The notes under the pieces were generated by a model that saw nothing but the letters and a program-made list of their open reading frames with translations, did no database searches and was not told where the DNA came from. A program made the translations under genes and the position numbers. From NCBI GenBank assembly GCA_021234155.1, contig JAJEKV010000226.1:310001-374000 (forward strand): DNA of 64,000 bases, in the 5' to 3' direction. The stretch is from Isoetes taiwanensis. Taxonomy: Eukaryota > Streptophyta > Lycopodiopsida > Isoetales > Isoetaceae. This document shows positions 1 to 64,000 of the stretch, one piece after another (the stretch's first letter is position 1; each line of letters begins with the position of its first letter).

Positions 1-576
1 CCCACAAAGCAGCTTGAATCAAGGGAAACTAGCGTTGCAATCCTCTCGAGAATAGATGGGGGGCGGTTTTGGTTGTTGAGGCGACCAAAAGCGAGTTCTA
101 AAACCCTAGAAAGCGAAAATGGGCAAGTTAGGGTTCTCCTACTTAAATAGACAAGGGGGTTGGCTAGGGTTTCCAATTATCCCCTTTAGGCATGTGGGAT
201 AATTGGGAAAAGGGCCCACTTGCCTTTAAGGGCTAGGTGGCCAAATGTGCCCACATGGAAATGTATTGCACCCAAATGTGCTCACATGGAAATGTGTGCA
301 CATTAATGAATGTGTACATTGGAAAATGTGCACATTAATTACACCTATGGGTATGGCCCACTTGGCATCAAGTGGCCACATGGAAAATGTGTGCCCACAT
401 TAATGTGTACATTGGAAAATGTGCACATTAATACTAATGCACATTCTTAGCAAGTTGCCCCCTAGGGGCTACCCATTTGGCTACACGTTGGCGTACCGTC
501 GACCGAGGGTGGCGTGTGCAGCGTGGCATTGGCGGTACAATATCGCCGGGGCGTATCTTTGTCTTGGGGCGTCACA
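1..576 (-). repeat. Long terminal repeat (3' LTR, minus-oriented), cut by window start
   Basis: This stretch is repeated almost exactly at 9795-10350: the same order of AT-rich leader, an AAACCCTA-type box, and a run of short repeats built on ACATGGAAATGTG and CACATTAATG. It ends on the right at GGGGCGTCACA, which read on the minus strand is an LTR start (TGTGACGCCCC). The next bases are pyrimidine-rich, as expected for the polypurine tract of a minus-oriented LTR element. The left end lies outside the window. The two copies differ by small indels and substitutions, so the element is not a very recent insertion. Confidence 0.65.
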
Positions 577-592
577 TTCTCCCCACCTTGAA
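577..592 (-). other. Polypurine tract next to the 3' LTR
   Basis: On the minus strand this reads as a purine run (CAAGGTGGGGAGAA) directly before the LTR start TGTGACGCC. A GTGGGGAGAAT-type tract in this place is typical of plant gypsy elements and sets the orientation of the element as minus. A similar tract (TTCTCCCCACCTTGG) recurs at about 612-626. Confidence 0.55.
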
Positions 593-3500
593 ATGATGTC
601 ATCGGCATCATGGTTCTCCCCACCTTGGAATCTTTCTAACACTTGCAATCAACCCGATGCATACGATATACTACTATAATACTTACACATTTATTACGAT
701 TACCTTAAGATAATATTTTTAAATCATTATTACGCCATTACATTATCAAATAAGTTGTCAATTCGTAACTTCTACTAAAATAAGGTACTTATTGGTTTCT
801 ATTATCACAACATTTAGTTTATCACCATTTAACACTTTCATATACAATTATTATTTAAGGTACTCTTCATTCCTTGCAACACATTCCAACAAAATTTGTA
901 AAGGGGTCTTCTTTACCTTTAAAATCTGCATTAATTTTACAATATCTATAATTACATACTTACTATCTTAAAAATTAGAATTACTCTAAGGTAATGTTTA
1001 AGACATTACTATTTCGTTATCCTATTAACTTATCACATCATAACTTTAATCCACGCCAAGGTAATTATTAACCTTACTTAATACAACATTTAAGTTTATC
1101 AAAGTTTATCAATTTCATACAAAATTTACACTTCTAAGGTACCCTTCATCCCTTGCAACACATTATAACAAAATTTGTGTTGCAAGCCTTCGTAGTTCGA
1201 CCTCCTTGCCCTCAGGAGCTCTATTGGCGGCAGGTGCATCGACACTACCTATTATTAATTATTACAAAAATTTTGGTTATATGGTGACCACCCCACCTAT
1301 CTACATGGATGCATGGCTAATCTCCGTAGGAAGAGGGTGGATCTTCCATTATGGCGTGGAGCGGCCTTTATATGCCTATATGCGGCTCATGCCTACACCT
1401 CTAGTTGCCCAGCGTGGAGGATATCCTTCCCGCATGGGGGGCGTGAAGGATAGATTCCTCCTATCAAAGCATATATGGGGCTAAAGGTGCCTTTCCTATC
1501 AATGCATTCCTTAATGACCTCCTTTCTCTCGAGGTCATCTACTCCGATGGGGCCATAGACTTTCTAATCTACCTTCCACTTTCGTCCGGCGGAACGCGGT
1601 CATGCCTACATTGACATTACACCACGCCCTAGAGATCACCGGTAGTGGTCTCATCGCCGGATAACAACGCATGCAATCCATACCAAGCATAGGTTGCATG
1701 CGCGTGATTAATCTTAACTACACATGAAACTAATCTAAACACAAATCAACATGCCTGAGCCAATTTTTTTTTTTTCTGGCTCCCTTAATGCATGTGATTA
1801 ACATAATTACCCTAAGGTAATATTTATGAATTAACATTATCATAGTATTGGATATATTACTTCCGATAGTACAATTAAATTTACTCTAAGCTTTGCAATA
1901 TTTAACGACTTTTTAGATGCGATTATTTAAACAATAACCCTACTTCCGACCTATTGTTACATAGACAAGGTTTTTAATTATCATACACAAGAATTAGATG
2001 TGCTTCTTATTCTCTTCCTTGGGTCTGCATTACCCTTGGAAATATATCCCTAAGATATACTTAAGTATATCCGAATTCTATTTTCTATCTATATTTATAA
2101 GGACCCCGAGGTCATATAGCTATCCTTGGAAGGAATTGCGTCCTTGCGAAGGATCAATTAACATGCTACCTCACATTATCGTTGTTATTTAACTTATTTC
2201 TCTATGATACATATACATGCAACAATTTCTATGCAGTTATTAGGATCTATATTTAACTTATCAATAAGACACATTAAAGCTTATAATACATGCACACCTT
2301 ACCTAAGGCTAGAACGCATTCACCCATTATTTGGCGTTGAGTACTTTGGAGATGACTTGGTCGTTGCATTGCTCCCATAGCTTGCCATAGTTTTGCTCCA
2401 CTTCATTGGTGTAGTTAGCTACTACGTCGGTCTCCGACGTTGAAGGCCTCGGCGAAAAGGTATCTATCTATTTTACGCTCTATTCGGCCGCCATTGCCGG
2501 AGTGAACTCTATTCTCTGGTCGGTCAATTCGATACAAGTACGTTCAATCATAAGATTGAGCCCTCCCACTTTCTTGAAAAGAAATTGGTCTGCACCTTCA
2601 ATGGCGTTGTACACAGCGTCATATCTATTCTCTCCCTTAAGAGGTTATCGCTTCTTATTTCGCATGGGTTACCTACTTAGTTAGAACAATTCTAAACCAC
2701 AAGGTTTTGTCATCATGACAATTCCTTTTGTCTCAAAAGACTATTTGATTACTATAATTCTTATTTTAGATGTACCTTGCATGTACTATTATTTTATTAT
2801 TCTAGAGATTCCCCTTTCTTAGTTATTTAAACTCTTGGAATATTCCTACCAATCGAATTGATGTCATAAGTAACAAGTTGGCGGACTTGTTAGATTACTT
2901 CTTTTCTTTCAGGTTGGATTATTCTTTAGGAGATACTAGATTTATACATGGTCAACAATTATCCTAGTAATGATTCCTTCTTAGTGAGGAGATCAATCTC
3001 ACCAAGTGGTTTCAATACATTGGATGTGCGTTAACAATGTCGTGTATAATTATAGTTACTCCTATGCATTTCCTTCCCAATCTTCACGCTTAGCTCAATA
3101 TTGGGGCAATCCTTTGTGAGAATATGGAAATGCCTTCTAATCCCAATATGGATGTTACCATCCATACATTTTAACCTACTAGGCCCCGTGGCCTTAGATC
3201 TTTGAGCTTGCTAGAAGCTCATCCGGCTCGTTACTGCTTGAAGGAGCAAGGTAACGTTCTTAGAATATTTCGATACTTGGTCTCCTTGGCGGTGTTTGCT
3301 CTTTGAAGTAGAGGTTGGCGTTGTTTCGCTAGGAGCCTCTCATTCTTTGGTGGCTTTGATGGCGTAGTTGATCGCTTGAAATCTTCCATGCCGCTTTTCA
3401 AAAGCCTGAAGGTGGGCCCGTTGAAAGAGATCTTTCATCTTGAACTCTTTGTCTTGGCGACTAAAGGGGCGACTCGGTATCCGATATTGTTTCTTGACTC

Positions 3501-5898
3501 CATCGATGCCTCATCGTCGAGTTGCAGAAGAGTGTTGGCGATGTTGATTGCTTCACCCTTGCAACTTGCATAACATCTCTTCCTTTGATCTGTTACGCTA
3601 TGGGAGGGAAGGAATAACAAGGGAACTATACATGCAAAACATATAGCTTACATAATTACAATTATACTACTAGAGCTATTAGGTCTCCCTTGTGCCTCCC
3701 CTTGAGTTGCGCACCACCTCCTTGGCAATGTCATCGGTGTTCCTCAGGTGCAATGGTGTTGACGATCTATATCCTCCTATTTATGCGTCCCGCATACCCC
3801 GGGTAACTTGTTGAAATACTTGGGCCCTCAGGCGTTTTTGTATGGCACTGTAGCTTTGCATCACATTCTAACTAAGGTGTGCTTGTCGTTGATGCTCAGG
3901 CATTTCGATGCGCTTCTTGATCCTGTTCTCGGGCAATAATTGTTCCCCCCTTCATGATACTTGAAGCTATTTGAGGCGTCTCTTGAGGTCGTGCGCGATT
4001 CCTTTGGCTATACTCCTCTTGGGTTGTTCTCTTCTAGATTGTTCTTTGAATCGTTCATCCTTGGGTTCACCAAGTTGCATGCAAGGCAGCGTGCAAGTCA
4101 TCGGCTTCGCCTCACCTAGTTGGTTTTTCCATCGAGCTTCCAAACTTCCTCGTTTGATCCCTCGATCGCATGGCTTGGGCGTTAACACGTTCGCGGTGCT
4201 ATCGTCTTCTTGCCTTGAGGTACCCTCCGGTGGCTTTGATTGTGCTTTTGGTTTTGGTCCTCCTGTTGCCTCTAGGGAGCTCGTGGAAGAAGTCGGTTGC
4301 TAGCACTTCTCCGGCTTTGAGTTCGACCTTTGTCCCTCTATGCATGTCGGTCTCTCACGGCAAGTAAAGCATCATGGCTCTCCTCCTGCTGGCTATATTG
4401 TCGGGATGATGGATCCTTATATACGCACATCTTGACCCTTGAGTTGAAGAAGTACACGCCTTAGATATACTCTTGTCGTTGAATAAAGCTTGGCTATTAT
4501 CTTGAACTCTCTTTTTGCGAAGGTGCTTGGTTGCTATCCTTGTCGTTAAGGTGTCGAATGCTTCTACCTTGGGCGTTTGGCGTGCCACATGTCGGGAGAT
4601 ATGGTGGCTTCTTCTCTTCTAATTCTTGGTAGGAGTACGTGAAGCCGTCACCTAGTTGTTGGAGGCATGTCTCCTCATGCGGTGCCTTTAAGTAAGTGCA
4701 TCTCCATCTAATACCGTGTCATAGCGCATCACCTATATTACCACAAAGGTGGAATTATGGTCGTCGAGATGTTGCCTTCTTAGTTGGCTCGTTGATGTCG
4801 GGGTGTTCCTCCTTCCATTGTTGAGGCCACTCATGTCATAAGTTGGCGTCAAGTGCTGCCACTTTGCTACAAGAGGTAGTGTTGCGCCACGGCGATGTCA
4901 CGGTGCCGCGTTGATGATCTTGACATGATCGATTGTTGTCTCTTATTCTAACATTGGGTGGCGGCGGTCTTACGCTTGAGGGCATTTCGAAGTGTTTGGA
5001 GTTGAAGGTTTGCTTGGCCTCTCGTCGTTTCTCCCTTGTAGTTGCTCTTCCATTTTGATCTTGGGCTATAGTTGTGCCTCCTTGCTTCCTCCTTTGGTAG
5101 TCGAAGTGAAGGAGCTTCGATCTAAGCGCTAAATCCGTAAAACATGACTTTAAACCCATGTTTCTCCACTATATATGTGGACATCCTAGATATACAATAG
5201 ACATATCGCATTTACATTGGGAATTTAATTCATCCACTTTTTGCAAAACAACTCACGAAGATCTACCTAATTATTTATACTCCTCTAGGTTTTCCCTTCC
5301 TCCTATCGCATTTGATTCTTAGGGTTTTCTTTGCATCTTCTTGATTCGGGTTGACTCAGGGATTCCTTGAGATCTTTGCTACTATTGTTGAGCTTTATGT
5401 ACGATCGAGCTGATCACCTCAAGTTTGCGAAGAGTGTTCGTCGATGTGATCCTTGAAAAAGATGCTCCTCCTTGTTGTGTATGTTCGTCAGCGAGGAATC
5501 GGTAACCGCTCCGTCCCTACATGCGGTGTGTTGTTGCAAGATTGCTGATTGTGGTGCCATTGATCGAGCTTGAGTAGGGTCACCTGGCTGTTCGCGGTCG
5601 GGCATTCTTGAATGTCTTTGAAGCTCGAGATCGTGGTCGGTGGCGGGCATTGTCATTCCCAGCGGGTTGAATTTACGAGTGCGACTCTGTTGCTTGGGCT
5701 TTGCTTCATTCCGAGGTGGCTCTCGTGCCCGGAAGTGTGGTCATCTCCATTGCACTTACCATAGCTCCTTCTGGTGTAGCTTTTGCGTGATTTCTACCTG
5801 CTGGCTAGGTCGTCTCCTCCGTCCTTTGGGTCCTAACCATTCAGTCTGCACTCCTTGGTGACATAGTAAAGCCGTCCCTTCCTTTGGTTTCTAGGTGT

Positions 5899-6652
5899 TC
5901 ACCGGTCCGGGAATTCTGTTTGAGCAGAGAATATTCTCCTCCTTGGTCTTGCCCCTAGTCGTCTGAGGGCCTTCGAGTGGAAATGTTCCTTGATATCGTC
6001 TCCCTCCCTCTCATGGTCTCCTACCTTTTGGAACCGATGAAAGTTCTCTATTTGGTGCAAGGGGCTGGGAGGCTCATCTTGGTCAGCCTTAGGTGCTTTG
6101 TGGTTGCCTAGCTTGGTTACTCCTTTTGTTGGCGTTGCGCTTTGAGGCTGGCTGGGCTGCAAGGTGGTGGTGATCTTCCCTCCGGTTTCCTGCTCGGCTC
6201 GTGCGCCATGGGTTGTCTCCTCGGCGGAAGATTATGCCCTCGGCCTAGCTTCGTGATGCTAGCGCGACATCGATGCCTAACATCTTCTGTACGTATTTTT
6301 GTTGTCTGGCGTTCTTCCATTTTGAAACTCATGCGTCGAGTTGGTGAAGGCGTTGAGATCCTCTTCGATGTGTGAGCTTCGTGGGCGTGGTAGCAGGGAG
6401 GTTGACATCTAGAACATTCTTGGTGCCGTTGGTTACCAATATTCTTCCCATTTGATGGAGATTGATGATAGGTCGGTGGTGTCCTGTTCTACTCGTTTGT
6501 CGGTTGAGGTGTTTGTCGTTGTGCTTCCCTCTCTTGGGTCTGCTTTTCGGTCTCCTCTTCTTATCTGTTTGTACATCGGCTGGGACCTTGATGTCTTCAA
6601 GAAGTTGCGCCTCTCGCTCGTCTGTGGCTCTGGCCCTGTACTTCGAAAGCAA
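5899..6652 (-). pseudogene. Possible decayed gag-like coding region
   Basis: Three overlapping open stretches in different frames on the minus strand together give about 240 residues rich in K, R, E and Q, starting with a segment that contains RATDEREAQLLEDIKV. Basic, charged composition and position downstream of the 5' LTR fit gag, but there is no CCHC motif or other diagnostic residue. The frame changes twice. This is a weak call; the region may be non-coding. Confidence 0.2.
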
Positions 6653-7376
6653 CTCTCGTATATCCTAGAGTCTAAGGGTCTACTTGAAGGGCTCTCCTAC
6701 CTTTTTGGGCTCTATAAGCAAGCAAGATGGCTCGAGCAGCATTGTGGAACATCTCTTTAATCTACAAGTCTATGGACATTAGGCGTGTGGTATGGCATGA
6801 AATGAGGGTTTGTTTTGCAAAGCCCTCATGGTGTTTGAGTATACTCTAAGGTCCTAGCAAAGTTGGTTTGGGGGTCCAATCTCTACACATGGAATGACTT
6901 GGGCAGCTCTAGGCTCTAGCTCCTTTCTAGGTATCCTGGCAATAGGGAGTGTCAATGTGGTGGCTATATAAGTCAAACTCTATTAGAAGGACCTGAGGGG
7001 AATTAGGTCAAGGTTTATGCCTTTGGCTCGGCGAGAGGTGGTGTACCAACTTGGTTGGACTTGGGTTGCTATGCTAAAGGTCTAGATGACTATAACAAAG
7101 GGGTGTTCTGAGCACTTCTACCTAGGAGTAAGGCATCAGCTTTGAGCGAGATCAATACTTGCGAGCTACTAATGGGGTATGCTTCTATTTACAACAAACC
7201 CACGGTTTGGGAAAACAATTCAAGGGTTTGAGCAATTTTGGTCATTTTGAGATGGGGTTTGACATTTCTATCCTAATTTGAGGTCATAAATGGATTCTAG
7301 GCTGTAGCGGTCCCTATTGCAACAAATTTCAGGTGATTTGGACTCTGTAGCTCAAGTTATGGGGTTTGAAAAATTG

Positions 7377-8466
7377 GATGTCTCTAAGAGTCTTGTGAGG
7401 GGGTGTTAGGTTGGGACCTAAGTGGCCTCTGGCGCACTCTTGGAGTCATTGGCCTATCTACGCCCTAATGGATGCCAAGAATCCATTTGGGAGGGGTAAA
7501 TTCCTATTAGTTTTCTTCCTAAATGCAAGTTTCTTTGTTTTATTACTACGTTTGGAGCAAGTAGGGCTAATCAAGGCCCGGTTGGTTGGATGACTCTAAG
7601 AGTCTTGTGAGGAGGGGTTAGGTTGGGACCTAACTATGCTCTGGCGCACTCTTGGAGTCGTTGGTCAAAATCGCATTTGCTCGGATCGTACCTAATGAAT
7701 ACACATTTTTTAAACAACTATATATCTTTATTATTGAAATTTTCATACATCACATATAAACACATTGTAGTTACTAAAAAGGCTTGTGTTCTATTTATCG
7801 TCCTCTTGATATGCCATGAGTCTCATGTCTCGGTGTCTTTTGCGTGGGGCGTGCGCCAATGAGTCTTCAAGTGTTGCGACCTCCATCTACGCCTTGCTTA
7901 ATTTCTTGGTTTGTTGATGAAATCCTCCATATCTCGAATCGAAGCTAGGTCTTCTTCAACCATTTTCTCTCGAACCCCTCTAAGCATCTTGTGAGGAGGG
8001 TATTAGATCCAGACCTAACTATGCCCTTGGGCGCACCCTTAGAGGTGTTGTCCCTTTCCGCTCTAAACTTATCCCCTTTACACAATTTAACATCGTTTCC
8101 CACTAATTTAATCATTATAAACAAGATTCTATTATTACCTTTACCATTTGAGTAAGTTATGATCAATTTTTGAGGTCACTTTTAGGGATGACTCTAAGAG
8201 TCTCTTGAGGAGGGGTTAGGTCGGGACCTAACTATACTCTGGCACTCTTGGAATCGTGTTCAAAAGTGACTTGTATAATGTTTTTCGATGTTTTAACATA
8301 TAATTCTAGCTATTTCAAGCCTTTTTGATTGGGATTTCATCTTTTATTTTACCATTTGGAGTTCCTAAGGCCAAGTTCTAGGGTTCATATGGGGTGACTA
8401 CTCTAAGAGTCTTGCGAGAGGGCCATTAGGTCTGAACCTAACATGCTCTGGCGCACTCTTGGAGAA
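7377..8466. repeat. Five copies of a ~70-bp nested dyad at about 210-bp spacing
   Basis: Copies lie at about 7377-7447, 7592-7659, 7975-8047, 8190-8255 and 8396-8466. The best preserved (7592) starts GACTCTAAGAGTC, has TTAGGTTGGGACCTAA in the centre and ends CACTCTTGGAGTC. The outer arms are complementary to each other, and the centre is a perfect inverted repeat (TTAGGT and ACCTAA around TGGG). Each copy can therefore fold into a hairpin with a second hairpin at its tip. The spacers are more diverged than the dyads. In the minus-oriented LTR element the array falls in the leader between the 5' LTR and the possible gag. Confidence 0.7.
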
Positions 8467-9794
8467 TCATTAATAAGAGTGCCTGAAATTTAGTAGGATC
8501 TCTTAAGTGTCTATGTTCTCTAATTATCCTAATCTTAGATAATTACTAGCTCTACCAGGGAAAAAAATTTCCGCTTTCGAGGTTTGAGGATCCTATCAAG
8601 TTAGTACTCTTGGGGCATAGTCGGTGCTTTGCTCTTGGTCTCCAAGAACATTGCTCACGATACCTTTGTGGCGTCCCCTACTCATATCGGTGCCCTCACC
8701 ATATACAAATGAGGAGTTCATCCCCCATACCAGCTCCATGCTAATACGGGGCCCTCCACATGACCTTTGCAACCGTGGCGGGTTCGGTGGGAAGAGTGGA
8801 AGGGTCATTGCGCCCGTCTCCCTGGGGGCCTACCTAGGCTGCGGGCGTAAACATACATGTCGTAGCAGCATACATCAACATCATATGACCATCACGAAGG
8901 ATGGTCCTCCACATATCTGCATAGACAAAGATCGGCACATCACATAGGGAATCCTACCCAAGGCTCGGACTCAAAGGGATGGCCCGGCGGCTTGGGTCTC
9001 GAGTTCATTGCGAGGCCGAGAATTCATGGCAATGGATTTGGTGGCATATGAACATGGCTTAAGGTTGTCCCTCCATCCGCCCCTCACATGCACACTTTGC
9101 AGTGGTGCGAAAAGTGTCGGGACTGGCAGTAGCCGGGATGCATAGCCAAAAGGGCTACTCACGGGCTCATCCTCCCGATTTAGATGGGGCAGGTAGGGAT
9201 CCTCCCTCAGAGATCTACATGCTGACTCAAGGTGACTAGAGGGGCCCTTGCCCGTGTCGGTGAACCAGCGGAAAGTGAACACCACTTCCGCAGGGTGTCG
9301 AGCCCATGCCTTGCCCACCGCAGCGGTGGCAAGCCATTGGACCTAGTCACAATGATCCCGTTGAGGCTTTACACACGGAGGATGGTTCAAGAGTGGGGAC
9401 ATGAACCTCCTTCTCGGCCCGGTCGGCCCCTTCACCCACATCCGGTGTGGCTCTTGTGCCTGAGGCGAGATCTACGAGTGTGCTAGAGAGGCTACTCTAG
9501 GAGCATCTACTACCAAGCTTGAAGTCTCTACCCCCCTTCCCAATACAAAGGAGTTCATAGAGATACATCATACATATACTTCTGAGAGAGAACTAAAGAA
9601 CTAGATCTAATCTACATCATAGAGTTAGGTTCTTTTAGTTAGAATCTACTATCTAGAGATCTAGAGGGGCTGCTATGGGCAATTTAAGAGGCTAAACCCT
9701 ACTGATTCGATGGCTGAAATGGGGTTTAGACTACTAAATTACCTAAATACTGATCCTTGAGTTCCTCCTCGACTGAGCTTCGCCCATCTGGCCA

Positions 9795-10350
9795 AACAGC
9801 TTGAATCAAGGGAAACTAACGTTGCAATCCTCTCGTGAGGTGTTGCGGGAGGCGGTTTTAATTTGTTGAGGCAGCCAAAAGCGAGTTCTAAAACCCTAGA
9901 AACGAAAATGGGCAAGTTAGGGTTCTCCTACTTAAATAGACAAGGGGTTGGCTAGGGTTTCCAATTATCCCCTTTAGGCATGTGGGATAGTGGGGAAAGG
10001 TCCCACTTGCCTTTAAGGGCTAGGTGGCCAAATGTGCCCACATGGAAATGTGTGCACCCAAATGTGCTCACATGGAAATGTGTGCACATTAATGAATGTG
10101 TACATTGAAAAATGTGCACATTAATTGCACCTATGGGTATGGCCCACTTGGCATCAAGTGGCCACATGGAAATGTGTGCCCACATTAATGTGTACATTGG
10201 AAAATGTGCACATTAATACTAATGCACATTCTTAGCAAGTTGCCCCCTAGGGGCTACCCACTTGGCTACACGTTGGCGTACCCGTCGGTCGGGGTGGCGT
10301 GTGCGGCGTGGCGTGGTGTTACAATAATATCGTCCCGGGGCGTATCCGGC
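9795..10350 (-). repeat. Long terminal repeat (5' LTR, minus-oriented)
   Basis: Second copy of the repeat at 1-576, beginning at CAGCTTGAATCAAGGG and remaining alignable to GGGGCGTATC near 10345. Beyond that the two copies diverge, so the outer edge is uncertain or has been replaced by the small element that follows. Small indels and clustered C/G changes separate the two copies. Confidence 0.6.
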
Positions 10351-10361
10351 TGGAATGTCCC

Positions 10362-10779
10362 TGATAGTCACTTCTATCCATTTATGCCGGTGTCTCGGGA
10401 ATGCCCCACAGGCACATTCAAGGTTCGAATACTCGAGCAGTCTACCATGGGCCCGTTACAGTCTCTCCCACTAGAACTATGCTCGTCCTCGAGCATTCAG
10501 GGCTATACCATGTCTATGTCATACTATGTCACAATGATTACCAAGTCTTTACCAAATTACCCATGCATATAGGCACCCATAGAAACTTCGAACTTCGAGA
10601 CACCTTTCGATACCAAGCTGTGGCGTTCCTAACCGGCATGCCCTTAACCAAGCTGGGCAAAACCGTCCTAGGCGTTTATGTGTAGTCACTTCTACCCATT
10701 TATGCCGGTGTCTCGGGAATGCCCCACAGGCACATTCAAGGTTCGAATACTCGAGCAGTCTACCATGGGCCCGTTACAG
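10362..10779 (-). mobile_element. TRIM-like miniature LTR element
   Basis: Two 99-bp direct repeats (10362-10460 and 10681-10779) start TG-TAGTCACTTC and end CCCGTTACA, so they have TG...CA ends. They bracket 219 bp with no useful reading frame. Read on the minus strand, AGTGGGAGAGAC directly precedes the left repeat, as a polypurine tract would. Size and layout fit a terminal-repeat retrotransposon in miniature. No matching 5-bp target duplication was found, and the left repeat abuts the 5' LTR of the large element. The alternative is an unequal duplication within an LTR. Confidence 0.45.
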
Positions 10780-12346
10780 AAGATGGATGAAACTTGAACT
10801 TAACTAGATATCTTTGATAAAATAGAATAGAATAGAATAGTTTTTTTAACGTCCACGGAGACCAATAGGTCATGGGACCCATACAATGGGCTAGTACAAT
10901 CATTACTACTAGGATTAAAAACCCCTGCCTCGAAAGGTTGTCAAGGGAAAAACCTTTGCAGTAATGATGATACTAGACAAGCGGAGATAATGACTACTGA
11001 GGGCTCAGTAAGTGCAGACGTTTATCTAGAACCTCAAGTATGTACAATGCCAAGTCATGTACAGATGGTGCTCTGAGAAGTTGTAGAAGCGTGTCTCCTA
11101 TCTTGATGAGCATCATTTCTTTGCTCTAGCACCTCCTTGTCTCCTTTTAATGTTAGGAGGTTCTGCGTGTTCCATTTTCTACAGAATCTCATGAGAAATT
11201 TCACTTCCCTTATAGGGCATTAATGGGTAAGTTTTGTTTAATGGTATACAAAAAAGCATGTCGCGACATTAGTGCTGGCGAGGTGCTTTTTGCACTTCAT
11301 CGAACTTCTTCATGCCCGTCACCTATTTTTTTCAAGGCCGAATCGGTTCTTTGCGATCACCGTAATTTCCTTCCCATCATCCAGAACGGTTGATCAGCAG
11401 GCCATCTCAGCAATCCGGAATCCTCAAGCCATCTCATCAATCCATCTCATCGATCCCGAATTTGATGCTGCAGAATCATGGTTTCAATTTTGAGTAAGTG
11501 GAAAGATTGGCGGGCAATTGAGAGAGAATGGCGGGCTACCACAGTTTATATTGTTTGAATTGAAGTGCTTTCTTTTGGTGAATTTGCCATGAATTGGGAG
11601 GAAAGATTTCTCCAATGCGCCTGAAGCATAGTGTCACTTTTGATGCTAAAGCTCGATAAAAGCGATTATCCGTGATTTGGAACAACAATCAGGAATTTTT
11701 ATGCTTATGTTCTGCTTGGGGGATAATTTTCTCCATTCAATTGAGAATTGCCCCCTACGTGAGTATTCTTTTTCTTCTATTTGTGAAAGGGCAAATATCG
11801 CTTACAATAGTAATATCCCATCGATCCGAGAGACATGGATGCCATTCTAGAATGGGGCGAGCATGCATGTTTTGCATGCATGCGGTAGCGCATGCGGATT
11901 CACAGTTGGGAGTTCGCTATTTTAGGCTGGCGTTTACGCCGACTTCTCATCGGTAGCTTCCTCTTCTCTCTCAGCGGTACCTTATTCTCTTTGAACCACC
12001 CTCCCCCTTCTTTGTTATTGTATTTTTATCGCGTGCACGCCATCGAATCCCCTCCACTCGGGAGGTTTGTTTTGTCTTGTTGTTTTGTTGGTGATGTGCA
12101 GTGCGGGTTAGCGGCGGCATCTGTTTGACTTTTCCATTCGTGGGTTTTGGGATCGATTTTTATGCCTTACGTTTGTCCAAGCCCCTTGCCAGAGAAGGCT
12201 TATCACTAGGGTTTTTCCTCGAAAACCCGAAAAGGCGGGTTTTTAATCCGGTGATAAGCTTCGGCGAATTACCTAACCAGTCTCTATTAGCATTGTATTT
12301 TGTTGGGGTCCAAATGATATAATTGGATTTTCCCTTTATTTTTTAT
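10780..12346. other. Intergenic, no recognisable gene
   Basis: The interval contains a short TAGAA microsatellite (about 10821-10840) and a nested hairpin at 12198-12259. A pyrimidine-rich stretch at about 11270-12120 looks like leader or promoter DNA. I recognise no protein on either strand. Confidence 0.4.
12198..12259. repeat. Nested hairpin
   Basis: GCTTATCAC (12198-12206) pairs perfectly with GTGATAAGC (12251-12259). Inside, AAAACCCG (12222-12229) pairs with CGGGTTTT (12236-12243) around a 6-base loop. The function is unknown; it could be a short palindromic element or a structured leader just upstream of the transposon end at 12347. Confidence 0.5.
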
Positions 12347-12373
12347 GGGTAGTTCGCATGTGTGCGGCTACCC
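12347..12373. repeat. Candidate left terminal inverted repeat of element 2, itself a hairpin
   Basis: The sequence starts GGGTAGTTCGCA and, after a 4-base loop, ends TGCGGCTACCC, so it is an almost perfect hairpin. Its first 8 bases match the end of element 1 (GGGTAGTT), and it lies about 115 bp upstream of the open transposase frame, as in elements 1 and 3. The preceding 4 bases are TATG. A matching right end with TATG was not found, so the terminus is a candidate only. Confidence 0.4.
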
Positions 12374-12462
12374 ACTATCCACCATTGTAGAAAATCTGCT
12401 GAGATGAATGAGAAGCATCTAGAATCTTGAATTACTGATCAATTGCTTGCAAATTATGATAG

Positions 12463-12913
12463 CTAACTAGTAAGCCTAATTTTTCAAATGAAGATGAGGC
12501 CAATAGTCAATTCGGACTAACAGATAATTGGAATCTTGTTGTTGGTGAAAGAACTGGAAATTGTGAAGAGGAATTTCGATTGAACACTCGGTTTGATGTT
12601 TGTGATGCTACCATTAAATCAGAGCCACCAAAGGCATCCAATCTTGAACTAAAATGTGATGGTTTTCAGGCAGTTTGTGATCTACCTACAAATTTTGGTA
12701 AGTGCTTGAAAACTGCTTTTCCATGTTAAACAGTCTTGAAATACTAGTTTGCTAATTGTTTTAAAGGTGTTGTTGAGATCCAGCATGAACATGGGTTTGA
12801 AGATCAGGAATCACTCTATAGAAAATTGCATGCAATGAAAAGGAGAGAACAAAGAGCAAAGAAAAGAGCAAGAGAAGCAGACTTAAAGAAAGATGGCTCC
12901 AGCAATGGACTAA
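12463..12913 (+). pseudogene. DDE-like transposase, copy B, N-terminal part
   Basis: An open frame with acidic sequence (NFSNEDEANSQ onward) runs to a splice donor GTAAGT at 12698. After a 69-bp intron the next exon starts at 12767 and encodes a basic coiled stretch (MKRREQRAKKRAREAD) near its end. At 12913 the frame is broken by element 1. When element 1 and one CTAA copy are removed, the same frame continues at 21935 with a basic KRRKQQ segment. The first exon and start codon are not certain: the nearest upstream ATG, at 12401, gives only eight codons. Confidence 0.65.
12910..12913. repeat. 4-bp target duplication, left of element 1
   Basis: CTAA occurs immediately before the left end of element 1 (12914) and immediately after its right end (21931-21934). 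Confidence 0.75.
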
Positions 12914-13057
12914 GGGTAGTTGCACGAAAGGGTGTCTCATATTTCTTGTATAATGTAATAATAGGTTACACTAGGTTAGTGTAGTTAGGGGGAAAAAATT
13001 AGATTTTACATGACATTTAATGCTTAGCAACCAACGTGAAAGATTCCATATTTAATT

Positions 13058-16000
13058 ATGGTAACTAACAAAATTCGTGCAATGAATTTGAAATTGGAAT
13101 CACCTTCGATTTCGGACTCCCTCGAATTCTCCTCCCAACAGATTCAATCGTTTCCCGGATCAATCGAACCTAAAAAATCGAGAAAGCCCCATTTTGATCT
13201 TGTTTTCAAATGGCGAGAATTCATTGTTTTGGGTGACGAAGCTATGGAAGAAGGTAGGTTGGAAGCAAGAAGAGGAAGACTCTCTTGATGAATCGGATCG
13301 GGGCAAGAACCCAACAGGTTCCCAAAGGGAAGTCAAAACGAAAATCTTGTGATCTTTGGATATGTGACAAAAGGTGTAAGAAGAAAGGTGAATGAAGTTG
13401 TTGATCTTATTGTGCAACAAGTCTCTAATTTGGACCCAAAACACCAAATTACTTTTGCCAAAAGACTCTTGCAGGATAAAAGGTTATGTTTTTAAATTCG
13501 AACCCATCCTTGGGAAGCTTTGAAGAGGCTATTGTGAAGGAAAAATGGTAAAAATCTCGGGGATGGCCTTCAAGAGGTGAAAAGAGCAAATAGCAATGAT
13601 AAACTTGCCGCTAAACACTCTGTTCTTGCTATGGTAGTTGGAAAAGAGGAGAATCATTGAAGCGTACAAAGGCTGACCAAATTGTTGAAATTACATCCAC
13701 GGAATATGAGCCTTGCAAAGCAAAAAGAAGGAAGGAAATGTCATTAGGTGGAGCAAATCTATGGGCATTAGCGGTCGAAAACCGGAACAAATGTTGTAGA
13801 TCAGGCTATGAAGAATTTGATTGCCCAATTTTGGTTGGATAACACAAAAAAGTCTCACCAAAAGTTAGAGATGTGATGAAGAAAAGGACCACGAGGCAAT
13901 TCAATACATTGACATTACGGTACAAATTATACATTGCCTTGATTTGATTATACAAATATATGTACTTGGGTGTTATTCTTTACATTGAAACAATATTCAT
14001 AATTCTTTCTAATTTACCTTATGAGTGTAATAATAGGAAAATTTACTTTGCTTTATGGTTGTACAAGTTTGAAATTACATTTTACATTTCTTCCCAATTG
14101 TTCAAATTCATTCTTGAGGTAGACTCTTGAAAGTAAGGATGTGAAAGATGTAGGATGTGTAATAGATGTGAAAAGCTGTAATAAATGTAGGATGTGGACA
14201 AGATTGTAATTTGTATGTGAAGCTATAGTAGATGTATTTGAAATCTTGAAAATGTATTGATGTAAACTCTGTTTCTATGCATTTTCTGCTGAATTATATC
14301 GAACTTTGTGGATCAGCATCCAGATGTTGGAATTGGCATTAGGCAGTTTATATACTTAAACCAACATGCATCACGGAAGCTAAAAGAAAGAAACACTTCT
14401 TTGTTGTGTCAAACACGAGCAAAAGGCAGATTTGTTTAGGAAAGCATTTAATATGATGAGGTCAAAAGTCCATGAGAACTGCTCTTGCAAGCTGTAGAAT
14501 TTGCAACTTCGAGAAGACAATCTTTGGAATTTGTCGAGGCAAAGAAAAGGACATTTGAGAATGTCGGCATGCTTTGGAGAGCCATGGTATGTGATAGAAG
14601 CGAGAAGATGAGGAGTGGCACTATCTAAAATGTATAAGTTCAGCTTGTGGAAATTGTGGAAAAAAAAAGATTGAATTATGTCAAGGGAGAAGAGTGAAAG
14701 CATTGAAGAACACTGTTGCATGGCAAGCCTATAGCTATGTGAATGAACCTTGAAGAAAGGAAGTTCTCGAAGGCTGATTTATGATTGACAAGAACAGCGA
14801 TTACAAAATGCATGTTAGATAATATGTTTGATCATATGGCTAAATTTGTACATCATAACTTTGTGGCACATTGGCAAAGCAAGCAATTCAAGGAATCCAT
14901 TAGAACACCGGGATGATCTTTGTACTATCGGTTGTTGATTTCTCGAGAGAATTATACTCTGAAACCATTCAATGAGATCAAAGCGCAACATTGGTACAAC
15001 GAAAGCGGATCAGCATTTTAGTTCATATCACAATGTTCAAGGTTAATAGAAAAATGAGGAAATGTGTGCACTTCTTCATTTCGGATGATAAGACACATGA
15101 TACTCACTTTGTGCGAGGGATGCATTCGGGTTGCATCTTAAGTGGTTTGCAAGAAAACGATGGCGGTGAGAAGAAGTTTCACTTAGTTTGGTGCGACGGG
15201 TGTGCAGCCCAATTCAAATCGAGACGAGCATTCTATCATGTAACCCAGGTATCATCATGAACATAAAATAAGAATGCAATGGAATTTTTTGGTTCGGGGA
15301 CATGGTAAAGGCACACATGATGGAGAAGGGGCTATTAGCGAAGCTATGGCTTGAGGCGAGAACAAAGAAAGAAGGAGGGCAAGGTGGTCATAAATGCTAA
15401 AAGCGCTTGTGATGTTTTGAGAGAAAAAAAAATCAGATGTGGAGCGGGTTTTTGGGAGGTTACTAACATTGAGAAGACAAAGACTTGGCGTGTTGCCAGT
15501 CAAAGGTGTGCAGACAATTCATTGCGTCTCATCGATAGACCCTAGTGATCCAACCAAGCTACTATGCAGGTCTCTTTCATGTTTTTGCAAGGCATGCATA
15601 AGTTTTGATTGGCCTGCTTGTGAGAATGTTGGCCATTGTGGTAAGTGGGATTTAAGAAAACTAGAGCCTACAAATCAGAACAGTCTAGGAGATGATGAGA
15701 ATGAGCTACAAGACTTGTGGGCAAATGACATAGACAATGTGGATGAGACAATCCAAGTTGGAGATTACTTAGGATCATTAGCGACTCAGGACAATTATGA
15801 AGGGGTGGCCTATTATATCATACAATGCGGAAGTGAAACATGCTCTTGAAGTAGGCGTCATGGATGACTATGGGAATCAATTTTACCGTGGTGATGAAGT
15901 TATATCAGGTGAATATTTTCAGCTAATACCTGGCTGCCATCAGAAGTATAAATTACTTAAAGGAAAGAAGGTCCTTGTCCATCCCGAGTCCGTGATAGGG

Positions 16001-16105
16001 GCGAGATTTCCATTGGAGCCAGTCCAGCATAAAATAAAAGGTGTTGCTTATGCATATGAATTATCCAATTCTTGGCACGAAATGCTTTTGGAAATGCGAG
16101 ATTGA
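13058..16105 (+). pseudogene. DDE-like transposase, copy A (element 1)
   Basis: The gene is spread over several exons or frame-shifted pieces. Signature blocks, in order, are a helix-rich segment ending near AQFWLDNT (about 13820), VVDFS-ENYTLK (about 14930-14975, carries an extra base), HFFISDDKTHDTHF (about 15075-15115), VWCDGCAAQFKSRR (about 15190-15230), and MEFFGSG-HGKGTHDGEGA (about 15280-15340, one extra base). The C-terminal domain, about 15700-16100, contains GNQFYRGDEV and ends at a TGA. The Asp residues in the first three blocks are likely the catalytic acids. These blocks also occur in copies B and C here and, as I recall, in animal repeats (ENYTLLEQDEIQSAHW-type). At least three frameshifts make it inactive as read, unless some are sequence errors. 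Confidence 0.75.
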
Positions 16106-16912
16106 TTGTAGATCGTATGTAAACCGAAGACGAGTTTTTTATGCACGGTCCTAAGGCGAAAAAAATGACCGTCACATAAAATTGTTTACCATATTTCTTG
16201 TATTCATCATTTTCATGCCAAATCAATTGTATTGTGTGTGCTCTCTTTGTATGAGGAAGGTTGTGTGAAAAGTCCGGCCGAGATATCTCTAAGCGATTGG
16301 GAGTAATTGAATACATTGACTAGGTCAAAACTAGGTCAATGACCCGACGAATATAAAATACATCGATTTACATTCGGTGGACATCAAATCAAACTTTTAT
16401 GCATGATCTTTTTTTTATGCATGATTTTTTTGTGCCTTATCTTTGAACTGAAAATTGCGGACTTACATGCTACTATACAAGTCAAGAATGTGCAAATATT
16501 GTCATTTAAAAGTGGACAAAATTTTTGTATTTAAAGATGAAGATCGGTTACAATATGTTTTAAGTTTACAATATGAAGAAAAAGTTACAATATGTTTTTA
16601 CAAAATTTCACTTCATCTCATGTCAATATGTTACATGTCAACTCCTTTCACATATCTTCATTTAGTTCCACATGTATGAAGTTGGGGCCGCATCGATAAA
16701 CAACATGAGATGGTTAGTACACGTAATACTTTTACTTAATCTTTAGAAGACTATTAATTAATTACCTCTTAAAGTATGCAAGGCGGGAGCTCATGATGAT
16801 CCGGCGTGTCTAAATATGCCGCCATAGCGGCCGATCTCATCGTCATGGGGGTGGTGATATACGGGCGAGAGCCCGTGCTTTCGCCGAAGAACTTGTCTCC
16901 TCGTCATCGAGG

Positions 16913-19900
16913 TCATCGACCATACATGTGTGAGTGCATGCAGCCCGCAATTGCATCCGGGGAACCGCCATACTCATATGTGATCCGCTCCATAACCAAC
17001 TTGTCAAATGCATCAATTGGTGAATGAAACGGGTGATCCCTCACGTATGTTGAAATCTCATCCGCATTGCGGAGCCCTTCAATCCAGAAGTAGAGTGCGG
17101 TCATAACGTTAGCATTTTGTTTGTTAAGTGTCCATGGTGGTATACAAATGTATGAGTATAGGGGATTTAATGAGCACTTGTATTGTGCATCATCAAACAG
17201 CAGAGCCCTCCTATGATACTTGGGAAATTCAGTTGAAATAACTTCCAAGTTCTTCACATAAAGATTTTTTGACGGGTTTATTCTAAATGGAAGCACCCAA
17301 TATGAATTTCAGATCCGGAAAGCCCTCTACTTTTAGCTGCTCAATTATGCTGCATACTAAACTAAGTGGCAGCTCGGACCATATCCCCAAATCAAAGTTA
17401 ATGGCATGTGCATAATAGAGGAAGACCCTCATGCCAGGCCCGCATATATACACTCTATCCCCTATCTCTATCGGCCTAGCATCTTTGGTTTTTGCAGGTG
17501 AGAACTCATCCTTGGATGTCGACAACCCAATCCTCCATCAATATCAAATACTAAGACCTTTCTTTTTCCCTAAACCTGCCAACAATAAAACATGATAAAT
17601 TTGAATAAAAGAAATGTTTAAATTGAATCGGTTTACATTCCATCTGCTCATGAGAATCGGGTTGACATGCACAATATACCAAATTTATTTAGACCAGAAA
17701 AATATAATTTAAACATTCAAGACTGCAAGTTCAAGGACATGTCGGAGGCCGAAGTGGCATCCAAGGAAGATTTAACTACCAAATGACTCTTCGGTGCATA
17801 CGCCGTGCTTGTTCTATAGAAGCTATCGTTGAGCAGCCACCACTCTCACTAATGAGAGGCGTCTATCAAGACTGCCGTCCGTGAAAGGGCATACTCATAC
17901 ATAAACCAGTCTTGTGTAATCTGCAAGATATAATAATGTGCCAATGTTAGAATTGATCATTAAAAAGGAAATAATGTGCCAATTTCAAATTGATCATTAA
18001 TAATGTACCTTTGAGTCTTTTCCAGAAATAAGTAGGTCAACAAACTTGTGCATAAATGCCATCACAAACAGCCATCAAGATGTCAAGTCAGGTTGTTGTG
18101 GTACTTCAACGTAATTTATACCTTTGATGTTATTTTTCCTCAAGTAATCCATTCCTTTGGATGTCTGACTCATCAAAATCTGCGTGTGTAGTCTGCGCAT
18201 ATAAAATAGTCATGTAAGATTTAGCAAAACATTGAGATTAATTGAAATAAAAAACATATCAAAGGGATGTCATACCCTCTAATTGCCTTTTCATTTGTGG
18301 CAAAGCCATTTAAAGGGTTCGGGATATGCATATTTGGTGCATCGAGAACTTTAGATTTGCTCGGCAAGAAGAGCAAATATGGCCCGAAGTGTTCGTTCTC
18401 AGAAATGCAGTGCGAGGATGTATTGGCATTTAGCCATGACTAGCCCAAAGAAGTCCTTGCTTTCAAGGTCTCTGGCGGCAGACTTGATGCATCATTTCTT
18501 TTCTTGTTGCTTGAAGCCTCCTTGAATAAAAGTAATTGTAGCGGAGAAGATATGGATTCTGCTTTTCCACTCTGCAGCGACTTATCATGAAAATACCTAA
18601 TTGAGCACAAGGTCACAAATAAGAGCATATTCGTAAAAAAGCTTTCCAAATCTTGATAAATGCTTCAAAACACGGAAAGAATGGAAAATCACCTGCCATA
18701 GAGTTCCACAAGGCGGTTTGTCATCCTCGAGTTGGTCATGCTAACAAAGCTTCAATGTCTATATCAACCACTTTCATTGGAGGTTTAGGCTGGCTATTCT
18801 TGAATGGGAAAAGTGGAGTGCGAGCCTTCAATGTCTTCATGTTCTCCACCATTCTACAAAGAATAATAGAATGTTAACTTGAAATGATTACAATTGTTTT
18901 AAAAAACATACACAAATACCTTGCAAGCAGATTCTCGATTGAGCGGTCTTATGCCTACAAAAATAAGTGTATGTAGTTGAGAGATGTATTCATATGCTTA
19001 ATATTAGAATTAGGCATTAGCATAGAAGAGTTAATGATGCCTATAATTACAATTCCAAGAAATTAAACCCTAAACTAAACACCCAAAACAGGCAAGTCTC
19101 ACCTTTTTACATTTGTTGCTTCCTTTCTTGAATCTACCTTTCTTTTTTAACTTTTTTGGCTCGTCCTCCTTTTTCCACGAACATCTCTACAGCCTTTGTT
19201 GCAACTTTGCATGCCCTTTCAAGATCTAGGCTCTCCAATTCAGCTACCCCTTTCACTTGTAGGCTCTCCTCTCCCGTGTCATCTACCACCAACAAATTAA
19301 AACCCCAATACAAATTTGGTATAGAGATAAAGAACATTAAAAAAATATGCACCCGATATTGAATTCTTTTGGTGGCGTTTTTAATGTCATCAGATTGCTC
19401 ACCATTTAAATCAGCCCGTTCACGGAAAATGGCAAGTTCGGGCTTTTGAGTTCAAAGACTAAATTAAAACAAAGAAGAATGTAGTTAGAGACACTTACTA
19501 TTGAATGGCTCGTGTTGCTGCTGCAACAAAGCCAACTCTCTGTTCCACATTTGGGATCTCACCTACAAGTGGGATCTCACCTTCCACATCTTCTATCAAG
19601 TTCTGCTCTGAATGTGCTTTGTCCTCCACATTGTCAAAGATTGTTTCTTTCACAGGCGACCTAGATGTGGATGGAGTTTCACTACCAAGGACATCATCCT
19701 TTCCTGATGTTTCAGCTCCAGAGGACTCCTCGTATGTCAATTTCAACCCTTTTCCATGAAATTTCTTCGTGCAACCTAAACCAAGTAACAATGAAGTCAC
19801 AAACATGCAATGCAAATATACATCAATACTACATACTACCTGTCAATGTGGCTGCTGGTTTCTTGATGCTATCCATATCTACATTGAAGAAATTTGTGAG

Positions 19901-21585
19901 TAAATTAATTGTATTATCTTGTTAACATGTACATCCCAACATGTCAAAAGGTAAATGTAAAGGAAAAATTCATGTCAATGAAAAAAAGCTAAAAAATTTG
20001 CAAACTAGATGTAAATCAGAAGTGGTAAAACAAATGTACACTTATAGTATAATAATATCTACCAACATGACTGCTGTAAATGTAATAGAAAACTAGAAAG
20101 ATAGATGTAATCATAATCTCATTTGCATTCTAGCATGTTATATGTACATATAAAGAGAAAATACATAAACCATTATGAAAATTACGGATGTGAAAAAGAA
20201 CTGCTCAAAACAAAGATCCAATTACAATTAAAATACATTCAAGTGCATTTATTCTAAGGCAAGAAAGATTCAAATCTATGTACAAATGAAACACTTAAGA
20301 CTGTATGTAAAAACTTCAACAGATCCATGCATTCAATAAACAAGGTCTTCTTCGACTGAACCACGGCATTCCAATGATTCGGCGTAACTCTTCCGGCAAA
20401 GAACATTCGTGGTAACGCAAGACCGGTTCGTTGTAGACACCCTAAAGGCTAGACATAATAGGCAGTGAGGGATGTCCACAACATACCATTATCACCATGG
20501 TAGACTCGAGGGGAGTCATTACTGGTTTGGTACATGTTGTAGTCACATGAGATGTGGATGCTATCAGATCTGGTCCATGAACAAAGCGAGGATGCAAATG
20601 ACATTACACCGATTTCTCCATTTGATCTATTATCTCATTGATCCTGCTCATACTACTGTTATTTGCCTCCAGATTTGTCGTTATGTCTTTGATAGAAGCA
20701 TCCAATTCAGCCAATTCATTGCAAAGGTTCTCAATTGGTTTCAGCAAGGCATCCATCTCCATAACCAAACTTTTCTTTTCTTCTTCAAAGTGGCTGCCAA
20801 GGCAAGTTGCAAATCAATTGGTTGCTTGCTTGCTCTTAAGGAGTCCAGCTTGTCCATTTGAACTTTCACTTGAGCATCCTTGCTTTGTATAACTTCGCTC
20901 AAAGTACTCCTTTCAGCCTCTAATTTACATACATCTGATTCTATTATCTTTCTTGTTTTTTAAAAGATTTCAATCGATTGTTCAAAGTTAAGGAGTCATG
21001 GGATCTCCTTTCTAGCAATTCGCCATCAATTTCATGTGTTGCCCTTCTTCTTTGCTGATTTACCATGCATGGCTTTCACATTGGAGGATTTCAAGGTAAT
21101 AACTTCAGTTAGGTCAGACTCCTTATATGAGCAGTTTTAGCAAATGCGCAGGCACTCTCTTTTAGCTCTTCCCAATCAACATTTACGCCCTTGGAATGAA
21201 GAGCATATGCTCGAAGCAAAGTACAGGGGTATATGATGGTTTGCTACCTCTGTCTCTATTAAAACAAACTCATACATTTTAAAGAAGTCTTGCATCCATC
21301 TTGGCTCGATCCTACTCTCCGATAACCCCTCACCGCTGGAGCTTCACTCCCCCAAACTCCTTGCACTATTTGTAAAAGCCCGGATAAAGAGTATCAAAAT
21401 GGTTGCTTCTAAGGTGTTTTCTTCATTTACCTTCTCAAACTCGGGCTGATGTACTTGTAGCTTTCTCTTTCTTTGATGGAGACGTCCCACCCTTCATTTT
21501 CTTTTGCCGCATGCTTTTGGAGACCTTTGCATTGGCTTCAAACGTGGTGATTTCTGGGGAAACACGAGATGGAGGCTTTGTCATG
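16913..21585 (-). pseudogene. Coiled-coil plus FCP1/NIF-like HAD phosphatase (element 1 cargo)
   Basis: On the minus strand the gene starts near an ATG at 21585, within 350 bp of the right end of element 1. The N-terminal part is basic, then a helical block (about 21120-21290), a long coiled coil (MEMDALLKPIENLCNELAEL region, about 20600-20770) and acidic linkers (about 19500-19790). The phosphatase domain is at about 16913-17575. Motif I is KVLVFDIDGG (about 17533-17560), motif II GIWSELP (about 17365-17390) and motif III RRALLFDDAQYK (about 17175-17205). The C-terminal stretch DEISTYVRDHPF fits the end of plant FCP1/NIF domains. Frame changes near 17285 and 17530 and several introns interrupt it. 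FCP1-like enzymes remove phosphate from Ser/Thr, classically in the RNA polymerase II tail; the substrate here is unknown. Confidence 0.7.
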
Positions 21586-21930
21586 ATCCCAAACCTAAGA
21601 ACTAAACCACGATACAAGGCTCGGCCTTGACCCTTCTAAGAAGACCAAGAAGCTTATGATGCAGAAGGGAACTAAGAATCGTCAAGTAAGGATTCTAATC
21701 GCCTTTGCTCCAAGACAGAGCTTTGCTAACAGAGAGAGAGTTCGGGAGTGGCTTGTTGAGCGGGACGGAGAAAACACACACGTTCAAAATCCTTCCAAAT
21801 GTGGTTCCCCCCAAACCTCCAACCATTAATTGTGGTATTAATGACCCCCCTCCAAAATATTGCCTACATTTTGCCTTTGTAAATGTAAAATTTGGGCCCT
21901 TTTTTTATCCACCCTTTCGTGCAACTACCC

Positions 21931-21934
21931 CTAA
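21931..21934. repeat. 4-bp target duplication, right of element 1
   Basis: CTAA, identical to the copy at 12910-12913. Confidence 0.75.
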
Positions 21935-24583
21935 GCAAGAGAAGAAAACAACAAATTTCAAAAAAAAATTGCATTATATAATAATAAGGTATGTGCAAAT
22001 GCATCATAGCAAGACAGGGAAGACATTCTTGAAGGTGCTGCTAAACGACTGCCAGAATACCAGGTATTGAAATTGAAAGAAGTGAATACTTGAGGAAATC
22101 TTTAGCTCAACATAAATATGACAAGAAAACTGATGTGGTCAGAGCTCGAACCTCAGCAATGGTTTATGCTGTTGCCTCAGAAAAAACTAACTGTAGAAGG
22201 CTATCTGAATGTTTGAATTTGAGCAGAAAATATGTAACAACAGCAATACATAGAAGAGCAACAGCAGAAATTGGTGAAGGTCCCTGGTCAATGTTTAAGA
22301 GACAAACCAGATCTGACAAACAACAAAAGCTTGTGGTTGAGTTCTGGACCAATAATTCAAGAGTGTCTCCATGCAAGAAGCATGTGATTAAAATTAGGAT
22401 TGCCAAAGGCAATAAAATATTGCATCCTCTACATTTTTTGGAAGAGACTGAGGTTGGTTTATCTAATTTCCCTTTCTTATTTTTTTAAGTTACCATGCCT
22501 ACAATGCTTACGGTTTTAATGCAGGTTTCATTTTATGAAAGATTTCGAAGAGAGTTTCCAAAATTCGAAGTCTCTTTCTCAGCTTTTCATGCACTAAACC
22601 CAGCTTTATAAGGAAAGTGAAGGACAGGGAGACATGCTGTTGTGTATATCACATGAGGTTAGATTATGTTAGACAAGCAATTAACAAGATGAGGTTGGAC
22701 ACGAAGATTCATGGAACAAAATGTAATTGTACATGTGCTGTATGTGGTCCTGGCCTTAAATGTGAAGCCAACTTGAAGGCATATAAGTCATCAAGTGATA
22801 TGTGGAGGTCATTGGTTTGTGTAAAAGATATAGCAGATGAGTGGTATCAACATAATTGCATGCTATTGAAGTACAATTCTTGTGGTCCTTCCAAATTGCC
22901 CATGTGTCCAAAAGAGTTGAATAGAGGTGCTGCTCACATAGTTGACTGGAAGACATTTGATAGAGCAAACCCTTGCTGTATTATCTACTTTAGTTTGCTG
23001 TTGTATTTCAGAATCTTTCATACTCATTATTAAATGAGTTTTATGTAAAATTACAGGTTTTTGAACCATCTACTGAACCTGATTGAACTGGAGCTTTGAA
23101 AAAGGTAACAAAACCAATAGTTAAGCTCGTGTACAAGACAAGTACTACTGCTGATATTTTGGAGTATGCAAAGAATGTATTGACAGATTTTATTCCTCAC
23201 AACTATGAAGTCAGATGGCAGGCTAAACAGTTCAAGGACTGCTTAGCCACTTTTCCAAAAGACACAGTTGTATCAGTAATAGACTTTGCTGAGAATTACA
23301 CATTCAAAATACAGCAAGAGATCCAAAGTTTGCATTGGAGGAATGATCAATGCACAGCACATCACATACAGACATGCAACTGTTGCAGAGGTTCAAGAGA
23401 ACTGTCTAAGTAAGTGTGAGAGGAACATAATCAAAGAGACTCACTTTTATGTTTCAGATGACAGAGAACATGATTTGTTCAACATTGCCTTAATAAGCAT
23501 GCTCAGTTTCTATACATGAAAGGTGTGGAGTACACCAATCATGTGATGTGATCTGATCGTTGCTCACATCAATTCAAGGGTGCAAGAACATTTCTCTTCA
23601 TTGGTAGATTTTTTAAGACCTCTGGTATTCCATTTAACTGGAATTACTTTGCCTCTTACCATGGAAAAGGTATGCCAGCACTGCAGATTTACTTCAATTG
23701 TATGTCTCCAAAGTAAGCTTCTCTTTTTTGTTTGTAAGTGAACATGATGGGGCAGGGACAGTGATTAAAAGAGCACTTACACATGAAATGTTGAAGAGGA
23801 ATTCTAGACCTTTAAGAAATGCTCATGATGTTGTAATATTCTATCAAGAACACTTCAGTAATTCTGACAAGCACAGGTAAATATTGTGTTCATAGTTGTA
23901 TTTGTAAACAACATTTATGAACTCATTTGTTTGGCTGCAGATTCTTTTGGGAAATAGGCAATGTGCAGGGATGAATTGTTTGAGTGTGCTACTTTGGTAG
24001 GATCTAGCAAGATCCATAGCATTAGACCAGTCAACAACAAGGACCCTACTATGGTTGCACACATGAATTATTTCTGCTTTTGCCACCACTCTTGGTCTGC
24101 TAAGTACAGCAAGTGTGTTAACAAAGAAAGAATAGGGTCATGGGTTTTTTCAGAATTAAGGCCAGGAATTGAGGAAGAAATAGAAGCTTGTGATGGGCCA
24201 GTGTATGAAGGTGATGCTGAGTGGAAGTCTGATATCATAGACATTGGAGAAAATTTTGTTGTTGTTGCTCCAACAGACAATAAGAAGAAAGTTGATTTTT
24301 ACATTCTCAAATGTACTCAGACAAAGCATGTTGTTGAGAAGGCTTTCAAGGACCCCTTGGGGACAGAAGTTTGGAAGGAGAGAAGTTGTAGTAACAGGTA
24401 AGTTCTATAAGTTTGTAGGTGATAATAAGTATGAACTTCTAAGACATGAACCAGACTGCAATGTGTACAGTCATTTGGTTGTATCATGCAACTTCTTGAT
24501 GGAAGACATGGGAGGTAACTGCAATGTGTACAGTCATTTGGTTGTATCATGCAACTTCTTGATGGAAGACATGGGAGGTAACT
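21935..24583 (+). pseudogene. DDE-like transposase, copy B, main part
   Basis: Continues the gene interrupted at 12913. An exon at about 22090-22452 ends at a donor, with the acceptor GCAG at 22524. The next part (to about 22980) holds a cysteine-rich block, RETCCCVYH and CNCTCAVCG, probably zinc-binding. Then come SVIDFAENYTFK (about 23270-23310), THFYVSDDREHD (about 23440-23470), SDRCSHQFKGAR (about 23550-23590, the usual SDG is SDR) and WNYFASYHGKG (about 23640-23671). After an intron follow EHDGAGTVIKRAL and a C-terminal domain with VDFYILKCTQTKHVVEKAF. A stop lies in the 23500s and frame changes occur near 23350 and 24370. It is the best preserved of the three copies. Confidence 0.75.
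24456..24581 (+). repeat. In-frame 63-bp tandem duplication in transposase C-terminus
   Basis: Two copies of a 63-bp unit (24456-24518 and 24519-24581) are identical as read, so 21 residues starting CNVYSHLVVSC are doubled just before the stop codon. The lack of differences points to a recent event or an assembly stutter. Confidence 0.75.
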
Positions 24584-25279
24584 AGACAAACAATTTTCTA
24601 AAGCAAGCCTACAAACCTCAACAAAATAGCTACTTGAAGTCTGAAATCTTGAAGTAGTTGTGAGCCAGATCATTGCCGAAACCCATCGCAAGTAGGCAAT
24701 GACAAATAACTGCATATGTGGGAAAGCAAAACGGTTGCCACATACCAACTAAAAAAAGCCTTCCTTCCAGCAAAAAATATGGTGCTAATCATAGCTAGCT
24801 TTGTTACATTGGCTCATGCCAATTTGCCAGTTTGAGCGGTCGCGACATGGCTCGACCAGCAACATGCGTGACAAGGAGAATGACGACTACAATAAGCTTA
24901 GGCCTAGTCATGTGGAATATCAGAGTATACTCTAGCATATACCCAGAACATCCCACGATCTAAGCAAGGGCTTGCCCTTAGGTGCAACCCAAACCCAAGA
25001 AGGTATTAATTAAGGCATTGATATTTAATATGGGGTACAAGTAAAAAAGGATCATCGCAAACTTATATTTAAAAAAGGATCATTGCTAGGCCTATACTTT
25101 GCGACAGGGTAGATACCACGTCGGGCATTTGGTTAAGCACACGATCTCTAGAATGTACCAAATGAACCAAATCTCTCCCATGCATTTTGCCTAGACGTGG
25201 GAGGTGGTACATTACTAGGCCTAGCACACGTTTGAGTATCCCAAAGATAAACATTGCAAGTCAAGACGTGACATACATA
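24584..25279. other. Intergenic, no recognisable gene
   Basis: AT-rich sequence between the transposase stop and the SINE. I see no protein or RNA gene, and no phosphatase remnant like the ones in elements 1 and 3. Confidence 0.35.
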
Positions 25280-25514
25280 GATAGAGAGATTCGCCCATCG
25301 CGGTGGTGGTCTAGTGGTAAGGCCTTGGGTTGGGGTGATCCCCACCAAGGTTTAAAACCCACTGGTTTCAAGGAACTCAAACCACCAGATTCAGATGATG
25401 AAGAAGAAAGTGAAGAAATTGAAGCAGAAGAATTGGAAAAAAAAGGCTACCATTGGGTAGGAGACATGGGCGGGTGCGTGCCTAAAAAAAAAAAAAAAGA
25501 GAAAAGATAGAGAG
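25280..25514 (+). mobile_element. tRNA-derived SINE with target duplications
   Basis: The insert (25289-25505) has a pol III A box, TGGTCTAGTGG (25307-25317), and a B box, GGTTTAAAACC (25349-25359), about 32 bp apart, as in a tRNA-related SINE head. A body rich in GAAGAAG follows, and a 15-base poly(A) ends at 25498 with a short A-rich tail. GATAGAGAG flanks both sides (25280-25288 and 25506-25514), a perfect 9-bp target duplication. The head does not fold as an intact tRNA, so it is not a tRNA gene. Confidence 0.8.
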
Positions 25515-26237
25515 GTTTGTATCATGAATCCCCTCAACAAATGTATCATATTTTTGTTTGCTGGGCAATCTAAACTAGAATGTGTTGATAACAGAACCAT
25601 TATTATACACCTGAATATTCACGCTGAACAACAAATGAAAGCTAAAAGCTGTAAAGTACCTGGTAAAGTTTGAGCCCTGTAGACTGGATGATTGTAATGG
25701 ATAATGGTTGATACATGATCTATTCAAATGAAAAGGCCCAATTTACTTCACAAGCGCAGAGGAAAAGCTCCTCTGTAATCTTGGCTCCTTAATTTTAACA
25801 GTAGCAGTACCTTAATTTTAACAGTAGCAGTAACTCAAATATACCAATAATTAAAGAAAACATATTAAACACGATCTGCAAAATTATCTAAGGTAAAAGC
25901 CGCCAGAATTGTGTACCTCGTTTATTATCTGAGTCGGCATGACACATAAACATTATGGAAAACTCGAAAATGCCTGAAATGACGTGGGAAAAAAAAAGGG
26001 ACTGCTCTTCAAGAATCGATGTCGTAAATTCACATAGGAAAGAATGGCAGAATTCACAACCCAGTTTAGGAAGAGTAGCAAATTCTCCTGCTGAGAAAGA
26101 GCAGGCCAAAATCTTGATCGTATTGGCCGCCTCTGGACCATAGCTCTTCTACTCCATCTTGTACAAATTACTTACTCATAGCCAGCCCTCCTTAACCGAT
26201 GGTTTTGTTTTACGCGCGATTTGGGTTGGACCTCAAT
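25515..26237. other. Intergenic, no recognisable gene
   Basis: The only internal repeat I see is a 20-bp direct repeat around TTAATTTTAACAGTAGCAGT (about 25791-25832). Minus-strand open stretches at about 25890-26140 have no recognisable motif. Confidence 0.3.
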
Positions 26238-26790
26238 GGAAATCTCCCCAATTTTCCGTGGAAACCTCCCCCACTTTCAGTGGAAACCTCCACAACTTTC
26301 GCTGGAAACCTCCCTCATTTTCCTGGAAACCTCCCCACCTTTCCCTTGAAACCTCCCCAACTTTCCAGGCAAACCTGGGGAGGTTTCCATTTTGGAAAAT
26401 AGGGGAGGTTTCCATGCAAACCTAGTTCCATGGAAACCTCCCCACCTTTCCCCGAAAACCTCCCCACCTTTCCCTGGAAACCTCCCCAACGTTCCGGGAA
26501 AACTAGGGGAGGTTTCTATATACGAAAACAGGGGAGGTTTCCCCGGAAAATTGGGGAGGTTTCCCATAAAAATTAGTAAAAAAAAGCCCTCCACGATCTG
26601 CCTCGATCCACGTGCTTTTTTAATATCCACCTTGATGGTTGTGTAAACATGCGCTTATTAATTACATCCGCCTTTATTAACATGCCCTTATTAATTACTC
26701 CCGCCTTTATTAATTACGACCCTTTATTTTTTTTAAATATTTTGGAAACCTCCCCAATTTTCCGAGGAAACTAGGGGAGGTTTCCATAGA
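26238..26790. repeat. GGAAACCTCCCC minisatellite with inverted blocks
   Basis: About 20-bp units on the theme GGAAACCTCCCCAACTTTCC run in the plus orientation at about 26238-26372, in the minus orientation at about 26373-26413, plus again at about 26432-26503, minus at about 26507-26570, and once more as a plus/minus pair at about 26742-26790. Neighbouring blocks can fold on each other into long hairpins. The open frames seen here are simple products of the repeat. Confidence 0.8.
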
Positions 26791-26826
26791 ATGTTTATAG
26801 TCAACTTGATTTTCCTATGGTTAAAT

Positions 26827-26967
26827 GAAGCCCCATAGGTTCAACGAGGTCCCTCTCATTTTCTTATGGTCGAAACCCAGTAGGTTCAACAAGAATGAAG
26901 TCCCATAGGTTCAACAAGGTCCCTCTCATTTTTTTTATGGTCGAAACCCCAGTAGGTTCAACAAAGA
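26827..26967. repeat. Tandem repeat, two units of ~70 bp
   Basis: Two copies (26827-26896 and 26897-26967) share CCCATAGGTTCAAC, GGTCCCTCTCATTTT and AGTAGGTTCAAC in the same order. No coding function is evident. Confidence 0.75.
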
Positions 26968-27411
26968 CGCTTCGTGACATGGTGGGTCTAGTGCGCGCGT
27001 CCAATTTCCAAACCATGAAAAGTTATGATCGCTTATGGTAGTGCTATTTATCTTTTACCTAAGTGGCATCCTATGTGCGATGACACCTTATGTGCGATGA
27101 CAAGTATTAATGTATGTAATGCTAATAATATTTATAACAACAAACGTACATCAAAATATGTCTTGTGAGGCACAAAGTCACATCAGTCAGACATTAATAA
27201 AACAAATGCATGATGTAGTGTAAACGTGGGCACTATGACATCATTGAGCCCGACGTCTGCTATGACGAAGACACAATGCATACAGCAAAGCAATAGCACA
27301 AGAAAGAACTTGTCGCTCCTTAGGAACCACAAAGTCAGCCTGGAACCAATCTTCTCCAACCTAGCAAGAAAAAACATATGACAAAGTTAAATAGCGAATT
27401 CTTAAACCTAA

Positions 27412-28060
27412 TCAGATGCTTATTCGTTCTACCTGAAGTGCTCTACCACCCATATCTCGACGGGGACCCGAACAGAAGAGAGTATCTGCCAACATGCGCA
27501 TCAATAAAGCCACGTGCACACCACAACTATCTGAATCCCTCTGACGTGGCGTATCCATATCACGAATGAAGAGGGGGGCGCAACCCCCTCTCACATCCCC
27601 AGGTGCTCCTCTAATCTGTATATAAAGCCTATACATCCTGCATGTTGTGCAAGTACTAAGAACGGGCCATCCTCGCTATTTAAGTGCATGCGAATAGTGA
27701 TGATGGTCAACTTACCTATTCAACTCTACCACGCTAGGGCGCTCGCCACGGGACCCCTCGACCATGGAATCAAAATATAACCATGACGCGCTCACGTCCT
27801 CCTCAATCCCGAGGTGCTCAACAATATCCATGTCTGACAAAAGGAGGTACAACCACCAATGTCCACTGTAACATTTCAGATGGTCAAAATATATAGCAAT
27901 AAAAGTAGATGGTACATATGAACTAATAACATCACCCACTTGTGCACAGGCCAGAACACTGCACGTACGTCGCTCCACTTCACTCTGGGTCCGTAGTCGT
28001 CCCGAAATACGGGAGTCAACTGTGATGCGGCATCATTCCCTGTCCCGCGTATAAAAATAC
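27412..28060 (-). pseudogene. ULP1-like (C48) SUMO-protease remnant
   Basis: On the minus strand, VKWSDVRAVFWPVHK (about 27955-28000) is followed in another frame by GHWWLYLLLSDMDIVEHLGI (about 27820-27880) and WLYFDSM. After a gap with an apparent intron comes QRDSDSCGVHVALLMRMLA (about 27480-27540). The His of GHWW, the Asp of YFDSM and the Cys of DSCG fit the His-Asp-Cys triad of the C48 family, which cleaves SUMO or related modifiers. One frameshift lies near 27960. Such domains are often carried by plant transposons. The gene points toward the transposase of copy B, so it could be cargo of element 2, or an independent remnant. Confidence 0.65.
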
Positions 28061-28232
28061 GCGTCCGTTTTAAAAAAAAAAAAAAATAGAAACTTTTCAA
28101 AAAAAAAAAGTTAAAAAGTAGATTCAAATCTTGTACTTTTTCTGAAAAGTGTGTTAGTTGGGACGCCTTCTTGCCGCCATAGCCGCCGGAGTTGAGCATT
28201 CTTGTCGCTGTAGCCGACCTCCATTGTCACCC
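28061..28232. other. A-rich tracts and leader sequence
   Basis: Two poly(A) runs (28072-28086 and 28099-28109) are followed by a GC-richer stretch with repeated GCCGCC and CTAGCGCC motifs. This interval separates the minus-strand ULP1 remnant from the plus-strand histone-fusion gene and may hold the promoters of both. Confidence 0.35.
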
Positions 28233-28243
28233 TGCAACTACCC
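28233..28243. repeat. Candidate right terminal repeat of element 2
   Basis: TGCAACTACCC matches the outermost 11 bases of the element 1 end (GGGTAGTTGCA on the other strand), and CACCC stands just before it. It is followed by TAAC, which does not match the TATG before 12347. A chance match cannot be excluded. Confidence 0.3.
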
Positions 28244-28336
28244 TAACCATCTAGCGCCCTCGCCTAGCCTCTAGCGCCATCTACCTTAGCTTAAGCGCCT
28301 CACTTCTTCTCCTGCCATCCATTGCTGGTAGTCACC

Positions 28337-29527
28337 ATGCCGCGCTTCAAGCTCACAGTGGACCTAAAGACGTTAAATGTCTTCCAGCTGTACATCGTGC
28401 TAGTAGACCATTTAGGCGATGACCATAGTGACATTGATGTGGTCCTAGACTTGATGGTGAAGCATTTTATTGAGGACCGCCGAATTCCATACCCCATTTT
28501 CCACTTCAATGAGCGGTTCCTCATGAAGTTAAACGCTGCTAACCAACCCTACACTCTTATGGAGCAGCCAGATCAAGCTTTTGCTTTCACAAAGTTTTAC
28601 CCGCTGCCTAGTCCCGAGGAGGATCCCGATGAGCTCATTAGAGCTGAGGCTCAAAGAATTATGCATATGGCTAGGTTAGAGGACCTCCAGCAAATAGCTA
28701 GTGGCCTTCTAGAGGAGCGGGCTAGCCGTTTTTACTACCTTGGTAGAGGCCATGTGCTCATGTGCATGGACCACTACAATCTTCCTCCCTTTTATTGGAT
28801 TGCCGAGTTAAATAGCTTCATTTTTGAGGATATTCCACAGCAGATGACTCAGGACCGCATGGACCTCATTCAGATCGACATGCGAGCTCGACCGGACCGC
28901 TACCATACAGAAATTGCTCGGCGCACACAAGTCTGTTTGAATAAGGAAGCTCGAGATGCTGAGACGGAGCGGATCCGTAGAGCAAAGGAGGTTGCCCAAG
29001 CACAGCAGGGCGCGGATCAAAATATTGATCAGGAGGGGGATCATCATGTGGTGCAAGAAACAGAAGGAAGATAGGGTAATAGGAAGAGGAAGCATAAGAA
29101 ACCCACAAGGGGAGGTGTCGGTTACAAAACCCGACTGCAGAAGGATGCTGCAATTGGCAAGAAAACGTCGGCGCAGCGTCGGGAGCAGATAGTGCAAAGG
29201 GCCAAACATCCCTCGACGGCAACTGTCAAGCCAAGGAAGCCCCATAGATTCCGACCGGGCACAGTAGCTCTTCGCGAGATACGTAAGTATCAGAAGACTA
29301 CTGAGCCATTGATACGCCGGCTACCTTTTCAACGGCTTGTCCGAGAAGTTGCCCAAGAATTCAAGACCGACCTGAGGTTTCAGGCTTTTGCTATACTCGC
29401 ACTCCAGGAAGCTGCCGAGGCCTACCTCATTGAGATCTTGAGCACCGCCAACCTGTGCGCCATTCATGCTAAAAGGGTTAGCATAATGCCCAAGGATATA
29501 AGAAGGATCCGAGGGGAATTTTGCTGA
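28337..29527 (+). pseudogene. Unknown 245-residue protein joined in frame, through one TAG, to a divergent histone H3
   Basis: The start is an ATG at 28337 in good context (GTCACCATGC). The first 245 residues are not recognised; they are mostly helical and acidic, with blocks such as PSPEEDPDELIRAEAQRI and a Q-rich, charged end. The frame meets TAG at 29072-29074 and then stays open for 150 codons to TGA at 29525. This part has a basic tail ([14 protein letters not shown]) and then a histone H3 core from [20 protein letters not shown] at 29237. All H3 helices and loop 1 (FKTDLRFQ) are present, as is [10 protein letters not shown]. It lacks three residues (QLA) before the terminal RRIRGE. No Met lies between the TAG and the core, so the H3 part has no start of its own. 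It was either a fusion protein broken by one nonsense mutation, or one read through TAG. No intron is needed. Confidence 0.75.
29237..29524 (+). other. Histone H3 fold domain (fusion C-terminus)
   Basis: Compared with plant H3, the first 20 core residues are identical. Later changes are mostly conservative (K to R, I to V, D to E, V to I). Position 41 is F as in plant H3.1, while position 90 is L as in H3.3, and 86-87 are A-F instead of S-S or S-H. The region of residues 102-107 is strongly altered. Loop 1 is not lengthened, so it does not look like CENH3. The 1-30 tail with its modification sites is replaced by unrelated basic sequence. Confidence 0.85.
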
Positions 29528-29789
29528 CTGTGGAACTTTCTTTGTTCTATTGTAAAAAATTTGTGATCTATATCTATGTAAAATATTTTTTTTGAAGCTA
29601 TAAACTCAAAATCCTGTCTTTTTGCCACTTGGTGTATATTTAAATGTAAATTATTGAGTAAATAATAAATTTTTTTTATAACCTAGGAAAACGTGCCGAA
29701 AAGTATAAAGCCACTTTTTGGCCCATTAGGGTTTCATTTTCGTTTTTGCTTTCAGCGTTTTCCTCCTCCTCCCTTGCGCCTTCTTCCTC
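29528..29789 (+). promoter_or_regulatory. AT-rich spacer with site II and telo-box motifs
   Basis: The spacer after the histone stop is AT-rich for 150 bp, then has GGCCCA (29720-29725) directly followed by TAGGGTTT (29727-29734), and a pyrimidine-rich leader up to an ATG at 29790. A TCP/site II element paired with a telo-box is a known promoter combination of plant ribosomal-protein and cell-cycle genes. This suggests that the next gene has, or had, its own promoter. Confidence 0.45.
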
Positions 29790-31162
29790 ATGGCTCGCCC
29801 AACTCTGTGATTGGTACGGATGGTGAACACTTGGGGACGTATGTTCCCTTTGATCTTCTTCGATCCTCATCTGCTCCAGCAAGTGGATCTCATCCACAAC
29901 ATGCAGGCGCACCCCGACTACCTGCTTTTCTTCAGTTTTACTGTGAGGAGATCGTGCCTGCTTGTGTCTTCAATGAAGACGACTCACAGCTCTACCTCGA
30001 TTTCCACACCTTGCTCGAGATGTTGGGAGGTGATGACCACGCCCGGAACGTCATCAAGGGCATTAGGAGGAGAGGGACCGACCTTCCTATCATCACTATA
30101 GATCGGGAACTCTGCTTTGAGGCTCGATTTGCGCTGGCCATCATCATGGACCAATACATAGAGGTTGAGCAAATAGCCGCAGAGCAGTCGTCTACACCAG
30201 TACCCCCTGACCCGGAGGACGATGAAGTTCTCGACGAGCAGGATTTTGCACGGTGGAAGGAGCTAGCTACAGCAGCACCGGCAAGTCGAGAGAAAGCTCT
30301 CAAGCTTGAAGGGCTAAATTTCCTCCCTACCATACTCTTGAACAACCAAGAGTATCTCATCTTGGAGGATATCATGTGGGCTTACCGCGTCATCGCCGAT
30401 ATGCGGGGTCGGCGAAAGATAGGAGTTCTCTACGACCTTGCAGAATACTACCAGGATGACTTCGTCGACTTCACAACACCTGTTGTGCATCCGCCGCAAG
30501 TCCAAGCTTTGTTTGCATTCCAATCAGAGGAGATTGAGCCCGTTGAGACCCTCTTGTCTCTTCGGCAGTTCCTATTGACTGACGCGCCCCAGCCTCCTGA
30601 GGAGCAGTTTGCGGCTCGCATGCGCCCTCCTCCTGCAATTCAGCCATTACAGATCACTATGGGAGAGGTGGATCAGGAGGAAGAAGACCTTTGGGATACC
30701 AAGATGAGTCTTGAAGCAGAGCAGGAGAAGATCCCTGTCAACTTGGAAAAGGAAGCAGAGACCTCCAGGGATCCGCAAATTAGGGCAATGGGCAACCATT
30801 TGACCCGATTCTTCCTTTCAGCCTTCCGGCAAGGTGAGGTCTTGTTCTTCTCCAAGAACTTGGGGCCTTCTTCTGAAGCATCTTGGTGGGCGCTCCGTGC
30901 GTTATCCACCTTGGCGGGCCATAAGAAGATTGACTATCATGCCACCACTATCACCTTGGTCCGACGAGATTTGGTTATAGTGGCATTGGGGGACGTGGCG
31001 GGCTGCGCTAGTATGCGACTCCTTGTCGCAGCACCCTTGGCCACTTGCTTACCACCGGAGGCAGCAGCTCGAGCCACCCTTTCTGCTAGTCCCAGCACCA
31101 CCTTAATGCGTTATCGACCGCCTCCACAGCCTGTGGAGGAAGACGAGGGACCTAGCTCTTAG
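29790..31162 (+). pseudogene. Unknown acidic protein, ORF2 of the 28-32 kb cluster
   Basis: The likely start is the ATG at 29790, or the in-frame ATG at 29820 after a TGA at 29808. The early part (FFDPHLLQQVDLIHNMQAHPDYLLFF) is in one frame and the rest, from about 29940, is in the next, so there is one frameshift. The long open part to the TAG at 31160 encodes about 400 residues: a helical, acidic middle (EEIEPVETLLSLRQFL) and a C-terminal block with NHLTRFFLSAFRQGE, HKKIDYHATTITLVRRDLV and a Pro-rich acidic end. I recognise no family. It has the same orientation as the histone fusion and the next gene, with an AT-rich spacer on each side. Confidence 0.5.
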
Positions 31163-31338
31163 ATATTTTCTTTTACAGATACAAATTTTTGTATTGCGTA
31201 TAAATGTAATCGTTGATTGGCAATTTCCAATTAGCCATCATATAACATATATATGTGTGTCATTTTCTTATGTTTTATTATTGTATCATTGAGTAATTAA
31301 ATTGTCTTTTCCCTACGGTATTTGTCTTCTTCTTTTAG

Positions 31339-31857
31339 AGTTGGAAGTATAAGAAATCGTTCAGTATTGTATATTCATTCTTGCCGTCTTACAGACGATG
31401 ACCTGGAAGAAATCGAAGATAGAATACCCGAGGAGTTGCAAGGGGAAGATCAGATACCTCCAGAGCAAGACTATGGTCAAGAGTATGTAGAGTGCCAGAC
31501 AGGGGACGTCGATTATGTGGCAGAGGAACCCATGGATGAAGGAGAGCCCTACGATCCAATCAAGGGCTTTGAAATTGTCAACATCCTCCAGGAGCGCGCC
31601 TTCCAGCATCTGGAACACACTCTCCGTCGTACCTGGAATTACTGGGAAATGACGAAGCACGAGGCTTTTGCCGACGCAAATGATCATTTATGGCAGATTT
31701 TCTACGCACTTAGAGACCTTTTTAATTTGCTCATCATTAGTCCTACGTTAGATTACCAGTATGTTATCGTCCAGGCATGGGCTCGTTACAAGGTAGTTAG
31801 GGCAGTACGGGAGAGTATTCGTTACTCTATCCTGTACCCTTTCGCGGAGCCCTAGGC
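31339..31857 (+). CDS. Unknown acidic protein, ORF3 of the 28-32 kb cluster
   Basis: A single open frame of about 170 residues ends in TAG at about 31855. It has an acidic first half (DDLEEIEDRIPEELQGEDQ, then PMDEGEPYDP) and a helical second half (AFQHLEHTLRRTWNYWEMTK, then RYKVVRAVRESIRYS). There is no ATG near its start; TTCTTCTTTTAG at about 31328-31339 is a good splice acceptor, so this is probably a downstream exon, perhaps of the preceding gene, whose frame it shares. No family is recognised. Confidence 0.45.
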
Positions 31858-32076
31858 CTGATTTTCATAGCCTTTTCATGGCTAAGTGTGTGTTGGTTAA
31901 AATTGTCCAATGTATAATCTTAAGTTTTGTATTGTACAGCCTCAACTTTTTGTTAAAACGACCCTCCAATGTAATTGTCGCTTTGGCTTTTTAATAAAGT
32001 TACTTTCCTTCATTCTCTTGTATTGTCCTTATTGCTATTTCGTGGTTCTATTTAAAATGACCTTCATTGTGACACT
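31858..32076 (+). other. Possible 5' LTR end of the gypsy element
   Basis: AT-rich sequence with a TATTTAAAA box (about 32049) ends in GTGACA just before the primer-binding site. The left edge of the LTR was not found, and the 3' LTR is not in the window. Two readings remain: a short LTR starting near 31868, or a long LTR that includes the upstream genes. Confidence 0.35.
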
Positions 32077-32084
32077 TGGTATCA
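32077..32084 (+). other. Degenerate primer-binding site (initiator tRNA-Met type)
   Basis: TGGTATCA matches the first 8 bases of the usual TGGTATCAGAGC site; the next bases differ. It lies 25 bp upstream of the gag start. Confidence 0.55.
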
Positions 32085-32108
32085 CATTACTTCCGCTCAT
32101 ACCTTCTC

Positions 32109-33463
32109 ATGGTCAATATAGACGGTGTACGAAATGCTTCTTGGCACACCCCTTCGGATGCGGGCAGATTGACACCCGAGCAAGAGCTCTTGTTGATAAA
32201 GAGACAATTGGTAGAGCTGCAGACCTATGTATTAACACAAATCCTCCGCCGTTCGCACCGGAAATTGGACCCGAGTTACCGCCACCACCGCCAAGTCCAC
32301 CAACCGAGCAGCCACCCGCACCGGCACCAGCACCCGTGACTGTACAAAAGAGACACCATGCCAAGCATCGACGAAGCTCTTCTAGCGAAAGTGACACGTC
32401 TTCACAGACCAACACCTCTGAATCTTCACAATCCTCTGTGTCGTCAGGTCACCATGCTAGGAAAGATAAGAAGTACCGCAAGACGGTGGACACCGCAATT
32501 ACCAGTATATGTTAAAACAGGAAATTGGCTCAGTTTGATGGAAAATCCCGGGGAGGCTTGAATGCCGAGTCTTGGTTAGACGAGATGAAGGAGTTTGGAA
32601 AATCCTATGGGATGACCGAAAAGGATACTGGGAAGGTTGCCACCACCAACCTTACAGGTGCAGCTAGAATTTGGTGGAAAGGCTATGCTAGGGCCAAACA
32701 TCTAGACAGGAGCAGATGCAAGTTTAAAAAGTTTGCCAAGGCTTTTAAGTCGCATTATGTGCTCCGTGCGCACAAGTGCCAACAAATACAGACTTTTTAC
32801 AGGTTAGAGCAGAAGGGTATGTCGGTTCAAGCCTATACGGATGAATTCATGCGCTTGAGGCTGTATGTGCCAGGTATGAATGAGAAGAGGGCAGTGGAGG
32901 GTTATATTGAAGGGTTGGCCCCCTCCATTAAACGAATGGTTAAGGCCATAGACCCGAAATCAGTTGCAGAGGCAGAGGCTAAAGCCTTGAGTCTCGAAGA
33001 GGAGGCACCAAAGAACCAGTACCAGCGTCCTACCTCCTATTCGCAGCCTCGCCCTTATGCACCGTATAAACCTCGTTCTCCAAGTCCTCGGCCCTCTCAG
33101 CAGAACTCTTACGGTCGCCAGGAAAAGAAAGTCACCTTCAACATGCCCGACAAACCGAACAATGTCGGTAACTCAGTTCGGAACCTCTTACAGTCTATTC
33201 CCAAAGAGGCCCGAGAGCAGCTCCGCAAGGAGAAGGCATGTTACAGGTGTATGCGTCCCGGGCACTTCATGCAGAATTGCCCTTATGTCACACAAAGCGC
33301 CCGGTGGCCATGGCCGACCTTGATTGAACGATCTCGAGTCTACACCACACATCGTGAGGAGGCTCAGTATATTCGCAAGGCGTCCCATATCTTTGCAGCC
33401 ATTGAAGCGGCAATCTTTGAAAGTCACTGCCGTTATTTCCACTATAGGTCAAATAGGCGATAA
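32109..33463 (+). pseudogene. gag: Ty3/gypsy gag
   Basis: Starts at the ATG at 32109, with a helical N-terminus (TPEQELLLIKRQLVELQTY), then a frame change into a Pro-rich and Ser-rich linker, and another at about 32515. The capsid-like retrotransposon gag domain lies at about 32525-32960, with WLDEMKEFGKSYGM, LTGAARIWWKGYA and TDEFMRLRLYVPGM. A zinc knuckle, CYRCMRPGHFMQNC, is at 33239-33280. The product would package element RNA. Two frameshifts make it non-functional as read. Confidence 0.85.
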
Positions 33464-35124
33464 ACCTTTCATAATTCTTATGGATACGGAAGTACACATA
33501 ATTTTGCTTCTCCTAGAATGGCCCGGGCGTTGCAACTTGAGACTTTGAGATCTGGTGAAACCACGTGACTTTAGCGGTGGTAAGATCGGACATACTAATG
33601 GCGTCGCATTAACCTCAAATGCATCCGCGCGCACCGGTGGCATTGGTTGCCGAAGTTAATGGATATTGGCAAATATGATCGATTGTTGGCATGGAATTCT
33701 TGGCATCTGCAAAGGCCAATATAGACTGCGAAAAACGGGAGGTTACCTTCAATGCAACTAATGGAGCCCGCGTAACTATAAAAGGTGATCCATTAAACCC
33801 CATTATGCAGTCTATGTCCATCAGGCAGTTAAATAAGGCTATGCGCAAGGATAAGCTACTTTGCGTCATCAGACTTGCATCCATTGAGTCAGATGCTAAG
33901 CAGAAGCAAATAGTTGATGCATTGCCAGAGAGCATTGCTAATCTTCTCAGGGAATTTAGCGATCTCTTCCCAGACGAGATCCAGAAACTTCCTCCATTTA
34001 GAGGTGTAGAATGTGAAATAGCTTTGGAACCAGGTACTAAGCCTACCAGTAAGGCCCCGTACCGTATGAGTCCCCCTGAGTTGGCAGAGCTTAAGAAGCA
34101 ACTTCAGGAGTTACTAAACCTAGGCTTCATTCGGCGTAGCATTTCGCCTTTTGGCGCTCCTATCCTTTTTGTTAAGAAGAAGGATGGCTCCCTGAGGATG
34201 TGTATTGATTATCGGCAGTTCAACAAGCATACGATCAAGAATCGTTATGCTTTGCCAGAGCGAGCGATCTTATGGACCCGATTGCAAGGGGCCAAGTACT
34301 TCTCAAAGATTGACTTACGCTCCGGATATCACCAAATAAGAATTAAAGAGGAGGACATCCATAAGTCTGCTTTTCGCACTAGATATGGGCATTATGAGTT
34401 TACCGTTATGCCTTTTGGATTAACTAATGCCCCCGCAACTTTTATGCGGTTAATGAATGATGTCTTCTGACAATACTTGGATGATTTTGTTGTTATTTTC
34501 TTTGACGACATCCTCATCTATAGTAAGACCTTGGAGGAGCATGGCAAACATCTTCGGTTGGCCCTACAAAAGCTAAGACGTCACCAGCTCTTTGCCAAGT
34601 TCTCTAAGTGCAAGTTTGCCACTTCCAAGGTGGATTATTTAGGCCATATCATTTCGGCTGAGGGAATTGCTACAGACCCGGCAAAAATAGAAGTAGTCAA
34701 GGATTGGCCCATTCCAGGTAATGTTTCGAAAGTCCGAAGTTTTTTGGGATTAGCAGGATATTACCGTAAGTTTGTTAAGGATTTTGCCAAGATTGCAGGG
34801 CCTCTCACCGATCTTACAAAGCATGAAAAAGTGAAGGATTGGATTGAGCATTGGAAAGCAAAGGTCCAGGGAAGTTTCCAGAAGCTTAAGGATGCTTTGA
34901 CCTCTGCACCAGTCCTCACATTGCCGGACCCGGACAAGGATAAACTAGTAGCAACGGATGCCAGTAAGATTGCTACCGGTGGAGTCCTAATGCAGGAGGG
35001 GAGGGTTATTGCCTATGATTCAAAGAAAATGAATAAGACTGAACAACGATACCCTACCCATGATCAGGAGTTGTTGGCCGTTGTCCGCGCTCTGCGTATA
35101 TGGAGACACTACCTTCTTGGTAGA
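33464..35124 (+). pseudogene. pol: Ty3/gypsy pol: protease, reverse transcriptase, start of RNase H
   Basis: The protease motif IILMDT (about 33470-33490) is followed by a frameshift right after the catalytic Asp-Thr. The reverse transcriptase runs from about 33960: [42 protein letters not shown] and [12 protein letters not shown] are clear. A TGA at 34468 breaks the frame, and the polymerase box reads [10 protein letters not shown] in place of the usual Y/V-x-DD. A typical connection and RNase H follow ([15 protein letters not shown], then [20 protein letters not shown]). Sequence homology stops at exactly 35124, where element 3 begins, and resumes in frame at 50423. Confidence 0.9.
35121..35124. 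repeat. 4-bp target duplication, left of element 3
   Basis: TAGA before the element is matched by TAAA after it (50419-50422), one mismatch. Joining 35124 to 50423 keeps the gypsy frame (codons for G-R then R-F-Q-L). Confidence 0.65.
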
Positions 35125-36156
35125 GGGTAAAAGCATGCTGTGGTGTATCAAAAACGTGCATTTTGACGCCACATTTTGGCACCACCTTTGTGGTAGAATC
35201 GGGTGGTGCATACCGAAGCGGAGATTGCGGGAGTGCGAATTAATGAGCGTCGATTATTTTGAATTTTATGCCACGTCATTGTCCACCTTTTTGAATTAAA
35301 AAAGAATCACCTCTTCCTCTGTTTTTTTGCCGCTTCTTGCCGATTGAACCCTAATGGAGTCAAAATTGAACGCCACTGGTTACACGATGAAATCTCTCCT
35401 CAAACAAGAGATTGTGCCCCACTAAGATCTAAAGAAGCTTTGGGGTGACAGAGTTCCAAATAAAACTGCTATGTGTATTTTCCCCAAATGTTTTGTTCAA
35501 ACTGCAAAAATTAAGGCATATGTTTTCTTATACGGGTTGAAGAATCGAGCAATGAACAATACAAAGAGTTCATGCAAATTTACAAAAGAATTCTGGGGAA
35601 GCCACATATGGGGGCGGAATGGCTCTCGAACACAGGGGGGCTTATTATCCGCATATATAGGGGGAGGTCATTGGTGGAAGAGCTTCTACCGATTATTATA
35701 AAACTCCCCATGAGAAAGCAGAGGCCAGTTCTTCTAGACCCAAGAGAAAGCATAGGCAAATCCAACGACGAGGGAGGAAAATAGTAAAAGTGACAGGGGA
35801 TGATGAAGATGATAGGGAAAAAACCAAATCAGGTTCCTCTAGACCACACATTCAATCTGAACTCACAATCAAAGCAGTAAAAGCGAGCAATGTTCGAGAC
35901 CAAAATATGCCATTAGGGTATGTTCAATTATTAGTTGTGTTACAATGAAAAAAATCTCAAGCTTGATCTAGTTGTTTCTATCAACACGTAAAAGGTAACA
36001 TCAAATCCACTTCAAGAATCGTGTATGTCTACTACCATTTTGCATCATGTTGGCTGTATTGTCATGTTGTGTCTCTATGATGCCATCGTGGGGCATTTCG
36101 TGCAATGGATGCAGAATGATAGATGAGGTATGTGGTGGTGGTGAGTTGTTGGCATC

Positions 36157-36616
36157 CACCATGTCCCACACCACACCCTACCATCTCCCACCACTACACT
36201 CTACCATCTCCCACCGCCACACCCCACACCACACACCACCACCACACTCCACCACCACCACCACCACCGCCACCACCACCACACTCCACCATCACCACAC
36301 CACACCACCAGACTCCACCATGTCCCACACCACAATCCACCACCACCACACTCCACCACAACCACACCACACCCCACCACCACACCCCACACTCCCACCA
36401 CCACCACACACCACACCCCACCACCACACCCCATCACCACACCCCACCATGTCCCACACCACGGTCCACCACCACCACACACCCCACCACCACCACCACC
36501 ACCAAACCCCACCACCACACCTCACCACCACCACACACACCACCACCACCACCACGCACACACCACCACCACCACACACACCACCACCACCACCACCACC
36601 CCACCACCACCACCTA
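36157..36616. repeat. CAC/CCA microsatellite, ~460 bp
   Basis: Nearly uninterrupted CCA and CAC triplets with a few TCCCACACCAC variants. It probably lies in an intron of the element 3 phosphatase gene. Open frames of His/Pro/Thr here are repeat products. Confidence 0.9.
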
Positions 36617-38140
36617 CAAATGTTGTGTGGTGTGTCTTTATCTATGTTGTGTTGGTGTGTGGTATGTGGTGGTGTAGAGACTACCTTGTGTTGTGTGGTG
36701 TGTGATTGTGGTTTTCCATCAAGACGCGGGCTTACTATGTTAGGAGGCTGACATATACGTAGTGTTTTGTTTTCTGAGACTATGGCGGCGGACTTGTGAA
36801 GGAATGGTTGGCTGCAACATCAAGCTAGGTTTGATAGATGCAAGCAATGATTGCAAGCAAGCGAGGATAGGAAAAATGATATCAAAAGAAAGATTGAGTT
36901 GATGGAGCATAAAGCATCAGAAATTAGAGCTGATTTGGATGGCAATCAATCATGACACAAACCGAAGCGGCGAGAGGGTGTTCGGGTTGTGTTTAACCAA
37001 AGGATGAAGAGCTAAATGGTACAACGGTGTTGCCCGGGCTGAAACAATTAAATAAAGGAATTAACAAACTGAAATTGAGCTAAAGGCATGTGAAGACTTC
37101 TTCTTGAGCTGCTACCTCGAATGCAAAGATTTGAGATTTTTTTTACGGCGTAGTGGTCATGACACTCCTTTAGATCCCGTGACTTCCAATGCTTCCCGAG
37201 GCAGAAGAAGAGGGTGATGAAGGTTGTCCATTTTGTGGGCGTTATGCGAAATGGGAGGGTAAAATGTTGCGGTTGTGATAGCGAATCGTCCATCAAGATA
37301 TCACATTCCATGTCTATCACACCATTTGAGGTAAATATTATCATCTCTAACCGTCGTCTAAAGACTCTATTGATTTTGAATTTGTTTTGCGGACACTCTA
37401 GAACCTGCTGCAGCCCGGTTTGTGGCCACATTATGAGTGAGACATGGCTTTTGGCTTTTTTGGTGTTCGAGTGGTACCACAAGAACCAATAGACACAAGT
37501 AAATCAAAAAGAGGGGTGAAAGCAAGGTTTGGGAAGTCTCGATGCTTGTACTCGGGTCTCTTTCATCCTGGCTTAGTCTCTTCCATCTCGTTTGGCTTAG
37601 TCTCTTTTGCTTGTCTCATTTATTGTATCTAAAAGTGCCCCCGGTATGAGATCGCTTAAATCATTTTAGGGGCACTTTAGATATATATAAACGAGGAACA
37701 TCAAAAAAAGAGTAAAAAGCCCTGATCGCGTGACTCTCTTGAATGGTTGTCAACTCACGGGCTTGATATTGTTCCTTTGCAAACAATATAGATTATTTTG
37801 CAAACAAGTGCCTTAACTAATGTTTCTTGATGTTGTCACGGGTCTATTGACTTAGTGTTTTGCGAGTGCAGAAATTTGAGACCCACAATTTGCATGTTGT
37901 CACGAGGTCCATGAGTTATCCACGCCTCGATGGGTTATGAGGCGCAAGATACCTCGGTTGTACCTAGAATTCACCCCATTTGATATTCCTAAGTCAATCC
38001 TTACCGGCCGACGGCGTGGAGACTCCAAAACGAAATTTGGATAGTCAATCGAATTGGTCGTATCAAGTAAGTACCGATGCCACATACATGATTTATTTTT
38101 TTGTATTTTTCTGTGGTCTTCCTCATTTCAATTATGTTGC
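36617..38140 (+). other. Decayed middle of the element 3 phosphatase gene
   Basis: Contains the coiled-coil block and the CPFCG block described with the phosphatase gene. The part at 37500-38000 has no recognisable coding sequence. Confidence 0.4.
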
Positions 38141-38250
38141 AGAGATAAATGCTACTGCAACTGGAAGCCATCACGAAGAGATTCCTAGTGCATCTGATTT
38201 AGGGGGGAAAATTAATTCCCTTGAGATTCATTCTGTACGGGGTCCTTCAC

Positions 38251-38255
38251 CAGAA
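38251..38255. repeat. 5-bp target duplication, left of copia
   Basis: CAGAA, repeated exactly at 43646-43650. Confidence 0.9.
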
Positions 38256-38752
38256 TGTTGGAATCAAAGACTTTTGAGTCCGGGAATTGAACCCAGAGGA
38301 AAAACCAGACACAATCTTCTCCCTTAATCTTCCTTTAAATCCACAAAGGATTTACCTGTTCAAACCGAATTAAGACCCACAAAGGATTCCACACAGGACT
38401 AAACTATAATATCACAAAGAACTGAAATATTATCACACAGAATCGGACTCTGCCTTTTACTACAGAAACCATTAAATAGCAAAAGATCAGCTTATCAACC
38501 TGCTCCAGCACCAAATCCGGCAGCATATAGGAGCTCCAAGATCGGATTCCAAGAACAGAACCTTCACCGAGATCCGGCCCAAAATCTCCGCGTCGTAAGG
38601 CGTTCTGTTTTCAAAAACCCTTGAACTGTTCACCTGTACATTTTCGTCTACCTTTTTCCCTTTTTTATATTTTTCTTCCATGCAAAATCCATGTCTAAAT
38701 GCTAACCAGGTGTATTGATCAAATGCCACCACTTAGGCATGTAATTCCAACA
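38256..38752 (-). repeat. Copia 3' LTR
   Basis: 497 bp with TGTTGGAAT/ATTCCAACA ends. It precedes the polypurine tract at 38753-38763 and is homologous to 43147-43645. Confidence 0.95.
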
Positions 38753-38767
38753 ATCTCCCCCTCATGC

Positions 38768-41216
38768 CTAAGTGGTAATGTTTCCAATATCTTCTATTCC
38801 TAAATCCTTTTGAAATACCATAAATTTAGATTCTGATAAAGCTTTTGTAAGAATGTCAGCACACTGTACCTCAGTAGGTCTATACAAGACGTTTATTTCT
38901 CCATTCTTCACTTGATCACGTACAAAGTGATTGTGTAGCTCAATATGCTTTGTTCTTTCATGTAAGACTGGATTCTTAGTCATGGCAATACAACTTGTAC
39001 TATCACAATATAATGGAGTTGATCCTGGCAACAGTTTTTTCCCATGTGGTTTTTAATCTGGGCCATGGTGATTATACTTTATTTTGTTTGTAAGGGCTTC
39101 GGTCCATGTTCTGGTTAGGGACTTCGGTCCTGCTTTGTACTTGGGTCCCATAACCCGATTGGGTTCCGCGGACGTTAAAAATTTCTTCCTTCCTTCCTTC
39201 TTGAATAATTCCTAACTCTGCTAGAAGTCGTCTAAGCCAGACAATTTCTCTAGATGCAAGAACAACTTCTTTGCATATTAAACCTGGCGTGGAAAGCGCA
39301 ATAGAGGGTTGTTTCTTACTTTTCCAAGAAATAGCAGACCCTCCTAGCAAGCAGACATATCCCGACCTTGATCTGCGAGTGTCTTAATCACCGTGCAATC
39401 TTATACCATGTTCACGTCTGAATACAAGACCATAATTCTGAGTGCCTTTCAAAAATCTTAAAATACGTTTTGCGCATTTCCAGTGGCCCTCACCAGGATT
39501 ATTTAAAAAATTGGCTTAACACATTTACTCCATATGAAATATCAGGACGTGTACAATTTGATACATATTGAAGACATCCAATAAGCTCTCTATAAGGCCG
39601 ATTCATCATGATATGCTCTTCTTCTTTTGTTTTGGGACACATCTCGTGAGGTGATTCTTTGCCGATTTTGCTCTTGGAGTGCTTCTGAGCTTACACTCTA
39701 TCATTCCAAATCTTTTTAAGCATGCCTAAAATATTTAGTTTTGAGTAATAGCTATAAATCCCTTCTCTTTATCTCTATAAATTTCCATACCTAATAATTT
39801 GTTTAAGTTCTCCCAAGTCCGACATTTGAAATCTTTCCTTTAGAATATCTTTGCAATGATTTAAGCAACCAATATCATTAGCGACCATTACGCAATCATC
39901 TACATAAACTGCAATTATGCAAAAGCATTCATCTTTCCTATAGATATAGACATTTCCATCCATATTTAATTTTCAAACCCATGCGTTTTCAAATGATTGT
40001 CAATACATACATACCCTTGACGTGGAGCTTGCCTTAGGCCATACATATACGCAATTTCCACACCTTATCTCAAATCAACCCGGTATCCGGAGGCTGCTCC
40101 ATATAAATTTCTTCATCCAAGTCTGCATTGAGAAATGCCGTGCAAACATCCATATGATGCAACTCTAAGTTGTGCATGTTAGCAGTAGCCATAATTGCCC
40201 TGACACTTGTTAATTTAACAATTGGGGAGAAAGTTTCATCATAATCAATACCTTCTTTTTGAGTAAACCCTTTCGCCACCAGTTTGGCTTTAAATTTCAC
40301 GAGTTTGCCCATCCGCATTTTGTTTAATTCTAAAAATCCATTTATTTCCAACAACATTTCTGTTAGTAGGTCTGTCAACCAGTTTATACGTTCCTGTACG
40401 TTCAAAAGAGCTTAACTCTGCATTCATTGCATCCTTCCATTTCTCGGAATCTAGACTTTCTATGGCTTCATTATAGTTGCTTGGAGTATCAATTTCTAAC
40501 AGACATACATAGGGGGAATTACCTGTTCACCTTCCTCTCTTTCTTACGTTTTGTTCAATGACGCTTTTCCTAGTACTTCTTCCCGTCTCATCTCTTCCAT
40601 ATTGTGAAGTATCAAAAGATATCCCCTCTTTAAGTAATTCAGCTTCAGTCCTTCTCCTACGTCTTATTGTCTCTGGAGCTGGTTCCATTTCGTTATCAGT
40701 ATGCTCAGACAACCCTTCCTGTTCAGCTTCTTCTTCTGCTTGATTGACAATTTCTCTTTCATCCTCATCATCAAAATAATCTATCGGTTCCCAGTTAACA
40801 TCTTTCTCTGCATCTTTATCTGCATCTCGATCCTGTTTATTAGTACTTAAAAGTCGATCTTTGTATAATAAATTTTCAAAGAAAATGACATCTCGACTTA
40901 TAATCACTGTCTTTTTATTTGGATCATAGAGCCTATACCCTTTTGATTTCTTATCGTATCCAACAAAATATGTTTCTTTACTTCTATCATCCAATTTTGA
41001 TATATTATCACCTATTACCTTTGAATATGCTAAACAACCAAAAGCTTTAAAGTCTTTTACCGATTGACGTTTGCCGGTCCATAACTCATCTGGAATCTGA
41101 CCATTTAAGGCTTTGCTTGAGATCTTATTTTGAATATAGAACGCGGTATTTACAGCTTCTGCCCATAAAAATTTTGGAAGACCTGCATGCTTTAACATAG
41201 CTCGAGCTGCTTCCAT
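38768..41216 (-). pseudogene. pol: Copia pol: integrase C-terminus, reverse transcriptase, RNase H
   Basis: Reading down the minus strand: integrase C-terminal region with FLWAEAVNTAFYIQNKI and GCLAYSKV (40860-41216), an acidic linker, then RT (40070-40405) with AKLVAKGFTQKEGIDYDETF and MDVCTAFLNADLDEEIYMEQ. The YVDD box is in IIAVYVDDCVMVAND (about 39890-39930). RNase H is at 38768-39350 with ISWKSKKQPSIALST, CDSTSCIAMTKNP and HIELHNHFVRDQVKNGEI. Frames are broken at about 40405, 40060 and 39770, and about 40 bp between 39031 and 39072 are unrelated. It is not functional. Confidence 0.9.
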
Positions 41217-43032
41217 TACCGTTCGATTCTTTCTTTCAGAGACACCGTTACTGCTTTGAGGAGTACCCTCGCAAGTTAATTGCCTTTTGATTCCACGCTT
41301 CTAAACAAAATCTTTTAAACTTATTTGATAAAATTACTCTCCCCTCTCTCGATCTTAAACATTTTAATTTAGCTTTTGTTTCACGTTTTATACGCAAGAT
41401 AGGCTTTAAACGAGTCGAACACTTGACTTTTATGAGCTAAGAAGTACCACTTAGCTTTTTTTGTATAGTCATCAATAAATGACACAAAATAATATTTTCC
41501 ACCAACACTTCTAACTCTCATAGGCCCACATACATCCGAATGCACTAGAGCTAATTTTTCATTTACTCGTTCACCCTTCAAGGGAAAAGGCTTTCTACTT
41601 TGTTTGCCCAACATACAACCATGACCGCAGGCGTTTTCCTCACTATTATCTATAAAGTCCAAACCATCCAATAGCTTGTGTTTTCTCATAAAAATTATAT
41701 TTTTCAAGTTAGGTGTGGCCTAATCTTTGATGCCATAATTCCATAGAGTTTTCCTTTCCAACTTCACTTGATAAAATGTTTATACTTCTAGGACAAAGCT
41801 CAAAACGATTTCCAATTCTTCTTGCATACAATACTATTTTTCCATTATCATGAACTATGCACATGTGCTTGTCAAACAAGACTTTATAATTTTTATCAAC
41901 TAAATCTGCTACAGAGATTAAGTTTTTTATCATCCCCAATACGCACAATACATTATTAATGGTAATGATTTTTTTCCATCTTCTCCCTCGAGTTCTAACA
42001 CACCACAAGCTTCTACATTTTGTTTTTCTCCATTAGCCATACGCACACATCTGAGCTTACTAGTTTCAAGCTTTCTTAATATCTGCGCACTTTGCATCAC
42101 GGATTTTTCAGCTCCAGAATCTATAACCACGGGGTTAGAAATATTTTCATGACATAAATTTGACAAAACATATGACTTTACCTCCTCCTCAGGAATTTCT
42201 TCTGATACAGAACCTATAGTTGGCTTTGAAAAGGTAACACTCCTGGACGCACCTCTACTAGAAGACCCCCTAAAGCTTCCACGTCCTCTTCCCCTTTTTG
42301 TACACATATTGGCTAGATGGCCAGCTCCTCCACAAGCATAGCATGAACGGCCTCTGATTCTAGTACAATTTGGCTTTATATGTCCAATTTCTCCACATCC
42401 ATAACACGTTACATCCTTACTTCTGCCTCTTCCTCTCCCAAAATATAAAATATTATCTCCCCCTTGATCATAATTTCTTCTTGCCTCTCTTTGTGTAATT
42501 TCAGTCCTTGCAATACTTATAGCTTCTTCTTTAGTTCTAGCCATCGATGCGAATCAAAGATGCAATATTTTCATCATATCGCGCAAAAATACATCGAGAT
42601 ATAAAGAATTTTTGATTGAGCGAGAAGAGGTGCGACACCTTCTAAATCCATAAATATTCCTTCCATTTTATCAAATAACTCAACTAGATCTTGACCACTT
42701 TCATATTTCAACATTCTTAGTTCTTGTTCCAATTTATGTCTACGAGATGCGGTTAACTGTTCAAATTCATTTAACAAATACGCCACATATCTCGATGGAT
42801 CCATATTATGAATTGAAGCTATAATACCATAACCAAGCTTGGAAATGATAATACCTTTTGCTTGAGCTAAATCTTTTTGCGGCGACCTTTGCGACCTTTC
42901 TTTGGTCTGCGGCAGACCTTTTGCCGATTCTGCGGCTTCATTCTTCATAGTTACACGCCTTTGCTTTCGGTTTACGTGAGAGGGCCGGACCAAATCCCAC
43001 AGCCCCGCTTCCAAAGCTTTCTCAACTTTCAT
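41217..43032 (-). pseudogene. gag: Copia gag, protease and integrase core
   Basis: Gag (42574-43032) has YVAYLLNEFEQLTASRRHKL. The next part (41930-42544) has two zinc knuckles, CYGCGEIGHIKPNC and CYACGGAGHLANMC, and the protease motif VVIDSGAEKSVM. The pre-integrase block FELCP and LWHQRLGHT follows. The integrase core (41381-41707) shows LVHSDVCGPM and SFIDDYTKKAKWYF; the later SDxGGE region near 41350 is damaged (RSREGG). Several frameshifts. Confidence 0.9.
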
Positions 43033-43146
43033 CTTCCATGCTTGAAAACCGAGCCTCCTTTATACACCTTAGCGTCGACTAGAATAGAAGCGACAATCTT
43101 ATTAGATGCCATCTCCCTTTTAGACTCAACTTGCTCACGATGCGGA

Positions 43147-43645
43147 TGTTGGAATCAAAGACTTTTTGAGTCAGGAATTGAACCCGGAGGAAAAACCAGA
43201 CACAATCTTCTCCCTTAATCTTCCTTTAAATCCACAAAGGATTTACTGTTTTCAAAGCAATTAAGACCCACAAAGGATTCCACGAGGATTCGAACTATAA
43301 TATCACAAAGAACTGAAATATTATCACACAGAATCGGACTCTGCCTTTTACTACAGAAACCATTAAATAGCAAAAGATCAGCTTATCAACCTGCTCCAAA
43401 GACCAAATCCGGTGACATATAGGGCTCAAGATGGGATTGAAATGAATGGACAGGCTTCACTAGATCCGGCCCAAAAATCTCACGTCGGCCGCGTTCCTGT
43501 TTTTCAAAAACCCTTGAACTGTTCACCTGTACATTTTCTTCTACCTTTTCCCTTTTTTTATATTTTTCTTCCATGCAAAATCCATGTCTAAATGCTAACC
43601 AGGTGTATTGATCAAATGCCACCACTTAGGCATGTAATTCCAACA
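43147..43645 (-). repeat. Copia 5' LTR
   Basis: 499 bp, homologous to 38256-38752. On the minus strand the next bases (about 43130-43143) include ATCGTGAGCA, a degenerate form of the usual initiator tRNA-Met primer site. Confidence 0.95.
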
Positions 43646-43650
43646 CAGAA
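43646..43650. repeat. 5-bp target duplication, right of copia
   Basis: CAGAA, identical to 38251-38255. Confidence 0.9.
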
Positions 43651-44400
43651 AAAAGTTTTGGTGCTGAATATGAGCCAAATGCGGATGCAGGTAATGAAGT
43701 TGACAAAAAACCCGGATCTGGACAAGATGCGGGTGCGCTCAACGAGTCCAATACAACCTCAACCAACAAAAACCAAGAGGTTAAGCGAAATTCTCCTTGT
43801 TTACGGATTTTAATGGGGTTTTAGGCAAGTTTTATGACTTGAAAAGAGGATCCTGCATCGGTAGGAGCAGTGACCATCCGTAAATTGAACCATCAAAGTT
43901 CGAGTTTCGTGCCTGGATTTCAGGAGTTCTTAGAATGGTGTTTTTCAAAATTTGAGATTGCATTGTGGTCCAGCATGGCTAAGAGTAATGTTGACTTGTT
44001 GTGAGAAAGTTGATAGGAATATAAGGGCGATTTCTTTTTATTTGGAATGGGATGATCGCACCAACACAAAAATAAAAAAGTGGTTAATAAGCCAATTTTC
44101 CTTAAGGATCATCCAAAGTGTACGTGAAATTTTGGAGATACGGGTGACAAACACATTGTTGATAGATGACGAGATATAAGGGTTCGCCAACCACCGAACA
44201 CAATGATATGTCCAAATAGTTTTGCTCCCGACGGGTTGGATTCCAATTTCTTTTTGAGCAACTCAAACCATGGTGGAGGGACTTAATTAAGGTTTGAGAA
44301 AGTGTGTCGAACTATGTGAAGGAACATCAAATGTGGAACATGTGGGATTCAAGAGTCGGCGCAACTTGCATGAAAATGCTCGACAAGTATTTTCATAAAT

Positions 44401-45879
44401 GAATCTTGTAAAACTCTTTGAAAGTCAATATAAGTAAAAAAATTTCTATGATATGTGTTGTACTTTTTACGGATTGTGAGCAAATGTTCTCGTGTGTGTT
44501 TAGAACTAGAGATGATAGAGCTTCTAGCGGTCGACTATCTAAAGCCAAATACACATCCGGAAGTGGTGCCGAGTGGGCCCCGGCGTCGTGATTAGCTCCA
44601 CCAGACATCAAAAATTTTGGAAGGCGATACGCAGTGGTTCAATGATCAATTGATCCTCCTCTTCTCAAGGTGATACTTTCATCTGATTTGTGATCATCAG
44701 GATTGTGCGGATGATATGCATATGTTCTCGGATACATGGAATACTACTTGATTCTCAAGGAATGAGCCATCCCTTTCATTTCTTTGACCCTCTTTTCACT
44801 CGACATTGTCCAAGGACACAAATAGTTACAAAACAATAAGGAAACATGTGAATCGGATAAGTGCGATTACATGTTTTTGCTCGCTTGTGATGGACATCAG
44901 CGAACCTTTTTTCGATTGTAAAGCCGCGGCGTGTCGCCTGAGAGATATAAACCGGGGATATATCACTTTAATAGCTCGGGCTTGCATGGCGGAAAGCGGA
45001 CATGTTGAGGCGTTAGTGCTTGCTCATTGCATTTTGTTGTTGTGGCACAATGACAACAAACTTTGAGTCTGAGTTCACGGAATTGCTTGGACACAATAAT
45101 TTCAGCTTTACAACCTCGGATGTTGTGAAAATTTCGAGCGCCTCTTCAAACCGATGGTCATTCATGTGGCCAGCCTGGGTATGTTAGTTTATGCACAAAT
45201 TTGTGAGGGGTACTTAAAAGGAGTGAATATATTGTTGCCTGATCTAGTAAGTCAACTTAAATGCAGCAGACAAACCAAACTCTGTTATTGACAAAGTGTG
45301 GTTAGCTCGGGGTTGTGGACATTTCAGACCGGGATCTAGTTGATGTTAGAGTGTTCATGCTTGAAGTTTTAAGATTAGAAGCAACAAAGTTTGGGCGAGA
45401 GGAACATATGTATTGGGAAGTATGTAGGTGCATGAGTCACCTGGTACTTAAATCCTTTGATATCTTTCTTATGTACATAATTGTTATTGTAACCTCGATT
45501 CATTTCAATGAAAATTCATATTCAATTCATCTCACAAACAAAGGAATCAAGTGTTCCAGGAAGAATTCAAATCTTCAAAAGAAATCAAGACAAACTCATT
45601 TTTTCACGGTGAAGCACAAGACTTCACATGAGTTCCGAAAAATACGAGAATGGTTTTACATTTCATCATCATCGAAAGAACCGGGTAAATTTCGTAAAAT
45701 TTTCTCCTCATCTAAAGGATCCAGCCTATATCAAATCCTGCTTTGGCGTTTAGTTGGTGGCATGTGAAGTCGATTGCGGATACGTGTTGTGAATACTATG
45801 CCTAAAGGCGTCTTTCTTTGCAAAGATCATAGGCGATGGTTGATCTTGTGCCCTTCTTGTAATACATACCTTCTATGAC
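44401..45879. other. Region between the two convergent genes of element 3
   Basis: No clear gene. The 3' ends of the phosphatase and transposase genes must lie at its margins. The equivalent gap in element 1 (16106-16912) is also AT-rich and empty. Confidence 0.35.
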
Positions 45880-48800
45880 ACTATCACCCGAGGTACCATG
45901 TTCCATTGAGTTGGAAGTCTTTCTCCACTATCCATTTTGGTTTTGTGCACATCGAATCCAAAATTGAACCCTCATCATTCCCTTTCGAGCAACGACGAGC
46001 AAAATTATCACCAACTCTAAGTGCCTCTTGCTAACATCGTGGGATTGGAGGAGAACAAGGACCGCTGGATTTTACTTGGTCCTCAATGTTAGCATGCACA
46101 TTGAAGGATGGTACAATAACTTGAAGTTTCCAATCATCAACGTAGTGCTTGTTCACTAACCGTCCCCATGCCATCCAAGCGTAGCTGCGGGAAGCATGAA
46201 AGTTCCCTCGTGTGCAAGCTGCCACGGAGATTGAGGATTGAATGCATGTACACAATGGATGCGCCTAGTGTCCAAAATCCTTTCTGCACCCCATGCTTTC
46301 TTTCTATCTATATCCTCCACCTTGACTTCCCAAAAGAACCTTTTTATATTCTTCCTCTTTATTGGTTTCAGATGTGTTCATCCACTCCCGGATGTTCCAC
46401 AAGTAAACATCTCTTCGGGAACTTCTACCACTTCATGAGCATTACCCAATTTTATGTTCTTTCGTATTTTTAATTGCGGTTGTCTTAACCATCTCTTCAA
46501 CTCGGCAGACTTTGCCATCGTGTTCACCTTTCCGTGGTTAGAACCAAAAAAATTCCACATCATATAGACATCCGATTGTCGTTTGTGTACCTAGCCACAA
46601 AGTAAAATGGTCTAGAAGCCTTGAATTGAGATCTTTGCGCACCATCGAAAACACATAATGTCTTTTGGAACCCTTCCTTTCTGCTCCGGATATTTGTGGT
46701 GCTTCATGAAGCGGTGTCGCCGAACAAAGTATCGTGTTCCCTATCATCGATACATAGTAATGTGTTTCCTTGATAATCTCATCGCCCGAGTCATACTGAT
46801 ATGTTATTTGAACCAAATGGTAATCGGGTTATTGACCCGGTATCGATGTGCACCTCCTCTTGTTCCTTGAATGTATAGTTCTCGCAAAATCCACTACCGA
46901 GAGACATGCATCTGGCGGGAGATTCTCCGAAGCTCCTTAAAGGCATTTTACCGCCATTGGTTTTTGAAATTATCGTTGGAAAGATTTTTAGACGCGCTCT
47001 TTCGGTTTATCCGAAGCTCCTTGGGTTGTCTCATTATCTTGATGAGTCAGGTCTCCTACCGAACTTCGAGGCGTTGTCTTTTTCATAGTCAATGTACTCC
47101 CATTTCCTTTCCCTACCGCCACTTCCTTCCATGGACAGTCTGAAACTTCTTGCTCCCCACGACTCACAATTTCCAGGGATGCACCTTCTTGTGAAACTCA
47201 TCTAATTCACTCTTTGGACACAATATAGATCTCCACAAGCTTCCGTACTTGCAATTTTATCTTTGGTGCCCCTGCATTGACCAAGTTCATGTGATCTACA
47301 AACATGGCGGTTGAAGTGCAATTCTTGGGATGTTTGGTTCTCATCCCATTGAGTCCATCCACTAGCATTTGCATCCTCACGTGTTGAATCACACGGCAAC
47401 TATTGAAGTCCAATTTCACCACAATTCGGGTTTTAGCTTCTCAAAAGCTCGAAGTTGAATCTTAATTTCGGATGTTGGTCGAAACCTCTTGAACAATAGC
47501 ATCTGCATGAAATGAACACTAAGCTGTTAGGATGTGTATACCACACCAAAACCATGCACCATACCATACCCCCACACTCATCATATCGAGCGAGCAGCAC
47601 CTTAGTGCGTGTACATTACCACACACCACACCACACCCCATCACACACCATACCATTCACCACACACCATACACCAAATGGTGGAGTGTGGAGTGGTGAT
47701 GGAGTGTGGTGGTGGTGGAGTGGTGGTGGTGGGGGTGGTGGTGGTGGATTGTGGTGGTGGGGGTGGTGGAGTGGTGTGTGGTGGTGGTGGGGGTGGTGGT
47801 GGGTGTGGTGGAGTGGTGTGTGGTGGTGGGGGGCGGTGGTGGGGGTGTGGTGGTGGTGGAGTGGTGTGTGGTGTGGTGGTGGGGGTGGTGGTGGTGGTGT
47901 GTGTAGTGGTGTGTGGTGCTATGATGTGGTGTGGTGGAGTGTGGTGGTGGGGTGTGGTGGGCGTGGTGGTGGTGTGTGGTGGTGGTGGAGTGTGGTGGGG
48001 AGGGGTGTAGTGGTGGTGGTGTGGTGTGGTGTTGTAGATTGTGGTGTGATGTGGTGGTGGTGGGTGTGGTGGTGGTGGTGGTGGAGGGGTGTGGCGTGGG
48101 ATGTGGTGGGATGTGTGTGCATGTGGTGGTAATGTGGTGGTCGCAAAGATGTGGTGGTAGTCTATGGTGGTGGGATAGATGGGGTGTGGTGGGGTGAGGG
48201 GGAGAATAAATAAAATTGAATCACACATATCATACATTAACATGCACACCCACATGACACCATGGACATAAGCAGCCCACACCACACCACACCACCACAC
48301 CATCACGACACCACACATCACATCACATCACTTTTATCCTATTTAGGTATGACATAAAAAAATCTGCCTAGCCTGCTCTCATAAACACTTCTGAAATTGT
48401 ACACCACGATAATAATTACATTCCTCTTCTAATGGTTAGAAAGGAACTGGGTCCTAAATCTGTTCCTTTCGATTCGATTTTGGCGTTTCATTTCCCAATT
48501 AGGCCAAATCGAAGAAGTTCATTCGGCAACATGGTAGGATCCATGTTGAGGAGATCCTCTGACTATTGTAGGGTGGCGAGGAGGGCATTGGCACATGTTA
48601 AAGCGGGGCTCGTGATCAATCTCACGAAGGTGGATATGCCTAAATCCACCTTCTTCTTTGATTTCGAATCAACCTAAAGGCATACAACAGACTGGATCTT
48701 TGGGCCTTCAATGGCTATGCTTGGAGTCAGTTGATGAGGAAGAGCTCTTAGACAAGGTCCATCGGCTTATGTTACATCTTTCTTTGCAAGGTAGCTGGTA

Positions 48801-49661
48801 TATTTGTTCTCTGTCACTTGTCGCTCGACTCTGCTTGGCGGGTTTTTGGCGAAGTGCGTACTTACCACCGGGGGATCGCGAGGAAGCACTAGCAAACCTC
48901 ATCTGTTAAATTAGGATACTACGGAAAGCTTAGATGCTTTAGTGCAAAAACAATAATTTTGGATGCACCGGTTCTCGAGCCAGTCCATACCCGGCATTTC
49001 ACATTTTAGGATCATGCATGTAAATTTAGTTCGAAAGTCTGAGAGCTTTCAATGGAAAGCCAAATTTTGTAAAGCCAAATTTTGTAAGATCCTTTTTAAT
49101 ATATCATACTTTCCATGGTAGCTTGCTTGAATCGACAAAAATTGTCTTTATTCAACAAAATTTGTATCTCGGGATGGAGTTAGTTATAGCTCAAATATTT
49201 TTAGGGGTACACACACCCGGTAAAAGGAGTACTCAATTACGTCATGTTCTAATAATATTCCAAACATTAAATATTGCATTTAGGACTAGAGTCAACTACA
49301 CACAATTCACATCATCAATTACACCACAATCAACGTACAACACAATAACCACCACATGCACCAACACACTAAGCACCATAACTAAGAAACATGAATAGCG
49401 AAATAAACTAACACGTGATTCCTCGGATAGTGGTGGCATGTTCTTCTCTTACATTTCTCTCCAATCTTCTAGTTCTAACATCCTTTTGTGTTGGGAGACA
49501 CTCACAGTGTTCTCAATCCAAAATTTTTGAATCTTTTCTATATGTTCATCTGAAAATTGCATCGAATCTTTTAGCCCTCTTGTAAGAAAACCCATTTCCC
49601 ACCATTGTGTCGATCTCTTCCCTCTTTTTCTTTGCCTTTTGCGGGTTTCTTGGGTGAACAC
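45880..49661 (-). pseudogene. DDE-like transposase, copy C (element 3)
   Basis: Minus strand, in broken frames. An N-terminal basic stretch and IEKIQKFWIENT lie at 49449-49661, equivalent to AQFWLDNT of copy A; further N-terminal sequence may reach about 50160. A block at 47207-47422 (MQMLVDGLNGMRTK) matches the cysteine-rich region of copy B. Then SVVDFA with ENYTFK-like sequence at about 46870-46910 (one extra base), EIIKETHYYVS (about 46760), and MMWNFFGSNHGK with LGNAHEVVE (about 46440-46563). A C-terminal match, MCTKPKWIVEKDFQLNGTWYL, follows at about 45900. A GTG microsatellite sits in what is probably an intron. It is the most decayed copy. Confidence 0.65.
47612..48322. repeat. GTG/TGG microsatellite flanked by short CAC tracts
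   Basis: A 520-bp run of GTG/TGG triplets (about 47678-48202) has CAC-type repeats on its left (about 47612-47676) and right (about 48270-48322), so the tract can fold on itself. It is in opposite orientation to the CAC tract at 36157-36616. The Gly/Trp/Val and His/Pro/Thr frames here are repeat products. Confidence 0.9.
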
Positions 49662-50418
49662 CTAATACCTTTCAAGATCTACATTTGGCTGATTTTGTCA
49701 CTTGTTTGAGAATGCGCACGGCGCGTGCATTTATATTACAAAGGCGACTATTCTTGGCTGCTAAGCTGATCATTGCTGGTAGAGAGTTTGATGATGCATG
49801 GAGTCAGGCTCCTTATAACGATGCTCTTGGCTTCCAAATCCTTTAATTCTTCACCTATGAATTTTTTCCAATGTTTTATCCCTCAAAAATCAAGTAAAAT
49901 TTCTTTCGCCGTGCTATCCTCCATTCTTTTTGGTGCGTTTATGGAAAGAGCGTTAGCAAATTAAGGACAATCTGGCGTTTCACTTGCACTTCTTGATGAA
50001 CGGATCCTTACGCTTGGTCGCAAGCTCAATTTTTCTTCTCTTCTTCTTTTCCTCTGGCTTTTCTTCAACATTTCTTGTTCCTTGGTTCTTCTTCATTTTC
50101 TCTGTGCCTAAAATACCGGTTTGTATCTGAGATTACCTCATTGACATCCATATCCACAATGGATTGGGCTTTCCTGTGAGGAGGGGAGCCAAAGAACGGG
50201 GCGTAGGCAAAAAGCGGGAAGGGGCCAAAGAATAGGAATTTGAATTTGAATTTTAGTTTTGAAATTAAATTTCCCCCTGGCCGGCGGGACTCTATTCTTA
50301 AATCGGCCGTTGGCGGTGCCATAATTACACTTTCATACCACAAAAGTGGTGGATGCAGCGCCACATTTTGGGGGGGCGGGGGACGGCCGGTGGAACACCA
50401 CGCAGTGCTCTCTTACCC
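49662..50418 (-). other. Right arm of element 3 with transposase leader
   Basis: Includes a possible first transposase exon (minus strand, around SIVDMDVNEVISDTNRYF at 50090-50160) and the inverted-repeat zone with CACCACTTTTGTGGTA, ending in TCTTACCC at 50418. Confidence 0.45.
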
Positions 50419-50422
50419 TAAA
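50419..50422. repeat. 4-bp target duplication, right of element 3
   Basis: TAAA, one base different from TAGA at 35121-35124. Confidence 0.6.
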
Positions 50423-51175
50423 AGATTTCAACTTGATACGGACCATCGAGTCTCAGTTATCTATCAACAACCCGAATCTCAACCTCCCGTCGGAGAAGAT
50501 GGATGGAATTTATAGGAGTATGATTTTGAAATTATGTATAAGCACGGGAAACATAATGTCGTTGCGGATGCGTTGTCCGCCATCCCTTGGTAACTTTCGA
50601 ACCCATTGTAGCCAATTTCCACACTCACTAGTGAGTTGGAAAAGCAGAGACGGACCTTGGCCCCGAGATCGAGTTCGTGAAGTGTGGGATAGTTTGGCTA
50701 AGGAGTCTTAGAGATAAAGAAGCGTGAGGCTTTTCGGGTTAAGTATAAGAAAGAGGGTAATTTGTTATATTACAAAGATAAGTTGTGTGTACCTAAGGCC
50801 TCGAGTGCGTAAAGCTTATTCTCCATGATACACACTTGACCCTATAGCTGGACATGCAGGGTTTCATGAAGACCTACTTTAAGATCCGCTCGATTATTTT
50901 TGCCGTGTATGAAGAAGGACATTGCGGTATATAAAAGCGATTGTCGGTGTGTCAACAAACCAAAGGTGAGCAATTAAGGATTCGGAGAATTGCAACCTCA
51001 CGGATGTGTCCAATGCCAAATGGGGAAGTGATAACCATGGATTTCATTGTGGGCCTTCCGCGTGCTCTGTGGATATGATGCATTGATGGTAGTGGTCGAC
51101 AAATTGTCGAAAATGGCTCATTTCTTGCCATGTCGTACTGCGGATCTGACCCGATACGCTTTCTTTGTTTACAAA
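50423..51175 (+). pseudogene. pol: Ty3/gypsy pol, continued: end of RNase H and integrase start
   Basis: Continues the frame left at 35124. Recognisable blocks are FQLDTDHR, EYDFEIMYKHGKHNVVADAL (about 50515-50575), a spacer with LLYYKDKLCVP (about 50760-50795), and the integrase core start EVITMDFIVGLPRA and MVVVDKLSKMAHFLPCR (about 51025-51140). Several frameshifts. Integrase homology stops at FFVYK (51175), where CACTACAAAAG begins, and was not found again downstream. Confidence 0.85.
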
Positions 51176-51194
51176 CACTACAAAAGCGTTGAGC

Positions 51195-51605
51195 CTTTTT
51201 CGGCGTCTATATCGACCTTTGAGCGTCGATGCAGCGTCGATCATCGGCGTTTAAAGAACCGACGGTAAACCTCTATATCGGCCGGCGACCGTCGATCGAT
51301 CGACCAAAAACCGTCAAAATGCGATGTGTCGAAATGGCGTCGATGGTGGCGGCGATGAATCGTCGATCATCGGCCGTCATTGACGATGGCGATGCTGCGG
51401 TGATGCCTAGCCGGCCGTCGGCGTCAGCATGCCGAGCGTCGATGATCGGCGTTAAATTTGGCGTGCCATGGTGGCGATGCCACGGCTGGAGGTTCGGCGT
51501 GCGGTCGTTGCCCGCGGTGGCGTGCCATCTTTGGGCGTCGATGATCGGCGTTGATGGATGGCATTAACGTGGCGTGCCATGGTGGGCGTCGAGCATCGGC
51601 GTCTC
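51195..51605. repeat. GC-rich subterminal repeats (GCGTCGAT/ATCGGCG)
   Basis: Dense degenerate copies of CGTCGAT, ATCGGCG and GGCGTGCCATG. Matching motifs occur at 56372-56475. They probably mark transposase binding sites of the candidate CACTA element. Confidence 0.5.
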
Positions 51606-53715
51606 TAAATAAAAAAATTCAAAAATTAAAAAAATTTAATGGGTGCAATTTAAGACATATTAAGTTGTAAAGACTTGAATTTTATTTATCAAATAAAATA
51701 TTTGGTGAAATTTAAATTAATCAATTAAAATCTAATTAAAAACAACTAAAATCTACATTAATCAATTAAAATCTAAATTAATCAATTAAAGGTCGTTCTT
51801 AAAATAGACTTAGGTATCGGTATTACCGTAATCAAAATATAAAAAGTAGTGAAAATATACTTTCAAAATCATATTCAACAAAGTTAATGTATCATTGAAC
51901 TACAAAATCGTAAAATCTATTCACCACACTTGGAGTTGGAGAATAGCGAGACATAACATAAAAATCGAAGAGTTCAGGCTGGGGCTACCGTTATGACCTC
52001 TCGTCTTCCTCGTCGTCACGCCATGAAAACATATCCACGAAGCTTAAAGCTAAATACTTGCAAAGAATTATGTAGTGAATAATACATACATCACCCTTTT
52101 TCACCAAGAGCGATTCGGATGGCCGCCGCGTGCCCAATCGATTAGCCCTTTGGCGATCATCTCTGAGCTGGCCGTTTGGCACAAGCTGTTAAAATTACTA
52201 TAACCACCAGATCGGTCATGTTGGTAGCATAAGCTCAGCTCCAGATTGCGTGGGTACCTTCTTTGCCAAAGGCAGGGAGTTGCCGCTACTCCTCTCGTGA
52301 CAATATGTTGGCCTTGCAAGGCGCAACACAACACAAGTTCTTAGTCCTTTATATTAATCTAGATATCGTCTACGACTTGTGCTAAGCATTAGAGATGTAC
52401 TTCTGAATGACGCCCGTTCATCCAATGGGGTCGATTCGCTTCTTCTACTCGGGACATTTTCCATATCGGCATGTTTTATCGGTCTCTTCTTACGGTGGTA
52501 ATGCATAGCGTAAATCAAACATGAGATGCGATATTGATCGCGATTAAGAACAAGGGAAGGTAATACCTCATGGCTTTAACATGTTGACCAGCTCGCTCAT
52601 CACGGTCTTGGGGACATCTCTCATTTTTGAGCTCGGGATATTCCTCCTCTAGCCTATTCCTTAGTTCTATTTTCTACGCATCAAATGAGTCATCCCTCCA
52701 AGTACCCTTGTGGGCGTTGGTAACAATGTTGTTAGTGAGGGCATTGGTCTCCTATGAAATTCCTCTCCATCTTTAGTAGTGCCCAGTGAACTTGTGTTAA
52801 ACTTCACTCAACAAAGAAAATCAACTTCAAAGTTAATACATATGAATAAGTGTTAGTGAACCATAAATGCGTGAATTGAAGGCGAACTCACTCATATAAA
52901 GTGGTGTGCGTTAGGTGGGCGGTCGAAGCCTCTCTAGCTGAAGCTGAGGAAAGTCGGGGACCTTATTTTGCCGTCGATGCTCATTACCGGCGCTCCTTGG
53001 GAGGTTCGAGGCTCGCATACGATATTCGCCCGGTGTAGGCAAAGCTATGTCGGCGGGGGAACACCCCTCGCCCTAGTTGCGGCGGGGGCCCCCTTGCTGG
53101 CCGGAATTCTTGGCGGCGCTTAGCGTTGGCGTCAGCCCCGGACTGTCGATGGGTGGTGTGCTTTCTTCCCCATTGTATCAGCGTGTGATAAGCCGGAGAT
53201 CCATACTTTCGAGATCGTGGGATCTCGTCCTCGAGATGAGCCCTCGCCTCTTATTCTTCTTGGGCTGCGGTTGCGTCGGGGTTGGTACCAAAGCAGGCCC
53301 CAAATATAAAGGGTGCAACCCAAACACACGAAAAAAGAACAATGGTGGATATGCACCCTACATTTAGAAAAATATTTATTAGAATATATTAGAAATAAAC
53401 TACTAACCTAAATGTTAACCTAGCTAATAATGCATACCAAATCCATAAAATGGTTTAGGTGGCGATTGGGGATCACGTCGAACCAAGTACTTCCCCAAGC
53501 GTGGTGAACGAGCGGGTTTGTTGTCGTCAAGAATGTTGTCAATCCACCAAAGTAGCGGGGTTGGCAACCCATAGTAGAATCCATGCGACTAAAGCTCATG
53601 ATTGCTGGACATGCACAAGTACCCCTAAGTTATTAATATTGAGTGTGTTGAATGACATATTAAGAAATTAAGAAACCTTAATTACATAGAAACTTCATTG
53701 CACATTTAACAAGCT
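51606..53715. other. No recognisable gene
   Basis: The first 350 bp are very AT-rich with TCAATTAAAATCTAA repeats (about 51717-51790). The rest has mixed composition and no protein that I can name. Confidence 0.3.
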
Positions 53716-53834
53716 TTGTTTTATTATATTGACAGAATAAAAAAGTTTGACGATATTAACATGGCTCGACTTACAAATGTCTTTAAATATTTACTAGTTA
53801 CACAGCGTTCTAGACAAGGTATACAATGTCTAAT

Positions 53835-55400
53835 TCATTCTTTAAGTCTTTTGCAAACAACAACTTTTGACATCTCCAAGGCATCCATGCACTTCATATG
53901 TCGTCTTTGTCTCACAACCATGGTGGAAGATATTCCAACACTTTGTAAGGCTTCAACAACGGAAGCTTTGCATCGTTGTGTGAACACGTGGCGTGATGAG
54001 CCATCATTCTTGTTTTGCTCCTCCAACTTGTCAAGGCGTCGTTGGTACATATGTGTTGGATTGATGTATTGGCCATTGTCGACATTGTTAAACCCTCCAT
54101 TCGTCGCATAGCTTGCACAAAATCAAGGAGCATGTCATAGATGTATCCCAATGCATAGACATCATGAATTTCGTCCCCAAACACGATCATCATCCTTCGA
54201 TTTCTCAAAGACACTTTTCTCATTACCACCAAGGATATTTAAGCTTGTCCATCTCGAAAGTGAGTATTGGCTCTTCAACATGGGACGGCGTTCTTTGCAA
54301 TAATAATGTATCGTCATCCCAATCACCAATTGCCACCCAAACATTTGTGTACTTGTCGTCAAAATGTAATTTGACTCTTTTGCAATTGAGCTTTGTGTGA
54401 GTAAAGTGGCCCTTGTGGATCTCAATGACACCTTACGCTAGGGCAAGAGCTATCTACGGAACATCTTGATATACAACTCTCATTGAGCCCTAACTTTTAG
54501 CGGATATGTGTTTAGGAGGCCTTTTTAATGTGAAGGCTATTGCGTTTGACCATCTCCTATAACGTGAAAGGTCCTGAGGTAAATGGTCAAACAAGTGTGC
54601 AAGTGTTTCTCCATTCATAAATGGTAGAATCACCATTGGCCCTATGGTACCCGGCTAGAGCTAGCAACTTCATAAGGAAGTCCAATGGGTGTACCCGGTC
54701 ACGGGGATGTGGACTCTTGGGCGTATATATTTTTGGGCCTTCTCATATGACATGCTCCTATCTCCCGAGGGGCTTTATAAACCCATCCGCATAGAACTCA
54801 TCATCTTGGAAGTGTTGTGTTCCAATGATCTTGATTTGATATGTGCTATGAGTTGATCTCTCTTCAATGTCCGGTACATCGACTCTGACCTCTATGGGTA
54901 TGGGTTCGAAGATTGATGTCTTCATGTGATTTTCCAAAGAAAAGTGGGGCATGCTAGGCCTGCTCCACTAGAGCTTCCCCTTGATGCAAAGGCGTTTCTT
55001 ATTATCTCCAAAGCGTGCATTGAGATCCTTAATGATGACATTCTTGTGTGATGCGCGTCGCTTTTGGAGGAATTCCAACTAACTACCATTCCTCGACACG
55101 AGCCTTTGCATTGGGACTTTGGCTGCTTTGAATGGTTCAAACATGTCTCGATTCGACCATGGGGTTTCCAAGCATTGACTTTACATGTGTGTTGTTCGGA
55201 AGAGATGTCAACATTTCCTCGGCACGGCCATTTGATGCTAACTCATTTTGACACTTCCTTTGGACATGCCTTACAAAATGAATTGAGGCGTTGACCGGTT
55301 CGCGTCCATTGTCGGGACTTCGTTGGCACATATCTCATTTATGAGCACCCGTCTAATCTCGGTATTAAGCATTTGTGTCTTCACATTTGGGGCCATACCA
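53835..55400 (-). pseudogene. Unrecognised gene remnant inside the candidate CACTA element
   Basis: A chain of minus-strand frames reads as plausible protein: NVIIKDLNARFGDNKKRLC (about 54990-55045), MPHFSLENHMKTSIFEPIPI (about 54900-54952), HPLDFLMKLLALAGYH, EIHKGHFTHTKLNCKRVKLH (about 54370-54425) and KYTNVWVAIGDDD. Frame changes occur at least four times. I do not recognise the family. It could be a second CACTA gene or a captured host gene. Confidence 0.3.
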
Positions 55401-55849
55401 CAAACCAAATTAAACTAATTTTATCGGCAATGCATAAAAAAATACAAAGAAAAAAGGATTAGGTGGATTAACCTAAATACATTAGCAAATAAATTTACAA
55501 AGAGTAGTAGGTGAGCTTGGACCGAAGCACTTAGTCCCCTCCACTCAAGGTGGGTCGACCATGCCCTTGCCCAAGTCTCCCAAGTTTTTTAAACCCTAAA
55601 CAAAGCATTAAACTTAAGCGTATTAAAATAAATTCTTACGGAATAAGTACAAGGTGTTAGATTTGTGGATTCCAAAAGCAGCATTTTGTTAGGAGTTATG
55701 CATGCAAAACAAGACATCAATGGTTGAAAAAATTACTAAGTAGAAACAAAACATTGCAAGGTTCATGGACCTTGCATTCGAAAAAACAAAATAAAAGGTA
55801 GTCCTTCATGAAGAAATAATAGAGGGCATTGAAGAGGAAAAGCCATCGA

Positions 55850-56060
55850 AAGAAGGGAATGGATGGAGGAGGAGGAGGAAGAAGAAGAAGAAAAGTGGAG
55901 GATGATGAAGATGAAGAAGAATAGAAAAAGAAAGAAGAAATAGAGGAAAGATGATGATGAGAGAAAGGGATGTAAAAAGGAAAAAGAATATAGAAGAGGG
56001 AGGAGTTGGAAGAAGGAAGAAGAAGCAAAAATTTTGGAAGAGCAAAAAGCCAAGAATAAA
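55850..56060. repeat. Purine-rich low-complexity tract (GGA/GAA)
   Basis: GAGGAGGAGG and GAAGAAGAAG runs with AT-rich interruptions. The apparent Phe/Leu/Ser frames on the minus strand are products of composition. Confidence 0.75.
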
Positions 56061-56490
56061 AAAGGCATAGCAATATGAGGGATAGAAACATTGGAAGGGA
56101 TCAAAATGGAAGGGGGATGGAAGAATTAACTAAAAGAGGCCAAGATTGATGAGAATGGGAAGAACAAACAACAAGAACATAAATCCTAAAACTTGGAAAA
56201 AACAAGCATGGATTCAAAAAAAGATGGTTGATCAAGCACATTAACAGACTTGCTTGGCAAAGGAAATGGGCTTCAAGACCGATGAGCCAAAAATGTAGGA
56301 ATAAATGCTCCTCAAGTTTCTTGCTTGCTTTCGAAATAGGTCGGGTTTTCATACTGTTTGAGAATATTACTGGCAGCGTCGATGTCGGCGTCGCTGGCGT
56401 CGATATCGGCGATTCATGTATAAACGTCGATGATCCGGCGGATATGGATAAAAGCGGTCAATATCGGCGTTGGCCCAAAAAAAAGTTAAT

Positions 56491-57654
56491 TGTACCTACA
56501 AAGGTTGAATTGAAGCAAAACCTGACATCCAAAACCCTAGCCGCTTCAAATATTCTTGGTTGAGGGCAACAGAGCTTGGCAGCTTCACATCTAGTTCTAG
56601 CAAGCATCAGTCTTTGGGGCGATCTAAGGTTATTTTTGTATTTCCTTTCTCTGCAATCCTCCTTGTTCATTATCGTTCTTAGCCCCTTATTTGTAGCTCT
56701 TTTCAATATGGGGATGGGGGATGCTAAGCCCTACTATCTGAATAGCGCCATTGGAAAGGCGTTTGGAGTATGGTTGATGGTATTACCCGGCCGGCGTCCA
56801 CGAAATCCTCAAAGAACTATGCGGATTGAAGATGAAGCATTAGAGGAAATAGAAGACTAGCTAGGCTGTTGAAGAAGAGATGAATACAATAGCTTGCACG
56901 ATAATCGCACCCGTCGGTATTTGGAGATTGGCAAATTATGTCGGGGGATTTGAATTTCTTTGAAGGCATTATTGGATGTCGCGGCGACATTGGTGTGAGG
57001 GCTGTTTCCTCTTCCACCTTTGAGGCAACCTCACGATCTAGAGCATTTTTGGCGTGATATTTGTACTCTAATCATAGTATTTGGCGACATTGGATAAGTA
57101 TTTGAGAATATTTGAGCATTTTGTTTCAAGTTTTGGATCTTTATAATCCGGTTATCTTTGTTCTAGCATTTCTTATACTTATATTCTCATATTCAATCTA
57201 AGGATGTTATTGTTAGATAGGCTCGGTCTTGGATTGAAGTGGGAATAAACATCTCCTCTTTCATATGATTCCCGGACTCATCTACATAGCATTGCAAAAT
57301 CGAAGATCCTATGCTCAAATTGGAATGTGCAATCTCACGGACATATCGACGAATTGGTTTTAGTTTCGATGGGGAGATCTCTTAAAATAGGGTTAGGGCT
57401 CGAATTTAACTCATGGCTTAGATAATCTTTGAGATGGTTGATGACAATCAAAACCAAAGGTAGAAAAGAAAAGGATGGAATTCTTGCCTAGATGATGGCG
57501 ATCAAAGCCAAGTATGTCAAGTATTGAAGATGGAGATAGATTGGGCAGCCAAAATATTGATACATTGCATGGCTTAGATAAAGACAACATAAATGGTGTA
57601 TATCTAGTTCCTTTCTTTGGAGAAATTGGTAAGTGACATGGTCACTAAGCGGGC
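56491..57654. other. No recognisable gene
   Basis: Unique-looking sequence between the candidate CACTA end and the satellite. A short plus frame ends RRPRNPQRTMRIEDEALEEIED at about 56860, without a recognisable family. No integrase or LTR sequence of the gypsy element was found. Confidence 0.3.
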
Positions 57655-60600
57655 TGCATTGCAGGGCGCTCACGAGGGGTAGAATCTCGGGGATTTTAGG
57701 GTCCTCGTGCTCTGGCGTCAACACCCCACTCCCACGTCAAGTCCGGCATAAAGGTCCCGCCGAATCGACAAGGAGGGCCTCCAAAAGCGTAAACCACAGT
57801 GGGTTGCAGGTTCTAGAAGGGTTTGCGTTTTGGGGGTGAGACTGGTTGCACTTGGGACCTGGCCGAAGCTACAACCCGAGAATCTGGAGCAAAGGGAAAC
57901 CGGCGAGTTTGGGCTGTCCTCCTCCCGATGTGGCAAGTAGAAGTCGGGGGCTTTTGATGGCAAGACATTCATAAATTACATAATTAATGCATTGTGCGAA
58001 AATAAATTCTGATTTTTTCCAGCTGGATTCTAATCCATCTCAGCACACAGCCCAATTTTGAGAAATTTTCGGAGAAGGTCAGAGTCAAAGGGTTAGCATT
58101 AGAGCGGTCGGGGCAGCCCGTTGCCAGGGGCAACCGGCTGGCACCCTTCCCCAAGTCAAGCGAGGCCAGGACCTTGCGGGGATCCCTCACAAGGGGGGAA
58201 GTCCAGGACCCCAAGGCGGGATCCAAAAAAAGTTCGAGGCAGCCCTTCTGGCAGCTCCCCGGGGCTGCACGCTAATGACCACCCTCGGGGCGGTTCCCCT
58301 ATCCAGGCCGTTGGATCCCTCCGTTCAAGGCCCCTCGGGAAGGCCCAAAAGATTCAGATCGGTCGGGAGAACTTGTCAAACCGAGGGCGTCACAGCCGGC
58401 CTTGTAAAACACCCTTGGTGTCTTGTCGTTGAGGCAGGGGAGGCTCCGGAATGGTAAATCGACCACGCCAAATGCGTCGAATGGCGAAATTACCCTAGGA
58501 GCAAGTTACAAGGTCGGTTTTGCAAAGAAAAGAAACACTCATGCCCTCCCACGGCCGGTATCCTGCATCATCCTAGGCCAATTGACTACGAGTGTGATGG
58601 AAGTGAGCTACTTTTGGCTTCATGGAGGTGGTGGTCTTCAGCCCGCGGAACTTGGTCCCCGGGAGCAATGTCGGCGTTGAGTCCATTAAGCGAGCCAAAT
58701 CGCGATTCGATTCGGAGGAGAAGTAGCCCGTCGTCCCAGGGGCCTTGGGGAGAGGAAATCCCGGGGCAAGCGGCTTAGGGAGGATTTTAGGGTCCGTGCT
58801 CGGCGTCAACACCCCACTCCGCGTCAAGTCACGGCACAAAGATCCGCCCGAATCGACAAGGAGGGCCTCAAAAGTAAACCACGTGGGTTGCGAGGTTCTA
58901 GAAGGGTTTTGCGTTTTGGGCGAGACTTGATACATTACACTGGGACTGGCAGAAGAGCTGCAGGAATATGGAGCAAGGGAACTAGCGGGCGGAGCTTGGG
59001 CACATCCTCCTCCCGATGTGGCAAGTAGAAATTCGGTAGCTTTTGCGATGGCAAAGACATTCATAAGTCGCAATTAATGCATTGTCACGAAAATAAATTC
59101 TGATTTTTTGCGGTGGATTCCTAATCCATCTCGGCCACCTGACCCAATTTTGAAATTTTCCGGAGAAAGGTCTAGGTCAAAGGGTTAGCATTAGAGCGGT
59201 CGGGGCAGGATTGCGAGGGGCAGAGGCGGCACCCTTTCCCAAGTCAAAGCGAGGCCCGGGACCTTGCGAGGGGATCCCTCACAAGAGGGGAGAGTCCAGG
59301 ACCCAGAGGCGGGGATCAAAAAGTTCCGAGCAGACCCTTCTGGCGGCAGCCCACGAGCAGCAAATAACCACCCTCCCGGGGCCGGTTCCCCTATCCGGCC
59401 GTTGGATCCTCCGTTCGGGGGCCCCTCTTCGGGAAGGCCCAAAATTTCGATCGGTCGGGAGAACTTGTCAAACAGCAGCGGGCGTCGAGGTCGGCCTTGT
59501 AGAAACCGCAATGTCTTGTCGTTCGGGCAGGGGAGGCTCAGGAATGGCAAATCGACCCTGCCAAATCGTCGGGAATGGCGAAATTACCCTAGGGAGCAAG
59601 TTACAAGGTCCGGTTTGCAAAAGAAAAAAAACACTCATGCCCTCCACGGCGGTATCGCATCCACATCCTAGGCCAATTGACTCTGAGTGTGATGGAAGTG
59701 AGGCTACTTTGAAACTTCTTGGAGGTCGGGTGGTCTTCTGCCCCGCGGAACTTGGTCCCCAGGGGCAATGTCGGCGTTTGAGTCCATTGGCGAGAGCAAA
59801 TCCTTGATTGGGAGAGGGGGTCGCCCGTCGATCCCGGGGGCCTTGGGGAGAGGAAGTGGGGCAAGCGGCTAGGGGGATTTTAGGGTCAGGGAGTGCTCAC
59901 GGCGTCAACACCCCCACTCCCCGTCAAGTCACGGCGCAAGGTCCGCCCGAATCGACAGGAGAGGGCCTCAAAAGCGTAAACCACGTGGGTTGCGAGGGTT
60001 CTAGAAGGGTTTTGCGTTTTGGGGCGAGACTTGGTCTGTTGCACTTGGGACCTGGCGAGAAGGTGCAGCCAGAGAATCTACGGAACAAGGGAGGGCGGGC
60101 CGGAGTTTGGGCCTGTCCTCCCTCCCGATGTGGCAAGTAGAAGTAGGCACTTTAGGTGGCAAGACATTCATAAATTACATAATTAATGCATTGTGCGAAA
60201 ATAAATTCTTTTTTTGCCGGCTGGATTCTAATCCATCTCCGGCACACGACCCAATTTTTGAAATTTTTGGAGAAGGTCTAGGTCAAAGGGTTAGCATTAG
60301 AGCGGTCGGGGCAGCCGTTGGGGCAACGTAGAGTGGCACCCTTCCCCAAGTCAAGCGAGGCGGGACCTTGCGGGGATCCCTCACACAAGAGGGAGAGTCA
60401 GGACCCAGGCGGGATCCAAAAAGTTCGAGGCAACCCTTCTGGCGGCTCCCCGGCTAAATGCTAATGACCACCCTCGGACCCGGTTCCCCTATCCGCCGTT
60501 GGATCCTCCGTTCGGGGGCCCCTCTTGGGGGAAGCCAAAAGATTCAATCGGTCAGGAGAACTTGTCCAATGCCAGGCGTCGGAAGCGACCTTGTAGAATG

Positions 60601-63600
60601 GCAATGTCTTGTCGTTCGGACGCGGGGAGGCTCGGAATGGCAAATCGACCCACCAAATCGTCCGGAATGGCGAAATTACCCTAGGGAGCAAGTTACAAGG
60701 TCCGGTTTTGCAAAAGAAAAAACACTCATGCCCTCCCACGACAGTATCCATCCACATCCTAGGCCAATTGACTACGAGTGTGATGGAAGTGAGCTACTTT
60801 GGCGCTTCATGGAGGTCGAGGTGGTCTTCTGGCCCGCGGAACTTGGTCCCGGGGGCAATGTCGGCGTTTGGAGTCCATTGGCGAGTCAAATCGCGATTCC
60901 GGAGAGGAGGTCGCCGTCAGTCCCGAGGGCAGCAAGGGGAGAGAAATTGAGGGCAAGCGGCTTAGGGGGATTTTAGGGTCCGTGCTGGCGTCAACACCCC
61001 CCACTCCACGTCAAGTCACGGCACAAGATCCGCCCGAATCGACAAGGAGAGGGCCTCCAAAAGCGTAAACCCGTGGGTTGCCAGGTTCTAGAAGGGTTTG
61101 CGTTTTGGGGGCGAGACTTGGTCTGTTGCACTTGGGACTGGCCGGCTGCAGCCGAGAATATGGAGCAAGGGAACTAGCGGTGGAGTTTGGGCTGTCCTCC
61201 TCCCGATGTGGCAAGTAGAAGTTGGGGGGCTTTTACCGATGGCAAGACATTCATAAATTACATAATTAATGCATTGTGCGAAAATAAATTCTGATTTTTG
61301 CCGGTGGATTCCTAATCCATCTCCACACACGACCCAATTTTGAAATTTTTAGGAGGGTCTAGGTCAAGGGGTTAGCATTAGAGCGAGTTAGGGGGCGGCG
61401 TTTGCGGAACAGCGGGTGGCCCCTTCCCCAAGTCAAGCGAGGCGGGACCTTGAGGGGATCCCTCACAAGAGGGGAGAGTCCAGGACCCCCAGAGGCGGGA
61501 TCCAAAAAGTTCGAGGCAGCCCTTCTGGCTCCCGGGGCCTGCGCTAATGACCACCCTCCGGGGCCGGTTCCCCTATCCGGCCAGGTTGGATCCTCCGTTC
61601 AGGGGGGCCCCTCCGGGGAAGGCCCAAAAAGATTCAGATCGGTCGAGGAGAACTTGTCAAAAGCGGGGCGTCGAGGAGTCGACCTTGTAGAGCCGGTGTC
61701 TTGTCATTAGGGCAGGGGGAGGCTCGGAATGGCAAATCGACCACACCAAAAATCGTCGGGAATGGTGAAATTACCCTAGGGAGCAAGTTACAAGGTGGGT
61801 TTTGCAAAGAAAAAAACACTCATGCCCTCCACGACGGTATCCATCCCACATCCTAGGCCAATTGACTACGAGTGTGATGGAAGTGAGCTACTTTGGCTTC
61901 TTGGAGGCAGGGTGGTCTTCGGCCCGCGGAACTTGGTCCCCGGGGCAATGTCGGCGTTCCGAGTCCATTGGCGAACCAAATCGATTCTGGGACCAGGGGG
62001 AGGTCCGTTGCCCGTCGGAGTCCCGAGGGGCCTTGGGGAGGGAAGTTGGGGCAGCGAGCTTCGAGGGGGATTTTAGGGTCCGTGCTCGGCGTCAACACCC
62101 CCTCTCCGCGTCAAGTCCGCGGTACGCAGGAACAAGGTCCGCAATGAGGCGGGGAGAATCGACGGGGCCGGGGAGAGGGGCCTCAAAGCGTAAACCACGT
62201 GGGTTGCGAGGGGTTCTAGAAGGGTTTGCGTTTTGGGGGCGAGAGAGGACTTGATGTGTTACGGGACTGGCGAGAAGGTTGCAGCCAGAATACGAAGCAA
62301 AGGGAACAGCGGGCGGAGGCGGAGTTTGGGCTGTCCTCCTCAGATGTGGCAAGTAGAAGTCGAGTGGGCATATCCTTTTGCGATGGCAAGACATTCATAA
62401 ATTACATAATTAATGCATTGTCACGAAAATAAATTCTGATTTTTTGCCAATTTGGATTCCCCTAATCCATCTCCGACACCTGACCCAATTTTTCGAAATT
62501 TACCGAGGAGAAGGTCTAGGTCAAAGGGTTAGCATTAGAGCGGTCCGGGGCAGCAGGTTGCGGGGGGAACAGAGTGGCACCCTTTCCCAAGTCAAAGCGA
62601 GGCCCGGGACCTTGCGGGGGATCCCCTCACAAGAGGGGAGAGTCCAGGACCCCAAGAGGCGGGATCCAAAAAAAAGTTCGAGCTGACCCTTCTGGCGGCT
62701 CCCGAGTGCTGCGCTAATGACCACCCTCCGGGGCGGTTCCCCTATCCGGTAGTTGGATCCTGGATTCGGGGAGCCCCTCCGGGGAAGGCCCAAAAGATTC
62801 AGATCGGTCAGGAGAACTTGTCAAACGCGGGGCATCACGAGGTCGGCCTTGTAGAAACAGCACAGTGTCTTGTCGTTGAGACGCAGGGAGGCTCAGGAAT
62901 GGCAAATGTCGACCACTGCCAAATCGTCCGGAATGGCGAAATTACCCTAGGGAGCAAGTTACAAGGTCGGTTTTGCAAAAAAAAACACTCATGCCCTCCG
63001 CGGTGGTATCGCATCCACATCCTAGGCCAATTGACTACGAGTGTGATGGAAGTGAGCTACTTTGGGCTTCTTGGAGGGGGTGGTCTTACAGCCCGCGGAA
63101 CTTGGTCCCCGGGGGGCAATGTCGGCGTTAAAGTCCATTGGCGAGAGCCAAATGCTTGATTGGGAGAGGGAGGTGGCCCGTCCGTCAGGGGGGCCTTGGG
63201 GAGAGGCACCCTTTCCCAAGTCGGGGCAAGCGGCTTCCGGGGGAGTTGCAGGGTAGTGCTCTGGCGTCAACACCCCACTCCCGTCAAGTCACGGTGCAAG
63301 GTCCGGCGAATCGACAGGAGAGGGGCCTCAAAGCGTAAACCACGTGGGTTGCCGGGTTCTAGAAAGGGTTTTGCGTTTTGGGGCGAGAGACTTGATCTGT
63401 GCGCTGGGACCTGGGAGAAGCTGCAACCGACGAGAATCTGGAGCAAGGGGAACCAGCGGGCGGAGTTTGGGCATCCTCCTCCTCCCGATGTGGCAAGTAG
63501 CTTCGGGGGCTTTTGCGATGCAAGACATTCATAAATTCGCCAATTAATGCATTGTGCGAAAATAAATTCTGATTTTTTGCCATCTGGATTCCTAATCCAT

Positions 63601-64000
63601 CTCCGACCTAGGCGGCCCAATTTTGAAATTTTGGGAGAAGGTCTAGGTCAAAGGGTTAGCATTAGAGCGGTCGGGGCAGGCGGGTTGCGAGGGGGCAGCG
63701 GTGGCACCCTTCCCCAAGTCAAAGCGAGGCCCCAGGACCTTGCGGGGATCCCTCACAAGAGGGGAGAGTCAGGACCCCAAGAGGCGGGATCAAAAAGTTC
63801 GAGGCAGACCCTTCTGGCGGCTCCCCCAGGCTGCTAATGACCACCCTCGGGGCCGGTTCCCCTATCCGACCGTTGGATCCTCCCGTTCGGGGGCCCCTCT
63901 TGGGAAGGCCCAAAAGATTCAGATCGGTCGAGGAGAACTTGTCAAACAGCGAAGCGTCGAGGTTGAGCCTTGTAAGCCGCGATGTCTTGTCGTTCGAGAC
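57655..64000. repeat. GC-rich satellite, ~1.09-kb unit, about six units, running off the window
   Basis: The anchor GGATTTTAGGGTC recurs at 57691, 58782, 59875, 60968 and 62068, with a damaged copy near 63241, giving spacings of 1091, 1093, 1093, 1100 and about 1173 bp. All units share, in order, the block AATTAATGCATTGTGCGAAA, then GGGTTAGCATTAGAGCGG, GGGATCCCTCACAAG, GGTTCCCCTATCC, GGAGCAAGTTACAAGG and CGGAACTTGGTCCC. Units differ mostly by indels at C/G-rich sites. The reading frames are not kept between units, so it is non-coding. Confidence 0.9.
57965..58020. repeat. AT-rich island within the satellite unit
   Basis: A block of about 50 bp (CATTCATAAATTACATAATT, then GCATTGTGCGAAAATAAATT) stands out in the GC-rich unit and is kept in every unit (about 59060, 60167, 61248, 62390 and 63528). 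It is better preserved than the surrounding sequence. Confidence 0.7.

Follow-up and report, generated by a model that had tools for sequence, protein, structure and literature searches.

Introduction

To our knowledge, few helper genes carried by DNA transposons have an understood function. Among the described systems closest to the elements considered here, Sola transposons encode a DDD transposase, generate 4-bp duplications, span 2–9 kb or more, have variable inverted ends and occur in the moss Physcomitrella, according to excerpts of two accounts (PMC10741241, PMC9033089), and the duplications of Sola2 are given as AT-rich in part of another (PMC3627910). Kolobok elements, as outlined in a partial source (PMC9587614), also generate a 4-bp duplication, have purine ends and carry a second gene in some lineages. 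The duplications of MULE transposons are 7–12 bp long in the excerpted account (PMC10741241), and KIU-carrying VANDAL elements of the MULE kind possess a helper gene with a Ulp1 domain, which the available portion of its description links to hypomethylation of related copies (PMC13317346).

The window analysed here, a stretch of 64,000 nucleotides from Isoetes taiwanensis, contains two diverged elements for which a sequence-only reading had proposed a transposase converging on a gene with an FCP1/NIF-like phosphatase domain. The titles and abstract openings of the open-licence literature contained no DNA transposon with an FCP1/NIF gene.

Results

The dimensions claimed for element 1 (about 9.0 kb, 21-bp ends and a 4-bp duplication) proved accurate, with perfect ends and CTAA present twice (Table 1). 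In the source genome itself (1.66 Gb), which was the search space for copies, the 21-bp end recurs more than expected by chance, with 47 exact copies against none for a reversed control. The genome search with ends and genes suggested by the sequence-only reading recovered 12 full-length copies (that of the window included), co-linear across both genes, and exact 4-bp target-site duplications without a fixed sequence in 11 of 13 elements, a count that excludes L021, in which two same-strand ends do not form a single element.

Table 1. Positions in the window of elements 1 and 3 and of their component parts.
Feature	Position	Strand	Remarks
Element 1, complete DNA transposon, 9,017 bp, genes broken	12914–21930	.	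Perfect 21-bp inverted ends, CTAA flanks, 12 co-linear full-length copies (own included)
Element 1 left terminal inverted repeat, GGGTAGTTGCACGAAAGGGTG	12914–12934	+	Perfect complement at other end; 47 exact genome matches
Element 1 right terminal inverted repeat	21910–21930	-	Perfect complement of GGGTAGTTGCACGAAAGGGTG
Element 1 target-site duplication, CTAA	12910–12913 (left copy), 21931–21934 (right copy)	.	
Element 1 transposase exon 1	13040–13985	+	Block open in sister copies
Element 1 transposase exon 2 block	14266–16303	+	Sister-copy motifs DFSENY, SDDKTHDT, WSDGCAAQFK, GHGKGTHDG
Element 1 gene 2 exon 1	20351–21635	-	Open over 425 aa in L011; N-terminus basic, with coiled coil and cysteine cluster
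Element 1 gene 2 acidic linker exon	19488–19921	-	
Element 1 gene 2 ULP1/C48-like exon, first half	18224–18664	-	His and Asp by eye; open in L015; PF02902 below cut-off
Element 1 gene 2 ULP1/C48-like exon, second half (approximate)	18005–18160	-	Sister copies: PQQPDLTSCGLFVM, Gln and Cys
Element 1 gene 2 FCP1/NIF-like HAD exon	16794–17627	-	L009 counterpart matches PF03031
Element 3, one old copy of a related family, LTR-bounded insert within	35125–50418	.	Plan same as element 1
Insert inside element 3, foreign to the element	38258–43645 (about)	.	LTR-like pair; copia according to the sequence-only reading
Element 3 HAD domain (approximate)	43780–44300	+	TDFNGVLG ... ALWSS ... LLIDDE; PF03031 E = 2.1e-4, just below cut-off
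Element 3 transposase catalytic part (approximate)	46200–46750	-	Resembles element 1; aligned with relatives

The single plan attributed to elements 1 and 3 was seen in both, with the transposase and the coiled coil plus HAD domain at opposite ends and converging. The GGGTA ends and 4-bp duplications said to be shared are also present in both, but in element 3 the ends (GGGTA at 50418 on the right, GGGTAAAAGCATGCTG at 35125 on the left) match each other imperfectly, and the flanks, TAGA and TAAA, differ at one position of the duplication. By eye, the host site of element 3 is a Ty3-like pol frame, which is restored once one 4-bp flank is omitted. The LTR-like pair around the insert is about 4.9 kb apart, its pieces being 71–100% alike. 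A ULP1-like stretch downstream of the HAD domain in element 3 (upstream in element 1) was considered and dropped, Pfam giving no match.

The transposase belongs to the DDE/D type and has an RNase-H-like catalytic core. In the alignment, D175 (28/28), D258 (28/28) and D299 (25/25 lettered rows, with three gaps) are conserved and are probably the catalytic triad, of DDD type. Relatives were found in liverworts and animals, and the transposases among the 50 matches listed were mariner-type (Mos1 and SETMAR/Metnase) and IstA, a list from which the absence of other families is no evidence against kinship. Transposase pieces matched no transposase family in Pfam, and viral contigs scanned with the alignment yielded 29 pattern matches, none of which was confirmed.

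With a 4-bp duplication, both Tc1/mariner, for which a 2-bp TA duplication is expected, and MULE including KIU/VANDAL, for which 7–12 bp are expected, were rejected. Elements of the KIU-carrying VANDAL/MULE kind resemble the present ones in having a Ulp1-domain helper gene, comparable to gene 2 with its ULP1-like exon, but differ in duplication length and, in the available portion of their descriptions, are presented without a HAD domain. Kolobok, from what its partial source relates, shares the 4-bp duplication, purine ends (here GG) and a second gene, but was ruled out because the target duplications are not TTAA, which flanks none of the 13 elements; moreover, the conserved H293 of P0003 lacks the near-invariant C or D at −3 of the C/DxxH motif that Kolobok has between its second and third acidic residues, residue 290 being an alanine. 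The transposase features fit Sola, a likeness in described features (the 4-bp duplication and the DDD triad, the latter inferred here). In contrast to the present elements, Sola is presented in the excerpted descriptions without a ULP1 or FCP1-like gene, and the Sola2 duplications, as far as their excerpt goes, are AT-rich whereas those found here are not.

In the element 1 type, gene 2 encodes a coiled coil followed by a ULP1/C48-like exon and an FCP1/NIF-like HAD domain. The ULP1/C48-like exon, which the sequence-only reading had overlooked, gave E = 0.0013 and 19.1 bits in copy L015 against Pfam PF02902, under the curated cut-off of 20.7, and its His, Asp, Gln and Cys were seen by eye only, in sister copies. 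Exon 1 gave weak sub-cut-off Pfam matches only, mostly to coiled-coil families; its cysteine cluster looks RING-like, by eye only.

The HAD exon of sister copy L009 matches the NIF profile PF03031 over positions 1–159 of 160 (E = 1.1e-13, 51.6 bits, cut-off 21.8), the frame-merged piece of element 3 reaches 21.4 bits (E = 2.1e-4) against the same cut-off, and the element 1 piece of the window had no Pfam match. The consensus of FCP1/SCP motif I is DxDx(T/V). This full motif is present in none of families A–D or element 3, which read D-I-D-G-G (A), D-L-N-S-V (B), D-I-Q-G-I (C), E-I-Q-G-V (D) and D-F-N-G-V (element 3). Both aspartates occur in family A only, the element 1 type, which has a glycine where the consensus wants T or V and retains D-I-D together with the DD of motif III. 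The +2 residue is N in family B (4/4 loci) and element 3, and Q in families C (one locus) and D (3/3); since C and D both have Q, the loss of this Asp is probably older than their split. In family D, in which the HAD frames are open, the nucleophile position is occupied by E and the D-D of motif III is replaced by F-E or F-G. The likeness to FCP1/SCP-type HAD phosphatases consists of the full-length profile match and the nucleophile Asp of families A, B and C, and the difference of the absence of the +2 Asp in three of four families and the E of family D. The claim that FCP1 motifs I–III are kept in both elements agrees with the NIF-like matches of element 3 and of the L009 sister exon, but not with the D-F-N of motif I in element 3. 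Two HAD pieces had no match among PDB sequences, and HAD rows searched against proteins had none at E ≤ 0.001 in 7,993 candidates scored, so no relative was found outside the source genome; the HAD exon was also modelled, but the predicted structure (mean pLDDT 48) was too poor for use.

The HAD domain is under purifying selection, also between families. The dN/dS estimate that the sequence-only reading had proposed gave medians of 0.43–0.52 in subfamily pairs with dS of 0.05–0.4, and families C and D differ by a dN of 0.52 and a dS of 1.7–1.9. Within the element 1 family, synonymous changes make up a larger share of the shared HAD variants than of the singletons (17:21 versus 18:59, p = 0.030); shared variants show no synonymous excess in the ULP1 exon (p = 0.85), the first exon (p = 0.34) or the linker exon (2:15 versus 6:14, given without a p value).

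Convergent transposase–HAD pairs within 20 kb numbered 30 among the matches listed, against 0.09 expected under uniform placement, and transposase–ULP1 pairs 42, against 0.12, many at fixed spacing. The match lists held the best 135–150 of thousands of candidates; before pairing, the HAD rows were merged by hand from 139 to 114, and the transposase rows were reduced from 136 to 135 and the C48 rows from 150 to 148. In family B, a convergent HAD accompanies at least 19 of 41 exact left ends, at least 18 of them at 4.1–4.5 kb; this pairing used 39 of the 142 HAD matches and that of further families used contig rows from three lists, and as these rows were hand-picked the counts are lower bounds. 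For family B, 4.6 kb of sequence from two copies revealed no right end, and over that stretch the two copies share no homology. The pair is kept on the same side, in the same orientation and at the usual spacing across families with HAD domains merely 29–44% identical.

On the other hand, 61 of the 65 listed transposases of 73–85% identity have no listed HAD nearby. In L061, the one copy of this group examined, the HAD core is missing, the ULP1 part is kept (68% identical over 85 aa) and the transposase is open, and HAD loss may be common to the whole group. That most copies would carry the HAD gene is in keeping with the at least 30 convergent pairs and the 12 full-length copies, but not with the 73–85% group.

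Discussion

Judged from sequence, it is about an even call that these are class II elements in which a DDE/D transposase is accompanied by a convergent coil–ULP1–HAD helper that counters silencing or holds a partner. Transposition would proceed through the transposase, with a triad that is probably DDD, by 4-bp staggered insertion without a fixed target sequence, and the convergent gene would encode a protein uniting a coiled coil, a ULP1-like protease part and an FCP1/NIF-like HAD domain. This helper may act on a host protein, most likely against silencing, or by holding a chromatin or polymerase partner; its ULP1-like part would strip SUMO or a similar modifier, and its HAD fold would be a binding module with optional chemistry. 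As the helper may act in trans, a lineage could lose the HAD domain, which would be dispensable there. An anti-silencing role is suggested by analogy with the Ulp1 domains of plant transposon helper genes that direct hypomethylation, as reported in part of the source (PMC13317346). A narrower version appears rather doubtful, namely that in the counter-silencing protein a SUMO-protease-like part is joined to an FCP1-derived pseudophosphatase, once a polymerase or chromatin enzyme fold, which was selected through several families, is now a binder and is dispensable in one lineage.

The sequence-only reading held that a cargo phosphatase serves the element, and the recurrence of the pair and purifying selection on its HAD domain bear this reading out in part, but phosphatase activity as the kept trait is not supported. 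It is unlikely that the element depends on gene 2 as a functional FCP1-like phosphatase, with the RNA polymerase II CTD or chromatin proteins as target: the intact D-I-D and motif III DD of element 1-type copies and the synonymous bias of their shared HAD variants speak for it, but the +2 Asp is replaced in element 3 and families B–D, family D has E at the nucleophile and an altered motif III in open frames, family A has G for T/V and the 73–85% group is mostly without a listed HAD. Since HAD is unlisted for so many of that group and the catalytic aspartates are variable (D.D, D.N, D.Q and E.Q), the domain probably helps by binding a partner rather than as an obligatory phosphatase, as far as sequence comparison can tell.

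Retention of the HAD fold despite altered catalytic residues would also suit a part for gene 2 in the transposition machinery, binding or synapsing the ends by means of the coiled coil and the cysteine cluster, with structural ULP1 and HAD folds. Gene 2 is present in all 12 aligned full-length copies, and accessory DNA-binding proteins are encoded by other two-gene DNA transposons; this role is nevertheless improbable, as the gene 2 pieces submitted to Pfam matched no DNA-binding family and the transposase has relatives elsewhere, whereas the protein search found none for HAD. That gene 2 was taken from the host and rides along as a useless passenger is very unlikely, given its constant side, orientation and usual spacing across the diverged HAD families and the purifying selection between them, although plant transposons are known to capture host genes, according to the same partial source (PMC13317346), and L061 lacks the HAD core.

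The related families amount to an internal experiment in which the HAD domain is enzyme-like, altered, dead-looking or missing beside a constant transposase, and their comparison could separate HAD catalysis from HAD binding. Genes annotated as FCP1-like or ULP1-like in genomes of this kind may belong to transposons.

Element ends, copies and target duplications

The 21-bp end of element 1 has 47 exact matches in the 1.66-Gb genome of I. taiwanensis, 26 on one strand and 21 on the other; the reversed sequence, used as a control, has none. Thirteen further places were fetched in addition to the copy in the window, and L021 was left out of the element count because it holds two same-strand ends. 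Twelve of the resulting 13 elements are full length (8,990–9,396 bp) and one carries a 3.8-kb internal deletion; the other full-length copies are co-linear with that of the window at about 92–95% identity. Identical 4-bp flanks were found in 11 of the 13 (CTAA, CAAA, CTTT, GAGT, GGAT, TGGG, CCAA, GGGT, AACA, TACA and TTGC), while one of the other two shares three of four bases (ACGC/ATGC) and one shows no match (TGCT/CGGC). None of the 13 has a TTAA duplication. The copies are 1–5% divergent from the majority column, so the family has spread fairly recently.

The right end of element 3 has no other exact match in the genome, and its left end resembles that of family B, one of three families (B, C and D, element 1 being family A) read elsewhere in this genome. 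Its two simple-repeat tracts, of CCA and GTG type, lie on opposite strands about 11 kb apart, with arms 70–78% complementary over up to 125 nt, and could fold a transcript into a long hairpin.

Features of the window
Feature	Positions	Remarks
Element 1	12914–21930	21-bp perfect inverted ends GGGTAGTTGCACGAAAGGGTG; CTAA flanking both sides
Transposase exons, element 1	13040–13985; 14266–16303	from blocks open in sister copies
Tandem repeats between the two elements	26237–26798	22-bp, TGGAAACCTCCCCAACTTTCCC type, inverted versions too
Ty3-like retrotransposon frame (by eye)	28322–35124; 50419 onward	interrupted by element 3
Element 3	35125–50418	old copy; imperfect ends; flanks TAGA/TAAA, one base different
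Long simple-repeat tracts, element 3	36156–36614; 47618–48190	
G+C-rich stretch	58001–64000	G+C up to 56–57% versus 36–48% elsewhere in the window

Transposase

The transposase of element 1 is broken in the window. A first protein search retrieved two relatives, one in an oyster and the other, at E = 7e-38, in the liverwort Riccia sorocarpa. An alignment search retrieved 44, comprising 13 from Riccia, one from the liverwort Calypogeia, one from the beetle Brassicogethes and 29 whose source is mostly ena, lgn or jgi. In the alignment of relatives, three aspartates never vary in the rows that cover them (28/28, 28/28 and 25/25), a putative triad read as D-x(82)-D-x(40)-D, and a histidine is conserved in 26/26. 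No transposase family was matched in Pfam. The structure model of one relative (P0003, pLDDT 85) had no match at E ≤ 0.001 in plain Foldseek; its best alignments were to retroviral integrases and Mos1. Another relative (P0036, R. sorocarpa R1sor_003635), named F-box domain-containing, includes part of the same transposase; it is either a fusion or an artificially joined (chimeric) gene model. With 9,669 first-look candidates the group seems very abundant in the genome, and several frames among the matches listed span 540–630 aa without a stop inside the match.

Architecture of the second gene

The second gene and the transposase are convergent; mostly 1.3–1.7 kb separates the catalytic core of the latter from the HAD, the FCP1/NIF-like domain of the former. 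In sister copies the first exon encodes 425 aa, including a coiled coil and a cysteine cluster that resembles a RING only on visual inspection. Next come an acidic linker, an exon matching Peptidase_C48/ULP1 (SUMO-protease-like; E = 0.0013, which falls short of the curated cut-off), a short exon that carries PQQPDLTSCGLFVM or a near variant in most copies listed, and a last exon that matches NIF/FCP1 along its entire length (E = 1.1e-13). We assume that these predicted exons form one spliced protein.

Retention and loss of the HAD

A protein search found no relative of the HAD part outside this genome. Within it, a search with the HAD exon listed 139 matches, which condense to 114 rows on merging. 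Of these, 38 are of element 1 type and 76 share 28–36% identity, many of the 76 having no internal stop. The 3′ side was read for five of the 76, and a convergent transposase adjoins four (L056–L059) and is absent in L060. When the listed HAD and transposase matches were paired by coordinates, 30 convergent pairs lay within 20 kb, against about 0.09 expected under uniform placement.

Grouped by transposase identity to element 1 and counted among the matches listed, a HAD is paired with 12 of 13 transposases at ≥86%, 4 of 65 at 73–85%, 2 of 12 at 66–72% and 12 of 45 below 66%. Inclusion of the family B and C HAD rows raises the last count to 22 of 45, with 17 pairs no more than 2.5 kb apart; absences here carry little weight because they are counted among the matches listed. 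The family B left end, GGGTAAAAGCACGAAAGGGTG, begins exactly at the onset of homology between two copies, agrees with the element 1 end at 18 of 21 bases and has 41 exact matches in the genome, 19 of them with a convergent HAD (18 at 4.1–4.5 kb); a right end was looked for and not found.

The sequence-only reading had proposed a conserved cargo phosphatase kept with the transposon. The 73–85% group, which serves as the check proposed with that reading, counts against its strong form: 61 of the 65 transposases have no listed HAD, although element 1-type HADs would outrank those at 28–36%. The four paired members, with HADs 44–99% identical to the query, look like decayed element 1 copies. In C1077, the one member of this group that was read, the transposase frame spans 551 aa, the ULP1-like exon retains 68% identity across 85 aa and the region following the HAD persists (46%); of the HAD exon, only residues 239–284 and, weakly and with a stop, 109–128 were detected, about 85 bp apart. 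A ULP1 exon is paired with 22 of the 65, three being decayed element 1-type copies. Six copies for which no HAD is listed (C1077, C1076, C223, C998, C1039 and C1053, the last with a transposase at 68%) have a core-to-ULP1 gap of 2,247–2,336 bp. Among the 13 HAD-bearing element 1-type copies whose gap is under 3 kb, it is 2,517–2,883 bp in 12 and 2,369 bp in the other, which suggests a single inherited deletion. For the group as a whole we only infer such a deletion, because C220 has a gap of 1,835 bp and others have gaps of at least 2.6 kb.

Selection and catalytic residues

Pairwise dN/dS was calculated for 24 HAD exons (19 of element 1 type, four of family B and one of family C). The medians, from pairs that are not independent, were 0.70 at dS 0–0.05 (21 pairs), 0.52 at 0.05–0.1 (31), 0.46 at 0.1–0.2 (67), 0.43 at 0.2–0.4 (49) and 0.57 at 0.4–0.8 (five), and the four family B pairs listed gave 0.47–0.88; all these values are drawn towards 1 by post-insertion decay. 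Across the 12 full-length element 1 copies, the synonymous share is higher in shared variants (those in two or more copies) than in singletons for the HAD (17:21 versus 18:59, p = 0.030) and the transposase (64:109 versus 64:197, p = 0.007). No such excess was found in the first exon (p = 0.34) or the ULP1 exon (p = 0.85), and the linker counts are 2:15 versus 6:14. Between families, synonymous sites are at or near saturation in most pairs, with 29–44% of residues kept. The comparison of families C and D (dN 0.52, dS 1.7–1.9) bears out purifying selection on the HAD; the ratio near 1 among the three family D copies is expected after insertion.

The motif I and motif III aspartates of HAD enzymes have catalytic roles. 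Motif I reads FDIDGGLG in family A, FDLNSVLG in B (four loci), FDIQGILG in C (one locus), FEIQGVLG in D (three loci) and TDFNGVLG in element 3. Both motif I aspartates are kept in A; the second is N in B and element 3 and Q in C and D, and the first is E in D. At the motif III DD, A and B have DD, C has TD, and D has FE (two copies) or FG (one). The HAD frames are nevertheless open over 213–227 aa in the three family D copies and 288 aa in that of family C. Judged by these residues, family D is very unlikely to encode a normal phosphatase, and family C doubtfully does. Since Q at +2 is common to C and D, the aspartate was probably lost before their split, with purifying selection thereafter; what is conserved in the HAD would be the fold, not the chemistry.

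Kind of element and possible role

Among open-licence papers, literature searches listed no description of an FCP1/NIF gene in a DNA transposon. The nearest precedent is provided by VANDAL/MULE helper genes, described as having Ulp1 domains and being linked to hypomethylation of related copies (PMC13317346). A second lies in plant mobile domain proteins, one with a phosphatase domain, captured by DNA transposons (PMC5418596). The second gene product would be a helper protein acting on a host partner, and by analogy it may counter silencing. Sola elements are characterized in a review by a DDD transposase, 4-bp duplications, a length of mostly 2–9 kb, variable ends and presence in moss (PMC10741241); the features tested here agree. 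Going by these features, the element is probably a Sola-like transposon with a ULP1–HAD helper gene.
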